Both the position numbers and the translations under genes were made by a program. Shown one piece after another: positions 1-64,000 of a stretch of 64,000 nucleotides of DNA. The stretch is taken from the NCBI RefSeq assembly GCF_016406085.1, contig NZ_JAEHFJ010000001.1, positions 310,001 to 374,000 on the forward strand, in the 5' to 3' direction. Numbering within the stretch: the stretch's first letter is position 1; the number at the start of each line of letters is the position of its first letter. This DNA comes from Aureibaculum flavum (lineage in GTDB: Bacteria; Bacteroidota; Bacteroidia; Flavobacteriales; Flavobacteriaceae). Under the pieces are notes generated by a model, which did not search any database, was not told the DNA's origin, and was given only the letters and a program-made list of their open reading frames with translations.

Positions 1-85
1 AAATTCATAGATAAGGTGAAAAGTACCAATATTTTAGCTCAGCTAACTTACCTGCCTTCTTTGGTCAAACTATCTCAAGTCAAAC

Positions 86-583
86 TCATATCTTCCCTTT
101 CTGTTCCTTCTCTGTTTCCTCCTTTTTTTTATTAGGAAAAGTTAGCTCACTGCTATTATAAGTAGTTCCATAAGTTAAGGCGGCTGTATATACTTGGTTA
201 ATGGCACTTAAAATTTCATCTTTTTGTAATTCTTTCAACGGATGTACAAACAATGACCATAATAAATCATCGGCTATAGCATATCTGGCGTCTAGAGCTG
301 TATAGGAGTTGGCCTCCATAAGCTTCAGTAAATCTATATGAGCTAATTTTTTCTGCTCAATAATGGGCGACATAATTCGAAGTCGGTTATTGGTTGTATC
401 TGTAATACAGGCTAGCATTCTACCTTTGATCATAAATTGCCAATTACCCGATTCTCCTCTAATACTATCAGAAACTACATAAATAATTTTTTCTAAGTCA
501 CTGTTGGTCATGTTTTGCGACTGTACAGAAAACGAACCCGCAAATAAGAAAATTGCAAAGAATGATGCTAAATTTATACTCAT
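86..583 (-). CDS. Exported hypothetical protein, possibly YbjN-like
   Basis: Protein of about 165 residues when started at the ATG at 583. That start puts a typical Sec signal peptide (hydrophobic run, then SVQSQ) right at the N terminus. An in-frame ATG at 625 would add 14 polar residues in front of it and is less likely. The mature part contains a GNWQF segment, then residues resembling the YbjN / type III chaperone-like fold (…ALDARYAIADDLLWSLFVHPL…), and ends in a charged Lys/Glu tail. The YbjN resemblance is from memory and moderate. No enzyme motif is visible. It is transcribed away from the BatA-type gene. Bases 1-85 hold nothing I can interpret. Confidence 0.6.
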   Translation of the reverse strand: MSINLASFFAIFLFAGSFSVQSQNMTNSDLEKIIYVVSDSIRGESGNWQFMIKGRMLACITDTTNNRLRIMSPIIEQKKLAHIDLLKLMEANSYTALDARYAIADDLLWSLFVHPLKELQKDEILSAINQVYTAALTYGTTYNSSELTFPNKKKEETEKEQKGKI

Positions 584-760
584 ATTTTTTGTAATGGTTG
601 TTGTACGATAATGATTTTCAGGCATAATACAAATTAGTTAATTTTTGTTTCGTCTCTTACTAAAACGCTTACTTACAAGATTTACTATTTCATTCAAAAA
701 AATATTTTTAAAAATTGCAAAAGAATATGTAATAAGAATAGTCAATATCTAATATTTTAC

Positions 761-768
761 TATTTTTG
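761..768 (+). promoter_or_regulatory. -7 element TATTTTTG
   Basis: Perfect match to the Bacteroidota -7 consensus TAnnTTTG, 17 bp before the ATG of the BatA-type gene. The implied leader is only about 10 nt. Confidence 0.5.
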
Positions 769-785
769 ACAAATCATTTTGAACA

Positions 786-2729
786 ATGCAATTTAAGCAT
801 CCCGAGTTACTTTACGCCTTATTTTTGCTTATTATCCCTATATTAATTCACTTATTCCAGTTACGCCGTTTTCAAAAAGTAGCCTTTACCAATGTCAAAT
901 TCTTAAAAGAAGTTGAATTACAAACGCGGAAAAGCTCTCAGCTTAAAAAATTTCTAATCCTTTTTACTAGGTTATTATTATTTACAGCCATTATTCTCGC
1001 TTTTGCTCAACCTTTTATTGCTGCTTCTAAAACCAATAACCCAACACATACTTCTATATATTTAGACAATTCCTTCTCCATGCAAGCAAAAGGAAGTGAA
1101 GGTCAATTATTAAAAAGAGCTGTACAAGATATTATTGAGAATACGCAACAATTAGAACCTGTTAATCTTTATACCAATAACAATGTATATGAAAATTTAT
1201 CTGCTAAAGAACTAAAAAATACGTTATTAGAAATTGAATACTACCCTATCAAAACAGATTTGTCTGCCATTTTATTTAAAATTAAAAACAATATTAAAAA
1301 ATCTAAAGCTTTACATAATGTATTTTTAATTTCTGATTTTCAGCACTATACGACTGAGAATAAATTAGAAACAGATAGTTTAAACTCGTATTATATTACT
1401 CAAATTTCGCCCCAAGAAGTCTCAAACCTAAGTGTTGATAGCGTCTATATCTCAAATCAAAATAATGAATCTATACAACTAACAACTCTTGTAAAGAATT
1501 ACGGAAGCTCAAAAGAAAATATTTCGGTTAGCCTGTATAATAACGATTTGTTAGCAGGTAAATCAACCGTTAACCTTACTGAAGATGAGACTGGTAAAAT
1601 CAACTTTAATATACCTAATTCAGGAAAATTTAAGGGTAAACTACAACTTGAAGATGAAAACCTAACTTTCGATAATGATTTATATTTTAACATTGATAGG
1701 CCTGAAAAAATTAACGTAACTGCTATTGGTAGTGCTACTAATTTTTTATCTAAAATTTACACTAATGACGAGTTTAATTTCACTTCCACAACACTAAATA
1801 ATCTTGATTATAATACTTTAAATCAACAAAATTTAATACTACTTAACGAGTTAGAAAACATCCCTACTGCGTTAAACCCAACCCTAAAAACCTTCGTTAA
1901 CAATGGAGGTAGCTTGGTTATTATTCCTTCTTTAAATATAAATTTAAATTCTTATAACACAGCTTTAGCAAACTTAAAGATAGGCAAGGTATTAGGTCAG
2001 GTTAATTCTGAAATATCTGTGACTACAATAAATTTTGCCCATCCGTTATTAAAGGGTGTATTTGAAAAACAAATTAAAAATTTCCAATATCCCAATATTA
2101 AAAGTCACTATAGAAGTAATTTCACAAGAGCGTCTTCTATTGTAGATTTTGAAGATGGCAACTCTTTTATATCCCAAACAGTCACGAATAAAGGTAAAAT
2201 TTATTGGCTTGCTGCTCCAATTTCAAGTCAGAATTCCAATTTCAAAAACTCTCCATTAATTGTTCCCATTTTTTATAATTTTGGATTGTACAGTCATAAT
2301 TCTTCACAGTTATATTACACCATTGGAAATTTAAATACGTTTGAAATCCCAATACAACTGTCTAAAGATGAAGTTTTACATGTTGCCAATGAGAAAGAAG
2401 ACTATATTCCATTACAACAATTTAATTCTGATAAAGTTACCATTACAACAGAAACAAACCCTACACAAAGTGGTTTTGCAAACATTACACATAACAATAC
2501 AACCATTAAGCAAATTGCATATAATTATAATAGACAAGAGGGTAATTTAAACTATATAAACGTTGAAGATACTTTTGGTGATGCAGCAAATATAAATTAC
2601 ACTTCAAATGTAAAAGAAGCATTTGTAAATTTATCTGAAGCAACCAAAGTAACAAGCTATTGGCAATGGTTTTTAATAGCGGCAATTTTATTTTTAATCA
2701 TTGAAATAGTATTACTTAAATTTCTATAA
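786..2729 (+). CDS. BatA N-terminal domain membrane protein with degenerate vWA-like region
   Basis: Inner-membrane protein of 647 residues. Residues 1-75 are the BatA/aerotolerance N-terminal module: a first hydrophobic helix, the basic LRRFQKVAFTNVKFL stretch and a second helix. From about residue 90 a vWA-like domain begins, with the MIDAS-type motif D-N-S-F-S. A long periplasmic or cytosolic region follows (residues 200-620), and a last transmembrane helix ends the protein. Proteins of this kind are common single genes in Flavobacteriia, separate from the batABCDE operon. The function is unknown; a role in envelope stress is an inference from the domain. It is monocistronic or followed by the dihydroorotase homologue 92 bp later. 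Confidence 0.8.
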   Translation: MQFKHPELLYALFLLIIPILIHLFQLRRFQKVAFTNVKFLKEVELQTRKSSQLKKFLILFTRLLLFTAIILAFAQPFIAASKTNNPTHTSIYLDNSFSMQAKGSEGQLLKRAVQDIIENTQQLEPVNLYTNNNVYENLSAKELKNTLLEIEYYPIKTDLSAILFKIKNNIKKSKALHNVFLISDFQHYTTENKLETDSLNSYYITQISPQEVSNLSVDSVYISNQNNESIQLTTLVKNYGSSKENISVSLYNNDLLAGKSTVNLTEDETGKINFNIPNSGKFKGKLQLEDENLTFDNDLYFNIDRPEKINVTAIGSATNFLSKIYTNDEFNFTSTTLNNLDYNTLNQQNLILLNELENIPTALNPTLKTFVNNGGSLVIIPSLNINLNSYNTALANLKIGKVLGQVNSEISVTTINFAHPLLKGVFEKQIKNFQYPNIKSHYRSNFTRASSIVDFEDGNSFISQTVTNKGKIYWLAAPISSQNSNFKNSPLIVPIFYNFGLYSHNSSQLYYTIGNLNTFEIPIQLSKDEVLHVANEKEDYIPLQQFNSDKVTITTETNPTQSGFANITHNNTTIKQIAYNYNRQEGNLNYINVEDTFGDAANINYTSNVKEAFVNLSEATKVTSYWQWFLIAAILFLIIEIVLLKFL

Positions 2730-2821
2730 CCATAAAATCTCATTGAATGGATTGGCTTATAAGCTCAATCTCTCAATAAATAAAAGTTTAAACAGAAAAC
2801 GCATAAACTTATTTAGAACGC

Positions 2822-4078
2822 ATGAATCTACTCATAAAATCTGCAAAAATCATTGACCGTCAAAGTCCTTTTCATCTCAAAACACAAGATGTTTTAATTG
2901 AAAACGGTAAGATTACTGAAATTTCTTCTACCATTAAAAACACCAATAATATAAAAGAAATTGAACTAGAAAATCTTCATATTTCAGCGGGTTGGTTTGA
3001 TACCAGTGTTTCTTTTGGTGAACCTGGTTTTGAAGAACGTGAAAATCTAGCAAACGGGTTAAGCGTAGCCGCAAAAAGTGGATTTACCGCAGTTGCTGTG
3101 AACCCTAACACGTATCCTGTAATTGATAACAAATCTGCGGTTGAGTTTTTAATTAACAAAGCGAAGGGAAATATTGTAAATCTATATCCTATTGCTAACT
3201 TAACACAACAGGCAAACGGTCAAGAAATTGCTGAATTATTCGATATGTCTAATTCTGGTGCCATTGCATTTAGCGATTACAACAAATCAATTAGTAATGC
3301 CAATTTGATGAAAATAGCCCTACTCTATGCTCAAAACTTTGACGGATTGGTAATGAGTTTTCCACAAAATAATTCATTAAGTAATAATGGTGTTGCCAAT
3401 GAAGGTGCTATGTCTACTAAATTAGGATTAAAAGGAATACCTACACTTGCGGAAGAATTGCAAATTGCTAGAGACTTGTTTTTACTTGAATACACAGGTG
3501 GTAAATTACATATACCCACTATTTCTACGGAGAAGTCGGTAAAATTAATTGCGGAAGCCAAGAAAAAGGGATTAAACATAACCTGTAGCGTAAGTGCTCA
3601 TCACTTATTTCTAACGGATAGTGAATTACATGAATTTGATACCATTTATAAAGTTAAACCACCGTTAAGAGAAAATAAGGACGTGAATGCCTTAAAAAAG
3701 GGAATTGCAAATGGTACAATTGATATGATAACTTCTGATCATAACCCGATTGACATAGAAAATAAGAAAGTAGAATTTGAAAACGCAAAGAATGGTACTA
3801 TTGGTATGGAAAGCTTTTTTGGGGCTATAAATAAAGTACTTCCTTTAGAAAAAGCGATCGATTGTATAACAAATTCACCAAGAATGCGTTTTAACATTGA
3901 AAATCCAACAATTGCAAAAGGAGAAATGGCAAATATCACGTTATTCAATCCGGATGCGGAGTATAAATTTAGTAAAGAAAACATATTTTCTACCTCTAAA
4001 AACTCAGCGTTTATAGGTAAGCAATTGAAAGGAAAAGTATATGGTATTTTTGCCAATAACAAATTTGTAATCAATTAA
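2822..4078 (+). CDS. Dihydroorotase-family protein lacking the HxH metal motif
   Basis: Amidohydrolase-superfamily protein of 418 residues with the class I dihydroorotase layout: the GWFD…GEPGFEERENLANG region, a late SAHHL segment and the TSDHNP motif holding the catalytic Asp. In active enzymes the first motif reads DxHxH and supplies two zinc ligands. Here it reads D60-T-S62-V-S64, so both histidines are serines. Non-catalytic dihydroorotase homologues (PyrC' of Pseudomonas) are known to act as structural partners of aspartate transcarbamoylase. This protein could play a similar part, or have a changed chemistry. The reading frame is intact and full length, so it is not a pseudogene. No other pyrimidine genes lie in the window. 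Confidence 0.8.
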   Translation: MNLLIKSAKIIDRQSPFHLKTQDVLIENGKITEISSTIKNTNNIKEIELENLHISAGWFDTSVSFGEPGFEERENLANGLSVAAKSGFTAVAVNPNTYPVIDNKSAVEFLINKAKGNIVNLYPIANLTQQANGQEIAELFDMSNSGAIAFSDYNKSISNANLMKIALLYAQNFDGLVMSFPQNNSLSNNGVANEGAMSTKLGLKGIPTLAEELQIARDLFLLEYTGGKLHIPTISTEKSVKLIAEAKKKGLNITCSVSAHHLFLTDSELHEFDTIYKVKPPLRENKDVNALKKGIANGTIDMITSDHNPIDIENKKVEFENAKNGTIGMESFFGAINKVLPLEKAIDCITNSPRMRFNIENPTIAKGEMANITLFNPDAEYKFSKENIFSTSKNSAFIGKQLKGKVYGIFANNKFVIN

Positions 4079-4084
4079 TATTAA

Positions 4085-4092
4085 TATATTTG
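4085..4092 (+). promoter_or_regulatory. -7 element TATATTTG
   Basis: Consensus TAnnTTTG starting 7 bp after the preceding stop codon and 37 bp before the next ATG (4129), so the DUF4870-like gene probably has its own promoter. Confidence 0.5.
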
Positions 4093-4128
4093 CAACCAAT
4101 TAATTAAAACTAAATTTAAAAAAAAATT

Positions 4129-4449
4129 ATGGATCAAAACACAATCGACGAAGGAAAAACAATGGGTATAATTGCCTATATTTTTGGCTTAGGCACTTTA
4201 ATTGCCTGGTTTATGAATAAAGACAAAAACAATGCTTTTGCAGCTTATCATATAAGACAAGGTGTTAAATTATTTATATTAACTTTTGTAATCTATATTG
4301 TGGTGAATATATTAATACGAACTACTCATATTTGGTCACTGTCTTATCTTCAATATATTCCGCTAATATTTATTGTATTAGGTGTTATGAATGCTAATAA
4401 TGGTAAAACAGAACCATTACCAGTTATTGGAACAATAGGAGATAAATAA
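4129..4449 (+). CDS. Small DUF4870-like membrane protein
   Basis: Protein of 106 residues with three predicted membrane segments: residues 13-27, 48-65 and 76-90. It has the FAAYHIRQGVKLF segment typical of the DUF4870/Tic20-like family. The family has no settled function and the protein is expected in the inner membrane. It has its own -7 element upstream and an intrinsic terminator 21 bp downstream, so it is probably a single-gene transcript. Confidence 0.75.
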   Translation: MDQNTIDEGKTMGIIAYIFGLGTLIAWFMNKDKNNAFAAYHIRQGVKLFILTFVIYIVVNILIRTTHIWSLSYLQYIPLIFIVLGVMNANNGKTEPLPVIGTIGDK

Positions 4450-4470
4450 ATAATATAAATTTTATATTTG

Positions 4471-4497
4471 AACCACGCCAATGGCGTGGTTTTTTTG
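4471..4497 (+). terminator. Intrinsic terminator
   Basis: A perfect 9-bp stem (AACCACGCC / GGCGTGGTT) with a 3-nt loop, followed by a run of T. It ends the transcript of the preceding small membrane protein gene. Confidence 0.85.
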
Positions 4498-4598
4498 TTT
4501 TAAACTATATTAAAATCATGATATTTTAATCAGTTAATCTTACCTTAGCAAATTACTTTTAATCCCATTAAAGCCATTAATCTTTACAAATCAAAACA

Positions 4599-5249
4599 AT
4601 GAATTTATCTTTAGAATACTTAGTAAGAAAACCCAAAAGTGATATTAAAAATCCACCACTGTTAATACTACTTCATGGCTACGGCAGTAATGAACAAGAT
4701 TTATTTTCATTCGCTGACGAATTACCAGATGATTTATTAATTATAAGTGCAAGAGCTCCTTTAAGTATGGGCCAAGGTGGTTACGCTTGGTATACAATAC
4801 ACTTTGACAATACTGATGGTAAATTTTCAGATACCGATGAGGCCTTAAAATCTAAAGAGATAATCAGTAGTTTTATTGATGAAGTAATAGCCCATTTTGA
4901 TGTTAATGCTAAAAAAGTATTTTTATTAGGCTTCAGTCAAGGTACTATTTTAAGTTATGCCGTAGCATTGAGTCATCCTGAAAAAGTACAATATGTAGTT
5001 GGGCTGAGTGGTTATATTAATAATGAATTACTTCCTGAAAATTTAGATTCAGAGAACTTCAAAAATTTAGAAATCTATAGTTCTCATGGTACTGTAGACC
5101 AAGTTATTCCTGTTGACTGGGCTAGAAAAACAAAACCCTTTTTAGATAATTTAGGTATAAAAAATAGCTATGAAGAATATCAGGTTGGACATGGTGTAGC
5201 CCCTCAAAATTTTTATAGTTTAAAGCAATGGATCGAAGCCAGAATTTAG
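4599..5249 (+). CDS. Alpha/beta-hydrolase, carboxylesterase/phospholipase family
   Basis: Soluble serine hydrolase of 216 residues with no signal peptide. The oxyanion-hole region is LLHGYGSNEQDL, the nucleophile elbow is GFSQG, the acid residue lies in HGTVDQVIP and the histidine in VGHGV, all in the order of the Abhydrolase_2 (YpfH-like esterase) family. The length fits that family. The substrate cannot be read from the sequence; small acyl esters are expected. No operon partner is evident: upstream is a terminator and downstream is a 148-bp gap. Confidence 0.85.
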   Translation: MNLSLEYLVRKPKSDIKNPPLLILLHGYGSNEQDLFSFADELPDDLLIISARAPLSMGQGGYAWYTIHFDNTDGKFSDTDEALKSKEIISSFIDEVIAHFDVNAKKVFLLGFSQGTILSYAVALSHPEKVQYVVGLSGYINNELLPENLDSENFKNLEIYSSHGTVDQVIPVDWARKTKPFLDNLGIKNSYEEYQVGHGVAPQNFYSLKQWIEARI

Positions 5250-5397
5250 CAATTAACCTTCCCTAGCCAATCTAAATAAAAGGAACCTTAATACTTCATT
5301 TATTTTTCCATATTTCACTTATTAATAGGAACATTAGCAGTAATAATAGCGGTAAGGATAAAATGATTAACTTCGTAAACAGCTTAAAAGAAATAAA

Positions 5398-6252
5398 ATG
5401 AAAAATTTAATCTTTTTAATAATCATTTATTTATTTCTATCATCCTGCGAAAAATCTGAGGATAAAATTGAAAATAAGGATGTAAAACCAATAGCTTTTA
5501 CGGTAATTGGAGATGTGCCTTATGGTGATACTCAATTAGAAGGTCTAGTCAATTTAATTGAAAAACACAATGCACAAGAAGCCTCTGAATTTGTTGTTCA
5601 TGTTGGTGATATAAAAAAAGGAAGCGTTCCTTGTGAGGAAGATGTATATAAAGACGTTAGTACTATTCTTAAAAAAATTAAAGCACCTACATTTATCGTT
5701 TTAGGTGATAATGAGTATAACGATTGTGATAATCCCGATGAAGCTTTAGATTTTTGGAACACTTATTTTTTGCAGTTCAATAAATACTGGAATTTTAAAC
5801 ACACTGTAACGAACCAGCCCAACAGGCAAGAAAACTTTAGCTGGATTCAGAACGACGTTTTATTTATAGGTTTAAATATAGTTGGAAGCTCTGTGCATGA
5901 CGCTGACGAGTGGCAAACACGCTTAACCGAAAATGGTAGTTGGGTACAACAATTAATGGAGGCTAATAAAAATAATATTGAAGCGGTTGTAATTTTTTCT
6001 CATGCAAATATGATCGAAGCTGGAGCTGAAAAATTTAAACCCTTTACTGATTTATTTAGAACTGCAGCCAAAGACTTTTCCAAACCTATATTGCTCGTTA
6101 ATGGAGATGGCCATTTTTGGATTAAAGACAATCCTTATGAGGAAAAAAATATTACTCGCGTACAAATTATGGGAGGTGCAGACGCTTTAAAGGTTTCTAT
6201 TGATACGTCGAACGAAAATCCTTTTTCATTTGACAATAATTTTTTAGATTAG
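5398..6252 (+). CDS. Lipoprotein with calcineurin-like metallophosphoesterase fold
   Basis: Protein of 284 residues with a lipoprotein signal (hydrophobic run ending in LSSC, Cys17). The mature part shows the phosphoesterase series in order: IGDVPYGD, HVGDIKKG, LGDNEYNDC (in place of the usual GNHE), FSHAN and NGDGHFW. This predicts a dimetal phosphatase or a related hydrolase anchored in the envelope. The substrate is unknown. It stops 32 bp before the predicted start of the FAD-dependent oxidoreductase, so the two could be co-transcribed. Confidence 0.75.
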   Translation: MKNLIFLIIIYLFLSSCEKSEDKIENKDVKPIAFTVIGDVPYGDTQLEGLVNLIEKHNAQEASEFVVHVGDIKKGSVPCEEDVYKDVSTILKKIKAPTFIVLGDNEYNDCDNPDEALDFWNTYFLQFNKYWNFKHTVTNQPNRQENFSWIQNDVLFIGLNIVGSSVHDADEWQTRLTENGSWVQQLMEANKNNIEAVVIFSHANMIEAGAEKFKPFTDLFRTAAKDFSKPILLVNGDGHFWIKDNPYEEKNITRVQIMGGADALKVSIDTSNENPFSFDNNFLD

Positions 6253-6284
6253 TAAACTACATATTCATCAATTAAAATAACAAA

Positions 6285-7958
6285 CTGGAAAATCTTAAAA
6301 ATTCAAAATTCGATACCATCATTATTGGCTCTGGTGTAGGCGGACTTTCTGCTGCTATTTGTTTATCCAAAACAGGACAAAAAGTTTTAGTACTAGAAAA
6401 ACATGATGTGCCAGGCGGTTGGTGTCACAGTTTTTACCTTAACGGATACCGTTTTACACCGGGTGTTCATTATGTAGGTTTATTGGGAGAAGGAGAATCT
6501 ACTAATGAGCTTTACAAAGGTTTAGGAATTGCAAATGATTTGGTTTTTTATAGAATGAACCCTAATGGTTTTGAACATTGTTGGATTGGTGATGAACGTT
6601 TTGATTATCCTGCAAATATTAATGATTTTGCTACTTCTCTTTCTCATCGTTTTCCAAAGGAGGAAAAACAGATAAAGAAATATTTAACCCTTGTTAAAAA
6701 TGTAACTACTGAGTTGCAACTCATTCCTAAATTAAAAGGCTTTTGGCAACATTTAACAGTGCCTTATAGAACGAGACATATGGGTAAATATGCTCTTTTC
6801 AGCTTAAAAAGAGTTATGAATTGGCATATTAAAAACCCCTTATTACAAAAAATACTATATATTCAATATGGCGATCATGGTTTACCACCATCAAAAGCTC
6901 CGTTCCCCTTACATTGTGCCGTTATGGGGCATTATTTTAGCGGGAGTTATTACCCAATGGGCGGCGGTGGAGCGATTGTAAAAGCTATGACGAATAGCAT
7001 TAAAAAACACGGTAGCGAGGTACAAACGCAACAAGGTGTTAAGTCCATTTTACTCGAAAACAACCATAAGAAAAAAGCAATAGGTGTTGAACTTGAAAAT
7101 GGAGAACAGCTATTTGCGGATAGAATAATTTCAAATGCTGATCCTGGAATTACTTTTTTAAATTTAGTTGGTAAAGAAAATATAAGTGCCAAACTATTAA
7201 AACGCTTAACCAAGACTAAATATTCGTGCACGTCTTTAATGTTATTTTTAACAGTGGATATGGATGTAAAAAAAGCGGGTTTAGATTCAGGAAATATATG
7301 GCTATTGCCAAATAAAGATATGGATGATTTGCATGACGATATGCAAAAAATTAATATTTTAGAAGGAGATGAATTTTCCGGTCTTTTTATAAGTTGTACA
7401 ACCCTAAAAGACCCTGCCAGCTTTGATGGTCGTTACCATACTATAGAAGCAATAACATATATTAATCATAAAGCTTTTGATAAATTTAAGAATGAAAAAG
7501 AAAATGAAAGGTCCTCTGAATACTTAGCTTTTAAGGACAAAATAATAGATAAAATAATAAACAGTCTAGAAAAAGTTGTTCCTGGTATTTCAGAAAATGT
7601 TTTACATAAAGAGTTGGGTACACCATTAACAAACCAATTTTATGTAAATACTACTAACGGTAGTGTTTATGGTACCGAAAAGAGTTTTAAACAAATTGGC
7701 CCTTTTGCTTATAAACCGGAAACCGAAATTGAAAATCTTTATTTATGCGGTTCAAGTGTTTTGTCTCATGGCGTTGCAGGGGCTAGTTATTCAGGCGTTG
7801 AAACCGCTGCAAAAATATTAGGATGCAAACAGGAAGATTTATTAAAACCAGATGAAAGTCAAAAGATTAGAATCTATGAAGCAGAAGATGATAGTAACTA
7901 CCCAGATTGGATGCTAAAGAAAATTGAAGTAAAAAAAGCAAGACTTAAATCAAAATAA
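6285..7958 (+). CDS. FAD-dependent phytoene desaturase / retinol-saturase-like oxidoreductase (CTG start?)
   Basis: The frame opens after a stop at 6273-6275 and encodes the complete N-terminal dinucleotide-binding fold FDTIIIGSGVGGLSAA…VLVLEKHDVPGG. No ATG, GTG or TTG lies in frame before that fold. The first GTG (6408) would delete the fold. CTG at 6285 is the only NTG codon in the right place and gives 557 residues with the N terminus LENLKNSKFD. Homologues I recall start a few residues before the fold, which fits. The C-terminal YLCGSSVLSHGVAGASYSG motif is that of the CrtI / all-trans-retinol 13,14-reductase family. A carotenoid or related polyene substrate is an inference. Confidence 0.8.
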   Translation: MENLKNSKFDTIIIGSGVGGLSAAICLSKTGQKVLVLEKHDVPGGWCHSFYLNGYRFTPGVHYVGLLGEGESTNELYKGLGIANDLVFYRMNPNGFEHCWIGDERFDYPANINDFATSLSHRFPKEEKQIKKYLTLVKNVTTELQLIPKLKGFWQHLTVPYRTRHMGKYALFSLKRVMNWHIKNPLLQKILYIQYGDHGLPPSKAPFPLHCAVMGHYFSGSYYPMGGGGAIVKAMTNSIKKHGSEVQTQQGVKSILLENNHKKKAIGVELENGEQLFADRIISNADPGITFLNLVGKENISAKLLKRLTKTKYSCTSLMLFLTVDMDVKKAGLDSGNIWLLPNKDMDDLHDDMQKINILEGDEFSGLFISCTTLKDPASFDGRYHTIEAITYINHKAFDKFKNEKENERSSEYLAFKDKIIDKIINSLEKVVPGISENVLHKELGTPLTNQFYVNTTNGSVYGTEKSFKQIGPFAYKPETEIENLYLCGSSVLSHGVAGASYSGVETAAKILGCKQEDLLKPDESQKIRIYEAEDDSNYPDWMLKKIEVKKARLKSK

Positions 7959-7980
7959 GATACAATCTAGAATGATTTTT

Positions 7981-8742
7981 TTACACGCTAATTTTTAAAC
8001 CATCGTAAGCTAAAAATACATTTTCTGGTAACTCTTCCTGAACTTCTTTATGAAAACCTAAATTGTGACTGATATGTGTCAAATAGGCTCTTCTAGGTTG
8101 TAATTCATCAATAAATCGAAGTGCATCTTCTAAATTTAAATGGGTTGGATGTGGCTCTTTTCTTAAGGTGTTCACTACGAGTGTGTCTAAATTTTTAAGT
8201 TTATCTTTTTCTTTATCCTCAATTGTTTTTAAATCAGTTAAATAAGCAAAATCATCAAATCTATAACCAAAAATGGGTAATTTTCCGTGGATTACTTCAA
8301 CAGGTAGCACTTCCTTACCTCCTAGTGTAAATGCCTCATTTTCTACAACTTGAATCCCTGCACTTGGAGCTCCAGGATATCTATTTACTTTTGTGAAGAT
8401 ATAATAAAAACGTTGTTCTAAATTACCAATAATTCTTTCTGGAACATATAAAGGCACGTTACCCATTTTATGTGAAAATGGTCTGATATCATCTAAACCA
8501 GCAGTATGATCAGCATGTTCATGGGTAAATAATATACCATTTATAGCATCAACATTTTCTCTCAACATTTGTTGTCTAAAATCAGGACCGCAATCAATGA
8601 TGTATCTAAAGTTACCCCATTCAATCATTATAGAGCTACGCAACCTTTTATCCTTGGCATCATCTGATAAACAAACAGGATGATTACTCCCTATAATTGG
8701 TATGCCTTGTGATGTTCCTGTACCCAAAAAAGTAATGTTCAT
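7981..8742 (-). CDS. MBL-fold metallohydrolase, PhnP-like
   Basis: Cytosolic protein of 253 residues. It begins with MNITFLGTGTSQGIP, has the metal motif HEHADHTAG and ends with the late histidine region AYLTHISHNLG, all features of the metallo-beta-lactamase fold as found in the PhnP phosphodiesterase branch. Flavobacteria carry such a gene without any phn operon, so a phosphonate role should not be assumed; a cyclic phosphodiesterase or RNase-like role is possible. It is convergent with the FAD oxidoreductase (22 bp between stop codons) and divergent from the 486-residue protein. Confidence 0.8.
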   Translation of the reverse strand: MNITFLGTGTSQGIPIIGSNHPVCLSDDAKDKRLRSSIMIEWGNFRYIIDCGPDFRQQMLRENVDAINGILFTHEHADHTAGLDDIRPFSHKMGNVPLYVPERIIGNLEQRFYYIFTKVNRYPGAPSAGIQVVENEAFTLGGKEVLPVEVIHGKLPIFGYRFDDFAYLTDLKTIEDKEKDKLKNLDTLVVNTLRKEPHPTHLNLEDALRFIDELQPRRAYLTHISHNLGFHKEVQEELPENVFLAYDGLKISV

Positions 8743-8799
8743 ATCAAATCTTTTTACAAAAATAACGTTTAATTTTTAACAAATTTAAGGTATAGTTCT

Positions 8800-8807
8800 T
8801 ACATTTG
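8800..8807 (+). promoter_or_regulatory. -7 element TACATTTG
   Basis: Consensus TAnnTTTG 21 bp before the ATG at 8828. Confidence 0.5.
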
Positions 8808-8827
8808 TAAAACAAAAATAGCCAGAA

Positions 8828-10288
8828 ATGTCAGTTACTTTAAAAGGTGATAAGGAAATTGCGAATATCCCTTCCATAAAAAGAAAGTCGTTAAAAATTA
8901 ATCTTAACGACAATATTTATGGAACCTTCGCCGAAATAGGTGCGGGTCAAGAAACTGTGCGTAATTTTTTTAGAGCCGGTGGTGCTTCTGGAACTATTGC
9001 CAAAGCAATGTCAGCTTATGACAAAGATTTTTCTGATGCTATTTATGGCATTGAACAAGACAATAGATATGTTACTCAGCCTCGTTTAAAAAAAATGTTG
9101 ACTCATGAAATTGAGTTAATGGAAGATCGCTTAAGTAGATCTAAACATCCTGAAAAACTATTCTTTTCTTATGCCAATACTGTTGCCACAATAGATTTTG
9201 CTAAAAAGTTTAAAGGACATGGATGGGTTGGTATTAAATTTCAGTTAGATCCGCTTGAGGATTATAACGAAATTGTTTTACATATTCGGTTTAAGCAAAA
9301 TGATGCCCGTTTACAGCAAGAAACATTAGGTGTATTAGGTGTAAATCTTATTTTTGGTGCTTTTTACATGAATGATAGACCGAAAGAATTATTAAAATCT
9401 TTCTACGACAATTTGGACAAAGACCAAATTGAAATAGACATGATTAATTTTTCTGGACCTCGTTTTATGTATGTAGATAATCGACTGATGAGCTTACAGT
9501 TAGTGAAAAACGGAATGACAGATGCCGTTATGTTTGGACCAGATGGAAACAATTTATTACCTGCTCAAGTTTTATATAAAAAGAATATTTTAGCATTACG
9601 TGGTAGTTTTAGACCAGTTACCAAAGTGAATATGGACATGTTTGAAAACGCTCAAAAAATGTTTTTAAACGAGAAAACGGTTTCTGAAGATAATGCTAAA
9701 ATTATATTTGAAATTACGCTAGCTAATTTAAGAGCTGAAGGTGAAATTAATGAACGTGACTTTTTAGACAGGGCTGAATTACTGTGTTCTTTAGGACAAA
9801 ATGTAATGATCACTAATTTTCAAGAATATTATAAACTTGTTGAATATTTTGCTCAATTTACGAAAGCAAGAATGGCCTTAGCAATGGGGGTTTACAACTT
9901 AGTTCAGATTTTTGATGAGAAGTATTACCGTCACTTGAGTGGTGGTATTTTGGAAGCTTTTGGAAAATTATTTTTTAAAGATTTAAAAGTATATTTATAT
10001 CCATTGAAAGACCAAGAAACTGGCGAATTTATAACTAGCGATACTTTAAAGGTACACCCGCGTATGAAAGAATTGTATAAATTCTTTAAGTACAATGGTA
10101 AAATGTTAGATATAGAAAACTTTAACCCTGAAATACTGGATATTTTCTCTAGAAATGTATTGCAAATGATTGCCGATGGTGAAGAAGGCTGGGAAGAAAT
10201 GATTCCACATCGTGTGGCTGAACTTATAAAAGATCATCGTCTTTTTGGGTATTCTACTAGAAAATTTGCAAAAAAAATAAATAAGTAA
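8828..10288 (+). CDS. Conserved cytosolic protein of unknown function
   Basis: Protein of 486 residues with no signal peptide or membrane segment. I do not recognise a named domain. Conspicuous segments are FAEIGAGQETVRNFFRAGGASGT near residue 35 and FGPDGNNLLPAQVLYKKNILALRGSFRPVT near residue 230. The protein feels familiar as a conserved Bacteroidota protein that databases label inconsistently; I would not trust those labels. Codon use and base composition match the neighbours. It has its own -7 element and ends at a strong terminator shared with the convergent sulfatase gene. Confidence 0.75.
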   Translation: MSVTLKGDKEIANIPSIKRKSLKINLNDNIYGTFAEIGAGQETVRNFFRAGGASGTIAKAMSAYDKDFSDAIYGIEQDNRYVTQPRLKKMLTHEIELMEDRLSRSKHPEKLFFSYANTVATIDFAKKFKGHGWVGIKFQLDPLEDYNEIVLHIRFKQNDARLQQETLGVLGVNLIFGAFYMNDRPKELLKSFYDNLDKDQIEIDMINFSGPRFMYVDNRLMSLQLVKNGMTDAVMFGPDGNNLLPAQVLYKKNILALRGSFRPVTKVNMDMFENAQKMFLNEKTVSEDNAKIIFEITLANLRAEGEINERDFLDRAELLCSLGQNVMITNFQEYYKLVEYFAQFTKARMALAMGVYNLVQIFDEKYYRHLSGGILEAFGKLFFKDLKVYLYPLKDQETGEFITSDTLKVHPRMKELYKFFKYNGKMLDIENFNPEILDIFSRNVLQMIADGEEGWEEMIPHRVAELIKDHRLFGYSTRKFAKKINK

Positions 10289-10323
10289 AAAATAAAGCCT
10301 CGAAATTCGAGGCTTTATTTTTT
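10289..10323. terminator. Bidirectional intrinsic terminator
   Basis: Long stem AAATAAAGCCTCG / CGAGGCTTTATTT with a 5-nt loop and T-runs on both strands. It sits between convergent genes and touches the stop codon of the sulfatase gene. Confidence 0.85.
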
Positions 10324-11807
10324 TAGTATTTCCCTAAATTTTGATTCATCCAATTCGTATATGCGGTTTCTAATGCAACTACTTTTTTAGGATATTTATC
10401 AGCAAGATTAACTCTCTCACCAGGATCTTTATTTAAATCAAATAATTTTAATGTAAGATCATTGACTATGGGTTTTATATATAAATTTGATGGTCTACCT
10501 TTCCAACTATTCTCATTTGTATTTGTCAGTTTCCAATCTCCTTTTCTTACTGCCCATGTCTTTTGCCATTTCCAAACTAACAAACGTTCTTTTTCTGGCT
10601 TTAAAAGACTAATACCATCAATAGTTTTATCATCCAATTGTACTCCACTTGCTTCTAATAATGTCGGCATTATATCTAAGGCAGACACATAATTATTTTC
10701 TACCCTACCTCCTGCTATTTTACCTGGCCATCGAATTGCCATTGGCACTCTAATACCACCTTCCCAAATAGAATACTTACCCGCTGTAAGTGGTGCATTA
10801 TTTGCCCCATTTAATGGAGTACCTCCATTATCTGAAACATAAATTATTATGGTATTATCATCTAAATTTTCAGACGTTAACACATCTAATACGCGACCAA
10901 TATTATCATCTAAACAATTTAGATTGGCTAAATAATATTTTCTCAGATCTTCATCTTGAATAGCTCCTAAACGCGAATATTTATCATAGTATGCAGCATA
11001 AGAACCTGTTTCTCGTTTATCAAAGGCAACCAAACTATCAGGATCATAATTTGCAATTGGTTTTACATCAAATTTATCTAAATATTTTTGTGGCACTTGA
11101 TGTATTAAATGGTGTACAGAATTATATGCTAATGTTAAGAAAAAAGGACTGTCTTTTTTACGTTTTATAAAATCAATAGCTTCATCCGTAAAAATGTCGG
11201 TTAAATACCCATCATCATAACTTTTCTCTCCCATATTATGCATTAGTGGTCCTAGAAGAGCACTAGTACCATATGGATCAGGAGTTCTATCTTTAATTTT
11301 TTGTGAATTCAGCCAATAATCATGGGCATGAGCTGAAAAACCTAAAAATTCATCATAACCATGATGTAAAGGATATTCACGCACATCATTTCTATGAAAT
11401 TTTTGACCTAAATCATTTTTACCAACTCTAGCAGTGGCATAACCTGCCTCTTTCAAATATTCTGCAATAGTTTTAACACTATCTGGTAAGCCAGGCCCCC
11501 AACTTGCATGTTTATCCCATCTAAATTGGTTTTTTCCTGTGATTAATCCTGCTCTTGAAGGACTACAAACTGGAGCTGTAGTATAGGCCTGCGTAAAAAT
11601 CATACCCGTATTTGCAATTCTGGACATATTGGGTGTAGAAATGTCTGCACTTTTATTTTCAAAGGGATCAAAATCTGCATACCCTTGATCATCCACTACA
11701 ATTAATACAATATTCGGTTTACTATTAATAGTTACATCCTCCTTTAAAGTCTTATTATTACAACCAAAAACTAATAGTAGCAGACTTAAAAATAAATATT
11801 TTTTCAT
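10323..11807 (-). CDS. Lipoprotein sulfatase (type I, formylglycine)
   Basis: Protein of 494 residues with a lipoprotein signal ending in VFGC (Cys16). The metal site PNIVLIVVDDQGYADFD is followed by the sulfatase signature C81-S-P-S-R-AGLITG. Cys81 is the residue oxidised to formylglycine by an anaerobic or FGE-type maturase. A second metal motif, VSDNGGTPLNG, lies near residue 330. This predicts an envelope-anchored arylsulfatase-type enzyme acting on sulfated polysaccharide or small sulfate esters. No SusCD pair or glycoside hydrolase lies nearby, so it is not part of a visible polysaccharide locus, and the substrate is open. No maturase is in the window. Confidence 0.9.
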   Translation of the reverse strand: MKKYLFLSLLLLVFGCNNKTLKEDVTINSKPNIVLIVVDDQGYADFDPFENKSADISTPNMSRIANTGMIFTQAYTTAPVCSPSRAGLITGKNQFRWDKHASWGPGLPDSVKTIAEYLKEAGYATARVGKNDLGQKFHRNDVREYPLHHGYDEFLGFSAHAHDYWLNSQKIKDRTPDPYGTSALLGPLMHNMGEKSYDDGYLTDIFTDEAIDFIKRKKDSPFFLTLAYNSVHHLIHQVPQKYLDKFDVKPIANYDPDSLVAFDKRETGSYAAYYDKYSRLGAIQDEDLRKYYLANLNCLDDNIGRVLDVLTSENLDDNTIIIYVSDNGGTPLNGANNAPLTAGKYSIWEGGIRVPMAIRWPGKIAGGRVENNYVSALDIMPTLLEASGVQLDDKTIDGISLLKPEKERLLVWKWQKTWAVRKGDWKLTNTNENSWKGRPSNLYIKPIVNDLTLKLFDLNKDPGERVNLADKYPKKVVALETAYTNWMNQNLGKY

Positions 11808-11863
11808 TTTTTTTTAGTTTTACCGGTTACAATGTTTGCCTTATAAATGTTTTAAACTATTCT

Positions 11864-11989
11864 TTAACTTTCAAAAAAACTATTATAAATAAAATTTAAA
11901 AATAGAAGAATTACTATTATAGAGAATATTAAAATAATAAGTTTTACAATTTGCTTTTTATTTCTGTTAATTCTGATTTTTCTACTCAT
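11864..11989 (-). CDS. Small membrane protein (41 residues)
   Basis: Open frame starting 12 nt after the stop codon of the Bcp gene and on the same strand. It begins MSRKIRINRNKKQ, a strongly basic N terminus, then a hydrophobic run of about 20 residues (LIILIFSIIVILLFL), then a short polar tail. This is the layout of a single-span small membrane protein with the N terminus inside. Its position right after bcp suggests co-transcription. No homologue is known to me; the support is only topology and spacing. Confidence 0.4.
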   Translation of the reverse strand: MSRKIRINRNKKQIVKLIILIFSIIVILLFLNFIYNSFFES

Positions 11990-12001
11990 TTTTATACTCT
12001 T

Positions 12002-12454
12002 TTATGCTAAAACCTGAGCCGCGTGATCTTTAGTCTTAACTTTCGTTATAATATTTTCTATAATTCCTTTTTCATCAATCACAAAAGTAGTTCGGTAAAT
12101 ACCATCAAATTCTCTACCCATAAACTTTTTAGGTCCCCACACTTTATAGGCATTTATAACTTCCTTTTCAACATCTGCTAACAAAGGAAAAGGTAAGGTA
12201 TTTTTTTTAATAAAATTTTCCTGCTTTTTTGCTGTATCTGCACTTACACCTAATAAATCAAAACCCTTTTCAATAAGTGTTGCATAATTATCACGTAAAT
12301 TACAAACTTCAGCAGTACATCCAGGTGTACTTGCTCTTGGATAAAAAAACAAGATTAATTTCTTTCCTTTATAATCTTCTAATTTACGAGTTTTGCCTTC
12401 TTGATCTAATGCTTCGAAATGAGGTGCCTTCTCTCCTATTTTTAATGTCGTCAT
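12002..12454 (-). CDS. bcp: Thioredoxin-dependent thiol peroxidase (Bcp/PrxQ)
   Basis: Peroxiredoxin of 150 residues. The peroxidatic site is PRASTPGCTAEVC, in which the first Cys is the peroxidatic one and the second, five residues on, is the resolving Cys of the atypical two-cysteine PrxQ type. Length and the start MTTLKIGEKAPHFEALDQEG are standard for the family. It is cytosolic and reduces hydroperoxides at the expense of thioredoxin. It is divergent from nth, with only 46 bp between the start codons, so their promoters interlock. Confidence 0.95.
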   Translation of the reverse strand: MTTLKIGEKAPHFEALDQEGKTRKLEDYKGKKLILFFYPRASTPGCTAEVCNLRDNYATLIEKGFDLLGVSADTAKKQENFIKKNTLPFPLLADVEKEVINAYKVWGPKKFMGREFDGIYRTTFVIDEKGIIENIITKVKTKDHAAQVLA

Positions 12455-12460
12455 TATTGT

Positions 12461-12493
12461 TATTTTTGTTGAATATAAGTTTTATCAAAGCTA
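12461..12493. promoter_or_regulatory. Interlocked divergent promoters of bcp and nth
   Basis: TATTTTTG at 12461-12468 on the plus strand matches the -7 consensus for nth. TAGCTTTG read on the minus strand at 12493-12486 matches it for bcp. The two elements lie within 33 bp and each falls in the spacer or -33 zone of the other, so the promoters probably compete. Confidence 0.45.
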
Positions 12494-12500
12494 ATTAAAA

Positions 12501-13151
12501 ATGACTAAAAAAGAAAGTGTAGATTTTGTAATAACAGAATTAGAAAAATTATATCCAAAACCACCCATTCCCTTAACACATAAAGATCCATATACATTAT
12601 TAATTTCAGTGTTATTATCTGCACAAAGTACTGATGCTAGGGTAAATACAATAACTCCTCTCCTATTTAAAAAAGCAGATAATCCTTATGATATGGTTAA
12701 GTTAAGTGTTGAGGAAATTAGAGAAATAATAAAACCTGTTGGCCTTTCACCTATGAAATCGAAAGGAATTTTCGGTTTATCTAAAATATTAATCGAAAAG
12801 CATGATGGTAATGTTCCGCAGAATTTTGAAGATTTAGAAGAATTACCTGCTGTTGGTCACAAAACGGCGTCTGTTGTTATGAGTCAAGCATTTGATATTC
12901 CGTCATTTCCCGTTGATACGCATATTCATAGATTAATGTATCGATGGAATTTAAGTAATGGTAAAAATGTAGTTCAAACAGAAAAAGATGCTAAACGCTT
13001 ATTTCCAAAAGAAATATGGAATAAATTACATCTTCAAATTATATATTACGCTAGAGAATATTCTCCTGCCCGAGCATGGGATTTAGAAAAAGATATAATC
13101 ACAAAAAAAATAGGCAGAAAAAGTGTTCTCAATGCCTATTATAATAAATAA
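12501..13151 (+). CDS. nth: Endonuclease III homologue without the [4Fe-4S] cysteines
   Basis: DNA glycosylase/AP lyase of 216 residues. The helix-hairpin-helix LPAVGHKTA carries the catalytic Lys121, and VDTHIHR carries Asp139, matching Lys120 and Asp138 of E. coli Nth. The C terminus normally holds four Cys (Cx6Cx2Cx5C) binding an Fe-S cluster. Here it reads IYYAREYSPARAWDLEKDI and then ends with no cysteine at all, so the cluster is absent. The frame is intact and the catalytic residues are kept, so this is probably an active enzyme that excises oxidised pyrimidines. Cluster-free Nth seems to be a flavobacterial trait as I remember it. Confidence 0.9.
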   Translation: MTKKESVDFVITELEKLYPKPPIPLTHKDPYTLLISVLLSAQSTDARVNTITPLLFKKADNPYDMVKLSVEEIREIIKPVGLSPMKSKGIFGLSKILIEKHDGNVPQNFEDLEELPAVGHKTASVVMSQAFDIPSFPVDTHIHRLMYRWNLSNGKNVVQTEKDAKRLFPKEIWNKLHLQIIYYAREYSPARAWDLEKDIITKKIGRKSVLNAYYNK

Positions 13152-13153
13152 AA

Positions 13154-13186
13154 AAAGGCTTGTAATTTCTTACAAGCCTTTCCTTT
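13154..13186. terminator. Intrinsic terminator between nth and the 47-residue ORF
   Basis: Perfect 12-bp stem AAAGGCTTGTAA / TTACAAGCCTTT with loop TTTC, and a T-rich tail on the plus strand and on the minus strand. It serves nth and probably the convergent sigma-factor transcript. Confidence 0.85.
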
Positions 13187-13330
13187 TTAATTCAAATTAA
13201 ACAAAATTTGTTTGTCATCCTCATTTTTGACTACTTCAATTGATTTTGAGTAATTCAAAATAAATGAGATTGTACTTTGTTTGGGGGCGAATTGCGTATT
13301 TAACAATTCTTCAGTGTAAATTTTCTTCAT
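13187..13330 (-). CDS. 47-residue conserved small protein downstream of the ECF sigma factor
   Basis: ATG at 13330 opens a frame beginning MKKIYTEELLNTQFAPKQST, then a hydrophobic/aromatic stretch ISFILNYSKSIEVV and a charged tail, ending 1 bp before the terminator. It lies 58 bp downstream of the ECF sigma gene on the same strand. I recall very similar short ORFs starting MKxxYTE and containing NYSK in the same place in other Flavobacteriia, which supports a real gene. There is no signal peptide. Function unknown; position suggests a link with the sigma factor. Confidence 0.55.
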   Translation of the reverse strand: MKKIYTEELLNTQFAPKQSTISFILNYSKSIEVVKNEDDKQILFNLN

Positions 13331-13388
13331 ATATACTAAAATTAATTATTAGGGTTAAGTATATAACGAAGAAATATTTACATTATTG

Positions 13389-13973
13389 TTAATTAGTTAA
13401 AACTATTTTATTCTTTTCAATAATTTTTCTCAAATTAATCAAGGCATAACGCATTCTACCCAATGCTGTATTGATACTAACACCCGTGTTTTCAGAGATT
13501 TCTTTAAAACTCATGTCTCTATAAATACGCATAATTAATACTTCTTTTTGATCTTCAGGTAATTCTTCAATTATCCTTCTTACGTCAAAATGTATTTGAT
13601 TTTTTATAATTTCTTTCTCTGCATTTAAAGAAGAATCACTTAATACTGAAAAAATATCAAATTCTTCAGTATTTTTAAATGAAGGCATTCTATTACTTTT
13701 TCTAAAATGATCAATAACTAAGTTATGAGAAATTCTCATTACCCAAGGTAAGAATTTACCTTCTTCGTTGTAGTTACCTAATTTTAAAGTTTTGATTACT
13801 TTAATAAAAGCATCTTGAAAAATATCTTCTGCGATATCTCTATCTAATACTTTTGAATAAATAAAACTGTAGATTTTTTGTTTGTGACGACCAACTAATA
13901 TTTCTAATGATCTTTCACTACCATTAATGTAGTTCTTAACTAAGACGCTATCGTCCAACTTTTGTTTTTGCAT
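13389..13973 (-). CDS. ECF-type RNA polymerase sigma factor
   Basis: Sigma-70 family protein of 194 residues. Region 2 is seen in KIYSFIYSKVLDRDIAEDIFQDAF…FLPWVMRISHNLVIDHFRK, and region 4 in LPEDQKEVLIMRIYRDMSFKEISENTGVSINTALGRMRYA. I chose the ATG at 13973 because AAGGGA lies just upstream; an in-frame TTG at 13991 is the alternative. No anti-sigma gene is adjacent; instead a 47-residue ORF follows. The near-neighbour layout and sequence fit the housekeeping-like ECF sigma factor common in Flavobacteriia. Confidence 0.9.
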   Translation of the reverse strand: MQKQKLDDSVLVKNYINGSERSLEILVGRHKQKIYSFIYSKVLDRDIAEDIFQDAFIKVIKTLKLGNYNEEGKFLPWVMRISHNLVIDHFRKSNRMPSFKNTEEFDIFSVLSDSSLNAEKEIIKNQIHFDVRRIIEELPEDQKEVLIMRIYRDMSFKEISENTGVSINTALGRMRYALINLRKIIEKNKIVLTN

Positions 13974-14200
13974 AATTCCCTTTTTTGTCAATGAAGCTAT
14001 GAGACTTCGTTAATTAATTATAAAAGTAGAACTATACTATAAGCGTTTATTTTTTAGTTAAGGGGGAAACTAGTTCCTAATTGTTTTGCTATATTGGTTA
14101 GATACAACATGGCAAATATAATGACATTCTTTTTAATAAAACAAACTTTTTTTAATATTATTTTATGACGTACTATATTTTTTTTACAAAAATAAGTCAC

Positions 14201-14208
14201 TATCTTTG
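14201..14208 (+). promoter_or_regulatory. -7 element TATCTTTG
   Basis: Consensus TAnnTTTG 28 bp before the GTG start of uvrA. The 227-bp gap to the sigma-factor gene otherwise shows nothing I can interpret. Confidence 0.5.
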
Positions 14209-14236
14209 TCGCTATTTCATATTTTAAAGGGCTTCC

Positions 14237-17014
14237 GTGAAGATAGACAACTTAGATCCAAGAGAACAAATAATTATAAAAAAAGCTGCATTACACAACT
14301 TAAAAGACATAGATGTGGCCATTCCTAGAAATAAATTAGTAGTTATAACTGGTTTATCTGGGTCAGGAAAATCAAGTTTAGCATTTGATACTTTATATGC
14401 GGAAGGACAACGCAGGTATGTAGAAAGTTTATCTTCATATGCCAGACAATTTTTAGGCAAATTAAATAAACCCAAAGTTGAATATATTAAGGGTATTGCT
14501 CCTGCAATTGCGATTGAACAAAAGGTAAATAGCACAAATCCACGATCTACGGTAGGTACTTCTACTGAAATTTACGATTATTTTAAACTTTTATTTGCCC
14601 GAATAGGAAGAACATACTCACCAATTTCTGGTAATGAGGTGAAAAAAAATACCGTTGCTGATGTAATCGATCATATTAAAAAATATGATAATGGTAGCAA
14701 ATTATTATTATTAGCACCTATTTATATAGATGAAGATAGGACCTTAGAAAAGGTGCTGCAAATTTTAGAGCAACAAGGTTATTCTAGAATTAAAGTAGAT
14801 AATGAGGTTGTTAGAATCAATGACTTTAAACCTAAAAAACAAAAAGAATTTCAATTAGTAGTTGATAGAGTTGTTGTACAGGACGATGAAGACTTTTACA
14901 ACCGATTGGCAGATGCTATTGAAACCACGTTTTTTGAAGGTAAAGGAGAATGTGTAATTGAAGATTTATCAAATAACAAGCAAAATATCTTTAACAACAA
15001 GTTTGAACTTGACGGAATTTCTTTTTTAGAACCAAATACTCATTTATTTAGTTTTAACAATCCATATGGAGCGTGTCCAGATTGCGAGGGATACGGTAAT
15101 ATAATTGGTATAGATAAAGATTTAGTAATCCCAAATACATCATTATCTATATATGATGATGCTATTGTACCGTGGCGGACAGAATCTTTTTTAGAATATA
15201 AAGAAGCTTTAGTTGATAATGCCTATAAATTTGATTTTCCGATTCACAAACCTTATTTTGAATTATCAGAAGAGCAAGTTCAATTACTATGGGATGGAAA
15301 CAAGTATTTTCACGGGTTAAGCACATTTTTCAAACATATTGAAGAAAAAATCTATAAGATTCAATACCGAGTAATGCTTTCGAGATATCGTGGCAAAACA
15401 AAATGTACCACATGTGATGGTAAACGATTAAGACAAGAAACTGCCAATATTAAAATAAGTGGAACTACAATAACTGATCTCGTAAACCTTCCTATTAATG
15501 AGGTTCTTGATTTTTTTCAAGGTCTAAAACTTGAGGAACACGATCAACAAATTGCCAAAAGACTCTTAAAAGAAATCAATAATAGATTACTTTTCTTGTC
15601 AGATGTAGGTTTAAATTACTTAAGTTTAAATAGAGCATCTAATTCCCTTTCTGGAGGTGAAAGCCAACGTATTAATTTGGCGACTTCTTTAGGAAGTAGT
15701 TTGGTAGGCTCTATGTATATTTTAGATGAACCGAGTATTGGTCTACATTCTAAAGATACAGAACGCTTAGTAAATGTATTAAAAGGATTACGTGATTTAG
15801 GCAATACTGTAATTGTAGTTGAGCATGATGAAGATATTATGAAAGCAGCAGACTATATTATTGATATTGGACCTGAAGCAGGAACTTTTGGTGGTGAATT
15901 GGTAGCATATGGTACTTATAAAGAAATTTTAAAAGCCGACACATTAACGGCAAATTACTTAAAGGGAAAATTAAAAATTGAAGTTCCTAAAGAAAGAAGA
16001 AAAGGTCTTGGTAATATAAAAATCATTGGAGCAAGAGAACATAATTTAAAAAATATTGATGTTCAGTTCCCGTTGAATACGTTAACCATAATTACGGGAG
16101 TTTCTGGAAGTGGAAAAAGTACCTTGGTTAAAAACATTCTATATCCTGCATTGCAGAAAAAATTATTTAATCATGGTGAAAAACCAGGACAATTTACAGA
16201 TATTGAAGGTGATTTTTCTACTATTAAAAGTGTAGAATTTATAGATCAAAATCCAATAGGGCGTTCAAGTAGATCAAACCCTGTTACCTACATAAAGGTA
16301 TATGATGATATCCGGGCTTTATTTACACAACAAAAATTATCTAACATAAGAGGTTATAAAGCAAAACATTTTTCTTTTAACGTAGATGGTGGTAGATGTG
16401 AAACCTGTAAAGGAGAAGGCGAAGTTACCATTGGTATGCAATTTATGGCTGATGTGCATTTACCTTGTGAAACCTGTAAAGGTAAACGCTTTAAAAAAGA
16501 AGTTCTAGAAGTTAAATTTGAAAATAAATCCATTTCTGATGTCTTAGAAATGACAATTGATGAAGCAACTGCTTTTTTTAAACAGCATGGACAAAAAAAG
16601 ATTGTAACCAAATTAAAACCGTTGCAAGATGTAGGGTTAGGTTATGTGCAATTAGGTCAGGCCTCTTCTACCCTTTCAGGTGGTGAAGCTCAACGTATAA
16701 AGCTGGCTTCTTTCTTAGTAAAAGGAGTTACAAAAGATAAGGTATTATTCATTTTTGATGAACCCACCACTGGATTGCATTTCCATGATATAAAAAAACT
16801 ACTCGCGTCGTTTAATGCCCTCATTGAAAAAGGACATTCTATCGTGGTGATAGAACATAATATTGACTTAATAAAATGTGCTGATTATATTATTGACTTA
16901 GGTAAAGATGGAGGAAAAACGGGTGGTCAATTACTATTTCAAGGGTTACCTGAAGATTTAGTTAATGTAAAGGAATCGTATACATCATCATATTTAAAAG
17001 AAAAGTTGAATTAA
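14237..17014 (+). CDS. uvrA: Excinuclease ABC subunit A (UvrA)
   Basis: Protein of 925 residues with a GTG start, the damage-sensing ATPase of nucleotide excision repair. Two ABC modules are present: Walker A GLSGSGKSS near residue 38 with signature NSLSGGESQR, and Walker A GVSGSGKST near residue 625 with signature STLSGGEAQR. Zinc-binding pairs CPDCEGYG, CTTCDGKR and CETCKGEGE…CETCKGKR are intact. The length is at the short end of the family because the N terminus starts only 17 residues before the first core motif AALHNLKDID. The last codons form part of the terminator stem. Confidence 0.97.
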   Translation: MKIDNLDPREQIIIKKAALHNLKDIDVAIPRNKLVVITGLSGSGKSSLAFDTLYAEGQRRYVESLSSYARQFLGKLNKPKVEYIKGIAPAIAIEQKVNSTNPRSTVGTSTEIYDYFKLLFARIGRTYSPISGNEVKKNTVADVIDHIKKYDNGSKLLLLAPIYIDEDRTLEKVLQILEQQGYSRIKVDNEVVRINDFKPKKQKEFQLVVDRVVVQDDEDFYNRLADAIETTFFEGKGECVIEDLSNNKQNIFNNKFELDGISFLEPNTHLFSFNNPYGACPDCEGYGNIIGIDKDLVIPNTSLSIYDDAIVPWRTESFLEYKEALVDNAYKFDFPIHKPYFELSEEQVQLLWDGNKYFHGLSTFFKHIEEKIYKIQYRVMLSRYRGKTKCTTCDGKRLRQETANIKISGTTITDLVNLPINEVLDFFQGLKLEEHDQQIAKRLLKEINNRLLFLSDVGLNYLSLNRASNSLSGGESQRINLATSLGSSLVGSMYILDEPSIGLHSKDTERLVNVLKGLRDLGNTVIVVEHDEDIMKAADYIIDIGPEAGTFGGELVAYGTYKEILKADTLTANYLKGKLKIEVPKERRKGLGNIKIIGAREHNLKNIDVQFPLNTLTIITGVSGSGKSTLVKNILYPALQKKLFNHGEKPGQFTDIEGDFSTIKSVEFIDQNPIGRSSRSNPVTYIKVYDDIRALFTQQKLSNIRGYKAKHFSFNVDGGRCETCKGEGEVTIGMQFMADVHLPCETCKGKRFKKEVLEVKFENKSISDVLEMTIDEATAFFKQHGQKKIVTKLKPLQDVGLGYVQLGQASSTLSGGEAQRIKLASFLVKGVTKDKVLFIFDEPTTGLHFHDIKKLLASFNALIEKGHSIVVIEHNIDLIKCADYIIDLGKDGGKTGGQLLFQGLPEDLVNVKESYTSSYLKEKLN

Positions 17015-17041
17015 AATCTAAGATTCTAATTCAACTTTTTA
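17001..17041. terminator. Terminator overlapping the end of uvrA
   Basis: Stem AAAAGTTGAATTA / TAATTCAACTTTT with a 13-nt loop. The left arm includes the uvrA stop codon. T-runs on both sides could also stop the convergent TPR gene. Confidence 0.75.
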
Positions 17042-17068
17042 TAATTTAATTCAATAAGTACTAAGTTG

Positions 17069-17764
17069 TTACTCTTTCTTTACCTGCTTACCAGCAATTA
17101 CAGCTTCAAGATTTTCTTTTGCTAAGACAAAATCTTCTTGAATTTCAACTGCTTTTTGGAAACTAATTTTCGCTAAATCTAACTTCTCTTGCTCAAACTC
17201 AATCAATCCTCTTAAGTTTGATATGGCAGCCAATAATGCTACCTGTTGTTGGTAATTTTTATTTACGGCATAACTTACCTTTATCTCACCTGTATCTTTT
17301 AATTCCTGTGCTTTTTTAATAGCTGACATTGCTTCATCATATTTTTTCAGGGCAAAATACAAATTCGCTAATTTATAAGCATGGTAGTTATTGCCTGACT
17401 TTACAGTCAACTTAGCATAGGTTTGAGCCGCTTTATCATAAGCTCCCATATTTTCTAAAGAGACAGCCTGCATCTCCAAAATTTGTTGCTTACTTCCATC
17501 TTTACTCAATACATCTGCACATACCATAAAGCAAGAAGCATACTTTCTGTCGTTAAAATATAAATAAGCTAAACTGTCTTTATAAGTACTATTGTCGCCT
17601 TCTTTCGCTATAATATCATACATGCTCTTTTTAGCAACATCTGAGTCTGCGTAACGTAACGCTTGTTTTAATACCGCCTTATCTAATGAAGTATCTGTAT
17701 TGCTTTGAGCATAAAAAGAGGTTATGGCTAAAAAAGCACTAAGTGTAATGTAAAATTTTCTCAT
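17069..17764 (-). CDS. Exported tetratricopeptide-repeat protein
   Basis: Protein of 231 residues with a Sec signal peptide cleaved near SFYAQS. The rest is helical TPR repeats: AYLYFNDRKYASCFMVCADVL, AQTYAKLTVKSGNNYHAYKLANLYFALKKYDEAMSAIKKA and a C-terminal unit starting RGLIEFEQEKLDLAKISFQKAVEI. A periplasmic scaffold or protein-binding role is expected. It is convergent with uvrA and has no clear operon partner. Confidence 0.8.
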   Translation of the reverse strand: MRKFYITLSAFLAITSFYAQSNTDTSLDKAVLKQALRYADSDVAKKSMYDIIAKEGDNSTYKDSLAYLYFNDRKYASCFMVCADVLSKDGSKQQILEMQAVSLENMGAYDKAAQTYAKLTVKSGNNYHAYKLANLYFALKKYDEAMSAIKKAQELKDTGEIKVSYAVNKNYQQQVALLAAISNLRGLIEFEQEKLDLAKISFQKAVEIQEDFVLAKENLEAVIAGKQVKKE

Positions 17765-17886
17765 ATTTATTTTTTTGGGTGTCTACAAATTTATTGAAAT
17801 TAATCTTAATAAAATGCTAAAGTTTTGTCTGATTATTTTCTCTTATTTATTATAGTTCAAATCAAAAATAATTTAAACCATAAACA

Positions 17887-17916
17887 AAAAAAGCTCCTTA
17901 TTTCTAAGGAGCCTTA
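17887..17916 (-). terminator. Terminator of the tRNA-His transcript
   Basis: Read on the minus strand: AAGGCTCCTTA, loop GAAA, TAAGGAGCTT, then a T-run. It lies a few bases after the tRNA 3' end. Confidence 0.85.
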
Positions 17917-17922
17917 TTTTTG

Positions 17923-17997
17923 GGTGGAAGATGGGGCTCGAACCCACGACCCTCGGTACCACAAACCGATGCTCTAACCAACTGAGCTACAACCACC
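17923..17997 (-). tRNA. tRNA-His (GTG anticodon)
   Basis: Cloverleaf read on the minus strand. The extra 5' G(-1) typical of tRNA-His faces a C at position 73. The D arm is GCTCAGTTGGTTAGAGC. The anticodon stem TCGGT/ACCGA encloses TTGTGGT with anticodon GTG. The T arm is GTGGG-TTCGAGC-CCCAT. The acceptor stem GTGGTTG/CTTCCAC has two neighbouring T-T mismatches at 5-68 and 6-67, which is odd but the rest is intact. A terminator follows directly. Confidence 0.95.
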
Positions 17998-18141
17998 ATT
18001 TAAAAAATTCAGCTAGCCGTTTCCGGCTTAGCGGATGCAAATATAATCTATTTGTAGTATTGTTCAAATAAAAAATGAAAAATTTGTAACTTTATACCTA
18101 ATTCGCACTACTAACTAATAAAATCACTCAAACAAAGTTAG

Positions 18142-18831
18142 ATGAAACCTAAATTTTTATATTTATTTTTATTCATAATTAGTATCAATTGTACAAAAAC
18201 TACAAATAATGATGCTTTTATTAAACAAGTAGCTGGACGCTATTTATTCGATTCTGATCAAGTGATTGAAGTTTACTTTAAGGATAAGGTTTTACTATTA
18301 ACCTGGAAAGGAATAAAAGACATAAAACCAATGAAATTTGATGATGATACCTTTTTTGTAAAAGAAATGAACGAAAAGATAACTTTCAAAACAAATCCTG
18401 AAGATCAAAAAGAGTATTTGGTGTTACTTCCCAAAGAAGACGATGCTGAAATTACATTTAATTTTAAAAAATTAGAGAAAAATGAATTCACACCTAGCGA
18501 ATATCTAGCCAACGATAATTATGAAAAAGCATTAGCGGGTTATATCGCTATTCAGCAAAAAGATTCGTTAAACATTGCCGTAAACGAGAATGAGATGAAC
18601 GCTATAGGTTATTACCATCTTGAAAAAAATGAAACCCAAAAAGCTATTCATGTGTTAAAAATAAATGCTGTTTTGCACCCGAACAGTGATAATGTATTTG
18701 ATAGTTTAGGAGAAGCTTATTTTAAAAGTGGAGATACGTTGCAAGCTATTGCTAATTACAAAAAAGCACTAGCTATCGATTCGGGCAACAGACGTGCCAA
18801 AAACGTAGTTGACAGATTTGATAAAAAATAA
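18142..18831 (+). CDS. Lipoprotein with N-terminal beta domain and C-terminal TPR repeats
   Basis: Protein of 229 residues with a lipoprotein signal ending in SINC (Cys17). Residues 25-120 look like a small beta-rich domain resembling the DUF3471-type module often attached to serine hydrolases in Bacteroidota (AGRYLFDSDQVIEVYFKD). Residues 125-225 are two to three TPR units, including DNVFDSLGEAYFKSGDTLQAIANYKKALAID. In related proteins a beta-lactamase-like domain precedes this part; here it is absent, so the gene may be a stand-alone derivative. Envelope location is predicted; function unknown. Confidence 0.7.
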   Translation: MKPKFLYLFLFIISINCTKTTNNDAFIKQVAGRYLFDSDQVIEVYFKDKVLLLTWKGIKDIKPMKFDDDTFFVKEMNEKITFKTNPEDQKEYLVLLPKEDDAEITFNFKKLEKNEFTPSEYLANDNYEKALAGYIAIQQKDSLNIAVNENEMNAIGYYHLEKNETQKAIHVLKINAVLHPNSDNVFDSLGEAYFKSGDTLQAIANYKKALAIDSGNRRAKNVVDRFDKK

Positions 18832-18926
18832 ATGACATCAGATAAAAAATGTTCGTTAAAGGGTGTTAATCGACTCCTTTACGAAGTAACAACTTATTAT
18901 TTTATTTATCAGTAAGAAGCTGCTAC

Positions 18927-19643
18927 CTATATCAAATCATCCAAATTATCAACAGCTACATAACGCTCTACCGTAAATCCTTCAGCATAATCTGCACTTA
19001 TTAAACGCCCTAAATCTTTGGCTCTATATTCAATACTTTCTAAAAATGTTTTCGTAGCAATAGGCGAAGTTGGTTCCTTACTTTTCGGATCATAGAACTG
19101 TGAGGCATACGCCTTAATCGCTTCTGTTTTTTTATTAATAAACCCAGATACATCAACTACAAAGTCTGGCTCAATGTTTTTCCATTGTATATAATGATAT
19201 ACATGTTTTGGACGCCATGCTTCTTGATTTTTTCCATCTACTTCAGTTTCTATCTTTCGTAAACCTGATAAAAAACAAGCATCGCTAACTAGTTTACTCC
19301 CTTTACCATGATCAATATGTCTATCGTCAATAGCATTACACAAAACAATGTTTGGCTTGTACTTTCTGATTATTTTTATAACTTCCCGTTGATGTGCTTT
19401 ATCATTCACAAAAAATGCATCGCTAAAAGCAAGATTTTCTCTCACTTCAACTTTTAATATTTTCGCTGCATCAGAGGACTCTTTATCACGAATTTCGGCA
19501 GAACCTCTTGTTCCTAATTCACCTCTAGTAAGATCTAAAATACCAACCTTTTTTCCTAATGAAATTTCTTTCGCGATTGTTGCTCCACAACCTAATTCTA
19601 CATCATCTGGATGTGCTCCTACTGCTAAAATGTCTAATTTCAT
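18927..19643 (-). CDS. bshB1: Bacillithiol biosynthesis deacetylase BshB1
   Basis: PIG-L/LmbE-family zinc deacetylase of 238 residues. The metal motif AVGAHPDDVELGCG is followed by DDRHIDHGKGSKLV, and LTRGELGTRGS is characteristic of the BshB1 branch. It removes the acetyl group from N-acetylglucosaminyl-malate in bacillithiol synthesis. The other bsh genes are not in the window. The C-terminal segment IEYRAKDLGRLISADYAEGF is also typical of BshB1. It is divergent from the RND efflux operon. Confidence 0.92.
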   Translation of the reverse strand: MKLDILAVGAHPDDVELGCGATIAKEISLGKKVGILDLTRGELGTRGSAEIRDKESSDAAKILKVEVRENLAFSDAFFVNDKAHQREVIKIIRKYKPNIVLCNAIDDRHIDHGKGSKLVSDACFLSGLRKIETEVDGKNQEAWRPKHVYHYIQWKNIEPDFVVDVSGFINKKTEAIKAYASQFYDPKSKEPTSPIATKTFLESIEYRAKDLGRLISADYAEGFTVERYVAVDNLDDLI

Positions 19644-19730
19644 ATACCTATTTTATAAAGTTCAAAGATAAGAAAGAATTTCATTAGGAAAACTTTAACA
19701 ATCTAATCATTCTACTTTTTTATTATTAAC

Positions 19731-19738
19731 TATTTTTG
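19731..19738 (+). promoter_or_regulatory. -7 element TATTTTTG
   Basis: Consensus TAnnTTTG 34 bp before the ATG of the efflux adaptor gene. Confidence 0.5.
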
Positions 19739-19772
19739 CACAAATGGTTAACTAACCTATAAACTGTTCTGA

Positions 19773-20888
19773 ATGAGAAAAATATTATCAATTATTTTAA
19801 GTGTTATCCTTTTAGGAGGTGCTATACTCCTCGCCAACTATTTCATAAAAAATAAAAACAAACCTAAACCTAAGTTTGATAAAATTATAAAAACGGTTTC
19901 TATTGACACGGTTAAAAACGGTGAAGTTCCTATCATTATTTCTGCTAGTGGAAATTTAGTTGCTAAAAATAAAATTGAACTTTACGCTGAGGTACAAGGA
20001 GTTTTAAGCACTGCTGGAAAAGATTTTAAAGCCGGAACTAATTATCAACAAGGTCAAACTATCTTAAGAATAAATAGTGACGAATTTTATGCTAGTTTAC
20101 AGTCACAAAAAAGTAATTTATACAATTTAGTTACTTCGATTATGCCAGATATACGTTTAGATTTTCCAAAAGAATTTGAAAAATGGCAATCTTACCTTCA
20201 GAGTTTTGACCTGAATAAAGCGACACCAAAACTACCAGAATACGGATCTGATAAAGAAAAATATTTCATTTCAGGGAGAAATATTACGACAACGTATTAT
20301 AGTGTTAAAAACCTAGAAGTAAAATTAGGAAAATATCAAATTAGAGCTCCATACACTGGAATATTAACAGAAGCTTTAGTTACACCTGGTACTTTAATTA
20401 GGTCTGGTCAGAAATTAGGAGAATTTATTGACCCTAGTATTTATGAAATGGAAGTTAACATAAGCTCTGAGTTTAGTAATTTGTTAAAAGTAGGAAACGC
20501 GGTTTCTTTGCATGATTTAGAAAAGACGCAATCATTTATGGGTAAAGTTATTCGTGTAAATGGAAAAATAGACCAAACTTCTCAAACGCTAAAAGCGTAT
20601 ATAGAAGTTAAAGATAAACTACTAAAAGAAGGCATGTATCTCGAAGCTGATCTAACAGCAAAATCAGAACATAATGCCTATAAAATTGATAGAAAACTTT
20701 TAATTGACGATACCAGTGTTTATGTTGTAAATGACACTCTTTTAGAATTAAAAAAAGTAAATCCAGTCTATTTTGAAGCGGAAAGTGTAATTATTAAAGG
20801 GTTACCCGATAATACTCAATTATTAGCCAATCCAGTATCTGGTGCTTATAACGGAATGCCAGTAAAGATAAATACCAAAAAAAAATAG
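19773..20888 (+). CDS. RND efflux periplasmic adaptor (membrane fusion protein)
   Basis: Protein of 371 residues with an N-terminal signal anchor (residues 4-24). The lipoyl half-motifs are NKIELYAEVQGVL… and YQIRAPYTGILTEALVTPGTLI, flanking a short helical hairpin. Beta-barrel and membrane-proximal domains follow. This links the inner-membrane pump to the TolC-type channel encoded downstream. It is the first gene of a three-gene operon (adaptor, pump, channel), with an unusual 125-bp GC-rich spacer before the pump gene. Confidence 0.92.
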   Translation: MRKILSIILSVILLGGAILLANYFIKNKNKPKPKFDKIIKTVSIDTVKNGEVPIIISASGNLVAKNKIELYAEVQGVLSTAGKDFKAGTNYQQGQTILRINSDEFYASLQSQKSNLYNLVTSIMPDIRLDFPKEFEKWQSYLQSFDLNKATPKLPEYGSDKEKYFISGRNITTTYYSVKNLEVKLGKYQIRAPYTGILTEALVTPGTLIRSGQKLGEFIDPSIYEMEVNISSEFSNLLKVGNAVSLHDLEKTQSFMGKVIRVNGKIDQTSQTLKAYIEVKDKLLKEGMYLEADLTAKSEHNAYKIDRKLLIDDTSVYVVNDTLLELKKVNPVYFEAESVIIKGLPDNTQLLANPVSGAYNGMPVKINTKKK

Positions 20889-20943
20889 GATGAAACGAGG
20901 ATGCTAAAAGCTTTATCATCCTTGAGGATGATTAATAGCAAAC

Positions 20944-20976
20944 AGCCCCGTCCAACTCCCGAAACGTCGGGACGGA
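20944..20976. repeat. GC-rich hairpin in the adaptor-pump spacer
   Basis: In AT-rich surroundings this stretch holds CCGTCC … GGACGG and, nested, CCCGA-AACG-TCGGG. The two stems share bases, so they are alternative folds. It looks like a remnant of a small mobile palindromic element, or a processing or attenuation hairpin within the operon. Confidence 0.4.
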
Positions 20977-21013
20977 ATCGGAATGACCGTTAAAAAAACA
21001 ATAAAATAAACAC

Positions 21014-24000
21014 ATGAAAAAAATTATTACTTATTTTATTAAGTATCCCGTTGCAGTTAATGTAGTTATGTGGGCCTTCGTGATTTTTGGTGCCATTGGT
21101 ATTTTTTCAATGAAATCATCTTTTTTCCCATTGGTTGATTCTGAAATTATCAATATTAATTTGGTTTATCCTGGTGCTTCACCTCAAGAGATGGAAGAAG
21201 GGGTTGTATTAAAAATTGAAGATAATTTAAAAGGTTTGGTGGGTATTGACAGAGTGACTTCTGTATCTCGCGAAAATTCAGCTACCGTCACTGTCGAAAT
21301 AGAACGAGGAAGAAATATTGACATTATTCTGACGGAAGTTAAAAATGCAGTAGATCGTGTTCCCTCTTTCCCTAGTGGAATGGAACCCGCAGTTGTAGCT
21401 AAAATTGAAAGTATAAGGCCCACGATTAGTTTTACGGTAAGTGGAGAAAACCTTCCCTTAAAAACATTAAAAAAATATGCCAGAACTGTTGAAAATGATC
21501 TTAGAGCAATTGAAGGTATTTCACAGGTAAGTTTATCAGGATTTCCAGATGAAGAGATTGAAATTGCGGTGCGTGAAAATGATTTAAGAGCATATAATTT
21601 ATCATTTGTTGAAGTGGCGAATGCTGTACAAAATTCGAATTTAATTATTACGGGTGGAAACATCAAAACGTCTGAAGAAGATTATTTAATCCGTGCTAGA
21701 AATAGATTTTATTACGGTGAAGAATTGTTTAATTTAATTGTAAGAACAGATCCTTCTGGAAGTATTATAAGACTACATGACATTGCTGAAATTAAAGACA
21801 TTTGGAATGAAACTCCTGACCGACTGTATTATAATGGTAATGTTGCTATTAACATTTCAGTTAGCAATACGAACAATGAAGATTTAATTTCGTCAGCTGA
21901 TGCGGTAAAAGAATATATAGATAAATTTAATCAGCAACACGATAATGTTACTTTAAACATATCAAGTGATGCTTCTATTACTCTAAATCAACGTACAGAT
22001 CTATTGCTCGAAAACGGGGTCATTGGTGTACTTTTAGTTCTACTATTTTTAGCATTATTTTTAAACATTCGTTTGGCACTATGGGTGGCCGTTGGTTTAC
22101 CTATATCCTTTTTAGGAATGTTTATATTTGCCGCTCAATTAGGGGTTACTATTAATGTATTATCACTTTTTGGTATGATTATCGTTATTGGTATTTTAGT
22201 AGATGACGGTATTGTTATTGGAGAAAATATCTATCATCATTATAAAGATAAGGGAAAATCGCCAATTAGAGCTGCTATAGATGGTACCATGGAAGTAATT
22301 CCTCCGATTGTATCAGCAATTATAACCACGCTATTAGCTTTTTCCACCTTCTTTTTCTTAGATGGAAGAATGGGTAAGTTTTTTAGTGAAGTATCTACCG
22401 TGGTAATATTAACACTAACCGTTTCGTTAGTTGAGGCCTTAATTATCTTACCAGCTCATATTGCACATTCAAAAGCTCTGATGGATTCTGGTGCTAAATC
22501 AGGTAAAATATTTGGCTTTTTTAGAATGATTAATGAGAAAGCGGATGCTGGTCTCGTTTATGTAAGAGAGCGGATATACATTCCCTATTTAACATTCTTT
22601 TTAAAGCATAAACTATTAGGTTTTGCTATTCCAATTGCTCTATTAATATTTAGCATTGGAGCCTTGAGTGGAGGAATTGTTAGAACTTCATTTTTTCCAT
22701 CTGTTGCTAGTGACAGGGTTTCTATAGACCTTACAATGCCGCAAGGAACGAATGAAAAAATAACAGACTCGATAATATCAAGTATAGAAGTTGCTGCGTG
22801 GGATGTAAATGAAGAATATACAAAAAAACAGACAGGTAATGTTGCGGTCATAGAAAATATAATAAAGCGTATTGGACCAGGAACTTCAAATGGTACACTT
22901 ACAATAAATTTATTACCTGGAGAATCAAGAGATGTAAGTTCACCCGAAATAACAAATGCTATTCGTGAAAAAGTAGGTAAGGTTTCAGGTGTTGAAAGCT
23001 TGACTTTTGGTTCTGGTGGAAATTTTGGTGGTAGTCCTGTTTCTGTTTCATTATTAGGTAATAATATTACAGAGTTAAAAGCAGCGAAACTAGAATTGAA
23101 AGGTGAGTTAGAAAAAAATACCTTACTTAAAGACATTTCAGATAATGATCCTTTGGGTATAAAAGAAATAAGAATAAAGCTTAAGGATAATGCCTATATA
23201 TTAGGGCTAAACCTCCAAACCGTAACAGCTCAAATACGGGCTGGTTTTTTCGGGTATCAAGCACAACGTTTTCAGCGTGGGCAAGATGAGATCAAAGTTT
23301 GGGTACGGTATAAAAAAGAAGATAGATCTTCTTTAACGGATTTAGAAGATATGAGATTAATTACGCCATCGGGTACGAGAGTCCCTTTTGGCGAAATTGC
23401 CACGTATGAAATTGAAAGAGGAGACATTGCCATTAACCATTTAAGTGGACAACGAGAAATTCAAATAAATGCGGATACAAAAAATCCGGAAGAAAGTGCT
23501 TCTGACATTTTAGAAGATATTAAGGTAAATGTAATGCCTCATATTTTTTCGAAATACCCGTCGGTTTCAGCATCCTATGAAGGACAGAATAGAGAAGCTG
23601 CAAAAACGGTAGGTTCTGTAAGAATAGTTGGTCCTATTATTTTAATGTTGATATATATAACTATTGCCTTTACATTTAGGTCTTATAGCCAACCGCTTTT
23701 ACTAATACTTATGGTTCCTTTTAGTTTAATTGGTGTGGTTTGGGGCCATTATTTCCATGGGTTTTCAATTAATATTTTATCATGGCTAGGTATTATTGCT
23801 TTGATTGGTATTATGGTGAATGATGGATTGGTACTTATAGGTAAATTTAACACCTATCTTAAAGAAGGTGAGAAATATGATGACGCTTTAATTCACGCAG
23901 GTAGGTCTCGATTTAGGGCAATTTTACTAACATCGTTAACTACGATTGCTGGTTTAGCTCCATTGTTATTAGAGAAAAGTCGTCAAGCTCAATTTCTAAA

Positions 24001-24262
24001 GCCAATGGCACTATCCATTTCATATGGAATTGCTATAGCAACTGTACTTACGCTTGTAATGCTACCTTTAATGCTATCTAGTTTTAATTATTTAAAAGTA
24101 TTTGTAAAATGGATGCGTACTGGTGAAGAGGTAACAAGAGAAGAAGTTGAAAGAGCTATTATTGAACTAGAAAGTGAACATGAAGAATTGATTGATGATA
24201 CAATAGTGAACGATGAAATAGAAGAGATTATGGATAAGTTTGATGACAATAATGACGAATAA
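21014..24262 (+). CDS. RND efflux pump permease (AcrB/HAE family)
   Basis: Inner-membrane proton-driven pump of 1082 residues with 12 predicted membrane helices and two large periplasmic loops. Helix 4 has GILVDDGIVIGENIYHH, where the paired Asp residues relay protons, and the second half has GIMVNDGLVLIGKFN. The acidic C-terminal tail (residues 1040-1082) is rich in Glu and Asp. The substrate cannot be told. It forms a tripartite system with the adaptor upstream and the outer-membrane channel downstream; its stop codon lies 14 bp before the preferred start of the channel gene. Confidence 0.95.
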   Translation: MKKIITYFIKYPVAVNVVMWAFVIFGAIGIFSMKSSFFPLVDSEIININLVYPGASPQEMEEGVVLKIEDNLKGLVGIDRVTSVSRENSATVTVEIERGRNIDIILTEVKNAVDRVPSFPSGMEPAVVAKIESIRPTISFTVSGENLPLKTLKKYARTVENDLRAIEGISQVSLSGFPDEEIEIAVRENDLRAYNLSFVEVANAVQNSNLIITGGNIKTSEEDYLIRARNRFYYGEELFNLIVRTDPSGSIIRLHDIAEIKDIWNETPDRLYYNGNVAINISVSNTNNEDLISSADAVKEYIDKFNQQHDNVTLNISSDASITLNQRTDLLLENGVIGVLLVLLFLALFLNIRLALWVAVGLPISFLGMFIFAAQLGVTINVLSLFGMIIVIGILVDDGIVIGENIYHHYKDKGKSPIRAAIDGTMEVIPPIVSAIITTLLAFSTFFFLDGRMGKFFSEVSTVVILTLTVSLVEALIILPAHIAHSKALMDSGAKSGKIFGFFRMINEKADAGLVYVRERIYIPYLTFFLKHKLLGFAIPIALLIFSIGALSGGIVRTSFFPSVASDRVSIDLTMPQGTNEKITDSIISSIEVAAWDVNEEYTKKQTGNVAVIENIIKRIGPGTSNGTLTINLLPGESRDVSSPEITNAIREKVGKVSGVESLTFGSGGNFGGSPVSVSLLGNNITELKAAKLELKGELEKNTLLKDISDNDPLGIKEIRIKLKDNAYILGLNLQTVTAQIRAGFFGYQAQRFQRGQDEIKVWVRYKKEDRSSLTDLEDMRLITPSGTRVPFGEIATYEIERGDIAINHLSGQREIQINADTKNPEESASDILEDIKVNVMPHIFSKYPSVSASYEGQNREAAKTVGSVRIVGPIILMLIYITIAFTFRSYSQPLLLILMVPFSLIGVVWGHYFHGFSINILSWLGIIALIGIMVNDGLVLIGKFNTYLKEGEKYDDALIHAGRSRFRAILLTSLTTIAGLAPLLLEKSRQAQFLKPMALSISYGIAIATVLTLVMLPLMLSSFNYLKVFVKWMRTGEEVTREEVERAIIELESEHEELIDDTIVNDEIEEIMDKFDDNNDE

Positions 24263-24275
24263 AATACAAAAAATA

Positions 24276-25601
24276 ATGAAATACATTAAGTTTATATATA
24301 TCACTTTATTGTTTGTTGGTGCAGTAGAAGCACAAGAAGAAACCATTTCAAAAGCTGAAGCTGTACAAATGGCTTTAGAAAATAATTATGGAATTAAAAT
24401 TGCGGATAACAATTTAAAAATTTCGGAAAATAATAAGAGTATTTATAATTCAGGTTTTTTACCAACCTTAACAGGAAATGCTGGAGCTACTTATAATTTA
24501 GACAATTCTGAAGTAACATTTCTACCACGTCTTATGTTAGATCCAATTACAGCGAATGGAGCAGAAAGTAGCCGTTATAACGCATCGATGAATTTAAATT
24601 ACACATTATTTGATGGGTTAGGGAGGCGTTATAATTATAAACAGCTTAAGGAACAATATAATCTTACTGAACTTCAAGCTAGAGAAACGATAGAAAACAC
24701 TTTATTACAATTATTTGGAGTCTATTATAATGTTGCTAAATTATCCGAAGATGTTTCACTGATGAATCAAAGCTTAAAAATTTCTAAGGATCGACTAGAA
24801 CGTGTTCAATATCAATTTGAGTACGGTCAAATCAACAAATTAGCTGTTTTAAATGCTGAAGTTGATGTAAATAATGATAGTATAAATCTTTTAAATACAC
24901 AGCAATTATTAGCGAATTCGAAACGTGATTTATATGTTGTATTGGGAAAAACTGAAGTTCCTAATTTTAGCGTAGACACCTTAGTTACATTTTCATTACA
25001 ATCAGATAAAACAACGCTATTCGAAAAAGTTAAAGCTAATAATGTAACATTACAACAATTAGAAAAGAATATTTTGATAAGTGATTTTCAATTAAAATCA
25101 AATAAATCTGGTTACTTGCCTTCTATCGGTTTAACTGGAACTTACGGTTGGAATAAAAATAATAATAACTCAACTTCTCAAGTAACAACATCTGTAAATA
25201 CCGGGCTTTCTGGAGGTATTAATCTAACCTGGAATATCTTCGATGGAGGGAGCACAAGAACCCGAGTTCAAAATGCTAAAATAAACGTAGACACACAGCG
25301 ACTACAAAAACAACAGGTTGAATTAGAAGTGAATAGAGATTTTAACAATGCCTATGACGATTATTTGAATAAATTATTCATTTTACAGACACAAGAAAAA
25401 AACGTACAAACCAATACTGATAATTTCAACAGAACGGAAGAACGTTTTAAATTAGGTCAAATAACATCGATAGAATTCAGACAAGCTCAATTAAACCTCA
25501 TTAATGCTAAAAATGCAAAAAACAGTGCAAAATACGACGCTAAATTGGCTGAATTAGAAGTATTACAAGTAAGTGGAGATTTATTAAATACTGACTTTTA
25601 A
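24276..25601 (+). CDS. TolC-family outer-membrane efflux channel
   Basis: I chose the ATG at 24276, which directly precedes the signal peptide (MKYIKFIYITLLFVGAVEAQ), over the ATG at 24240 that overlaps the pump gene; this gives 441 residues. Two repeats of the outer-membrane efflux protein family are visible: the first around LNYTLFDGLGRRYNYKQLKEQYN, the second around LTWNIFDGGSTRTRVQNAKIN, each followed by long coiled-coil helices. It is the third gene of the RND operon. Confidence 0.92.
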   Translation: MKYIKFIYITLLFVGAVEAQEETISKAEAVQMALENNYGIKIADNNLKISENNKSIYNSGFLPTLTGNAGATYNLDNSEVTFLPRLMLDPITANGAESSRYNASMNLNYTLFDGLGRRYNYKQLKEQYNLTELQARETIENTLLQLFGVYYNVAKLSEDVSLMNQSLKISKDRLERVQYQFEYGQINKLAVLNAEVDVNNDSINLLNTQQLLANSKRDLYVVLGKTEVPNFSVDTLVTFSLQSDKTTLFEKVKANNVTLQQLEKNILISDFQLKSNKSGYLPSIGLTGTYGWNKNNNNSTSQVTTSVNTGLSGGINLTWNIFDGGSTRTRVQNAKINVDTQRLQKQQVELEVNRDFNNAYDDYLNKLFILQTQEKNVQTNTDNFNRTEERFKLGQITSIEFRQAQLNLINAKNAKNSAKYDAKLAELEVLQVSGDLLNTDF

Positions 25602-25675
25602 ACCCGAATTATGTATTAGAACTTTGTAATGAGGGTTGAAAGTACAATAAAATATGACATTTTATTCATTTAAGC

Positions 25676-25718
25676 GTAGCTCCGCTACGGTTATATGAAA
25701 AAATGTAGCGGAGCGGTA
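25676..25718. repeat. GC-rich inverted repeat
   Basis: GCTCCGCTAC (25679-25688) and GTAGCGGAGC (25705-25714) are perfect 10-bp inverted arms with a 16-nt AT-rich loop; the left arm is itself part of a small palindrome, GTAGC-TCC-GCTAC. It lies after the efflux operon and before the cysteine-rich protein gene. It may be a terminator-like structure or a degenerate dispersed palindrome. Confidence 0.5.
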
Positions 25719-25774
25719 TATTTTGAAGTGATTTCATACCGTAATAAATTTTCTAGTACATAATTAAGGTTAAT

Positions 25775-25960
25775 ATGTTTGAACACTTTTTTCAATGTCC
25801 CTATTGCTGGGAAGAAATATCAATGTTACTAGATACTTCTCTACGTAATACAAAATATATTGAAGATTGCGAAGTCTGTTGCAGACCTATTGAGGTCAAT
25901 GTAAGTTTTGATAATGAGCAAAATTTAGAAAGTTTTTCTGCCGTTGATATTGAACAGTAA
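25775..25960 (+). CDS. CPXCG-motif cysteine-rich small protein
   Basis: Protein of 61 residues with two Cys pairs, CPYC near residue 8 and CEVCC near residue 34, an arrangement able to bind one zinc ion (zinc ribbon). It matches the CPXCG-motif family of small proteins found in proteobacteria and Bacteroidota. It is cytosolic with an acidic C terminus and has no known function. It stands alone between the efflux operon and a convergent endonuclease-like gene. Confidence 0.75.
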   Translation: MFEHFFQCPYCWEEISMLLDTSLRNTKYIEDCEVCCRPIEVNVSFDNEQNLESFSAVDIEQ

Positions 25961-26084
25961 GAAAAAGTATACGGTAATCAATTGGCAGTATTCAGTCCAC
26001 AACTATTTTATCAAAAACAATTTGTTTATCGGTTAGTGCCAATTTTTGGAATTTAGTGCTTGAAAATTGTTTTTTGATTCCTAT

Positions 26085-26879
26085 TTATTCATCCAACAAT
26101 TCTAAGGTAACCAAATACGCACAATGATCAGATGCAACGGTATCTTGAATAACTTTAGTTTCTAATACTCGCCACCTATTTTTAGGATAATACATTACAT
26201 AATCTATTTTCATCGTTGGATTATCTGATGGATATGTATATTCAATATTATTTTTATCATAAGCAGCTGTCCATACTTTTTCTAAAATATTTATAGGCGT
26301 ACTGTTAGGTTCTGCATTTAAATCTCCAGCTAAAATAGTTGGATACTTATTCTTTGAGAATATTTCATTAATCTTTTCAACTTGCAAAACCCTATCCCTT
26401 TCATCATTTAAATGGTCTAAATGAGTAGCAATAAAAGAAATAGTATCTTTAGTACTTAATGTCGTTGTAATGGCTAAGGCGGCTCTAGGTTCATGATCGT
26501 CAAAATATGGCAATGCTACATTTTTAGAACTTAAAAAGGTAGTCTTAGACAAAATGCCTTCACCATATTCACCATTGTCATAGTCCATTGCTTTTCCAAA
26601 TAACGGGCTCAGTTGTGTTCGCCATCCCAATTCTGTTACTAAATCGTATTTTTTTGCTCTATTTGTCCTATTATCTACTTCTTGCATAGCGACAAAATCT
26701 GGGTTGGCATCTTTTATTACCTTGGCAATAAGGTCTAAGTTAAAATCACCTTTTGTTGTTGCTCCATGTAATATATTAAACGACAATACGCGTACTATCT
26801 TTGTACTATCAACTTTCTGTTGAGACCAAGAAATAGTGTATGACACTATTAGTAATAGTATTGAGAATTTTAGTTTCAT
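26085..26879 (-). CDS. Exported endonuclease/exonuclease/phosphatase-family protein
   Basis: Start set at 26879, which gives 264 residues beginning with a signal peptide (MKLKFSILLLIVSYTISWSQ). The frame extends upstream to an ATG at 26939, but that adds 20 charged residues before the signal. The EEP fold is shown by RVLSFNILHG, MQEVDNRT, ATHLDHLND, LAGDLNAEPNS and ASDHCAYLVTLEL, i.e. the full set of metal and catalytic residues. It is a predicted secreted or periplasmic phosphodiesterase/phosphatase. Substrate unknown. Confidence 0.85.
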   Translation of the reverse strand: MKLKFSILLLIVSYTISWSQQKVDSTKIVRVLSFNILHGATTKGDFNLDLIAKVIKDANPDFVAMQEVDNRTNRAKKYDLVTELGWRTQLSPLFGKAMDYDNGEYGEGILSKTTFLSSKNVALPYFDDHEPRAALAITTTLSTKDTISFIATHLDHLNDERDRVLQVEKINEIFSKNKYPTILAGDLNAEPNSTPINILEKVWTAAYDKNNIEYTYPSDNPTMKIDYVMYYPKNRWRVLETKVIQDTVASDHCAYLVTLELLDE

Positions 26880-26968
26880 GTTTTTTATAAAAAATTTATT
26901 TAGAATATTCCGTTTTGACTCCACCTCAATAAAATCCAATACATCTTGTATTAAATTTTTTTACATAA

Positions 26969-28123
26969 TTATTTATCACTTCCTTTTAACCCCAACTCAA
27001 TATCTGCAATAATATCTTTTACATCTTCAATTCCGACTGAGAAACGCAACAAATTATCTGAAATACCAATTTCCTTTCGTTGTTCTGCAGTTAATAATCC
27101 GTGCGAAGTTAATGAAGGCAATAATATAGTGGACTCTACCCCTGCTAAACTCATACTGGGCTTAATTAATTTCAGATTGTTCTGAAAAGTTACGGCATTA
27201 TAATCCGATTTCAATTCAAAAGATAACATACCACCATAGCCATGCATTTGTTTTTTTGCAATGTCATGATTATGATGCGATTCTAGCCCTGGGTAATATA
27301 CTTTTTCAACTGCTTTATGAATATCTAGATATTCGGCAATATATTGTGCGTTTGAATTATGTCTATCTACACGAACGCCTAATGTTTTAATACTTCTTTC
27401 TAATAAATAAGCAATAAAATCATTCAAATGTCCCCCTAAATTTTTGGCTTTATTCCAAATGATGTCCATATTTTTCTCCGTAGAAGCTACGGCACCCGCA
27501 CTTATATCACTATGACCTCCTAAATACTTTGTAGCCGAATGGATAGAAACATCAATACCTAAGTCTAGTGGTGTTTGATTAATAGGTGAAGCGAAGGTAT
27601 TATCAATCATTGTCATTATACCTTGCCTTTTTGCAAGCTTAGCAACGCCTTCTACATCCGTGATACTCAATAACGGATTTGATGGTGTTTCTATATAAAT
27701 TATCTTGGTGTTCGATTGTATTTTTTCTTCAAAATGGTTGACTTCAATTCCCTCTGTAAAAGAATATTCAATTCCCATTTTATCAAACTCTTCTACGATT
27801 AAGTTAAACGTACCTCCATAAATCTCATTTGCTAAAACGATATGATCTCCATGATTTAAAAAAGCAAATAGTGTTGTACTGATAGCAGCCATACCTGAGC
27901 CAAAAACCATACCTGCTTCTGCATGCTCTAAAGCAGCAATTTTATCGGCAACGGCCTTTTGATTAGGTGTATTAAAATATCTGGGATATCGCTTTACATC
28001 CACATCCATAAATGGATAGGAAGTTGTCATATATATCGGTGAAATTGCTCCACCAAATTGCGTGTCTTTTACTTCTCCTGTGTGTGTGCAAATAGTATTT
28101 ACACCTGGTTTTTTCGCTGTCAT
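26969..28123 (-). CDS. Trans-sulfuration PLP enzyme (cystathionine gamma-synthase/lyase family)
   Basis: PLP-dependent enzyme of 384 residues in the Cys/Met metabolism family. The phosphate-binding region FGSGMAAISTTL, ETPSNPLL, the Asp of MIDNTFASP and the Schiff-base Lys in HSATKYLGGHSD are all present, with the conserved C-terminal SLAGVESTILLPSLTSHG. The family includes cystathionine gamma-synthase, gamma-lyase, beta-lyase and methionine gamma-lyase, and the sequence alone does not separate them for me. The neighbouring 26085-26879 gene is on the same strand but unrelated in function. Confidence 0.88.
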   Translation of the reverse strand: MTAKKPGVNTICTHTGEVKDTQFGGAISPIYMTTSYPFMDVDVKRYPRYFNTPNQKAVADKIAALEHAEAGMVFGSGMAAISTTLFAFLNHGDHIVLANEIYGGTFNLIVEEFDKMGIEYSFTEGIEVNHFEEKIQSNTKIIYIETPSNPLLSITDVEGVAKLAKRQGIMTMIDNTFASPINQTPLDLGIDVSIHSATKYLGGHSDISAGAVASTEKNMDIIWNKAKNLGGHLNDFIAYLLERSIKTLGVRVDRHNSNAQYIAEYLDIHKAVEKVYYPGLESHHNHDIAKKQMHGYGGMLSFELKSDYNAVTFQNNLKLIKPSMSLAGVESTILLPSLTSHGLLTAEQRKEIGISDNLLRFSVGIEDVKDIIADIELGLKGSDK

Positions 28124-28256
28124 TTTTGTAAATTAAAAGAAGTGTAATTTACAAAAACTTATCCTAATAAAAATAGCTATGGAAAGACATCCGATAAGAA
28201 TTGTTTATTTCTAATTATAGATAATTTATATCAAGAAATTTTAGGAGACTTAAGTT

Positions 28257-28629
28257 AAACCACTTCTCGATACATTTTTAAAGATGCTATCGCAACATGA
28301 AAAATACTCGAAGAGACATACATGTATTGTTTTTACTGGCAATTACAATTAGTTGTCAGTTTGTGGAGATTACAACTAACTGAGTTTGATGTGAATTTCA
28401 GTTAGGAATATAAACCGCTTCTCGATACATATTTCATGTCGCTATCGCAAGATAAAAAATGCTCGAAGAGACATGCATGTATTGTTTTTACTGGCAATTA
28501 CAATTAGTTGTCAGTTTGTGGAGATTACAACTAATTGAGTTTGATGAGAATTTCAGTTAGGAATATAAACCACTTCTCGATACATATTTCATGTCGCTAT
28601 CGCAACATGAAAAATACTTGATGAGACAT
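28257..28629. repeat. 155-bp tandem repeat, about 2.4 copies, with internal palindromes
   Basis: Copies begin at 28257, 28412 and 28567, an exact period of 155 bp, the third cut short near 28629. Each unit starts with a palindromic block: TTCTCGATACAT, then in copies 2 and 3 a TTTCATGTCGCTATCGCAA core, then CTCGAAGAGACAT. A perfect stem CAATTAGTTGT/ACAACTAATTG follows in copy 2; in copy 1 the right arm has one change. No ORF crosses it. It fills most of the 560-bp gap between the PLP enzyme and glutathione peroxidase genes, whose promoters must lie at its edges. Confidence 0.9.
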
Positions 28630-28683
28630 TTTATTGATGTTTTTATTGATGTTTTTATGTAAAACTAGTGAATGAGCTTCTTT

Positions 28684-29298
28684 CTATCCTTTAATCCAAT
28701 TCACGATAACATCATCTGTTGGTAATGTTTTAGGATCAATAACTTTAGCTACATGTCCACTTTCATCAATTAGGTATTTTTGAAAATTCCAAGAAACTTC
28801 AGAATCTTCCAAACCATTTTTAGCTTTTTCTGTTAAAAACTGATATAATGGGTGCTTATCATCTCCTTTTACAGATATTTTAGACATCATTGGGAAAGAT
28901 ACACCATAGTTTTGCTGACAAAATTCAGCTATTTCAGTATTTGTACCTGGCTCTTGTTTTCCAAAGTTATTTGCAGGAAAACCAACAATTACAAAGTTCT
29001 TATCTTTATAAGTATCGTACAATTGTTGTAATTGTTCATATTGAGGTGTCAGTCCACACTTAGAAGCTGTGTTTACTACTAATATTTTCTTTCCTTTTAA
29101 GGTTGAAAAATCAAAATCATCTTCCGTTAAGGTTTTTACTTTAAATTGATAAATATCTTCCATATTTTCCTGATTTACAACCATTGCTGATTGATTGGCA
29201 ATGGTATCTATTTCTGAACTATTCGCTTTGGTATCTTTATTCGTTTCTTTACAACTTACCTGCGTTAAAACCAATACTATTATTGCTAATTTTTTCAC
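28684..29298 (-). CDS. Lipoprotein glutathione-peroxidase-family thiol peroxidase
   Basis: Protein of 204 residues with a lipoprotein signal ending VSC (Cys16). The mature domain has VNTASKC81GLTPQY, FPANNFGKQEPG and WNFQKYLID, the catalytic Cys, Gln and Trp/Asn of the GPx family. The catalytic residue is a plain Cys, so it is likely a thioredoxin-dependent lipid or hydroperoxide peroxidase in the envelope. It follows the ccsBA gene on the same strand with a 16-bp gap and is probably co-transcribed. Confidence 0.9.
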   Translation of the reverse strand: MKKLAIIVLVLTQVSCKETNKDTKANSSEIDTIANQSAMVVNQENMEDIYQFKVKTLTEDDFDFSTLKGKKILVVNTASKCGLTPQYEQLQQLYDTYKDKNFVIVGFPANNFGKQEPGTNTEIAEFCQQNYGVSFPMMSKISVKGDDKHPLYQFLTEKAKNGLEDSEVSWNFQKYLIDESGHVAKVIDPKTLPTDDVIVNWIKG

Positions 29299-29314
29299 TT
29301 TTTTCAGGGTTTTA

Positions 29315-32300
29315 TTATTTTTTTAAATCCCTCGATGAGGGTTTCTTGTAATATTTTTTATACTTAATATACGCTAAAATACTAATTATTGCAGAAACGA
29401 TCAACCAGCCCCAAATTTCATTAGGGATAGGTGCAGCATCTCCTGTAGCATACGAATGCAAACCAGATAATAAATGATTTACCCCCAAATAGGTCATTAA
29501 AATAGTAGTGTACGCAAATACTGCTACCATATTAAAAGTAAAACGACTTCTTAACCCTGGCACAATACGCATATGCAACACAAATGCATAGACCATGATA
29601 CTTACCAATGCCCAAGTTTCTTTTGGATCCCAGCCCCAATAACGTCCCCAACTTTCATTGGCCCACATACCACCCAAAAAGTTACCGATGGTTAACATTA
29701 TCAAACCTATAGTTATTGACATTTCATTAATTACAGTAATTTCCTTAATCGCTAAGTCTATCTTCTTTTTATTATTCTTTGTAGTAATAGCAAATAAAAC
29801 TAGAGAAATTAGTCCTAAAATCATACCAATGGTAAAAGGTCCATAACTGGCTACTATAATGGCCACGTGAATCATTAACCAATAAGAATCTAATACAGGT
29901 ACTAATGTACCAATGGAAGGATCCATCCAATTCCAGTGGGCTATCATTAAAATCATTGAAGTCACAAAAGTAGTAGCTGCAACAGTTAGTGCCGATTTTT
30001 TACCAAATAATAATCCGAAAAGCATGGTTGCCCAAGCGATATAAATCATAGATTCATAACCGTTACTCCAAGGTGCATGCCCAGAAATATACCAGCGAAT
30101 ACCCAACCCAACAGTATGATAAATAAACAACCCTGCAATTATAATGATACCTGCCTTTACTAATTTATTGACAAGTGTAGAGCCATTGAAAATTTGAACC
30201 ATTACTACAATAAACAAGAACAAAGCCCCGTACATGTAATACATAAACAGACTCTTAAAAATGTCATATTTATTGTAAAAAATCTCTAATTCTACTTTTC
30301 GGTCAGAAGGCATTACTGCTCCACCAAACTTATGCTGGTATTTATGAATACTTTCTAAAAACTCATTGGCTTTTGAATATTCATTTTTTGACGTAGCCAA
30401 TTTTAAACTTCCAGAATATAACGGAATAATATTAGCTACATACAAAGAATCCGTTCCTGTAAACCCAGCTAATTTATGTTCTACATATGAAAACCATTTG
30501 TTATTTTCTTCATTTTGTAATGGGAAAAACTTAAAAATACTACCATTTATTATAGCTTGGTATAATAGCGTAACTCTACCATCTACATTCAATACACTTT
30601 CTTCAAACTTATTTTTAATCTTCTTTTTATAAGCTTTTTCAACTTCTTCACTTAATTTATATTCACCTCTATCGGTAAACATATCTGATAATCGTAAATA
30701 TTCTTGATCTTCTGGAACACCTAAGATATCACGTAACTTCGTATTTGCAGACTTTACATAAATAAAAGGAACAGACATCCAAATTCTAGGATTAGTAACC
30801 ATAGAGACTGCCACTTGGTTAGCATTCATACCATTGTACGTATCCTTTTTACTTACTTTCCTTAACAATTCAGAAGTAAAAGTATTAACGGGTTTCATTC
30901 TACCGTTTTCATCTTGAATAATTAGACTTCCAAATCTTTGTGCGTGTTCAACAGAAACTTTTTGTGCGGTTAAGGTCGAATCTACCTGTACCTTAGACAT
31001 TCCATGTTGAATATGACTTCCTTGTGCAAAAGTCAATCCGCTAAACATCAATATCAGTATCGTTAAAGCCTCTTTTTTCTTTTTAATTTTATTCAGCATT
31101 CTACGTAAATCTGCAAAACGTGAAGTCTTTGAAAACAAGATCATAATCAGTCCCGTGTAAAGCAGTGAATACCCTAAATAAGTCACCCAAGTACCAACGG
31201 CATCATGATTAACAGACAAATGTGTTTCTTCATATTCATCAGTAATGGTATAACTAGATTGAAAAAACTTGAACCCTTTATGAATTAAAATATTATTCAT
31301 AAAAACTCTAAAGTCAAAATTTTCACCATTATCCATTACGGTTATTTCACTAGCATATGATTTGGGACTATTGGACCCCGGATATCTATCCAATTGAAAA
31401 TCGTTAAGCTTAATAGAAAAGGGCAATTGTAATTGTTTAGCTCCATAAGAAATTCTGAAGTTTAAACCATCCATAGAAAACATTTCAGGTGGTGTTGCTG
31501 CATACTTATAACCGTATAAATCGACTATTTTTTTATCGTTTTTGGTAACTACTTCTATGGTTAACTTATCAGCAGGGTGTTCCTCTTTATTTTCAGATGA
31601 AACTTCCACTAATTTACCTTTTGTACCTTTTTCAGGAACTACAAATTGTAAACTACCTATGTTGTGCAACGCTCTTAAATTAAATACCTGTACAGAGTCT
31701 TTTACAATAGTACCTGTGGCTTGTGTAGCCATAACCATATAATTACCTTCAAAGGGAGATTTAATTCTCAATGTATCATTTTCTGTAAATATATTTACAG
31801 CACCTTCTGTTTGATTTTCAAAAGCAACTAAAGCATTGTGAATATTAGCAACTTCACCTTTTTTGATATAATGATCATGTCTTCCACCTCCACCGGACTC
31901 TACAAAGTGTAAGAACTCTTCACCTCCCGAAGCGTTGGTAGTATCTGCTTCAAATTTCTCAAAAGCATTAGGTAAAAAGCTAACATAATTTACAGTTACC
32001 GGCTTATCTCTAAAATCAGCCTTCAAAGAAAAGTTATTACCACCTCTTAAAAAATTAAAAAATCTTGAAACTAAAGGTATAAATCGTGTTTCTGAACCAA
32101 TTTCTGGAGTAAAATAATAAAGTTTGTTTATCTCTCTTGCTTCACTACCATCATCGACATGAACATTTAGAGTGGTTTTCTCTGACAGCATTAAATTAGT
32201 AGTTTCACCTTCTTGAATAGGCATAATAGCCTCATAACTTATATATCTTGTAATGGCAGCACCCACTATGATAACAATGAAAGCTAAGTGAAACATTAAA

Positions 32301-32533
32301 ACGGAAATCTTCTCTTTACGAAGTAATCTATATCTAAAGATATTACCTATAAAATTACCAACAAAAATAAGCATGGTTAATTGAAACCACCACGAATTAT
32401 AAACTAAGGCCTTAGAAGCCTGGGTTCCATAATCATTTTCTATAAATGTTGCAATACCCATAGAGGCACCAAAGACAACAAATAAAATAGCAGTAAGACG
32501 GGTTGAGAAGAGAATATTGTATATTTTTTTCAT
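29315..32533 (-). CDS. ccsBA: Fused cytochrome c biogenesis protein CcsBA
   Basis: One-piece System II cytochrome c haem lyase of 1072 residues. The N-terminal half is ResB/CcsB-like: four membrane helices and a large periplasmic domain. The C-terminal part is CcsA with the haem-handling WWD segment WGRYWGWDPKETWAL and flanking helices. It attaches haem to CxxCH motifs outside the inner membrane. It thus matures the cytochrome c encoded before nosZ (58408-58875) and others. The fused form is typical of Bacteroidota and epsilonproteobacteria. The periplasmic lipid-facing peroxidase gene follows it. Confidence 0.95.
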   Translation of the reverse strand: MKKIYNILFSTRLTAILFVVFGASMGIATFIENDYGTQASKALVYNSWWFQLTMLIFVGNFIGNIFRYRLLRKEKISVLMFHLAFIVIIVGAAITRYISYEAIMPIQEGETTNLMLSEKTTLNVHVDDGSEAREINKLYYFTPEIGSETRFIPLVSRFFNFLRGGNNFSLKADFRDKPVTVNYVSFLPNAFEKFEADTTNASGGEEFLHFVESGGGGRHDHYIKKGEVANIHNALVAFENQTEGAVNIFTENDTLRIKSPFEGNYMVMATQATGTIVKDSVQVFNLRALHNIGSLQFVVPEKGTKGKLVEVSSENKEEHPADKLTIEVVTKNDKKIVDLYGYKYAATPPEMFSMDGLNFRISYGAKQLQLPFSIKLNDFQLDRYPGSNSPKSYASEITVMDNGENFDFRVFMNNILIHKGFKFFQSSYTITDEYEETHLSVNHDAVGTWVTYLGYSLLYTGLIMILFSKTSRFADLRRMLNKIKKKKEALTILILMFSGLTFAQGSHIQHGMSKVQVDSTLTAQKVSVEHAQRFGSLIIQDENGRMKPVNTFTSELLRKVSKKDTYNGMNANQVAVSMVTNPRIWMSVPFIYVKSANTKLRDILGVPEDQEYLRLSDMFTDRGEYKLSEEVEKAYKKKIKNKFEESVLNVDGRVTLLYQAIINGSIFKFFPLQNEENNKWFSYVEHKLAGFTGTDSLYVANIIPLYSGSLKLATSKNEYSKANEFLESIHKYQHKFGGAVMPSDRKVELEIFYNKYDIFKSLFMYYMYGALFLFIVVMVQIFNGSTLVNKLVKAGIIIIAGLFIYHTVGLGIRWYISGHAPWSNGYESMIYIAWATMLFGLLFGKKSALTVAATTFVTSMILMIAHWNWMDPSIGTLVPVLDSYWLMIHVAIIVASYGPFTIGMILGLISLVLFAITTKNNKKKIDLAIKEITVINEMSITIGLIMLTIGNFLGGMWANESWGRYWGWDPKETWALVSIMVYAFVLHMRIVPGLRSRFTFNMVAVFAYTTILMTYLGVNHLLSGLHSYATGDAAPIPNEIWGWLIVSAIISILAYIKYKKYYKKPSSRDLKK

Positions 32534-32637
32534 ACGGATATAAGATGCAAATAAACTCGGGCGAAGATACTTAATTTTGTGTGTAAATTACTACTTTTAA
32601 CGTTTTATTGTGAACCGCGAAAATTCAAAATCAGGAG

Positions 32638-33396
32638 ATGATTTCAGTAATTCTATTAGGAACGGGTAATGTTGCCAATCATCTAATCGATGCATTCTTA
32701 CAAACAAATACCGTCAATTTGGTGCAGGTTTATGGTAGAAATGCTGCTGCCTTAAAAAAAATTGAAAAGAAAGTTGATACCACTTCTAATTTAGCTCAAC
32801 TTAAAGAAGCTGGTATTTATATCATCGCTATATCTGACGATGCTATTGCTGAATTATCAGAGCAATTATTAATAAAAGATAAATTGGTGGTCCATACTTC
32901 TGGAAGTGTTTCGATAGATGCCTTAAAAGCTCCTAATAGAGGTGTTTTTTATCCATTACAAACCTTTACTCAAGACAAACCTATTGACTTTGCAACCATT
33001 CCTATTTGTATTGAAACTAAACAAAAGGAAGATTTTAATCAGTTACAACAACTGGCTTCGTTACTTTCTAATAATGTTTACACTATAGATTCAAAACAAA
33101 GAAAATATATTCATCTCGCTGCCGTTTTTACTAATAATTTTGTGAATTACATGTACAAAATTGGTAATGATATTTGCGATGACAACACTATTCCTTTTGA
33201 AATTTTACATCCATTAATTTTAGAAACAGCAACTAAAATCAAAAATTATAAACCGGTGTCTATTCAAACAGGACCAGCAGTTAGAAATGATAAAAAAACA
33301 ATATCAAATCATTTAAAATTGTTAAAAGACGATGAAAAGGAAATTTACAAGCTATTAACACAATCAATACAAAACACTTATGGAAAAAAGTTATAA
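32638..33396 (+). CDS. Rossmann-like/DUF2520 oxidoreductase
   Basis: Protein of 252 residues. The N-terminal nucleotide-binding fold VILLGTGNVANHLIDAF is followed by a DUF2520 C-terminal helical domain (YIHLAAVFTNNFVNYM, ETATKIKNYKPVSIQTGPAVRND). It resembles ketopantoate-reductase-like and F420-dependent dehydrogenases in fold, but the substrate is not known. Its 3' end overlaps the KdsC-like gene by 17 bp, and four genes (this one through the thioredoxin-like gene) form a tight cluster. Confidence 0.85.
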   Translation: MISVILLGTGNVANHLIDAFLQTNTVNLVQVYGRNAAALKKIEKKVDTTSNLAQLKEAGIYIIAISDDAIAELSEQLLIKDKLVVHTSGSVSIDALKAPNRGVFYPLQTFTQDKPIDFATIPICIETKQKEDFNQLQQLASLLSNNVYTIDSKQRKYIHLAAVFTNNFVNYMYKIGNDICDDNTIPFEILHPLILETATKIKNYKPVSIQTGPAVRNDKKTISNHLKLLKDDEKEIYKLLTQSIQNTYGKKL

Positions 33397-33907
33397 AGAA
33401 ATAATGCCTCAAATTACTACTTTTATTTTCGATGTAGATGGCGTTTTAACAGATGGAAAAGTAATGATATTCCCTGACGGCCAACTCATTAGATCTATGA
33501 ATATAAAAGATGGTTATGCACTAAAAACAGCGGTTGACCAGGGGTTTAATGTCTGTATAATTTCAGGTGGCACCAACGAAGCCGTAAAATTACGATTGAA
33601 AGCGTTAGGTATTACCGACATCTTTTTGGGAGCACATCATAAAGTAAAACAATTGAATGAATATCTAAATACATACAATATTAAGTCCGAAAATGTATTA
33701 TATATGGGGGATGATATTCCTGACCATCCTGTCATGGAAATTGTAGGTTTGCCTACATGCCCTAAAGATGCTGTTCCTGAAATTCAGAATATTTCACTGT
33801 ATGTTTCGCAGAAAAAAGGTGGTAACGGCTGTGTACGAGATGTAATTGAACAGGTTTTAAAAGTTCAGGATAAATGGCATACAAATTTTGATGCTAAGTT
33901 AGATTAG
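33380..33907 (+). CDS. HAD phosphatase of the KdsC (KDO 8-phosphate phosphatase) type
   Basis: Protein of 175 residues with no cap domain. The HAD motifs are FDVDGVLTDGK (nucleophile Asp), ISGG, the Lys of KALGITDIFLGAHHK and YMGDDIPDHPVM. This is the tetrameric C0 HAD type to which KDO-8-P phosphatase belongs, needed for lipopolysaccharide core synthesis. In Bacteroidota it is regularly found next to the DUF2520 gene. It overlaps that gene and is 6 bp from the BrkB gene. Confidence 0.85.
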   Translation: MEKSYKEIMPQITTFIFDVDGVLTDGKVMIFPDGQLIRSMNIKDGYALKTAVDQGFNVCIISGGTNEAVKLRLKALGITDIFLGAHHKVKQLNEYLNTYNIKSENVLYMGDDIPDHPVMEIVGLPTCPKDAVPEIQNISLYVSQKKGGNGCVRDVIEQVLKVQDKWHTNFDAKLD

Positions 33908-33913
33908 TCAAAT

Positions 33914-34843
33914 ATGACAACTGAGGAAAAACTCTTAAAAATACCTATTTTAAGTTGGTTCGTTAAGCTTTTTAAAAAGATTAAGGTTCCGGGCTTAGAA
34001 GGCATGTCATTATATAACGTTCTTGAAATGTACGTTTTAGGTATTGTTAGAGGTGCCTTAACAGCAAGAGCTGGTGGTATTGCTTTTAGTTTTTTCATGG
34101 CCTTATTCCCTTTTGCATTATTTATTTTAACTTTAATTCCTTACATCACGATAGAAGGTTTTCAGGCTGGTTTTATGAATTTTATCCATCAAGCCTTACC
34201 TCCACAAACCTACGAAGCTGTTGATTCCGTACTTAACGACATTATCAATAATAAATACAGTGGTTTACTTTCTTTTGGGTTTATTATGTCCATTGTTTTA
34301 ATGACCAATGGTATTAATGCTCTATTTGGTGGTTTTGAAGACAGTTACCATAAATTACAAACACGATCAATGATCAGGCAATTTTTGATATCTATGGCGA
34401 TATCAATAGTATTGGCACTATTATTGCTGATTACAGTTGCAGTGATTATTTACTTTGAAATTGCAATCAGTAGTTTTAAAGAAAAGGGATATGTTTCTGA
34501 TGATTTATTTTGGATAGATATGGGTAGGTATATTATCGTTTTAGCCATGATATTAATAACAGTCGCATTATTTTACTTTTTTGGTACTAAAGAAGGAAGA
34601 CAAATTTCTTTTTTTTCGCCAGGAGCTGTACTTACCACCTTATTAATTTTACTAAACTTTAATATTTTTGGGATTTACGTTAGGAAATTCGCACAATATA
34701 ACGAGCTTTACGGAACTGTAGGTACCTTACTCGTGCTCATGCTATTTATATGGCTTAATTCCATTATACTTTTATTAGGGTTTGAATTGAATGCCGCAAT
34801 GATTGGATTAAAAAGAAATATAAGAGCCAATAATGAACAATAA
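33914..34843 (+). CDS. YihY/BrkB-family inner membrane protein
   Basis: Protein of 309 residues with six predicted membrane helices. The conserved RGALTARAGGIAFSFFMALFPF segment near residue 45 and the C-terminal WLNSIILLLGFELNAAM identify the YihY/BrkB family. The former RNase BN label for this family is wrong. Function is unknown; a transporter or lipid-related role has been suggested for the family. It is tightly coupled to the KdsC-like gene upstream and overlaps the first possible start of the next gene. Confidence 0.85.
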   Translation: MTTEEKLLKIPILSWFVKLFKKIKVPGLEGMSLYNVLEMYVLGIVRGALTARAGGIAFSFFMALFPFALFILTLIPYITIEGFQAGFMNFIHQALPPQTYEAVDSVLNDIINNKYSGLLSFGFIMSIVLMTNGINALFGGFEDSYHKLQTRSMIRQFLISMAISIVLALLLLITVAVIIYFEIAISSFKEKGYVSDDLFWIDMGRYIIVLAMILITVALFYFFGTKEGRQISFFSPGAVLTTLLILLNFNIFGIYVRKFAQYNELYGTVGTLLVLMLFIWLNSIILLLGFELNAAMIGLKRNIRANNEQ

Positions 34844-34850
34844 GAATAAA

Positions 34851-35312
34851 ATGAATAAGATAGTTTACATATTGTTAGTGCTATTTATTTACAACACTAA
34901 TAGTGTTGCACAAAATATAAAGTCAATTGATTTAAATTGGCAAACCGATTTTGCTAAAGCAAAAAAAATGGCTACTTCTGAAAATAAAAGTATACTCGTT
35001 TATTTTACGGGACATGACCGAACGGATTCTTGTCAGATGTTAAATGAAGATTTTTTCTATACTGAAAAATTTGAAAATATTGCTAAAAAACACCTCATTT
35101 TAGTTAGAGTAAATTCTGATTTGAGAGACAGTGCTGTTTCGAATGATCAAAAAAAGAAAAATACAGCTCTTAGCAAACAGTTTAATCAAAGTGTACATCC
35201 AACAGTTATATTAACAGATGCAAATGGTAAACTTATAGGTAAAATTGAGAGTTATAATTATCTACGAGATACGAGTATGCATTATGCTTTGTTAGACAAG
35301 GTTATTGAATAA
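34851..35312 (+). CDS. Exported thioredoxin-like protein with degenerate active site
   Basis: Start taken at the ATG at 34851, which directly precedes the signal peptide (MNKIVYILLVLFIYNTNSVAQ). The result is 153 residues. The fold is that of the thioredoxin/YyaL-like DUF255-type proteins common in Bacteroidota (SILVYFTG…, HPTVILTDANGKLIG). Where relatives have a CxxC site (…DWCGWCK…), this protein reads GHDRTDSCQML, with a single Cys. Disulfide chemistry of the usual kind is therefore unlikely; a monothiol or binding role remains possible. Confidence 0.7.
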   Translation: MNKIVYILLVLFIYNTNSVAQNIKSIDLNWQTDFAKAKKMATSENKSILVYFTGHDRTDSCQMLNEDFFYTEKFENIAKKHLILVRVNSDLRDSAVSNDQKKKNTALSKQFNQSVHPTVILTDANGKLIGKIESYNYLRDTSMHYALLDKVIE

Positions 35313-35794
35313 TAATCAATACATTCTAGCATATTTTCAATAGACGGGCTTGCCCCTTCTCTACTTCCATTATTTGTAGTACTTGTTAAAAAATTTGAGT
35401 TTCACTCATAAGCGAATTTTATATAATGGTTTTGTTTTCAACTTTCAACGCTACAAATTAATAAATGCCGTTGAGCTTCAAATATGGTAATGTTTTAGTT
35501 TTAATTATTATTGAATCAATATTACAATTTCCAACCTGATTTTTTTTATTTACCAATATAGAAAGTAATCTTAGTTAGTTAGTTATGCTCAAATCAATTT
35601 GTTAGCTTAACATCAAAATATTTATTCTTTTTTTCATAAATTACGTTCATTATCTTTATCTTTTCATCAACTAAAAATAACACCAAAAAGAATTATTAAA
35701 GTAAGAAAATGCTTATTAAAGGTCTAATTTCTGCATACATTTGCAATTGCTAATGGTTTATTTATTGAACGGATAACTTTGAAAAATCACATTA
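35313..35794. other. Intergenic region without a gene
   Basis: AT-rich, 482 bp. I see no ORF, hairpin or repeat of note. TACATTTG at 35736-35743 is a perfect -7 element, 52 bp before the fucosyltransferase-like ATG, and is probably its promoter. Confidence 0.6.
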
Positions 35795-36844
35795 ATGTAT
35801 AAAGTAAAATTTACTCCATACCGCAAAAGTTTAGGCAAAATAATGCTACGACAGACGAAAGATGGTAAAGGAATTTCTACTGATGGACGTTATCAGTTTT
35901 ATATTGATGAAGAAATTGAAGAACCCGATTTTTGGGTTGTACAAGGAAAAGGTGTAAGAGCCGGTGAAACCTATAAAGTAGCTCCAGAAAACACCATATT
36001 ATTGACGACAGAACCCAAATCAGTTTTAGTCTATCCAAAAGGGTATATAAAACAATTTGGCACCATATGCTCCTGTCAAGAACAAACTAAACATAAGAAT
36101 TTAATTTTAGGTCCTGCGATACTTCCTTGGTTTGTTGGTTTTAAAAAATTAAAAGATAATACACTTTCATATTCATTGACCTATAACAACTTATTAAAGA
36201 ATAAGTCGGTAAAGAAGACAAAACTTATTTCTGTAATAACAAGTAATAAGGCGTTTACAAAAGGTCATCTGCAAAGAATTGAGTTTGTTGAGAAGTTAAA
36301 AGCATATTATGGAGATCAGATTGATGTATTTGGACATGGATTTAACGATTTTGATGATAAATGGGATGTTTTAGCTCCTTATAAATATCATATCGCTATA
36401 GAAAATTCATCAGAAAATTATTATTGGACTGAGAAAATCTCCGATTGTTTTTTAGCGGAAACATTCCCCATCTATTATGGTTGTAAAAATCTTTCTGACT
36501 ATTTTGACAAAGAAGCTTATCAAGCCATTGATATTCATGATTTTGAGGCTTCAATTGCCATTATTGATAAAATAATTAAGGAAGATACTTTTGAGCAAAA
36601 ACAAGCCTACCTTAAAGACGCTAAAATTAAAGCAGTAACAAAGTATAACATGTTCGATTATGTAGCATCTTTATGCGATCAGATGAATGCTGAACTTCCA
36701 AAAGAAATGGTAACCATAAACAAATGTAATTCATCAGAAGATTATCATAATTTATACAACTACTTGATTAAGCATTCGCTCTTTAAATTGAAACAAAAAA
36801 TTAAAGAAGTATTTAAAGGCAAGTCTGTATTATATAAAAAGTAA
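35795..36844 (+). CDS. Glycosyltransferase family 10 (fucosyltransferase-like)
   Basis: Protein of 349 residues. The C-terminal half has the GT10 acceptor/donor segment: KYHIAIENSS followed by YWTEKISDCFLAETFPIYYGC, in which the Glu, Lys and Ile-x-Asp residues bind GDP-fucose. The N-terminal half is not recognisable but includes a candidate ligand-binding region KPKSVLVYPKGY-like. It should be a cytosolic enzyme that adds fucose or a related sugar to a surface glycan. It stands alone with its own promoter and terminator, which suggests an accessory surface-glycan gene. Confidence 0.85.
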   Translation: MYKVKFTPYRKSLGKIMLRQTKDGKGISTDGRYQFYIDEEIEEPDFWVVQGKGVRAGETYKVAPENTILLTTEPKSVLVYPKGYIKQFGTICSCQEQTKHKNLILGPAILPWFVGFKKLKDNTLSYSLTYNNLLKNKSVKKTKLISVITSNKAFTKGHLQRIEFVEKLKAYYGDQIDVFGHGFNDFDDKWDVLAPYKYHIAIENSSENYYWTEKISDCFLAETFPIYYGCKNLSDYFDKEAYQAIDIHDFEASIAIIDKIIKEDTFEQKQAYLKDAKIKAVTKYNMFDYVASLCDQMNAELPKEMVTINKCNSSEDYHNLYNYLIKHSLFKLKQKIKEVFKGKSVLYKK

Positions 36845-36862
36845 CAAATCATTTTACTACAT

Positions 36863-36898
36863 AAAAAAGCCGTCTCAATTGATTGAGACGGCTTTTAA
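36863..36898. terminator. Bidirectional intrinsic terminator
   Basis: Stem AAAAAGCCGTCTCAAT / ATTGAGACGGCTTTT with a 3-nt loop and T-runs on both strands. It separates the GT10 gene and convergent rpsA. Confidence 0.9.
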
Positions 36899-36918
36899 AA
36901 TTTATTAAGATCTAATGA

Positions 36919-39192
36919 TTACTTTTTATCAGCATCCATTTTATCTTTTAAAGCTGCTAAAGCAGAAATATCTCCTAATGTAGATTTCTCTATATTATCG
37001 TCCATTTTCTTTTTAGTTGCTCTAACTGTTTTCTCTTCTTGCTCTCTAAAGTTAGCGGTATGAGAAACTACTAGTCTTCTATATTCTTTATTGAATTCTA
37101 AAACTTTAAAGTCAACTTTATCTCCTTTAACGATTTTAGATCCATCTTCTTTTTCCATGTGGCGTTGTGGCACAAATGCTTCAACATCATCATCTCCAAA
37201 AGAAACTAAAGCTCCTTTATCAGTTACAGAAGTTACTTCACCAGCATGAACAGAATCAATTGAGAACTTATCTTCATAAGCATCCCAAGGATTTTCAGTA
37301 GTTTGTTTATGACCTAAATTTAATTTACGTCCTTCTACATCTAATTCTAATACTTCAACTTCTAATTTATCACCAACTTTTACAAAATCAGATGGGTGTT
37401 TTACTTTAGTTGTCCAAGATAAATCAGAAATATAAACTAAACCGTCAATACCTTCTTCTAATTCAACAAACACACCAAAATTAGTGTAATTTCTTACCGT
37501 ACCAGTATGTTTGGAACCTACAGGATATTTAGTAGTTACATCTGTCCAAGGATCAGGATGTAATTGTTTCATACCAAGAGACATTTTACGCTCTTCTCTA
37601 TCTAGCGTTAAGATTACTGCTTCAACCTCATCACCTACTTTTACGAAATCTTGTGCAGAACGTAAATGTGTAGACCATGACATTTCAGAAACGTGAATTA
37701 ATCCTTCAACACCTTGACTTACTTCGATAAACGCACCGTAATCAGCAATAATAGCAACTTTACCTTTTACTTTATCACCAACTTTAAGTTCATTATCTAA
37801 CGCTTCCCAAGGATGTTTCTGTAATTGTTTTAATCCTAATTGAATTCTAGATTTATTATCATCAAAATCAAGGATTACTACATTTATTTTCTCATCTAAT
37901 TCAAGTACTTCACTTGGGTGATTAATTCTACTCCAAGATAAATCTGTAATATGAACTAAACCATCAACACCACCTAAATCAACAAATACACCATAAGAAG
38001 TAATATTTTTAACAATACCTTCTAGTACTTGTCCTTTTTCTAATTGGCCAATGATTTCTTTTTTCTGTTCAGCTAAATCAGCTTCAATTAATGCTTTGTG
38101 AGACACTACAACGTTTTTAAATTCGTGATTTACTTTAACCACTTTAAATTCCATTGTTTTATCAACATATTGATCGTAATCTCTAATTGGCTTAACATCA
38201 ATTTGAGAACCTGGTAAGAATGCTTCGATTCCAAAAACATCTACAATCATACCACCTTTAGTTCTACATTTGATATAACCATTAACCACTTCTTGAGTTT
38301 CATGTGCTGTATTAACACGTTCCCAAGCCTTGATTACTCTTGCTTTTTTGTGTGACAATACTAATTGACCAGTACTATCTTCACGCTTATCTACCAATAC
38401 CTCAACAGTATCACCTACTGCTAAATTTGGATTATATCTAAATTCGTTTAAAGAAATTACACCTTCTGATTTAGAATTGATATCAATAATTGCTTCTCTA
38501 TCAGTCAATCTAATAACTTCTCCATCGATAACTTGACGCTCCTCAACAAAACCTACCGTTCCTTTAAGTGCTTTATCAAATTCTTCTAATTTTGATTCAT
38601 CAACTGCTTCAATACCTTCTTCGTATTTATGCCAGTTAAAGTTATCTAAAAATTCTTGAGTGTTTGTTGGTTCCGGAGCAGGAGCTTCTGCTTTAACTTC
38701 TTCAGTTTTAGCAACAACTTCTTTTTCTTCTTTCTTTGGAGCCTCTTCCTTTACTTCTTCAACAACAGCTGCTTTCTCCTCTTGTTTAGGAGCCTCTGCT
38801 GCTACTTCTTCTTTCTTTTCTTCTTTCGGAGCTTCAACTTCTTCTTTTGCATCTTCAGCATATACCGCTTGTGCTCCAAATTCTTCAACTAAAATAGTAT
38901 AGAAAATAGCTCTGTACTTATTTCTGTTTGAAGATCCTATTGTTTCAATAGCCTTTTGGATAGCTTCATCTAATTTTGGAGTATCTTCTAATCCTAATTT
39001 TTTGATTAAAAAATTCTTCTTTACAGTATCTAATTCTTTTGTATCAGAACTTGATACTTTTTCAGCATCAACTTTGTAGATTGAAGGACCTAATCCTTTG
39101 GTTACACTTGCTAATAAATTAGTATCTAATTTTAAACCTAATTTGTTAACTTCTTCTGTGTATTGATCTATTTTTTCTTGTAGTTTAGACAT
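36919..39192 (-). CDS. rpsA: Ribosomal protein S1 with an N-terminal DUF2853-like domain
   Basis: Protein of 757 residues, about 150 longer than the S1 proteins I know from Flavobacteriia. Residues 1-112 look like DUF2853, a small stand-alone protein family: key matches are LLASVTKGLGPSIY, VKKNFLIKKLGL and SNRNKYRAIFY. Residues 113-178 are a low-complexity Glu/Lys/Ala linker. From residue 179 on there are six S1 (OB-fold) repeats, including YGVFVDLGGVDGLVHITDLSW and YGAFIEVSQGVEGLIHVSEMSW. S1 unfolds mRNA at the 30S subunit during initiation. The frame is continuous through the linker, so the fusion is real in this sequence. Confidence 0.92.
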   Translation of the reverse strand: MSKLQEKIDQYTEEVNKLGLKLDTNLLASVTKGLGPSIYKVDAEKVSSSDTKELDTVKKNFLIKKLGLEDTPKLDEAIQKAIETIGSSNRNKYRAIFYTILVEEFGAQAVYAEDAKEEVEAPKEEKKEEVAAEAPKQEEKAAVVEEVKEEAPKKEEKEVVAKTEEVKAEAPAPEPTNTQEFLDNFNWHKYEEGIEAVDESKLEEFDKALKGTVGFVEERQVIDGEVIRLTDREAIIDINSKSEGVISLNEFRYNPNLAVGDTVEVLVDKREDSTGQLVLSHKKARVIKAWERVNTAHETQEVVNGYIKCRTKGGMIVDVFGIEAFLPGSQIDVKPIRDYDQYVDKTMEFKVVKVNHEFKNVVVSHKALIEADLAEQKKEIIGQLEKGQVLEGIVKNITSYGVFVDLGGVDGLVHITDLSWSRINHPSEVLELDEKINVVILDFDDNKSRIQLGLKQLQKHPWEALDNELKVGDKVKGKVAIIADYGAFIEVSQGVEGLIHVSEMSWSTHLRSAQDFVKVGDEVEAVILTLDREERKMSLGMKQLHPDPWTDVTTKYPVGSKHTGTVRNYTNFGVFVELEEGIDGLVYISDLSWTTKVKHPSDFVKVGDKLEVEVLELDVEGRKLNLGHKQTTENPWDAYEDKFSIDSVHAGEVTSVTDKGALVSFGDDDVEAFVPQRHMEKEDGSKIVKGDKVDFKVLEFNKEYRRLVVSHTANFREQEEKTVRATKKKMDDNIEKSTLGDISALAALKDKMDADKK

Positions 39193-39440
39193 ATGGTCTA
39201 ATAAATTTTGTATTTTATTGAAATTCAGATTTTTAACGACAACCTCAATAAAAGAGTTTATATTAATTTTTGTTTTCTAATTCCTTTCTAAATCTGTACT
39301 CGTAAAAAGGAGTGCAAAAGTATTGATTTTTTCTCAATCTAACAATAAGAATATCAAATAAATGCAAAGAAAAAACAGAGAATATTTTGTTTAGAGATTA
39401 CCTATTGCAATTACCCTAAATATTGATGTTATTTTTATCA

Positions 39441-39452
39441 TGATAAATATCA
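39441..39452 (+). promoter_or_regulatory. TGAYnnnnRTCA palindrome and promoter of USP gene 1
   Basis: TGATAAATATCA followed by TTT. Its centre is exactly 29.5 bp before TAAATTTA (39476-39483), a -7-like element, so it would sit near -41.5. The USP ATG is at 39509. Apart from this, the 316-bp gap 39193-39508 is plain AT-rich DNA that should also hold the rpsA promoter. Confidence 0.7.
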
Positions 39453-39508
39453 TTTTTTTTACAGGTTTTAACTTCTAAATTTACCTTACAATTTTTAAAG
39501 TAGATACC

Positions 39509-40366
39509 ATGAAAAATATACTTTACGCTACTGACTATTCAAAGTATTCTGTTACCGCGTTACAATATGCATATCAGTTAAGTACAAAAATGAATATCCA
39601 ATTAAAGGTAATTCATGTATTTCACTATCCATCCACATTATTAAATATTGTTGGAGATACTGAACCTGACTTTGGTGTAAACTATTTTGAAAAACATGCC
39701 TCCAAATTAGAACAATTTTGTATCGATAATTTAGGTTATGATTTAACAAATATAACTGTTGAAGCTGTTGAAAATAAATCCGTTTTAAACGGAATTATCG
39801 AAAAAGCTCAAGAATTAGATTCAACATTTGTAGTTGTTGGTACCAAAGGTAATGGCACTATTAAGGATTTTATAATGGGTAATACCACTAAAAACTTAAT
39901 AGAAAAAAGTTTATTTCCAATACTATCTATTCCTTATCAAAAAAGAATCTCAAAAATAAAAACGATAGTATATGCTACTGCCTTTGAAGAAGATGACATA
40001 CATGCTATTTGTAAATTAACTGAAATTGCAGAACCTTTAAAATCAGAAATAAAAGTGGTCCATGCATCTTTAAAAGATGAATATCCTGGTGAGGTTCAAA
40101 TGGCTTGGTTTAAAGAAATGATTGCCAATAAAATAAAATATGACAAAATTAGCTTTGAAGTAATTTCTTCAGATGACGTTTTTAATTCATTGCGATTATA
40201 CGCTGAAAAAAACGATGCAGATTTAATTGCTATGCTAGACCGCAAGAAAGGTGGATTTTTAAAAAAATTATTAAATAAAGATACGGTATTGCTAATGAAT
40301 GATTATGGCAAATATCCACTGATTAGTTTTAATGTTAGTAATTGTTTGAAACTAAACTTTTCCTAA
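39509..40366 (+). CDS. Tandem-domain universal stress protein (USP) 1
   Basis: Cytosolic protein of 285 residues made of two UspA folds. The N-terminal domain (1-145) starts MKNILYATDYSKYS and has the nucleotide-loop-like VVGTKGNGTIKDFIMGN, in the order GxxG-9x-G of ATP-binding USPs, with Asn where Ser/Thr is usual. The C-terminal domain (150-285) keeps the strand-helix pattern but lacks the loop. It is preceded by a palindrome at promoter distance and starts the USP island. Confidence 0.88.
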   Translation: MKNILYATDYSKYSVTALQYAYQLSTKMNIQLKVIHVFHYPSTLLNIVGDTEPDFGVNYFEKHASKLEQFCIDNLGYDLTNITVEAVENKSVLNGIIEKAQELDSTFVVVGTKGNGTIKDFIMGNTTKNLIEKSLFPILSIPYQKRISKIKTIVYATAFEEDDIHAICKLTEIAEPLKSEIKVVHASLKDEYPGEVQMAWFKEMIANKIKYDKISFEVISSDDVFNSLRLYAEKNDADLIAMLDRKKGGFLKKLLNKDTVLLMNDYGKYPLISFNVSNCLKLNFS

Positions 40367-40383
40367 TATCGGAATACCAAGAC

Positions 40384-40395
40384 TGATACAGGTCA
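40384..40395 (+). promoter_or_regulatory. TGAYnnnnRTCA palindrome before USP gene 2
   Basis: TGATACAGGTCA followed by TTT, 48 bp before the ATG at 40444. It is the one palindrome in the set without a TAnnTT element at the standard spacing, so its promoter is less certain. Confidence 0.55.
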
Positions 40396-40443
40396 TTTTA
40401 TTTAGGTTACAATTTTTGTTTTTTTATATAAAAATTAATCATC

Positions 40444-41289
40444 ATGAAAAATATACTTTTACCTACAGACTTTTCTGAAAATTCTAAAAACGCTATTAAT
40501 TACGCATTAGAGTTATTTAATAATGAACGGTGTAAATTTTATATTTTAAACACCTATACGCCTATAATCTATAACTATGATTATCAAATGAGTAGTGGTG
40601 CTTATATGGGCAATGTAGTTGATGTTATCAGGAATAACTCATTAGAAGCACTAAATGATCTTGAAAAATATGTAATTGAAAAATATAACAATCCCAATCA
40701 CGAATTCGAATTAATCTCTTCATTTAGCACACTTACCGACGAAATTGATTTGCTAGTAGCTCAAAAGAATTTGGATTTAATAATTATGGGTACCAAAGGA
40801 GCTTCTGGTGTTGAAGAAGTACTTTTTGGTACAAACACCATTCATACCATAAAAAAAGTCAAATGCCCCGTGTTGGCTATACCTGATGGTTTTTTCTTTG
40901 AAAAACCAAAAGATATTCTTTTTCCTACGGACTATAAAATTGATTACTCGGCTAAACATTTAGATATTTTAGAAACAATTAGCAGTATATACAACTCTAA
41001 AGTGCATATACTGCATGTTTCTTCAAATAGAGATTTAAATGATGAAGAAAATACCCATAAAAATAAATTAGACAAATTGTTAAGTACTCTAAATAAAGAA
41101 TTTTATTCTGTAAAAGATCAAGAAATTCCACAAGCAATAAATGAGTTTCAAAAAACCACCTATGTTCATATGTTAATGATGATTAAAAATAAACATACAT
41201 TCTTAGAAAATTTATTCTTTAAAAAAGTTATCAATCAAATTGGATTTCATTTAACCGTTCCATTCTTGGTTGTTCCTTCTAATTTTTAA
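40444..41289 (+). CDS. Tandem-domain universal stress protein 2
   Basis: Protein of 281 residues, two UspA folds. The N-terminal domain has MKNILLPTDFSENS and the complete ATP-loop motif IIMGTKGASGVEEVLFGTNT. The C-terminal domain starts near residue 156 (PKDILFPTDYKIDYS) and has lost the loop. USPs of this tandem type are thought to act as nucleotide-binding sensors or stabilisers under energy or oxygen stress. It is 10 bp from USP 3 and likely co-transcribed with it. Confidence 0.88.
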   Translation: MKNILLPTDFSENSKNAINYALELFNNERCKFYILNTYTPIIYNYDYQMSSGAYMGNVVDVIRNNSLEALNDLEKYVIEKYNNPNHEFELISSFSTLTDEIDLLVAQKNLDLIIMGTKGASGVEEVLFGTNTIHTIKKVKCPVLAIPDGFFFEKPKDILFPTDYKIDYSAKHLDILETISSIYNSKVHILHVSSNRDLNDEENTHKNKLDKLLSTLNKEFYSVKDQEIPQAINEFQKTTYVHMLMMIKNKHTFLENLFFKKVINQIGFHLTVPFLVVPSNF

Positions 41290-41299
41290 ATTAAGTAAA

Positions 41300-42130
41300 A
41301 TGAAAAATATATTAATACCGATCGACTTTTCTAAAAATTCTAAAAGTGCCGTTGAATATGCATTAAAGCTATATGAAAATGAGGTTTGTACTTTTTATTT
41401 TTTACATTCTACTAATTTCATTAACTCTACTTCAAGAACATATATAACACCGCATTATGTTGAAGAATCACATAAAAAAGGGTTGAAAAAAATGCAAGAA
41501 TTAGAATTAAAAACGAAACGGGAAAATGCACATGCAAAACATGATTATAAGCATATTATAAGCAATGACAAATTACATACCGCCATTGATAAAGCCATTA
41601 AACAGAATGATATTGAGCTTATAATTATGGGCACTAAAGGATGTACTGCAGCTGTTGAATTCTTTGCGGGCAGTAATACCGTCGAAGTCATTAATAAGGT
41701 TAAAAATTGTCCTATTTTAGTTATTCCAGAAGAATATAGTTTTATTGCTCCAAAACAAATTGGTTTTCCAACAGATTATAACCGTAAATATACGGATAGA
41801 GAACTAGAGACACTTAAAAACATGACCACGTTATATAATTCTGAAATAAGAATTGTACATATCAATGTCGAAAAAAGTTTAACGCTTTCTCAAAAAAAGA
41901 ATATAGAAAGATTAGAGAACTATTTAGCCGACCAGAAATACAATTTTCATTACATTGATGACAATTCAAAAAAATCAGAAAACATAATTATGTTTATCAA
42001 AGATTATAAGATTGACATGCTTGCCATGGTAAATTATGAACATGGTCCAATTGAGAATGTACTAAAGGAACCTGTGATAAAAAAATTAGCTTTTCATCCT
42101 AAAATTCCACTTTTAGTAATACCTGAATAA
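41300..42130 (+). CDS. Tandem-domain universal stress protein 3
   Basis: Start set at the ATG at 41300, which aligns with the other family members (MKNILIPIDFSKNS); the frame extends upstream into USP 2 but without an aligned start. The protein has 276 residues. The ATP loop in the N-terminal domain reads IIMGTKGCTAAVEFFAGSNT, again the full motif. The C-terminal domain (from PKQIGFPTDYNRKYT) lacks it. It follows USP 2 by 10 bp and has no palindrome of its own. Confidence 0.88.
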   Translation: MKNILIPIDFSKNSKSAVEYALKLYENEVCTFYFLHSTNFINSTSRTYITPHYVEESHKKGLKKMQELELKTKRENAHAKHDYKHIISNDKLHTAIDKAIKQNDIELIIMGTKGCTAAVEFFAGSNTVEVINKVKNCPILVIPEEYSFIAPKQIGFPTDYNRKYTDRELETLKNMTTLYNSEIRIVHINVEKSLTLSQKKNIERLENYLADQKYNFHYIDDNSKKSENIIMFIKDYKIDMLAMVNYEHGPIENVLKEPVIKKLAFHPKIPLLVIPE

Positions 42131-42198
42131 TATATTCAAAAACAACGTATTATTCGTTAAAATACTGATTACAATTTGTTCAATTAAAATTAGTACTA

Positions 42199-43041
42199 AT
42201 GAAAAATATTTTAATTCCTACCGACTTTTCTGATAATGCTTGGGATGCATTACTCTATGCCATAAGATTGTACGATACTGTTCCTGCTCATTTTTATATT
42301 TTACATACCTACCAAGCTGGTACTTCTAGAACTAGTAACCGAATGTCTAAGTATAGAGATACGCATCTTCATAGGGTATTAAAAGATGAATCAGAAAAAG
42401 GACTGAAAAAAATTCAACGTTATTTAGATGAAAATTTATTAAATGACGATCACAAATACCAAACAATATCTCAGGCTGGTGATTTAGTTTTTCAGATTAA
42501 ACAAGTTGTTGCAAATTATAATATAGATATTATCGTAATGGGCACTACTGGTGCTACTGGTGCTAAGGAGATTTTTATGGGAAGTAATGCTGTTAGCGTA
42601 ATTAACCATATAGAACTTTGCCCCGTATTAACAGTACCAAAAGATTATGAATTTACAGAATTAAAAAACATCATGTTTGCCACCGATTTAAAGAAAAAAT
42701 TTAGTTCCATTGAACTCGATTGTTTACTTGAATTACAAACAATTCATGATAGTAAAATTAATTTGCTATATGTTAAGGAATATTATGGTTTAAATGAAAA
42801 CCAACTTTATAATTTAATAGAAATAAAAGCATTATTCAAAGATAATCCGGCGACATTTTTAGAAACAGAATTAAAAGATAAGGTTGCAAAAACAATCATT
42901 AATTATTGTGAGAAAAATGAAGTTGATTTGGTCTGCTTAGTTAACTCTGAAAAGAAATTTCTAAAAAAATTAATGGAGGAAAATGTTATAAAAAAGATGA
43001 GTTTTCATAGTGCCATACCTTTATTAATTATCCCTATTTAG
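42199..43041 (+). CDS. Tandem-domain universal stress protein 4
   Basis: Protein of 280 residues with two UspA folds. The N-terminal domain starts MKNILIPTDFSDNA and its loop is IVMGTTGATGAKEIFMGSNA. The C-terminal domain starts at ELKNIMFATDLKKKFS. The 68-bp gap to USP 3 has a half palindrome only, so read-through from USP 2 is the simplest reading. The four genes from 39509 to 43041 are diverged paralogues (roughly a third alike by eye), not recent duplicates. Confidence 0.88.
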   Translation: MKNILIPTDFSDNAWDALLYAIRLYDTVPAHFYILHTYQAGTSRTSNRMSKYRDTHLHRVLKDESEKGLKKIQRYLDENLLNDDHKYQTISQAGDLVFQIKQVVANYNIDIIVMGTTGATGAKEIFMGSNAVSVINHIELCPVLTVPKDYEFTELKNIMFATDLKKKFSSIELDCLLELQTIHDSKINLLYVKEYYGLNENQLYNLIEIKALFKDNPATFLETELKDKVAKTIINYCEKNEVDLVCLVNSEKKFLKKLMEENVIKKMSFHSAIPLLIIPI

Positions 43042-43101
43042 TATTAATTGATATAAGTAAAACTTAAAACCTTTCACGCCATTTTTTTTCTGATTATCAA
43101 C

Positions 43102-43113
43102 TGATTAATATCA
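43102..43113 (+). promoter_or_regulatory. TGAYnnnnRTCA palindrome before the lipoprotein gene
   Basis: TGATTAATATCA followed by TTT. The centre is exactly 29.5 bp before TACATTTA (43137-43144). The gene start is at 43167. Confidence 0.7.
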
Positions 43114-43166
43114 TTTCATTCTTTAATTTATAGAAGTACATTTAAAGAACTAAATGTAGCACTATT

Positions 43167-43796
43167 ATGAAAAATATAATCAGTATACTACTTGGGTTTA
43201 TGCTTGTAAGCTGTTCTTCAGCTGAATTGGTTAACAATTGGAAAAATCCAGATATCGACTCTTTCGCTCCTGCCAAAATATTAATAATAGGAATGACTTC
43301 TAATGACGAGGCTAGACAAAAATTTGAAGAAAAACTAAAACAGAAATATCAATCTAGAGGTGTTGAAGCGGTGACAAGTTACGAGCTATTTGAGGAATCT
43401 CTTATGAGCTATAGAAGATCTGAAGATGACTTAGTTATGCTAGAAGATAGCCTAATAAAAGATGGATTTGACAGTGTTTTGTTAACTAAAGTTGCTGGTG
43501 TAGAAGACCGTACGGCATTTTTCAATAAATTTGATAAAGATACAAACTATGGGTTTAAATATGATTATTACAATAATCAAGAAATATATTTTAATAGAAA
43601 TTATTACGATGAATATAAAGTATATCATGTAGAAACCTCATTGTATTGTATTTGTAAAACAGAAGAAAGAACGCTCATTTGGAAAGGTTATATTGATATT
43701 ATTGACCCTAATTCCATAAATGAAACGGTAAAAGATTATATTAATTTAGTATTGTTTGTATTAGAAGAACAAAACTTAATACAAAAAAATGAATAA
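43167..43796 (+). CDS. Putative lipoprotein, DUF4136-like
   Basis: Protein of 209 residues with a lipoprotein signal ending in LVSC (Cys16). The mature part begins SSAELVNNWKNPDIDSF…KILIIGMTSNDEARQKFEEKL, an alpha/beta pattern seen in DUF4136-type and related lipoproteins of Bacteroidota. Nothing catalytic can be seen. Its promoter has the shared palindrome, so it probably belongs to the same stress regulon as the USPs. Confidence 0.65.
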   Translation: MKNIISILLGFMLVSCSSAELVNNWKNPDIDSFAPAKILIIGMTSNDEARQKFEEKLKQKYQSRGVEAVTSYELFEESLMSYRRSEDDLVMLEDSLIKDGFDSVLLTKVAGVEDRTAFFNKFDKDTNYGFKYDYYNNQEIYFNRNYYDEYKVYHVETSLYCICKTEERTLIWKGYIDIIDPNSINETVKDYINLVLFVLEEQNLIQKNE

Positions 43797-43889
43797 CTAG
43801 ATTTAAGACGATTAGTCTCTGTAGTTCACCTATGATATTTTAAATTGTAATTCTACTACCAACCTAATAATTTATCGCTGTAGTATTTT

Positions 43890-44876
43890 CTAATTGTCTT
43901 TATTATTCACTTTCAGTTTCTTCTTTTCCAATTTTTTGAAATAACCTCTGAATAAAAAATTATGCTTTAACGCTTCTAAATTTTCATTTAAAAGGGTACT
44001 TCCGTCCTTTAAGTTCATCATAGTGCTGTCTATATTCTTAACAAAAACGGTATCATTAATCATATAATTGAGTGCACCATCACCTGATTTTATTCCTAAA
44101 ACCACATTATTTATATTATTAAGCACTGAATCTATTTTACTACTAGAGTAATCAAGGTTTTGAATGATAGATTTCATTTTTTTTGCTGAAATAGAATCAC
44201 TCAATAAGACAGCCGCCACACTCTCATTATAATTTACTGAATTCATAATTTTATTTAGTTTATCTATAGTCTCTGAAGCACTTATACTGGCGGATTTTAA
44301 AGTTAAAAAAGTCTCTTTAATATTTAACGCTAAGTTTTCATCATTGATTAGCATTCCAAGCGTTCCTTTACCTTGATTTACTTCAGTGGTTATTTTTAGT
44401 AAATCTGATGTCAGTAGTGCTGCATTTTCATTGGTTGTATTTAAAGTCGACATCATATCGCTGGTTGAAATTTTACTAAATGATTTAATCGTATCTCCAG
44501 ACATTAATGCTTCGGAACTTTCTTTTACGGGAACAATGTTAATAATCATACTCCCCACCAAACCGTCAGAACTAATCGCCGCTAATGCATTCTTTTTTAA
44601 ATGTTGTAAAATTTTATCTTCAACAATCATGTCTACACAAATTGTAGTGTCATTAATCATTTCTATACTTTTTACGGTTCCGACATTAATACCCGAATAT
44701 CTAACATTATTACCTAATTGTAAACCGTTCACATTATTAAACACGGCACTTATCCTAAAGGTTTTACCAAAAATATTTTGTTTATTCCCAATAAAATAAA
44801 GAGCAATAATTAATAATAGTGTACTCACAATTATAAATAAACCCAATTTAAATTTCTGTGTTTTCGTTTGTTGCAT
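43890..44876 (-). CDS. MlaD/MCE-family lipid-binding protein
   Basis: Start set at the ATG at 44876, 7 bp after the ATPase gene; the frame runs further upstream into that gene without a sensible N terminus. This gives 328 residues: an N-terminal membrane anchor (LGLFIIVSTLLLIIALYFIG), one MCE domain (VFNNVNGLQLGNNVRYSGINVGTV…SSDGLVGSMIINI), then a long helical tail. MCE proteins form hexameric periplasmic rings that move phospholipids between the membranes. It is the last gene of an operon with the ATPase and permease. Confidence 0.88.
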   Translation of the reverse strand: MQQTKTQKFKLGLFIIVSTLLLIIALYFIGNKQNIFGKTFRISAVFNNVNGLQLGNNVRYSGINVGTVKSIEMINDTTICVDMIVEDKILQHLKKNALAAISSDGLVGSMIINIVPVKESSEALMSGDTIKSFSKISTSDMMSTLNTTNENAALLTSDLLKITTEVNQGKGTLGMLINDENLALNIKETFLTLKSASISASETIDKLNKIMNSVNYNESVAAVLLSDSISAKKMKSIIQNLDYSSSKIDSVLNNINNVVLGIKSGDGALNYMINDTVFVKNIDSTMMNLKDGSTLLNENLEALKHNFLFRGYFKKLEKKKLKVNNKDN

Positions 44877-44883
44877 AGCTTCA

Positions 44884-45624
44884 TTATTTAAAAAATGCTT
44901 TAATATTTTTATCAGTTGATAATGCCAATTCTGCAAAACTACCTTCAGCATAATTTACACCATCAATTAGCAGAATCATTCTGTTCGCAATTACTCGAGC
45001 ACAATCAACGTCGTGCGTTATTATTAACGATGAAGCTCCATATTTTTCTTGAATATCTCTCATCAACTGAATAATTTCTTTTGACGTTATCGGATCTAAT
45101 CCCGTAGTAGGTTCATCATAAATTATGATTTTAGGTTTTAAAATAATAGCTCTTGCTAAAGCAACCCTACGTTTCATACCTCCTGAAAGTTCATCTGGCA
45201 TTAAATCTATTACTTGTGGTAAACCCACACTCTCTAATGCCTCTATAACTAATGCCTCTTTTTGTTTATATTTTTCTTTGTTTTTACGCAACGGAAACTC
45301 TAAGTTTTCTCGTACGGTCATAGAATCATAAAGTGCACTACCCTGAAAAAGGAACCCTATTTGCGTTCTTAATTCGTTTAATTGACTCAGTGTAAGTTTA
45401 GAAAGATCTTGACCCATAATTTCAATAAGACCACTATCATGATCTAATAAGCCCATTAAACATTTAATCATTACGGACTTACCAGAACCTGATTTTCCCA
45501 TAATCACTAAACTTTCACCTTTGTATAATTCTAAAGAAAATCCATTAAGCACATGGTTATCTCCGAAACTTTTTTTCAAGTCTACTATTTTTAAAACGGG
45601 TTCTCTGTTGTTTGTTTTTTCCAT
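44884..45624 (-). CDS. ABC transporter ATPase, MlaF-type
   Basis: Protein of 246 residues. Walker A is GKSGSGKSVMIK, the Q-loop is QIGFLFQGSALYDSMTV, the signature is LSGGMKRRVALARAI and Walker B is IIIYDEPTTGLDP. LSGGMKRR and the ALYDSMTV segment are typical of ATPases that pair with MlaE/MCE systems. It energises the lipid transport complex from the cytosol. It is 2 bp from the permease gene. Confidence 0.92.
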   Translation of the reverse strand: MEKTNNREPVLKIVDLKKSFGDNHVLNGFSLELYKGESLVIMGKSGSGKSVMIKCLMGLLDHDSGLIEIMGQDLSKLTLSQLNELRTQIGFLFQGSALYDSMTVRENLEFPLRKNKEKYKQKEALVIEALESVGLPQVIDLMPDELSGGMKRRVALARAIILKPKIIIYDEPTTGLDPITSKEIIQLMRDIQEKYGASSLIITHDVDCARVIANRMILLIDGVNYAEGSFAELALSTDKNIKAFFK

Positions 45625-45626
45625 AT

Positions 45627-46412
45627 TTAAACTTCAAAAAATATATCAACAATAAAAACAGCTATAAAATCTATTACAAAAAGAAGCATAGAGGTATAAA
45701 CTACAGCAGCATTAGAAGCTTCGCCAACACCAACAGTACCTTTTTTACAATAATAACCTTTAAATGTACCTACCAAACCAATGGCAAAACCGAAGAAAAA
45801 TGATTTTACCGTGGCCGGAATTATATCAGAATATTCTAATGCATCAATGACTTTGTTAAAATAGAGTAAAAATGAAACTTCGCCCTTTAGATTCTCTATA
45901 ATTGCCGAGCCTATTAATGCAACAGCATCACCAAAAATAATAAGTAAAGGAAGCATTAATGTAGCGGCCAAAATACGCGTTACTACTAAATACTTAAAGG
46001 GATTTGTTCCTGAAACCTCCATAGCATCTATTTGTTCTGTCACTCTCATAGAGCCTAGTTCAGCACCAATACCAGAGCCAATTCTTCCTGCACAAATCAA
46101 TGCAATAATAACAGGTCCAATTTCTCTCACAATAGAAATACTGACCATGGAGGGCATCCAAGATTCAGCTCCAAATTCCATTAAAGTGGGTCGCGATTGC
46201 AGTGTAAAAACCAAACCTAATATAAATCCAGTTACCCCCACCAATAACAACGAACGGTTACCCATATTATAACATTGGCGTAACAATTCTTTAAATTCAA
46301 AAGGTCTCGTGAAAACTTCTTTAAAAAAGCGACCTGCAAAATATGCCAGTTCACCTATTTCTTCAAAAAAGGATTTAAATTTAGTCGCTAATTGTGTTGA
46401 TTTGGATTTCAT
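45627..46412 (-). CDS. MlaE-type lipid ABC permease
   Basis: Protein of 261 residues with five or six membrane helices. The family motif GRIGSGIGAELGSMRVTEQIDAMEVSGTNPFKYLVVTRI is split here for length: GRIGSGIGAELGSM, then EQIDAMEVSG. It is the first gene of the MlaEFD-type operon. The promoter carries the shared palindrome with a perfect TAnnTTTG, so phospholipid transport seems to be co-regulated with the USPs. Confidence 0.9.
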   Translation of the reverse strand: MKSKSTQLATKFKSFFEEIGELAYFAGRFFKEVFTRPFEFKELLRQCYNMGNRSLLLVGVTGFILGLVFTLQSRPTLMEFGAESWMPSMVSISIVREIGPVIIALICAGRIGSGIGAELGSMRVTEQIDAMEVSGTNPFKYLVVTRILAATLMLPLLIIFGDAVALIGSAIIENLKGEVSFLLYFNKVIDALEYSDIIPATVKSFFFGFAIGLVGTFKGYYCKKGTVGVGEASNAAVVYTSMLLFVIDFIAVFIVDIFFEV

Positions 46413-46450
46413 ATCAATACAAATTTACCACTGATATTTATGTAATAAAA

Positions 46451-46462
46451 TGATTTAGATCA
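46451..46462 (-). promoter_or_regulatory. TGAYnnnnRTCA palindrome and promoter of the Mla operon
   Basis: On the minus strand TGATCTAAATCA followed by TTT. The centre is exactly 29.5 bp before TAAATTTG (46427-46420), a perfect -7 element, with the mlaE ATG at 46412. Confidence 0.8.
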
Positions 46463-46523
46463 TTTATAATCATTGAAGTTATTAGTCCTTTTTAAATAAA
46501 ATATTCAACAAGACAGAGCTTAT

Positions 46524-47225
46524 TTAAAGGATCAGGCTAAACTTTTCTTTTACTTTATTCACCACTTCCATAACCATCATTTCTTCTATAATCAAAATTT
46601 CAGAAATCTCACTCACACTTTGATTTGCAAAAACATACAACTCAATAATGGCTTTGCTTCTTGGTGGCATCTTAAAAAATAGGCTTCCTAATAATTTTCG
46701 TTTTTTAGCAGATTGTAAAGTCAAATCTTCTAAATTCAGTTTACTGGTAATTAGTTTTTCTATGGATTGATCTAAGATAATATGTTTAGGCTTAAAATCG
46801 TTTTGATGGTAAGAAATATCATCTAATTCCTCATACAATATAAAGTCACCATCGCCATCTACAGTATACCTTTCATCCATGGTTTGCAATTCCTCTTTTA
46901 TGATATCACCAATATTGATATTATTTTCAAATTGGTGACCTAATATGGTTATTTCATCAATTTTTTCAACACTTTTTTCAAAAAGCATTCTTCTTAAATC
47001 CTTTTTCGCAATTTTATTATTGAAATTTTCAAATACGTTCAGGTACACCTCATCCAAAATATCATTAGGATTAAAAAAATTCTTATCTATTACCCCTAAA
47101 TCCTCCGCAATATTTAGCTTTCTTGCTATAAAATCTTTAAGACTAGGTATAAAGCTTGAAACTTTTACATAAAAATGTTTAAAATTATTCTCTAATCTTA
47201 ATTGTTGTAATTCTTTAGTAATCAT
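46524..47225 (-). CDS. Sigma-70-like protein, degenerate
   Basis: Protein of 233 residues. The middle FNPNDILDEVYLNVFENF resembles sigma region 2, and the C-terminal LFFKMPPRSKAIIELYVFANQSVSEISEILIIEE resembles region 4 with its helix-turn-helix. Between them is a long acidic insert (TVDGDGDFILYEELDD) absent in ordinary ECF factors. The recognition helix is rich in acidic residues and methionine, unlike a DNA-binding surface. It may be a divergent sigma factor or a sigma-like regulator that binds RNA polymerase or an anti-sigma factor. It lies in the stress island without its own palindrome. Confidence 0.6.
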   Translation of the reverse strand: MITKELQQLRLENNFKHFYVKVSSFIPSLKDFIARKLNIAEDLGVIDKNFFNPNDILDEVYLNVFENFNNKIAKKDLRRMLFEKSVEKIDEITILGHQFENNINIGDIIKEELQTMDERYTVDGDGDFILYEELDDISYHQNDFKPKHIILDQSIEKLITSKLNLEDLTLQSAKKRKLLGSLFFKMPPRSKAIIELYVFANQSVSEISEILIIEEMMVMEVVNKVKEKFSLIL

Positions 47226-47294
47226 GATTCGGAAATTTAGATAGTTAGAATTATATATATTAAAGCATGTACGTAAAATATATCAGAATTGACT

Positions 47295-47750
47295 TTAATT
47301 CTTTCTTTTCCTTCCTGTCATTTCATTAATTTTAATATGAAAGACAATGGGCTCGCCATCATCATAAATTTTGCTTGAAAATTCACTAATAAAATGAAGG
47401 TCTTTCAGTTCTTTTTTTCTAATTATATCCTTAATACATATAGAAAAATCATGTAGATAATATTTAGCATCGACACCTGATAATTCTTCATATACACCAT
47501 GTACAAGCACAGATCTCCAATTACTAGGCGATTGAATTTCTGCAACTTCCAATGAAACAAAATTGTTTTTTCGCATCGCCATTGTTTTTTGACCACCTTC
47601 TGTATACCCTATTATACAATTATTCTCTTTACAATAATAGTAGGTTATAGGTACAACAAATGGCCTATTCTGAAATATATACCCTAGGTAACCAATATAA
47701 TTGGAACTGAGTATTTGAATTAACTCTTTATCTTTAACTACCTGTATCAT
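47295..47750 (-). CDS. Pyridoxamine 5'-phosphate oxidase-family flavoprotein
   Basis: Protein of 151 residues with the split-barrel flavin-binding fold. NYIGYLGYIFQNRPFVVPITYYY is split by family convention into YLGYIF and PFVVPI, then IGYTEGGQKTMAMRKN and VSLEVAEIQSPSNWRSVLVHGVYEEL. Members bind FMN or F420/haem and are often part of low-oxygen or NO stress regulons. The promoter carries the shared palindrome. Confidence 0.85.
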   Translation of the reverse strand: MIQVVKDKELIQILSSNYIGYLGYIFQNRPFVVPITYYYCKENNCIIGYTEGGQKTMAMRKNNFVSLEVAEIQSPSNWRSVLVHGVYEELSGVDAKYYLHDFSICIKDIIRKKELKDLHFISEFSSKIYDDGEPIVFHIKINEMTGRKRKN

Positions 47751-47797
47751 CCTTTCATATTTTTATTAAAAATAATAAGAAATTAGCTGTTTTAAAA

Positions 47798-47809
47798 TGA
47801 CCAATATCA
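47798..47809 (-). promoter_or_regulatory. TGAYnnnnRTCA palindrome before the flavoprotein gene
   Basis: On the minus strand TGATATTGGTCA followed by TTT. The centre is exactly 29.5 bp before TATTTTTA (47774-47767). The ATG is at 47750. Confidence 0.7.
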
Positions 47810-47824
47810 GTTGAACAAAATGTA

Positions 47825-48739
47825 TTAGTTCGTTTTATTTATAGCTACTTCTAGTTTAGGTATTTTTATCAATTCTAATGTGGTAGATGCTAACATTACC
47901 TTTCCATTAGTCAAATAAATTTCTTTTCTAATTTCATCATTCAATACATCTTTTGTGCCACGGCGTTTCTTATAATCAACAATATATCTAAGATTGAATT
48001 GAATCCAATTATCATTTAAGGTTATCGCTAAAGTTGGATCTACCTCTGCATTTTCTATATAATATTTATTTACAATATCATTCCATTTAGCCTTTGAGTT
48101 TAAGGTATAATCTGATAATACTTTACGAGCTATTTTAATAACAATACGTTTTGCTAATTCAATGTCTGATCCATATTTAATAGGTAAGTTAAACTCATCC
48201 CAGATAAAGGGAAAATCTTGAGAATAATTATAAATGGGGCCTTTAAACACAAAGGCGTTACTTAGTTTTACAATTCTACCACTGTAATTATCACTACTTA
48301 CCCATTGGCCAATTTCCATCATGGTGGTATAAATACTATCCACATCAATAACATCTCCTTTAATACCATTGATTTCAATTCTATCTCCAGGTTTGTATAC
48401 TTTAACTAAAAAAATATAAACGGATCCTGCCAAGCTCAAAATCAATTCTTGTAATGTAAAAGCAATCCCTGCCGTAAAAACACCAATAGCAATAGTGAAA
48501 TTTTTTATGGAACCAGAAAAATAAAAAAGAGATACAAGAATTAATAGTATATAGCCCAATATTTCAATACCTTTTTGAGATTTATAACGTGCATTTGTGT
48601 TCGTAATTCTTTTCCTTAAAATTCTCCTCGTTAATTTTATTACAATAATAATGAGAAACACCCATAACAAGTATTTTACGATACTCACTATAGAAGGATT
48701 TTCAGTAATCCAATTTTTAATAATCTCAACTATATTCAT
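47825..48739 (-). CDS. MscS-family mechanosensitive channel
   Basis: Protein of 304 residues. The N-terminal helices (20-40, 62-80) lead into the pore-lining TM3 region GIAFTLQELILSLAGSVYIFL and the beta domain start YKPGDRIEINGIKGDV, the signature of MscS proteins. A mixed alpha/beta cytosolic vestibule follows. The usual role is release of osmolytes or ions under membrane tension. It is divergent from the LOV kinase gene and has the shared palindrome in its promoter. Confidence 0.88.
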   Translation of the reverse strand: MNIVEIIKNWITENPSIVSIVKYLLWVFLIIIVIKLTRRILRKRITNTNARYKSQKGIEILGYILLILVSLFYFSGSIKNFTIAIGVFTAGIAFTLQELILSLAGSVYIFLVKVYKPGDRIEINGIKGDVIDVDSIYTTMMEIGQWVSSDNYSGRIVKLSNAFVFKGPIYNYSQDFPFIWDEFNLPIKYGSDIELAKRIVIKIARKVLSDYTLNSKAKWNDIVNKYYIENAEVDPTLAITLNDNWIQFNLRYIVDYKKRRGTKDVLNDEIRKEIYLTNGKVMLASTTLELIKIPKLEVAINKTN

Positions 48740-48800
48740 TGCTTTTAAGAATTAATTATTTATTTCTAATAAAGTTAATAAATAGTCTAGCCTTTAAAAA

Positions 48801-48812
48801 TGATACATATCA
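48801..48812 (-). promoter_or_regulatory. TGAYnnnnRTCA palindrome between MscS and the kinase
   Basis: On the minus strand TGATATGTATCA followed by TTT. The centre is exactly 29.5 bp before TAACTTTA (48777-48770), so it serves the MscS gene. For the divergent kinase gene no TAnnTT lies at the same spacing; TAACTTTA at 48872-48879 may be its -7 element. The palindrome might still affect the kinase promoter. Confidence 0.7.
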
Positions 48813-48912
48813 TCTAAAAAACAACGACCATAGTTTAATCGTTTATAATTATTATGCTGATGGAATTTTTGTAACTTTACTATACGTATCATCTTATAAA
48901 AAATCTTGTAAA

Positions 48913-50793
48913 ATGTTTCAACAAAATCAAGATATATTTAGCATTCTATCTGAAGCAATTTCTGAATGTATTATCATTATTGATAATGATCAAAAAATTG
49001 TTTCTACAAATTCGTCTACCAATAAAGTTTTTGGTTATACCTCTGCCGAATTAATAGGAAAATCTTTAGAAAAACTTATTCCAAAAAAATATCATAAAAT
49101 TCAAAAGGTTCTCTTCAAAAAGTTTGTTAAAAAAGGTGAGAAAAGACAAATTTCAGATAGTATAGAACTTTATGGATTACGAAAAAATGGTGCAATTTTC
49201 CCTACAGAAATTGGTTTAAATCCTTTTACCGTTTATGGTAAAACCTATAACATGGTTTTATTGATTGATATTACCGAAAGAAAAGAAAATGAAAAAAATT
49301 TACTCATAAAAAGTGAAGCTCTGCAGTCTGCAGCCAATGGTATTGTTATAACTGACGCCTTACAATTTGACAACCCCATCATTTATTGCAATTCCGCCTT
49401 TATTAGACTCACGGGGTATTCAGAATCAGAAATCATAAATAAAAATTGCAGGTTCTTACAAACTGATGATAGAGATCAAGAAAGCATAGAGCAAATTCGA
49501 TTGGCTATAAAAGAAGGAAAAAGTTGCAAGACAATACTACGTAATTATAAAAAAGACGGTACTTTATTTTGGAATGACTTGTCTGTAACGCCTATAAAAA
49601 ATAATGAGGGTGTTGTTACTCATTTTATCGGTATTCAAAATGATATTACAAAGCGAATGTACGCTGAGCAAGAACTTAAGCACTGGGCTTCCATTTTTGA
49701 TGAATCATTAAATGAAATATTTATATTCGATAAAGTATCATTAAAATTTTTAAATGCCAATAGAGGAGCTCAAAAAAATATAGGTTATACGCTAGAAGAA
49801 CTTAAAGAATTGACGCCTTTTGATATAAAACCTGAAATTATCGAAAGTGATTTTAGAGCATTGATCGCTCCTCTAATTCATAAGGACAAAGAAAAAATTG
49901 AATTTGAAGCCATCCATCAAAGAAAAGATGGTACCACGTACCCTGTTGAAGTCCACTTACAACTATCTTCATCTGAAGATCATGAATTACTCGTCGCTAT
50001 AATCTTAGATATTACTGAACGAAAAAATTATACAGAAAAGTTAGAAAACACTGTCGAAAAACGGACCCAACAATTGAAAATTGCCTTGACTAAAGAAAAA
50101 GAGCTAAACGAGCTTAAAACAAAGTTTCTGTCTTTAGTATCACATGAATTTAAAACACCTTTAAGTGGTATATTAACATCAACTATTTTACTAGAAAAAT
50201 ACAAGCTCACTGAACAACAAGAAAAAAGAGATAAACACTTAAATATAATTACAAGTAAAGTTCATTACCTCAACAATATTTTAAATGATTTTTTATCCAT
50301 TGAACGTTTAGAATTAGGAAAAGTAACCTATAAATTCACTGATTTTAATTTAAGTAAAGTTGTAAACGAAGTGGTTTACAATGCAAATATGTTATTAAAA
50401 GGTGGACAAAAAATTAATATCTCTCCAAATAGTGATGAATTTAACTTACATCAAGATGAGCGAATTTTAGAATTAATTTTGTCAAATTTAATTTATAATT
50501 CCATAAAATATTCACCTGAAAATACAGATATTAATCTTGAAGTTTCAGAATGTGAAAAGAATTTAATTTTAAGGGTTATTGATTACGGTATAGGAATACC
50601 AATAAATGATCAAAAACATATATTTAATCGTTACTTTAGAGCTGAAAATGTATTGAATAATCATGGTACAGGAATCGGCCTAAATATAATTAAAGCACAT
50701 TTGGAAAATTTAGGTGGAACAATAAACTTCAAAAGTGAAGAAAATAACGGGTCTACATTTACAGTTGAACTTCCTAAAATAATTGAAAAATGA
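48913..50793 (+). CDS. PAS-LOV-PAS sensor histidine kinase
   Basis: The ATG at 48913 gives 626 residues; the open frame continues upstream to 48739, but that stretch holds the operator and promoter. Layout: PAS 1 (about 5-125), LOV-type PAS 2 (about 133-250), PAS 3 (about 257-372), coiled coil, HisKA with phospho-acceptor His411 in SLVSHEFKTPL, and a HATPase domain to the end (NLIYNSIKYSP, DYGIGIP, HGTGIGLNI). PAS 2 has NC179RFLQ, N211YKKDG, FWN221 and GIQ242ND. Their spacing (32, 10, 21) equals that of Avena phot1 LOV2 (C450, N482, N492, Q513), which predicts a flavin-binding blue-light photoreceptor. No membrane segment, so it is cytosolic. Its stop overlaps the start of the response regulator by 4 bp. 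Confidence 0.92.
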   Translation: MFQQNQDIFSILSEAISECIIIIDNDQKIVSTNSSTNKVFGYTSAELIGKSLEKLIPKKYHKIQKVLFKKFVKKGEKRQISDSIELYGLRKNGAIFPTEIGLNPFTVYGKTYNMVLLIDITERKENEKNLLIKSEALQSAANGIVITDALQFDNPIIYCNSAFIRLTGYSESEIINKNCRFLQTDDRDQESIEQIRLAIKEGKSCKTILRNYKKDGTLFWNDLSVTPIKNNEGVVTHFIGIQNDITKRMYAEQELKHWASIFDESLNEIFIFDKVSLKFLNANRGAQKNIGYTLEELKELTPFDIKPEIIESDFRALIAPLIHKDKEKIEFEAIHQRKDGTTYPVEVHLQLSSSEDHELLVAIILDITERKNYTEKLENTVEKRTQQLKIALTKEKELNELKTKFLSLVSHEFKTPLSGILTSTILLEKYKLTEQQEKRDKHLNIITSKVHYLNNILNDFLSIERLELGKVTYKFTDFNLSKVVNEVVYNANMLLKGGQKINISPNSDEFNLHQDERILELILSNLIYNSIKYSPENTDINLEVSECEKNLILRVIDYGIGIPINDQKHIFNRYFRAENVLNNHGTGIGLNIIKAHLENLGGTINFKSEENNGSTFTVELPKIIEK

Positions 50794-51845
50794 AAAAAAT
50801 TTTATTAATAGAAGATGACGTTGTTGTCAGAGAAAACACAGCAGAGCTATTAGAGTTATCTAATTATGAGGTTTTTACAGCTCCAGATGGTAAAAGTGGT
50901 ATTACAAAAGCTATCACAGAATTACCAGATGTAATTATATGTGATATCATGATGCCAGAAGTAAATGGCTATGAAGTATTAAATGTACTTTCTAAGACAA
51001 TTGCTACACAGCATATTCCTTTTATTTTTTTATCCGCTAAAACTGAATATAGCGATATCCGAAAAGGAATGGATATGGGAGCTGACGATTATTTAACCAA
51101 ACCTTTTAATGAAGCCGAGCTTATTAGTGCTATTGAAAGTAGAATTGCCAAAGTAGCACTTCTAAATGAGAATTCAGAATTAAAAAGCCTTATACAATCA
51201 TACCAAAGTGATGATAATCTTAAAACAATTGATCAGTTAAAAAACTATTTTTCTGATAATGCAGAAGAAGTTTCTTATAACCTTGATCAAACTATATATA
51301 GAGAAGGAGATCATTCAAATTACATTTATTTAATATATAAAGGGGTTGTAAAAACATCAAAAACTGATGAACAAGGCAAGGAATTAATTACCGCTTTACA
51401 CAAAGGAGATGATTTTTTTGGACTAACGTCTTTATCTCATAATAGACCTTATAATGAATCTGCAATAGCACTCGAAAAAACGCAAGTTTTTAGATTAGTG
51501 AAAAATGATTTTAAAGATCTTTTATTAAAAAATCATGCCTTAACATTAGAATTGCTGGACTATTCTACAAAAAATGTAACCGAAATTAAAGATCAATTAT
51601 TACAAATGGCATATAGTTCGGTTAGAAAAAAAACCGCAAATACTATTTTACAGTTTGCTGAAAAAATTAAAAAACATCCAAAAGATGGTATTCGCATCTC
51701 AAGAAGTGACTTGGCTAGTGTAGCTGGTATTGCCACCGAGACTTTTATAAGAACCTTAACCCGTTTAAAAAAGGATGGTATCATTGATATTGAAGGAAGA
51801 AATATAAAGGTAATTGATATTGAGTTGTTAAGACAAGTTTATTGA
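50790..51845 (+). CDS. Response regulator: REC, cNMP-like and CRP-type HTH domains fused
   Basis: Protein of 351 residues. REC (1-120): acidic pair near residues 9-10, phospho-acceptor Asp52 in CDIMMPE, LSAK and LTKPF. A CRP-like beta-roll follows (about 150-250; YREGDHSNYIYLIYKGVVKTSKTD, HKGDDFFGLTSL). The usual cAMP residues (Glu in FGE, Arg in RTA) are replaced by Leu and Glu (GLTSL, ESAIA), so cAMP binding is unlikely. The C-terminal CRP-type HTH has E317-T-F-I-R321, matching Glu181 and Arg185 of CRP, which read TGA half-sites. It overlaps the kinase gene, so the two form a two-component pair. It is the best candidate for binding the TGAYnnnnRTCA palindromes. Confidence 0.9.
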   Translation: MKKILLIEDDVVVRENTAELLELSNYEVFTAPDGKSGITKAITELPDVIICDIMMPEVNGYEVLNVLSKTIATQHIPFIFLSAKTEYSDIRKGMDMGADDYLTKPFNEAELISAIESRIAKVALLNENSELKSLIQSYQSDDNLKTIDQLKNYFSDNAEEVSYNLDQTIYREGDHSNYIYLIYKGVVKTSKTDEQGKELITALHKGDDFFGLTSLSHNRPYNESAIALEKTQVFRLVKNDFKDLLLKNHALTLELLDYSTKNVTEIKDQLLQMAYSSVRKKTANTILQFAEKIKKHPKDGIRISRSDLASVAGIATETFIRTLTRLKKDGIIDIEGRNIKVIDIELLRQVY

Positions 51846-51860
51846 AAATTGATTTTAAAT

Positions 51861-51872
51861 TGATATATATCA
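51861..51872 (+). promoter_or_regulatory. TGAYnnnnRTCA palindrome and promoter of USP gene 5
   Basis: TGATATATATCA followed by TTG. The centre is exactly 29.5 bp before TAATTTAG (51896-51903). The USP start is at 51927/51930. The palindrome lies 15 bp after the stop codon of the response regulator gene. Confidence 0.75.
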
Positions 51873-51926
51873 TTGTATAAAATCTATAACACGTCTAATT
51901 TAGATGGAAATTATAGAACGAATATA

Positions 51927-52769
51927 ATGATGACTAATATTTTAATCCCCACAGACTTTTCAGAAAATTCATGGAATGCAATCGCATATTCCATAAAGTA
52001 TTTTGAAAAATCAACATGTAATTTTTATTTACTACATGTTACTCCGATAATTAATTATGCAAGTGGTGAAACTCCACCACTCCCCTTTAGTGGCTCTGTA
52101 GAAAAAGAACTATTACAGCAATCGAAATCTGATTTGCAAGACCTATTAAATAGGATTAAGAAAATAGATCTAAATACTAAGCATACTTTTATAACCATAC
52201 CTAGTTACGATTATTTTATTGATTCCATAAGAGGGCAAATTGAAGAAAAAAAGATTGACCTTGTGATTATGGCTACTAAAGGTGCCTCTGGTATTAAAAA
52301 AATAGTAATTGGAAGTAATACTGGCGATTTAATTACAAAGGTAAAAATACCTGTAATGGTTATTCCTGAAAAAGCAACATTTAAAGTCCCTAAAGAAATA
52401 GCTTTTCCGACTGACTATAACATATTTTATCATACCAAAATTATAAGTGATATGTTAGAATTTTCTAAAAATCATGATACTATTATTAGAGTAGTACATG
52501 TTGCTAAAAAAAATGAGGAATTAACACAATTCCAATTAGAAAATAAAGAATATTTAGAGGAAGTTTTAAGTACTATTACCCATAGTTTTCATAGAATAAG
52601 TAATAAAAAAATTGAAGCAGGTATTGAATGTTTTGTAGAAAGTAGAGATATTGATATGATATTTATGGTTGCAAAAAATTTAACTCTTTTTCAACAAGTT
52701 ATGTTCAAGCCAACTGTTGAAGAAATAAGTTATCGTACCAAGATTCCCTTTATCGTATTACATGAATAA
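51927..52769 (+). CDS. Tandem-domain universal stress protein 5
   Basis: The start is at ATG 51927 or the next codon 51930, aligned with MTNILIPTDFSENS of the family; the frame also extends to a TTG at 51873, which overlaps the operator. About 280 residues. The ATP loop reads VIMATKGASGIKKIVIGSNT, where the first Gly of GxxG is Ala. The C-terminal domain starts PKEIAFPTDYNIFY and lacks the loop. It is followed after 15 bp by the small membrane protein gene and shares its transcript. Confidence 0.88.
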   Translation: MMTNILIPTDFSENSWNAIAYSIKYFEKSTCNFYLLHVTPIINYASGETPPLPFSGSVEKELLQQSKSDLQDLLNRIKKIDLNTKHTFITIPSYDYFIDSIRGQIEEKKIDLVIMATKGASGIKKIVIGSNTGDLITKVKIPVMVIPEKATFKVPKEIAFPTDYNIFYHTKIISDMLEFSKNHDTIIRVVHVAKKNEELTQFQLENKEYLEEVLSTITHSFHRISNKKIEAGIECFVESRDIDMIFMVAKNLTLFQQVMFKPTVEEISYRTKIPFIVLHE

Positions 52770-52784
52770 AAAACATAAATAATT

Positions 52785-53174
52785 ATGGAAAATATATCTA
52801 TTTTTTTAGCAAAATTTTGGGGATGGTATTTAATTATTTTCTTTTTAATATTAAGTCTAAACCCTAAAAGAATCAAACAAATCTTTGAAGATTTGAAAGA
52901 TCAAAAATTTCTTATTATTACGGCTTTCATAGCGATTATAATAGGCTTACTAAATATTTTATTTCACAATATATGGGAAGATAGTTGGACGATTGTAATT
53001 ACACTTATTGGATATATATCACTTCTTATTGGTTTGTCATTATTTGTTTTTCCTGACCGGACCATCAATTGGATAAATATTATAAATGTTAAATTTTTAC
53101 AGTTATTATATATGCTATTGTTTTTAATAGGTGTTTTCCTTTTAAATATGGCGTACGGTATTGTACCATTTTAG
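52785..53174 (+). CDS. Small four-helix membrane protein
   Basis: Protein of 129 residues with four hydrophobic segments (about 7-25, 43-60, 68-87, 104-124) and the charged loop NPKRIKQIFEDLKDQ after the first. I do not recognise the family. It lies 15 bp after USP 5, so it belongs to the palindrome-controlled transcript, and ends before a strong terminator. Confidence 0.7.
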   Translation: MENISIFLAKFWGWYLIIFFLILSLNPKRIKQIFEDLKDQKFLIITAFIAIIIGLLNILFHNIWEDSWTIVITLIGYISLLIGLSLFVFPDRTINWINIINVKFLQLLYMLLFLIGVFLLNMAYGIVPF

Positions 53175-53213
53175 AAATTAGTTTACGCCAATAGTTTATG
53201 AAGTCGATACTTA

Positions 53214-53250
53214 AAAAAAAACAGGTGCGTTAATACGCACCTGTTTTTTA
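53214..53250. terminator. Bidirectional intrinsic terminator
   Basis: Stem ACAGGTGCGT / ACGCACCTGT with loop TAAT, A-run before and T-run after. It ends the USP 5 transcript and the convergent WG-repeat gene. Confidence 0.9.
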
Positions 53251-53258
53251 ATTTAACA

Positions 53259-53873
53259 CTACCAGGAATATAGATTCCATTTTTCATTTTTAGTTTTTAA
53301 AGCAATCAATCTTGGAGCAATAATCTTGGAGTGAAAACTTGGTGGTAAACTAGTAGAATTCATAGCGTCATTATAGCCCCTTCCATTATCTAAATACTTA
53401 ATTATCTTACCTGAACCATCAATAACATACTCTTCTAAATTATAGGAAACAACATTTTTACTTAAGATTTTGTTTTTACCCATAGTCGTAGTGTCTATTT
53501 TTATAATAATAGCAATGCCCTCTTTAAAATTGGTAACATTTAAAAATTGAGGTTCTATTATCGTATTCCCCTCTTTGTCCATGTAGCCATAATAAAAGGT
53601 ATTGTCAATCCGCTTTTTAATGATGCATTTACCTTCTTTAAATATGGGATACTTTATTGATGGTTCTTCACTATTAATTTCAGTGGCTACGACACCATCT
53701 CTAAAATCGATTACTTTTTCTCCTTTTTTATTTATAAAGGCCCATTGGTCATTTTTTTGCACAGCTGCCAAATCCTCATTAAAAGGTGAAACAAAATCAA
53801 TATCCTTTAAATTCTGAGAAAACAAAATCTGATTGACAGAAAAGCACAGCAGTAAAACTATTAATTTTTTCAT
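53259..53873 (-). CDS. Exported WG-repeat protein
   Basis: Protein of 204 residues with a signal peptide (MKKLIVLLLCFSVNQILFSQ). It carries WG-type beta repeats: PFNEDLAAVQKNDQWAFINKKGEKVI and a more divergent FKEGKCIIKK…YYGYMDKEGNTIIEPQF. Such repeats are common in Bacteroidota, with no defined function; binding to cell wall or other proteins is possible. Its promoter has a perfect palindrome and -7 element, so it is part of the stress regulon. Confidence 0.75.
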   Translation of the reverse strand: MKKLIVLLLCFSVNQILFSQNLKDIDFVSPFNEDLAAVQKNDQWAFINKKGEKVIDFRDGVVATEINSEEPSIKYPIFKEGKCIIKKRIDNTFYYGYMDKEGNTIIEPQFLNVTNFKEGIAIIIKIDTTTMGKNKILSKNVVSYNLEEYVIDGSGKIIKYLDNGRGYNDAMNSTSLPPSFHSKIIAPRLIALKTKNEKWNLYSW

Positions 53874-53928
53874 GATTGTATCTATTTAGAATTCAATCAA
53901 AATTACTACCCCTAGTATTTTTACGAAA

Positions 53929-53940
53929 TGATCAAGATCA
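53929..53940 (-). promoter_or_regulatory. TGAYnnnnRTCA palindrome and promoter of the WG-repeat gene
   Basis: On the minus strand TGATCTTGATCA followed by TTT. The centre is exactly 29.5 bp before TAATTTTG (53905-53898), a perfect -7 element. The ATG is at 53873. Confidence 0.8.
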
Positions 53941-54011
53941 TTTTTTATGAAATCCAATTAAATTAGTTTTAATAAAACAAAAATTTACCTCTTGACATTT
54001 AATAAGGTAAC

Positions 54012-54023
54012 TGATATATATCA
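54012..54023 (+). promoter_or_regulatory. TGAYnnnnRTCA palindrome before the coiled-coil protein gene
   Basis: TGATATATATCA followed by TTT. The centre is exactly 29.5 bp before TACCTTAG (54047-54054). The next annotated start is at 54232, so the predicted leader is unusually long (about 170 nt). Confidence 0.65.
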
Positions 54024-54059
54024 TTTCAAATTAGAATCAATATAAATACCTTAGTGTAC

Positions 54060-54146
54060 ATGATTCGAGAACTTATCATTATGTTAATAATTAAATTTGA
54101 TTTATTGCTAGAGGAAGAAGCTAAAGCATCATCAAAAAAAAATTGA
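54060..54146 (+). CDS. Possible 28-residue small ORF in the leader
   Basis: ATG at 54060 opens MIRELIIMLIIKFDLLLEEE, followed by a short AKASSKKN tail. The first half is hydrophobic and the second acidic then basic. It starts almost exactly where the transcript is predicted to begin, so translation would be nearly leaderless, which argues for caution. It could be a leader peptide for the gene at 54232. Confidence 0.2.
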   Translation: MIRELIIMLIIKFDLLLEEEAKASSKKN

Positions 54147-54231
54147 TAGAAGTATGATACTAATCCTTTAATAGAGGCAAACAAATACTTCTGTTTCATT
54201 CTAATTTTTATAACGCTATAAATAACTTAAA

Positions 54232-54669
54232 ATGGAAACTAAAATTAAAAAAGATTGGTTGGGCAGAGTTAAAAGCATGGAAGAATTGCATGATGACTCA
54301 AAACTTTGGATGTCTGAAGTAAGTTTTATTAATGATGAGTTACATTTTTTTAATGATTTGTTAAGTACCTATTATATAGACATTATAGATGCTGGTTTAT
54401 CTGAAGAAATTAAAAATATAATAAAGAAAATAACTCAAGAAAAAGAATCATATAGTTCATTTATTAAGTTGATTCAATATCATGAAAAATTATTATCTAA
54501 ATTAATATATACTGGTAGTGTAACCAGCAATCCAAATTATTTAAAAATGCATCAAGATTTAGAATTTAAAGTTGATGCCTACATTAAAAATTCTAAATTA
54601 TTAAAAAAACAAATATTCAGCATTGTAGAAGCTCAAATGAGAAAGAAAGAGCAAAAAAAATTACTATGA
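54232..54669 (+). CDS. Hypothetical helical protein
   Basis: Cytosolic protein of 145 residues, almost entirely charged helix: METKIKKDWLGRVKSMEELHDDSKLWMSEVSFI… and a Lys-rich C terminus. It is probably a coiled-coil or four-helix bundle. I do not recognise the family. The promoter palindrome places it in the stress regulon. Just after the stop codon, TATGAAAAGGACTTA is present twice in tandem with a 5-bp spacer. Confidence 0.65.
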   Translation: METKIKKDWLGRVKSMEELHDDSKLWMSEVSFINDELHFFNDLLSTYYIDIIDAGLSEEIKNIIKKITQEKESYSSFIKLIQYHEKLLSKLIYTGSVTSNPNYLKMHQDLEFKVDAYIKNSKLLKKQIFSIVEAQMRKKEQKKLL

Positions 54670-54697
54670 AAAGGACTTATTTCTATGAAAAGGACTT

Positions 54698-54753
54698 AAA
54701 AGATAGTATCGGTTGTAACCTTTTAGATTAAAAACCTTTACTATCTTTTATTG
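54698..54753 (+). terminator. Possible terminator with long loop
   Basis: Inverted arms AAAAGATAGTA (54698-54708) and TACTATCTTTT (54739-54749) separated by 30 nt. It follows the coiled-coil protein gene. The loop is long, so the assignment is weak. Confidence 0.4.
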
Positions 54754-54817
54754 CTAACACGAACTTTATAAATCTTTTTCTTGTAGAATTCTCCTTGAAA
54801 AAAACATTTGAAAAAAC

Positions 54818-55642
54818 TTACAAAAACAATAAAGGTATTTTACTAGCATACGTTATTTCTGTCTTACTAGCCTTTGAAAAAATTCTTTTAAAAAAAGATT
54901 CGACATGTATAATTTTAGCAACTAAACGCACTTCTTTTGATGCTATAAAATGCTCAACGGCATTTTCAATAGACCTATTTTCATCCGTATAAAAGTGTAA
55001 TGTGTTGTCTTTAAAAAATGAATTTAAGGCCTCTTTTTGAAGGTTATATTTATCTCTTTCATTCTGATTAACGATTGTTAATACATTCAGATGTGAATTA
55101 AATTTCGATAGAATACCACGTAATGGTTTTACAATATTCTTTTCTAAACTTATTTCCGTTTCATTGATAAATAAAACTTGCGATGGTTTACAGAACTTGT
55201 AATTTTTAGGAATAACCAAAATAGGTAAATCAACTTTTTCAATAACCTGAATTGTATTCGAACCGAAAACAGCTTCTTTTATACTTGAGGCTCCATTTGT
55301 TCCCATAACAATCATATCCACATGTTCAATTTCTACTAGTTGTTTTATGGCACTGACAAAACTATCATAATCACAAACTCCTTCAAAAGTATAGGCTTCA
55401 TTAGCGTATTCTTTCTTTAAATCATTTACTAAAATCTCTAATGTTTTTTTAGGATTTTTTATGACGGAATCGTAAATAGATTTTTTGGGAGATGCTATTA
55501 AATCACTTGTAATATATTTGGAAACTTTCTGCACATTGAGCACATAAAACGTAATGGTGTCTCCACTAAAAAACTGCATTGCATAGGCTATAGCATTGCC
55601 AGCATTCTTTGAAAAATCAGTTAATAAAAGTATCCGTTTCAT
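54818..55642 (-). CDS. Tandem-domain universal stress protein 6
   Basis: Start set at the ATG at 55642, which aligns with the family (MKRILLLTDFSKNA); the frame extends to 55705 into the operator. It has 274 residues. The ATP loop reads IVMGTNGASSIKEAVFGSNT. The C-terminal domain begins PSQVLFINETEIS and has lost both the loop and the usual TD motif. It is divergent from hemN, with both genes served by one palindrome. Confidence 0.88.
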   Translation of the reverse strand: MKRILLLTDFSKNAGNAIAYAMQFFSGDTITFYVLNVQKVSKYITSDLIASPKKSIYDSVIKNPKKTLEILVNDLKKEYANEAYTFEGVCDYDSFVSAIKQLVEIEHVDMIVMGTNGASSIKEAVFGSNTIQVIEKVDLPILVIPKNYKFCKPSQVLFINETEISLEKNIVKPLRGILSKFNSHLNVLTIVNQNERDKYNLQKEALNSFFKDNTLHFYTDENRSIENAVEHFIASKEVRLVAKIIHVESFFKRIFSKASKTEITYASKIPLLFL

Positions 55643-55692
55643 AATTATATTTTTTCTCTTATAAAAATACAAATTACAACGTATTGTAAATA

Positions 55693-55704
55693 TGACATTT
55701 ATCA
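55693..55704. promoter_or_regulatory. Shared palindrome of divergent USP 6 and hemN promoters
   Basis: TGACATTTATCA. To the right, TAATTTTG (55728-55735) lies exactly 29.5 bp from the centre, before hemN (55760). To the left, on the minus strand, TATTTTTA (55669-55662) lies exactly 29.5 bp away, before USP 6 (55642). One site can therefore serve both promoters at -41.5. Confidence 0.85.
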
Positions 55705-55759
55705 TTGTATCTACTTCATAACAACATTAATTTTGACAACAAGAAAATAAGTTAATCCT

Positions 55760-57127
55760 ATGCCAAATTCAACATTAATTCAAAAGTATAATGTACCTGG
55801 TCCAAGATATACTAGTTACCCTACAGTTCCTTATTGGAATGAAGATAGCATAGATGAAAATAGCTGGAAGCAATCCATTAAAAAGTCTTTTGATGAAAGT
55901 AATTCTTCAAAGGGAATTAGTTTATATCTACACCTTCCTTTTTGCGAAAGTCTATGTACTTTTTGTGCTTGCCATAAATACATTACAAAGCGACATGAAT
56001 TAGAAACACCGTATATTGAAACGTTGTTAGCAGAGTGGCAACTGTACTTGCAACAATTTGATAAAAAACCGGTGTTAAAAGAGTTACATTTAGGTGGCGG
56101 AACTCCTACCTTTTTTGAGGTGGAAAATTTAGAACTGTTAATAAAAACAATTCTAAAAACAGTGGATTTACATAGAGATTTTGAATTTAGTTTTGAAGGT
56201 CATCCCAACAATACGACCAAAGAACATTTACAAACCTTATATAATTTAGGTTTTACTCGAGTGAGTTATGGTGTACAAGATTATTCAGAAAAAATTCAAA
56301 AAGCGATCAATAGAAAGCAGTCTTTTGAAGATGTAAAAAATGTAACGCAATGGGCTAGAGATATTGGCTATACTTCTATTAGTCACGACCTTATTTTCGG
56401 ATTACCATTTCAGACCATTAACGACATTATAGATACCATAAAAAAAACGAAAGAATTAAAACCTGAACGTATTTCGTTTTACAGTTATGCTCATGTACCA
56501 TGGATTAAAGGTGTTGGCCAAAGAGGTTTTAAAGATTCAGATATACCCAATGGTGATGAAAAACGAAAACTATATGAAATGGGTAAACATATGTTATTGA
56601 ACCTAGGATATATTGAAACGGGCATGGATCATTTTGCTTTACCAACAGATTCCCTCTCTAGAGCTTTTAAAGATGCTAATATGCACAGGAATTTTATGGG
56701 ATACACTACGAATCCAACACAATTAATGATAGGATTGGGTATGTCTGCCATTAGCGATTCTTGGTATAGTTTTTCACAAAATGAGAAAACGTTAAAAGCG
56801 TATCAAGATCAAATTCAAAAAGGAGTACTCCCTCTTTTAAAAGGTCATTTATTATCTGAAGAAGATTTAATAATCAGAAAACACATACTAAACATTATGT
56901 GTCATTTTAAAACTTCTTGGAAAAATGACAACATGAAGTTTGACGAGCTCTCTGAAACATTAGGTCGTTTAAAGGAATTAGAAAAAGATGGCTTAGTTGT
57001 TATTTTAGATGATGAACTCATTATTCCTGAAAATGCAAGGGCATTTGTAAGAAATATATGTATGGCATTTGATTTACGAATGGTTCGTAACAAACCAAAT
57101 ACCAAATTATTTTCATTGACAGTATGA
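55760..57127 (+). CDS. hemN: Oxygen-independent coproporphyrinogen III dehydrogenase (HemN)
   Basis: Radical SAM enzyme of 455 residues. The cluster motif is C62-x3-C66-x2-C69-x-C71 in FCESLCTFCAC, with LHLGGGTPTFFEV and the SAM-binding SFEGHPN after it. It converts coproporphyrinogen III to protoporphyrinogen IX without oxygen, so it supports haem synthesis in anoxia. Length and the C-terminal AFDLRMVRN region match true HemN rather than HemW. The palindrome in its promoter fits regulation by low oxygen or a similar signal. Confidence 0.95.
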   Translation: MPNSTLIQKYNVPGPRYTSYPTVPYWNEDSIDENSWKQSIKKSFDESNSSKGISLYLHLPFCESLCTFCACHKYITKRHELETPYIETLLAEWQLYLQQFDKKPVLKELHLGGGTPTFFEVENLELLIKTILKTVDLHRDFEFSFEGHPNNTTKEHLQTLYNLGFTRVSYGVQDYSEKIQKAINRKQSFEDVKNVTQWARDIGYTSISHDLIFGLPFQTINDIIDTIKKTKELKPERISFYSYAHVPWIKGVGQRGFKDSDIPNGDEKRKLYEMGKHMLLNLGYIETGMDHFALPTDSLSRAFKDANMHRNFMGYTTNPTQLMIGLGMSAISDSWYSFSQNEKTLKAYQDQIQKGVLPLLKGHLLSEEDLIIRKHILNIMCHFKTSWKNDNMKFDELSETLGRLKELEKDGLVVILDDELIIPENARAFVRNICMAFDLRMVRNKPNTKLFSLTV

Positions 57128-57228
57128 TATTAAGATGCGAAAATTTAGACCAAGAATAAGGTAAAAATGATAGCTTAAAAATTAATTTTAAGGATTATAA
57201 ACTAAAGTTAAGCCTATTGGAAAGAAGA

Positions 57229-57657
57229 TTAAAAAACATGTGTGTGTCCGTCTTTTATTTCCTTGGTAAAATTGGCAATAGTTTTATTTGTTAGCTCCTC
57301 TACTAATTTATTCCGTAAGGGTGCTACTAAATGATGAATTGGACAAGGGTTTTCACTATCACAAACAGGTAAACCTAAAGAACATCCTTGAAATTTTTCT
57401 AACCCATCTATGGCAGCTACTATAGAGATCATTGTATTTTGTTTATCAGCATTCGTAAGGTAAAAACCTCCGTTCCTACCCTTTCTTGAAGAAATTATAT
57501 TTCTTTTGGTAAGTTCTTGCAAGGTTTTAGCTAAAAAAGGAGCCGGTATATCAATTATTTCAGCAATTGATTTTGGATTGAATTTTTTTTCATCATCAGA
57601 GTTTAACGATAAAAACAGCACTGCTCTAATGGCATAAGTGCTTGATTTTGAAAGCAT
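57229..57657 (-). CDS. Rrf2-family regulator, NsrR-like
   Basis: Protein of 142 residues. The winged helix is at the N terminus (STYAIRAVLFLSL, IPAPFLAKTLQELTKRNIISSRKGRNGGF), and three Cys occur at 92, 99 and 105 in GCSLGLPVC…NPC. Such a triad binds an Fe-S cluster in NsrR and IscR. It is divergent from the nos cluster, so control of that cluster, with NO or Fe-S status as the signal, is the natural inference. It could also be an IscR-type regulator of distant genes. Confidence 0.88.
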   Translation of the reverse strand: MLSKSSTYAIRAVLFLSLNSDDEKKFNPKSIAEIIDIPAPFLAKTLQELTKRNIISSRKGRNGGFYLTNADKQNTMISIVAAIDGLEKFQGCSLGLPVCDSENPCPIHHLVAPLRNKLVEELTNKTIANFTKEIKDGHTHVF

Positions 57658-57711
57658 ATTTTATAATTTTATTAAGATAACAAAGTAAAAAGATAATAAT
57701 ATCTTTTTATA

Positions 57712-57723
57712 TGACAAATGTCA
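57712..57723 (+). promoter_or_regulatory. TGAYnnnnRTCA palindrome and promoter of the nos cluster
   Basis: TGACAAATGTCA. The centre is exactly 29.5 bp before TATATTTG (57747-57754), a perfect -7 element, with the fasciclin ATG at 57779. On the minus strand a TACTTTG lies 1 bp out of register before the Rrf2 gene, so that side is doubtful. Confidence 0.8.
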
Positions 57724-57778
57724 TATTTTCATTTAAGCACTACTTATATATTTGTACAAAATTAACAAACCTTATATT

Positions 57779-58366
57779 ATGAAACTAAAAATTCTAATTC
57801 CAATTTTAATTATCACCATGATGATTTCTTGTAAAAATGAAAAACAAGAAAGCACAGAAACAACGCCAGTTGCTACTGAACAAGCTTCACCAGAAGCATC
57901 AGAAAATCAAGGTCAAGCTTCTGTTACAGATAAAGTGTCTGATGCAAACGCATTACAAGTAGCGCAATCATTACCTGATTTTTCAACATTAGTAACGGCT
58001 ATTGAAGCTGCTGGTTTAGAAAACTCAGTTGTAAATGCGGGTCCTTTAACCATTTTTGCTCCTACCAACGAAGCATTTGGTAAATTACCAGAAGGTACTG
58101 TTGAAACATTAGTAAAGCCTGAAAACAAAGAAAAATTAGCCTTTATTTTAAAAAACCACGTTGCTCCAGCAAATTATCCAGACACACAATTAGAAAAAGA
58201 TGCTAAGAAGGGTCGTAAGTTATATATGGCTTCTGGAGAATATTTAGAAATCGTTAAAAAGGAAGATGGAATTTATGTAGGTGGAACTAAGATATTAAAA
58301 ACCGTAAAAGTTAGCAACGGTTGGATCCACGTAATAGGAGATGTGATCGTACCTAAAGATAAATAA
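57779..58366 (+). CDS. Fasciclin-domain lipoprotein
   Basis: The ATG at 57779 starts a lipoprotein signal ending in MISC; the frame continues to a TTG at 57752 in the promoter. About 195 residues. After a Glu/Thr-rich linker, the FAS1 domain shows LVTAIEAAGLENSV, GPLTIFAPTNEAFGKLP, LAFILKNHVAP and a C-terminal GWIHVIGDVIVP. FAS1 domains mediate adhesion or protein-protein contact. Its place as first gene of a nos cluster is unusual; it may help dock cytochrome c or NosZ at the membrane. Confidence 0.88.
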   Translation: MKLKILIPILIITMMISCKNEKQESTETTPVATEQASPEASENQGQASVTDKVSDANALQVAQSLPDFSTLVTAIEAAGLENSVVNAGPLTIFAPTNEAFGKLPEGTVETLVKPENKEKLAFILKNHVAPANYPDTQLEKDAKKGRKLYMASGEYLEIVKKEDGIYVGGTKILKTVKVSNGWIHVIGDVIVPKDK

Positions 58367-58407
58367 GTGTTTCAATTCAATAAATAATAAAACTAAAAAC
58401 TAAAATA

Positions 58408-58875
58408 ATGAAAAAAGTAATTTTAAGCGTATTTGTACTCTCACTTGCTGTATTGGTAAGTTGTGGTGACAAAACAAAAAAGGATAGTACTGAGGCTCCA
58501 AAAGAAGAAGAAGTAGTAAAAGAAGAGGTTGTAGAAGTTGATCCAATGCAAAATAAAGGAATTGGACCTATTACAAGTGTAACCTTAGCTGCTGAAGTAG
58601 ATCAAGAATTAGCAAAAAAAGGTGCCGAAGTTTATAAACAAATGTGTTCTGCATGTCATAAAGCGGAAAAAAGGTTTGTGGGTCCTGCTCCAAAAGGAAT
58701 ATTAGAAAGAAGAAGTCCAGAATGGGTTATGAACATGATTTTAAATCCAGAGGTTATGGTAAAGGAAGATCCTATTGCCAAAGCATTATTAGCTGAATAT
58801 TTGTCTCCAATGTCAAATCAGAATTTAACGGAAGACCAAGCAAGAGCTGTCTTAGAATATTTTAGAACTTTATAA
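58408..58875 (+). CDS. Lipoprotein cytochrome c
   Basis: Protein of 155 residues with a lipoprotein signal ending in LVSC (Cys19), a Glu/Val-rich linker, then a single haem c domain with C80-S-A-C83-H84. Met135 in LSPMSNQNL is the likely distal ligand. It lies 27 bp before nosZ and is the natural electron donor to NosZ. It needs CcsBA for haem attachment. Confidence 0.9.
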   Translation: MKKVILSVFVLSLAVLVSCGDKTKKDSTEAPKEEEVVKEEVVEVDPMQNKGIGPITSVTLAAEVDQELAKKGAEVYKQMCSACHKAEKRFVGPAPKGILERRSPEWVMNMILNPEVMVKEDPIAKALLAEYLSPMSNQNLTEDQARAVLEYFRTL

Positions 58876-58902
58876 ATAAATCAAACTTTAAATTAACTTT
58901 AT

Positions 58903-60870
58903 ATGAAATCAATACTTAAAATAATGACGCTGTTATTTTCGGCTTCTGTTTTACTCAGCAGTTGTGGTAATAATAATGGTAAATCTTCGGGTAACAATAG
59001 TGCTTTAAATAGCAGTAACGCCGAAAAAGTGTATGTTGCACCAGGTGAATATGACGAATTTTATGCGTTTATGTCTGGAGGTTATAGTGGTAATCTAACA
59101 GTTTATGGTTTACCATCTGGTAGAATGTTTAAGGAAATTCCAGTTTTCTCACAGTTTCCAACCACAGGTTATGGTTACTCTGAAGAAACTAAACCAATGC
59201 TAAATACATCATTTGGCATGGTACCTTGGGACGATTCTCACCACCCTGATATTTCTCAAACCAATGGAGTATTAGATGGACGTTGGGTATTTATAAATGG
59301 TAACAATACACCACGTATTGCTAGAATTAGTTTGAAGACTTTTGAAACTGAAGAAATTATTGAAGTACCTAATAGTGCAGGTAACCATAGTTCTTCATTT
59401 ATAACTGAAAACACAGAATATGTAGTTGCAGGTACACGTTTTTCTGTTCCTGTTCCTCAAGCTGATTTACCAATTAATGAATATAAAGGTAAATTTAAAG
59501 GAGCTTTATCTTTTATTAGTGTAGATAAAGAAACGGGTAGAATGGGTATTAAATTTCAAATATTAATGCCAGGTTTTAACTATGATCTTTCTCACCCTGG
59601 TAGAGATAAATCTCATGGTTGGTTCTTCTTTACTACTTACAATACCGAAGAAGCAAATTCATTATTAGAAGTAAATGCTTCTCAAAATGACAAAGATTTT
59701 ATAGCTGCTATCAATTGGAAAAAAATTGAAGAATATGTAAATAATGGTGGTGGTACTAAAATGCCAGCAAATTATGCACACAACGTTTATGATGAGCATA
59801 CCCATACGGCTACTTCTACTATGGAAAAAGAAGTATTGACTGTAAATCCAGCAGATGTACCTGGTGCTATTTATTTCTTACCTACTCCAAAATCACCTCA
59901 TGGTTGTGATGTAACTCCAACTGGTGAGTATATTATTGGTAATGGTAAATTATCTGCAGACTTAACAGTACATTCATTTTCAAAAATGTTAGATGCTATT
60001 GAAAATAAAAAATTCGACGGCGATGCTTATGGAATCCCAATTTTAAAATATGAAGATATTTTAGCTGGTGTTGTAAAATCTGGTGGTTTAGGCCCCTTAC
60101 ATACGGAATTTGATGATAAAGGGAATGCGTATACAACGTTCTTTATTTCTTCTGAAGTAGTAAAATGGAAAATAGGGACTTGGGAAGTAATTGATAGAAA
60201 ACCTACCTATTATTCAGTAGGTCACTTAATGATTCCTGGTGGAAATTCTAGAAAACCTTTCGGTAAATATGTGGTTGCCATGAATAAAATTACTAAGGAC
60301 CGTTATTTACCAACTGGACCTGAGTTAGAGCATTCAGCACAACTATATGATATTTCAGGTGAAAAAATGGAATTAATTTACGATTTCCCAACACATGGTG
60401 AACCTCACTATGCTGCAGGTATTCCAGCTGATTTAATCAAAGGAAATTCACAAAAAATATACAGATTAGATGAGAACAAACATCCATATGCCATAACTTC
60501 TCCAGATCAAGCCAAAGTGACTAGAAATGGAAACGAAGTACATATATCTATGGCAATGATTAGATCTCATTTTACACCAGACAATATTGAAGGTGTTAAA
60601 GTTGGTGATAAAGTATATTTCCATATCACAAACCACGAACAAGATTTTGATGTACCTCATGGATTTGCTATGATCGGTGCAAACAATTCTGAATTGCTAA
60701 TTATGCCAGGACAAACAAAAACCCTTACATGGGAACCTAAACAAGTAGGTGTTTGGCCTTTCTATTGTACAGATTTCTGTAGTGCATTACATCAAGAAAT
60801 GCAGGGATATGTTAGAGTATCTCCAGCAAATTCAGATATAGAGCTATCATGGTCTTTAGACGGTGAATAA
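58903..60870 (+). CDS. nosZ: Nitrous oxide reductase, clade II, lipoprotein type
   Basis: Copper enzyme of 655 residues, N2O to N2. Export is by a Sec-type lipoprotein signal (Cys21) and not the Tat signal of clade I, so this is clade II. CuZ ligands appear in WDDSHHPD and later His residues (e.g. HGCDVTP, GPLHTEF). The C-terminal CuA domain has C622-x3-C626-x3-H630-x2-M633. It acts in the periplasm, anchored to a membrane. Accessory genes nosL, nosD and nosF follow; a terminator stands right after it. Confidence 0.97.
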   Translation: MKSILKIMTLLFSASVLLSSCGNNNGKSSGNNSALNSSNAEKVYVAPGEYDEFYAFMSGGYSGNLTVYGLPSGRMFKEIPVFSQFPTTGYGYSEETKPMLNTSFGMVPWDDSHHPDISQTNGVLDGRWVFINGNNTPRIARISLKTFETEEIIEVPNSAGNHSSSFITENTEYVVAGTRFSVPVPQADLPINEYKGKFKGALSFISVDKETGRMGIKFQILMPGFNYDLSHPGRDKSHGWFFFTTYNTEEANSLLEVNASQNDKDFIAAINWKKIEEYVNNGGGTKMPANYAHNVYDEHTHTATSTMEKEVLTVNPADVPGAIYFLPTPKSPHGCDVTPTGEYIIGNGKLSADLTVHSFSKMLDAIENKKFDGDAYGIPILKYEDILAGVVKSGGLGPLHTEFDDKGNAYTTFFISSEVVKWKIGTWEVIDRKPTYYSVGHLMIPGGNSRKPFGKYVVAMNKITKDRYLPTGPELEHSAQLYDISGEKMELIYDFPTHGEPHYAAGIPADLIKGNSQKIYRLDENKHPYAITSPDQAKVTRNGNEVHISMAMIRSHFTPDNIEGVKVGDKVYFHITNHEQDFDVPHGFAMIGANNSELLIMPGQTKTLTWEPKQVGVWPFYCTDFCSALHQEMQGYVRVSPANSDIELSWSLDGE

Positions 60871-60887
60871 ACAATTATTTTAGTTTG

Positions 60888-60940
60888 AAAAGGCTGTATT
60901 GAAAATTTCAATCCTTTAGTTTCGTACAGCCTTTTTGTTT
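60888..60940 (+). terminator. Terminator after nosZ
   Basis: Inverted arms AAAAGGCTGTA (60888-60898) and TACAGCCTTTT (60925-60935), followed by a T-run. It may separate nosZ expression from the accessory genes. Confidence 0.75.
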
Positions 60941-60951
60941 TTATCCTCACC

Positions 60952-60993
60952 CAGAATTCCTAAAAAGGAATTCTGACCTCTCCAAAGGAGAGG
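60952..60993. repeat. Two tandem small hairpins
   Basis: CAGAATTCCT-AAAA-AGGAATTCTG (60952-60975) and CCTCTCC-AAA-GGAGAGG (60977-60993) are both perfect. The second form is one I recall as a frequent dispersed sequence in flavobacterial genomes. They lie just before the start of the membrane protein gene, so they could also act on its mRNA. Confidence 0.6.
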
Positions 60994-61010
60994 AAAATAA
61001 TTACAAAAAG

Positions 61011-61622
61011 ATGAAAAAAGCAGGTATTATAATGATTATCGGCTCTTTATTACTAATGGGCCTATTCAAATTTCCTTTATGGAATATTATGTTAGGAGCA
61101 CCTCAATATCCTGAACCGTTAGGGATGGATATTTATATTGATGGTATCAAGGGGGTTTCCGAATTTGATTTACAAAATATAGATGGTCTTAACCATTATA
61201 TTGGTATGAAAGTAATACCTAAACCGGAAGAAATGTGGGAATTCTCCGCATTTCCTAAAGTTATTGGAGGTATGGTGGCATTAGGAGTTCTTATAGGAAT
61301 TTTAGGTTTTATAGGTAAAGTTTCTTATAAATGGTTTATCGGTTGGTTTATATTGATGTCCATTTTAGGGGTATTAGGTATGTATGATTTTAACCAATGG
61401 TTAACTGCTTATGGTGGAGATTTAGATCCACATGCTATTATAAAAGTAATAAACCCTGATGGAACACCTATGACCTACAAACCACCGTTATTAGGATATC
61501 AAAAAATGTTAAATTTTGATGTTACCTCATTACCACACACAGGTGCTTACATGATGTTTGTAGGAATGACGCTTACAATAGTTGCATTTTTTGTAGGAAA
61601 AAAAGAGCATAAAAAGGCATAA
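61011..61622 (+). CDS. nos-cluster membrane protein
   Basis: Protein of 203 residues with four hydrophobic segments (about 5-22, 85-103, 109-127, 178-196) and a periplasmic or cytosolic loop with LNHYIGMKVIPKPEEMWEF. Genes like this occur between nosZ and nosL in Bacteroidota nos clusters as I remember them. The role is unknown; copper delivery or electron transfer support is an inference from context. Confidence 0.75.
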   Translation: MKKAGIIMIIGSLLLMGLFKFPLWNIMLGAPQYPEPLGMDIYIDGIKGVSEFDLQNIDGLNHYIGMKVIPKPEEMWEFSAFPKVIGGMVALGVLIGILGFIGKVSYKWFIGWFILMSILGVLGMYDFNQWLTAYGGDLDPHAIIKVINPDGTPMTYKPPLLGYQKMLNFDVTSLPHTGAYMMFVGMTLTIVAFFVGKKEHKKA

Positions 61623-61627
61623 AACAA

Positions 61628-61676
61628 TGTCTGTTCGAGTGTCACGCTTTTGCGTGATGTATCAAGAGCGGTATAA
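61628..61676. repeat. Diverged copy of the palindromic block of the 155-bp repeat
   Basis: TGTCTGTTCGAG and, 20 bp later, TGTATCAAGAGCGGTATAA match, with a few changes, the two ends of the reverse complement of the block in the repeat at 28.26-28.63 kb (TGTCTCTTCGAG … TGTATCGAGAAGCGGTTTA). The middle differs: here it is a perfect TCACGC-TTTT-GCGTGA hairpin. Confidence 0.6.
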
Positions 61677-61701
61677 TTGAAATAGTTAAATCTAGACAAA
61701 A

Positions 61702-62148
61702 ATGAAAAAATTATATTTATTACTTTCATTATCTCTGATATTGGTTTCATGTACTATTGAACCCTCAAAAATTGAATATGGTAAAGATGCCTGTAATTTT
61801 TGTAAAATGACAATTGTAGATAAAACACACGCTGCTCAAATTGTTACTAAAAAAGGGAAGTCTTATAAATATGATGCTATTGAATGCATGTTAAATGACA
61901 TGAAGGATAAAGATAAAAGTAAAATGGAATTATTTTTGGTTACAGACTATCTAAATCCGACAACATTAATAGATGCCAATTCCGCAACATTTTTAATAAG
62001 TCCTGCAATAAAAAGTCCTATGGGAGCTAACTTATCTGCTTTTAAAAATAAAGAAGATGTAGCAAAGCTTATCAAATCTGATGTAGATAAAAGCTATAAC
62101 TGGCAAGAGCTACAAGCACGTTATCAGTCAGGTTCTCAAGGTAAATAA
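61702..62148 (+). CDS. nosL: NosL copper chaperone
   Basis: Lipoprotein of 148 residues with signal ending in LVSC (Cys17). The copper-binding motif is C31-x2-C34-x-M36 in DACNFCKMTI, and the family segment KSYKYDAIECMLNDM follows. NosL delivers Cu(I) for the CuZ site of NosZ. It sits in the expected place after nosZ and the membrane protein gene. A terminator-like hairpin follows. Confidence 0.92.
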   Translation: MKKLYLLLSLSLILVSCTIEPSKIEYGKDACNFCKMTIVDKTHAAQIVTKKGKSYKYDAIECMLNDMKDKDKSKMELFLVTDYLNPTTLIDANSATFLISPAIKSPMGANLSAFKNKEDVAKLIKSDVDKSYNWQELQARYQSGSQGK

Positions 62149-62165
62149 ATACTAACTCAAATTAG

Positions 62166-62206
62166 CTAAAGCTGTCTTAAAAATTAAATTTAGGGCAGCT
62201 TTTTTA
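62166..62206 (+). terminator. Terminator or attenuator after nosL
   Basis: AAAGCTGTCTTAAA … TTTAGGGCAGCTTT forms a stem with one or two wobble pairs, followed by a T-run. It lies between nosL and the cupin gene. Confidence 0.65.
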
Positions 62207-62216
62207 AATCTAAAAA

Positions 62217-62504
62217 ATGAATAAAAATAGTATTACAGACATCCCTATTAAAGGTTTAAACGTTACTAAAATCTTTACAACAGATAGTACTGAAACGTTG
62301 TTAATAAGCTTAGAAAAAGGTGAAACTTTTCCAACACATACATCACCCAAAACTACACTTCTTGTTGTTTTAGAGGGAAAAATCGATTTCCATATTGAAA
62401 ATAAAATTGTTACTTTAGCTAAACATCAGTGTTATAGTTTTGAAAAAAACATTGAGCATTACGTTACGGCTCATAAAAATTCTAGATTTTTGATAATTAG
62501 ATAG
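62217..62504 (+). CDS. Small cupin-fold protein in the nos cluster
   Basis: Cytosolic protein of 95 residues, a single cupin barrel: LLISLEKGETFPTHTSPKTTLLVVLEGKIDFH is the first motif, split for reading as EKGETFPTHTSP and LVVLEGKIDF; the second is HQCYSFEKNIEHYVTA. Two His residues of a typical metal site are partly kept. It is the first gene after the nosL terminator and 4 bp before nosD, so it is likely co-transcribed with nosDF. It may sense a small molecule or metal. Confidence 0.75.
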   Translation: MNKNSITDIPIKGLNVTKIFTTDSTETLLISLEKGETFPTHTSPKTTLLVVLEGKIDFHIENKIVTLAKHQCYSFEKNIEHYVTAHKNSRFLIIR

Positions 62505-62508
62505 TAAA

Positions 62509-63744
62509 ATGCTAAAGACAACACTACCCCTATTATTATTCCTTTTTATAATTTCAAATAGTTATGCTCAATCTATAGAGGTATGTGCTACTTGTGATGT
62601 TAACTCACTTACAGATGCTATCGCTAAATCTAAACCACATGATAAAATAACGATAAAAAAGGGTACTTACTTAGAAAGTAATATCATAATTGACAAGCCT
62701 TTACAAATAATTGGTGAGGATAATCCCATAATTGATGGAGAAAAAAAAGGATATGTACTTATTGTAAAATCTGACAGTGTTTCTGTTACGGGATTGGTAA
62801 TTAAAAACCCAGGAAAAAGTTATACTAAAGATTATGCAGCCGTTTATATTTCTCAGAGTAACCATTTCACTTTTGAAAACAATACTTTAGAGAGTGTCTT
62901 TTTTGGTTTTCTAATTGAAAAATCTCATCATGGAAAAATCGTTAAAAATCATGTTTCGAGTCAAGCGATAGATCAATCGGCTTCTGGGAATGGCATTCAT
63001 TTATGGAATTGCTCAAATATGCTTATTGATGAAAATGAAGCTCATAACCTAAGAGATGGTATTTATTTAGAATTTACCAAAGAAACTAAGGTTACAAATA
63101 ACCAAAGCTATGATAATATGCGTTATGGTTTACATTTTATGTTTTCAAACAATAACGAATATCATAACAATACTTTTACAAATAATGGTGCCGGCGTTGC
63201 TGTTATGTTTTCCAAATTTATTAAAATGACTGGCAACACCTTTACCAAAAATTGGGGAACCGCATCTTACGGATTACTTTTAAAAGAAATATATGATGCT
63301 GAAATTATAAACAATACGTTTCAAGAAAATACCATTGGTATTAACGTTGAAGGATCAACCAGAATAAATTATCTCAAAAATAATTTTATAAGCAACGGTT
63401 GGTCTGTAAAAATTGCTGGAGCTTGTTATGCCAATATATTTAAGGAAAATAATTTTTTAAACAATTCTTTTGACATTTCATATAACAGCAATATGAACGA
63501 TAATAAATTTGACAGTAATTATTGGAGTTCATATACAGGATACGATTTAGATAAAAATGGTATTGGAGACATCCCCTATCGTCCTGTGAAGCTATTCTCT
63601 TACATCGTAAATAAAACCCCAGAAACAATTATATTATTACGAAGTTTATTTGTTGATATTATCAATTTTTCAGAAAAAGTGTCACCAGTGTTCACACCTG
63701 ATGAATTGGTAGACAGTTCACCACTAATGACTCCTATTAAATGA
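62509..63744 (+). CDS. nosD: NosD, periplasmic beta-helix protein for CuZ assembly
   Basis: Protein of 411 residues with a signal peptide (LLLFLFIISNSYAQ). A right-handed parallel beta-helix of NosD/CASH repeats fills the rest: HDKITIKKGTYLESNIIID, HGKIVKNHVSSQ, then NNNEYHNNTFTNNGAG, and a final SNYWSSYTGYD segment typical of NosD. NosD works with the ABC transporter NosFY in maturing the NosZ copper-sulfur centre. Its stop overlaps the nosF start (ATGA). Confidence 0.93.
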   Translation: MLKTTLPLLLFLFIISNSYAQSIEVCATCDVNSLTDAIAKSKPHDKITIKKGTYLESNIIIDKPLQIIGEDNPIIDGEKKGYVLIVKSDSVSVTGLVIKNPGKSYTKDYAAVYISQSNHFTFENNTLESVFFGFLIEKSHHGKIVKNHVSSQAIDQSASGNGIHLWNCSNMLIDENEAHNLRDGIYLEFTKETKVTNNQSYDNMRYGLHFMFSNNNEYHNNTFTNNGAGVAVMFSKFIKMTGNTFTKNWGTASYGLLLKEIYDAEIINNTFQENTIGINVEGSTRINYLKNNFISNGWSVKIAGACYANIFKENNFLNNSFDISYNSNMNDNKFDSNYWSSYTGYDLDKNGIGDIPYRPVKLFSYIVNKTPETIILLRSLFVDIINFSEKVSPVFTPDELVDSSPLMTPIK

Positions 63745-64000
63745 TAGAAATAAAAAATTTATATAAAAAATTCGGAAAGGTTGAAGTCTTAAAAGGGCTA
63801 GACTTGACTATAAACCCAAATACTTCTGAAGGTGGCATTTTTGCTGTTTTAGGTCCTAACGGCTCGGGTAAAACGACATTAATTAAAAGTATTTTGGGTA
63901 TGGTTATTCCCAATAAAGGGGATATAGAAATTCAAGGGAAAAGTGTCTTAAAAAAACATCAATATAGAAATAACATCAATTATTTACCACAGATTGCCAA
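63741..64000 (+). CDS. nosF: NosF ABC transporter ATPase (cut by window end)
   Basis: Starts in the ATGA overlap with nosD and runs off the window after about 86 codons. The visible part begins MIEIKNLYKKFGKVEVLKGL and contains Walker A GPNGSGKTTLIKSI and the start of the Q-loop (INYLPQ). NosF energises the NosY permease, which should follow outside the window. Confidence 0.92.
   Translation, partial: MIEIKNLYKKFGKVEVLKGLDLTINPNTSEGGIFAVLGPNGSGKTTLIKSILGMVIPNKGDIEIQGKSVLKKHQYRNNINYLPQIA

Follow-up and report, generated by a model that had tools for sequence, protein, structure and literature searches.

The class-II promoters of CRP and FNR in Escherichia coli carry the activator box at about -41.5. 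In mycobacteria, a dormancy regulon with members that include Hsp20, a hibernation factor and pyruvate-phosphate dikinase belongs to DosR, a NarL-type regulator with the GAF heme kinases DosS and DosT. LovK is an example of the histidine kinases with a LOV domain. One account of DosR/DosS/DosT puts the system at no fewer than 48 genes, six of them encoding Usp proteins, in hypoxia and NO stress (PMC8509486). For the FixL–FixJ–FixK and hFixL–FxkR–FixK systems with FnrN of rhizobia, it is reported that FixK and FnrN share the box TTGAT-N4-ATCAA and that the hFixL pathway induces fnrN and fixNOQP (PMC7888657). Within the Bacteroidota, the FNR-family regulator HcpR2 of Bacteroides has the predicted motif GTAACnnnnGTTAC and a regulon that in most Bacteroides species consists of hcp alone (PMC1274295).

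Here we analyse a stretch of 64,000 nucleotides of Aureibaculum flavum (the window) that shares features with each of these systems. As in the rhizobial systems, a putative CRP/FNR-type activator is found together with a FixL-type PAS kinase (in relatives) and with a second regulator, of Fnr type, that probably uses nearly the same box, with cbb3 oxidase among the predicted targets; the differences are that the box begins A-TGAY and not TTGAT, that the -7 element is that of Bacteroidota and that the window kinase is without the heme His. There is also no separate FixJ activating fixK, as receiver and CRP part form one protein, REC-CRP; because this response regulator itself has the CRP DNA-binding part, a separate FixJ-to-FixK transcription step would fall away. 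The likeness to DosR is one of content only, with Usp, Hsp20 and Ribosomal_S30AE genes near REC-CRP of type A; the regulator here is CRP-type rather than NarL-type, and no homology of its DNA-binding part to that of DosR is claimed. The geometry of box and promoter resembles that of the E. coli class-II promoters, here as deduced from the -7 element, whereas REC-CRP differs from E. coli CRP in its N-terminally fused receiver, its replaced cAMP-contact residues and a -7 element that reads TAnnTTTG. LovK and the window kinase both have LOV upstream of the histidine kinase part, but in the latter LOV lies between PAS domains, relatives have a heme-type PAS and the partner would be REC-CRP. The motif and regulon of HcpR2 are unlike the window box and its genes. 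Among the matches listed in the open-licence literature, the titles and the beginnings of the abstracts held no description of this box, of a REC-CRP regulon or of the LOV version in Bacteroidota.

Boxed promoters of the window

The preliminary description of this DNA had named eleven intergenic sites of the form TGAYnnnnRTCA, and a scan of the window returns exactly these eleven among 15 matches in all, compared with a mean of 3.87 (sd 2.19) in shuffled DNA, where 15 or more were reached in 0 of 100 shuffles. Two of them are intergenic only with a later start codon, namely 48801, where the kinase reading frame opens with TTG at 48739 and the start common to congeners is the ATG at 48913, and 55693, where the frame of a Usp gene opens at 55705 and has its ATG at 55642. 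The reported absence of sites from the gaps of the first 39 kb holds as well: the 4,243 bases of intergenic DNA up to 39.2 kb have none, and all eleven lie in the 2,735 that follow. The four other matches are inside reading frames (8070, 11404, 48981 and 49467, the latter two within the kinase gene), and a TAnnTT at 29.5 bp is missing from all four.

A -7 element TAnnTT at a fixed 29.5 bp from the box centre had been claimed for ten of the eleven sites, and ten do have it at exactly this distance, the exception being 40384; sites 53929 and 55693 have one on both sides. On each strand about 2% of intergenic positions begin a TAnnTT, so that chance would supply one on either side in about 4% of sites; the probability of ten or more in eleven is 9.7e-14, or 5.9e-12 once multiplied by 61 offsets. 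Counted as the gap between box and -7 element, 23 has 12 matches in the window and the next best gap three. The extension by TTT on the gene side is likewise real, with A at half-site positions -1 to -3 in 83, 75 and 83%. The downstream genes (Table 1) are on the whole those named before, the hemN and NosZ products matching the profiles TIGR00538 (427 bits) and TIGR04246 (953 bits), except that the supposed flavoprotein is a Pyridox_ox_2 protein.

Table 1. Boxed promoters and other features of the window (box, TGAYnnnnRTCA; 29.5, distance in bp from the box centre to TAnnTT)
Feature	Position	Strand	Remarks
Box + TAAATTTA at 29.5	39441..39483	+	upstream of Usp 39509
Four Usp genes	39509..43041	+	Pfam
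Box without TAnnTT at 29.5	40384..40395	+	upstream of Usp 40444
Box + TACATTTA at 29.5	43102..43144	+	upstream of unknown gene 43167
MlaD, ABC (MlaF-like) and MlaE genes	43890..46412	-	Pfam
Box + TAAATTTG at 29.5	46420..46462	-	upstream of MlaE-MlaF-MlaD genes
Box + TATTTTTA at 29.5	47767..47809	-	upstream of Pyridox_ox_2 gene 47295-47750
Box + TAACTTTA at 29.5	48770..48812	-	upstream of MscS-like gene 47825-48739
Sensor histidine kinase PAS-LOV-PAS-HisKA-HATPase, proposed partner	48913..50793	+	Pfam; 626 aa from ATG 48913
N-terminal PAS, FixL/DosP type	48913..49296	+	heme-ligand His column Gln, distal Arg column Ile
LOV domain, NCRFLQ photoactive-cysteine motif	49312..49689	+	best PDB match 7r5n, 6.9e-37
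REC-CRP response regulator (receiver + cNMP-binding + HTH_Crp), type A, proposed activator	50790..51845	+	Pfam Response_reg, cNMP_binding, HTH_Crp_2, Crp
Box + TAATTTAG at 29.5	51861..51903	+	right after regulator stop; upstream of Usp 51927-52769; counterpart in most relatives
Box + TAATTTTG at 29.5	53898..53940	-	upstream of WG-repeat gene 53259-53873
Box of 53898..53940 in other orientation, TAGTTTTA at 29.5	53929..53971	+	260 bp before gene 54232
Box + TACCTTAG at 29.5	54012..54054	+	177 bp before gene 54232
Box + TATTTTTA at 29.5	55662..55704	-	upstream of Usp 54818-55642
Box of 55662..55704 in other orientation, TAATTTTG at 29.5	55693..55735	+	upstream of hemN 55760-57127
Box + TATATTTG at 29.5	57712..57754	+	upstream of fasciclin-cytochrome c-nosZ genes from 57779

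Conservation of box and spacing

In a scan of the whole A. flavum genome for box and -7 element in which the gap could vary between 13 and 33, 25 of 41 matches fell on 23. Relatives keep the pairing of motif and spacing, the fixed-gap pattern giving 748 matches against 12 for a reversed control in 100 genera of the family, and 430 against 13 reversed controls in the class with the own genome excluded. Around REC-CRP genes of type A, 94 matches have gap 23 and the remaining gaps between 10 and 40 have 0-6 each; 29 of 123 boxes there are without the -7 element, the end of which lies a median of 23 bp before the ATG. Control DNA does not hold such pairs at equal density: gap 23 was found at 0 of 17 sites in 220 kb of the own genome (11 stretches not centred on known boxes), and at 0 of 110 sites in 66 further stretches (1.13 Mb, various phyla) whose similarity is confined to the receiver part or its vicinity. 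Two more such stretches were left out of the own-genome control, L022 around the Fnr-like gene discussed below (two sites, neither at gap 23) and L025, which adjoins the window (one site, at gap 23). Other clusters of the genome also carry boxes; one of them encodes another REC-CRP, and there the inner sequence of the box is different.

This difference was followed in the seven genomes with a clade-B locus, which have both types: the inner base is C or G in 16 of 100 A half-sites versus 74 of 122 B half-sites, with one of the seven, G037, contrary to the trend. The A and B loci are only about 20-25 kb apart in G037, G011 and G056. A first 'B' set (20 stretches, 12 genomes) was mixed, and its gap count of 84 and its Pfam tally are to be read as those of a mixed set, because the tree puts the regulators of G007, G031, G025, G047 and G022 outside clade B. 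The box versions expected to be preferred by REC-CRP A and B are TGATAWATATCA and TGACCTAGGTCA. Near type A, where eight of the 94 sites have no assigned gene, the downstream genes tallied (80 of 85, four short reading frames and one duplicate start being omitted) comprise 39 for Usp, six for Hsp20 and four for Ribosomal_S30AE.

REC-CRP and its adjoining kinase

The likely activator is encoded in the middle of this boxed cluster of stress and low-oxygen genes; it is a two-component response regulator, which the earlier reading had overlooked. That reading had called for an activator of CRP/FNR type, and it is supported here, as such regulators with a fitting recognition helix are encoded and their presence tracks the sites. 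REC-CRP belongs to the CRP/FNR superfamily by its Pfam scores (cNMP_binding 71.1 bits, HTH_Crp_2 47.7 bits), and the residues encoded by 51177-51842 match CRP-family PDB chains including E. coli CRP and FixK2. In CRP/FNR-type proteins the Glu and Arg of the recognition helix, GLTVETISR in FNR, read the TGA half-site; both residues are present in GIATETFIR of the window protein and in GIATESLIR, the commonest version in relatives. The Glu and Arg of the CRP phosphate-binding cassette contact cAMP, and in an alignment with 4cyd and 4byy both are replaced in REC-CRP (FGELS..PRTSSA in 4cyd versus FGLTS..PYNESA). Its receiver has the phospho-acceptor Asp and the Lys of a two-component regulator, D9, D10, D52 and K104 being invariant in an alignment of 23 rows.

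A kinase gene adjoins that of REC-CRP in 20 of 20 genera, and the order kinase-REC-CRP-box-Usp5, with a boxed promoter and Usp gene directly 3' of the regulator, is found in 19 of the 20 examined. In 42 of 46 loci, the own genus among them, a boxed promoter comes immediately 3' of the regulator stop (the regulator was recognised in 46 of 50 loci and the PAS column was readable in 48). Of 119 genomes of the class, 63 have a REC-CRP match at E<=1e-50; six of 14 named REC-CRP loci, several outside the family, have no gap-23 site in the neighbouring DNA examined.

We consider it likely that REC-CRP, driven by the kinase, directs class-II activation of a local Usp/Mla/MscS/hemN/nos regulon. A dimer of a CRP/FNR-type activator would sit on TGAYnnnnRTCA about 41.5 bp before the start of transcription, the -7 element at 29.5 bp placing the box centre at a predicted -41.5, and would bring polymerase to TAnnTTTG. 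This activator is most likely REC-CRP itself, which would be phosphorylated by the adjoining PAS kinase, would not be gated by cAMP and would turn on Usp proteins, Mla lipid transport, MscS, hemN and the nos genes.

The signal would enter through the kinase. With the PAS of one relative, a PDB search at E<=1e-6 returned only FixL/DosP heme domains, its 13 matches being labelled FixL, DosP, heme PAS sensor or YddU. The proximal heme His of FixL-type domains is present in 43 of 48 kinases; by these residues, the kinases of relatives are predicted to bind heme at a FixL-type PAS, and oxygen sensed at such a PAS was probably the ancestral input. The window kinase lacks this His, with Gln in its place here and in two congeners. 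By alignment it has the cysteine motif in a LOV-like PAS sequence, a region that also matches NCBIfam YtvA_fam (residues 192-317) below the curated cut-off. The distal Arg is kept in two of six LOV lineages versus 30 of 40 others (p = 0.06), which is only suggestive of its loss going with LOV. Because the heme-ligand residues are lost and LOV is present, the kinase of this species probably responds to blue light, to flavin redox or to some other PAS signal. As a tentative and rather doubtful extension, a conserved low-oxygen, DosR-like survival regulon under a FixL-type kinase and REC-CRP may have been rewired in A. flavum and two sister species, a LOV light/flavin-redox input replacing heme; a kinase without heme ligand would then read blue light or flavin redox, and light, not oxygen, would therefore gate the Usp, Mla, hemN and nos genes.

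The Fnr-like paralogue and other readings

Elsewhere, the genome encodes an Fnr-like paralogue (P0003, C1:408593-409276) with a score of 87.9 against the cut-off of 228 of the Fnr model. All 24 aligned rows have Cys 4, 7, 53 and 106, which resembles an Fe–S oxygen sensor, and 21 have Cys 59; the spacing is unlike the E. coli pattern. Its helix, TESAIR, is close to TETFIR of REC-CRP, and a further Crp-family protein, L014, has a helix, PESLSR, that fits too. A box stands 42 bp before the Fnr-like ATG, without TAnnTT at 29.5 bp, and in two relatives (L093 and L096) the gene comes after a boxed Usp gene. In 100 genera, kinship ignored, the median number of sites is 13.5 with both regulators, eight with REC-CRP only (range 2-16), six with Fnr-like only (range 2-15) and 0 with neither. 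The 22 genomes with neither include 13 below 2.3 Mb and eight of at least 2.6 Mb, the eight having 0-3 sites; among the 22, seven have a single site and three have two, three and nine, the genomes with three and nine being 88 and 82% complete. That genomes without REC-CRP have no sites was thus rejected, as those with the Fnr-like protein only retain them, at an unchanged gap and in a box that is almost identical.

The window sites may therefore serve both regulators or mainly the Fnr-like one. They could even be operators of the Fnr-like or another Crp-family protein alone, REC-CRP acting elsewhere and its position being incidental, and the six genomes of the own genus that hold 1-12 sites without a REC-CRP match accord with this, as do the likeness of the helices and the invariant Cys. 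We regard this as unlikely, since genomes with REC-CRP only have sites as well, the sites gather around REC-CRP in 20 genera, and within one genome the A or B site sequence follows the neighbouring regulator. Moreover, where REC-CRP is missing, most genes downstream of the sites around the Fnr-like gene (17 of 24) are those of cbb3 oxidase; the Fnr-like paralogue probably binds a box almost identical to that of the window, in relatives chiefly to control cbb3 oxidase.

It is very improbable that these proteins act at the box as repressors, or as activators at some boxes and repressors at others. Site 40384 and the box of the Fnr-like gene, both without the -7 element at 29.5 bp, would suit such a role, but the spacing at the class-II position is strict in the window and across the family, which speaks against it because polymerase contact demands such spacing and a repressor could work from elsewhere too. 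Terminators, structural repeats or chance could give palindromic, AT-rich boxes, but chance and AT-richness are rejected by the shuffled and reversed controls and the boxes pair in orientation with -7 elements and start codons, so that this reading is hardly credible.

Activation through REC-CRP thus stays the preferred reading. On the best view of the system as a whole, a DosR-like programme of Usp, Hsp20 and cbb3 genes would be activated in the CRP manner at class-II promoters, a single protein combining the parts of FixJ and FixK. Operator, promoter geometry and regulator are thereby predicted for a regulon that is evident in the family and probably extends beyond it. REC-CRP would be a compact alternative to FixL–FixJ–FixK and possibly a convergent counterpart of the DosR programme. 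With REC-CRP A, REC-CRP B and the Fnr-like protein on slightly different versions of the box, the family may offer a natural setting in which to examine how paralogues come to differ in specificity, and the replacement of heme PAS by LOV as sensor can be tested directly.

Boxes and their spacing in the genome

The 64 kb window holds 15 occurrences of TGAYnnnnRTCA, against a mean of 3.87 (sd 2.19) in shuffled sequence, with none of 100 shuffles reaching 15, and the eleven sites named in the preliminary description are exactly the intergenic matches among them. As that description had also stated, no intergenic box lies early in the window: all eleven fall after 39.2 kb, although 4,243 bases of intergenic DNA, out of 6,978, come before that point. 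The fixed promoter spacing it proposed is borne out, with a gene-facing TAnnTT (-7) element whose first base is exactly 29.5 bp away from the centre of the box (a gap of 23) in ten of the eleven, the exception being the box at 40384. About 2% of intergenic positions on each strand carry a TAnnTT; at that rate, ten or more matches among 11 sites at a single offset have a probability of 9.7e-14, which becomes 5.9e-12 when multiplied by 61 offsets.

Across the 4.75 Mb genome, whose contig C1 contains the window, a scan with the extended pattern and ten permitted gap values gave 11 matches, all with this same spacing, and none for reversed controls. Allowing gaps of 13-33 gave 41 matches versus 7 controls; gap 23 alone took 25 of the matches, and the remaining 16 were scattered over 20 other values. 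In eleven control stretches of the genome (220 kb), not one of the 17 sites has gap 23; this set leaves out two stretches, one of which, beside the window, has one gap-23 site. Boxes cluster at two further places, on contigs C39 and C35, where the -7 element is missing from some intergenic boxes. A 45-base box-like match with a gap of 25 is present in two identical copies on contig C4, 234 bp apart, and looks like a repeat outside the gap-23 set.

Candidate regulators and their neighbourhoods

Six proteins with a Crp-type HTH are encoded in the genome. The two receiver-CRP response regulators (REC-CRP, types A and B) and a receiver-less, Cys-rich Fnr-like paralogue have the helix TE[ST].IR in common; among the remaining three, the Glu is missing in L012 and L013, and L014, with the helix PESLSR, may still fit as a candidate regulator, judged by the helix alone. 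Residues D9, D10, D52 and K104 of the REC-CRP receiver are invariant in 23 aligned rows. In related CRP-type proteins cAMP is contacted by a Glu and an Arg, and since both are replaced in REC-CRP (alignment with 4cyd), the protein is likely switched by phosphorylation and not by cAMP. Cysteines 4, 7, 53 and 106 of the Fnr-like protein are conserved in 24/24 aligned rows.

Positions of regulators and associated features (window coordinates unless a contig or locus is given)
Feature	Position	Remarks
REC-CRP (A)	50790-51845	receiver, cNMP-binding and HTH_Crp domains; PAS histidine kinase directly before
Second REC-CRP (B) with own 801-aa PAS kinase	L015:14905-18377 = C39:156905-160377	inside C39 box cluster
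Fnr-like regulator	C1:408593-409276	228 aa, receiver-less
Box 5' of Fnr-like gene	L022:9540 (C1:408540)	42 bp from ATG; no TAnnTT at 29.5
Rrf2-family regulator	57229-57657	divergent from fasciclin-cytochrome c-nosZ genes; same intergenic gap as box 57712
Gene with only a weak sigma-70/ECF match	46524-47225	between Mla and Pyridox_ox_2 genes; 28.6 bits, below cut-off of 42.9
Box clusters	C39:119-163 kb; C35:288-294 kb	
Repeated box-like match	C4:144402-144446; C4:144636-144680	
Frames in relative G002 that match REC-CRP in the receiver part only	C1:199475; C1:200789	adjacent, 325-330 aa; 50-52% identity to REC-CRP receiver part

The box ahead of the Fnr-like gene is compatible with autoregulation of another kind, the Rrf2-family protein is possibly an NO or Fe-S repressor of nos acting beside a CRP-type box, and the G002 frames indicate that related receivers with a different output may exist. 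Around the second REC-CRP, the C39 cluster includes an aldehyde dehydrogenase, three BON-domain proteins and a 3HCDH gene, and the inner base of its boxes is mostly C/G.

In 20-kb neighbourhoods of REC-CRP from 20 genera, TAnnTT stands at gap 23 in 94 of 123 boxes, with 0-6 at any other single gap in the range 10-40, and the gene order kinase, REC-CRP, box, Usp5 homologue recurs in 19 of the 20. A boxed promoter lies just past the regulator stop codon in 42/46 loci with a recognised regulator, a count that includes the window's own genome and species of its genus. Genes downstream of type-A boxes (80 of 85 scanned with Pfam) encode Usp (39), Hsp20 (6), Ribosomal_S30AE (4), CcoNO (3) and, more rarely, WG (2), Pyridox_ox_2 (2), MlaE (1) and HemN_C (1), among others. 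Near the Fnr-like gene in 20 genomes lacking REC-CRP, the downstream genes are CcoNO (cbb3 oxidase fusion) in 17/24 cases and Usp in 3/24. The median distance from the -7 end to the ATG is 23 bp for type A, 31 for set B and 35 in the window's genome; it reaches 214 in the neighbourhood of the Fnr-like gene, a value suggesting a short gene ahead of CcoNO. At loci L093 and L096, from two genera, the Fnr-like gene comes after the boxed Usp5 gene behind REC-CRP, which suggests that REC-CRP drives it.

Conservation and site specificity

The pairs of box and -7 element proved to be conserved in relatives, the fixed-gap pattern giving 748 matches versus 12 reversed controls in 100 genera of the family, of which 42 carry full-length REC-CRP and 58 have the Fnr-like protein (E<=1e-40). 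In counts that ignore phylogeny, the median number of sites is 13.5 where both regulators are present (22 genomes), 8 with REC-CRP alone (20), 6 with Fnr-like alone (36) and 0 with neither (22, often small genomes, 13 being under 2.3 Mb and the eight of at least 2.6 Mb having 0-3 sites). Twelve of this last group have no site and seven have one, the others being G086 with 2, G051 with 3 (88% complete) and G048 with 9 (82% complete). In the window's genus, REC-CRP, the one regulator searched for there in these counts, matched in 11/17 genomes, and the six without it carry 1-12 sites. Among 119 genomes of the class the pattern gave 430 matches (own genome excluded) versus 13 controls, with REC-CRP in 63; at 14 named REC-CRP loci, from Aquimarina, Salinimicrobium, Flavobacterium, Chitinophaga and others, gap 23 was commonest (19 matches), six loci having none. 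G179, from another family, has 24 fixed-gap sites, several near-identical (TGATTAATATCATAGTT...AAATAGTTTTG; e.g. C11:20034, C11:24875, C59:13990, C76:34033), as though a single boxed promoter had been duplicated repeatedly.

In a tree, REC-CRP A, REC-CRP B and the Fnr-like proteins fall into separate groups. In seven genomes with both REC-CRP loci, the first inner base is C/G in 16/100 A half-sites versus 74/122 B half-sites (Fisher 7e-12, the half-sites being non-independent). Six genomes are concordant and G037 is opposite (A 4/14, B 2/10); in G037, G011 and G056 the two loci are about 20-25 kb apart, which makes site assignment there loose. Most sites in the window are of the A type (TGATAWATATCA), those of C39 being TGACCTAGGTCA-like. 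No other result speaks as strongly for assigning sites to the REC-CRP next to them as this contrast within single genomes.

Sensor kinase and proposed scheme

The first PAS domain of one relative's kinase has 13 PDB matches at E<=1e-6, labelled FixL, DosP, heme PAS sensor or YddU, the last two labels also standing for DosP. Of 48 kinases, 43 have His in the heme-ligand column; Gln stands there in the window species and in two congeners, and two other rows also depart from His. The window PAS keeps its likeness to FixL, but both His and Arg are missing. The window kinase has a LOV domain (best PDB match 6.9e-37; NCRFLQ motif), as do 8/48 kinases in all, from five genera, the His being also lost among these solely in the window clade. 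Kinase architectures in the genus are PAS-HK, PAS-PAS-HK and PAS-LOV-PAS-HK.

In content the present regulon is like the DosR set, which comprises the members described in PMC8509486 and further ones; the regulator types are unrelated. According to PMC7888657, FixK of Rhizobium leguminosarum is induced by the hFixL pathway through FxkR, and one box is common to FixK and FnrN. Here receiver and CRP are a single protein, and the box likewise seems common to REC-CRP and its Fnr-like paralogue, and the Fnr-like gene following a boxed Usp gene in two relatives hints at a similar feed-forward.

The most economical reading of the observed sites, spacing, conservation and domain content is a scheme leading from kinase through REC-CRP to boxed promoter, in which we infer signal, phosphotransfer, binding and activation. 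The kinase would respond to oxygen via a heme PAS (the ancestral input) or, in the window species, to light or flavin redox via LOV, and would phosphorylate REC-CRP, a dimer of which, on TGAYnnnnRTCA at about -41.5, would activate TAnnTTTG promoters.
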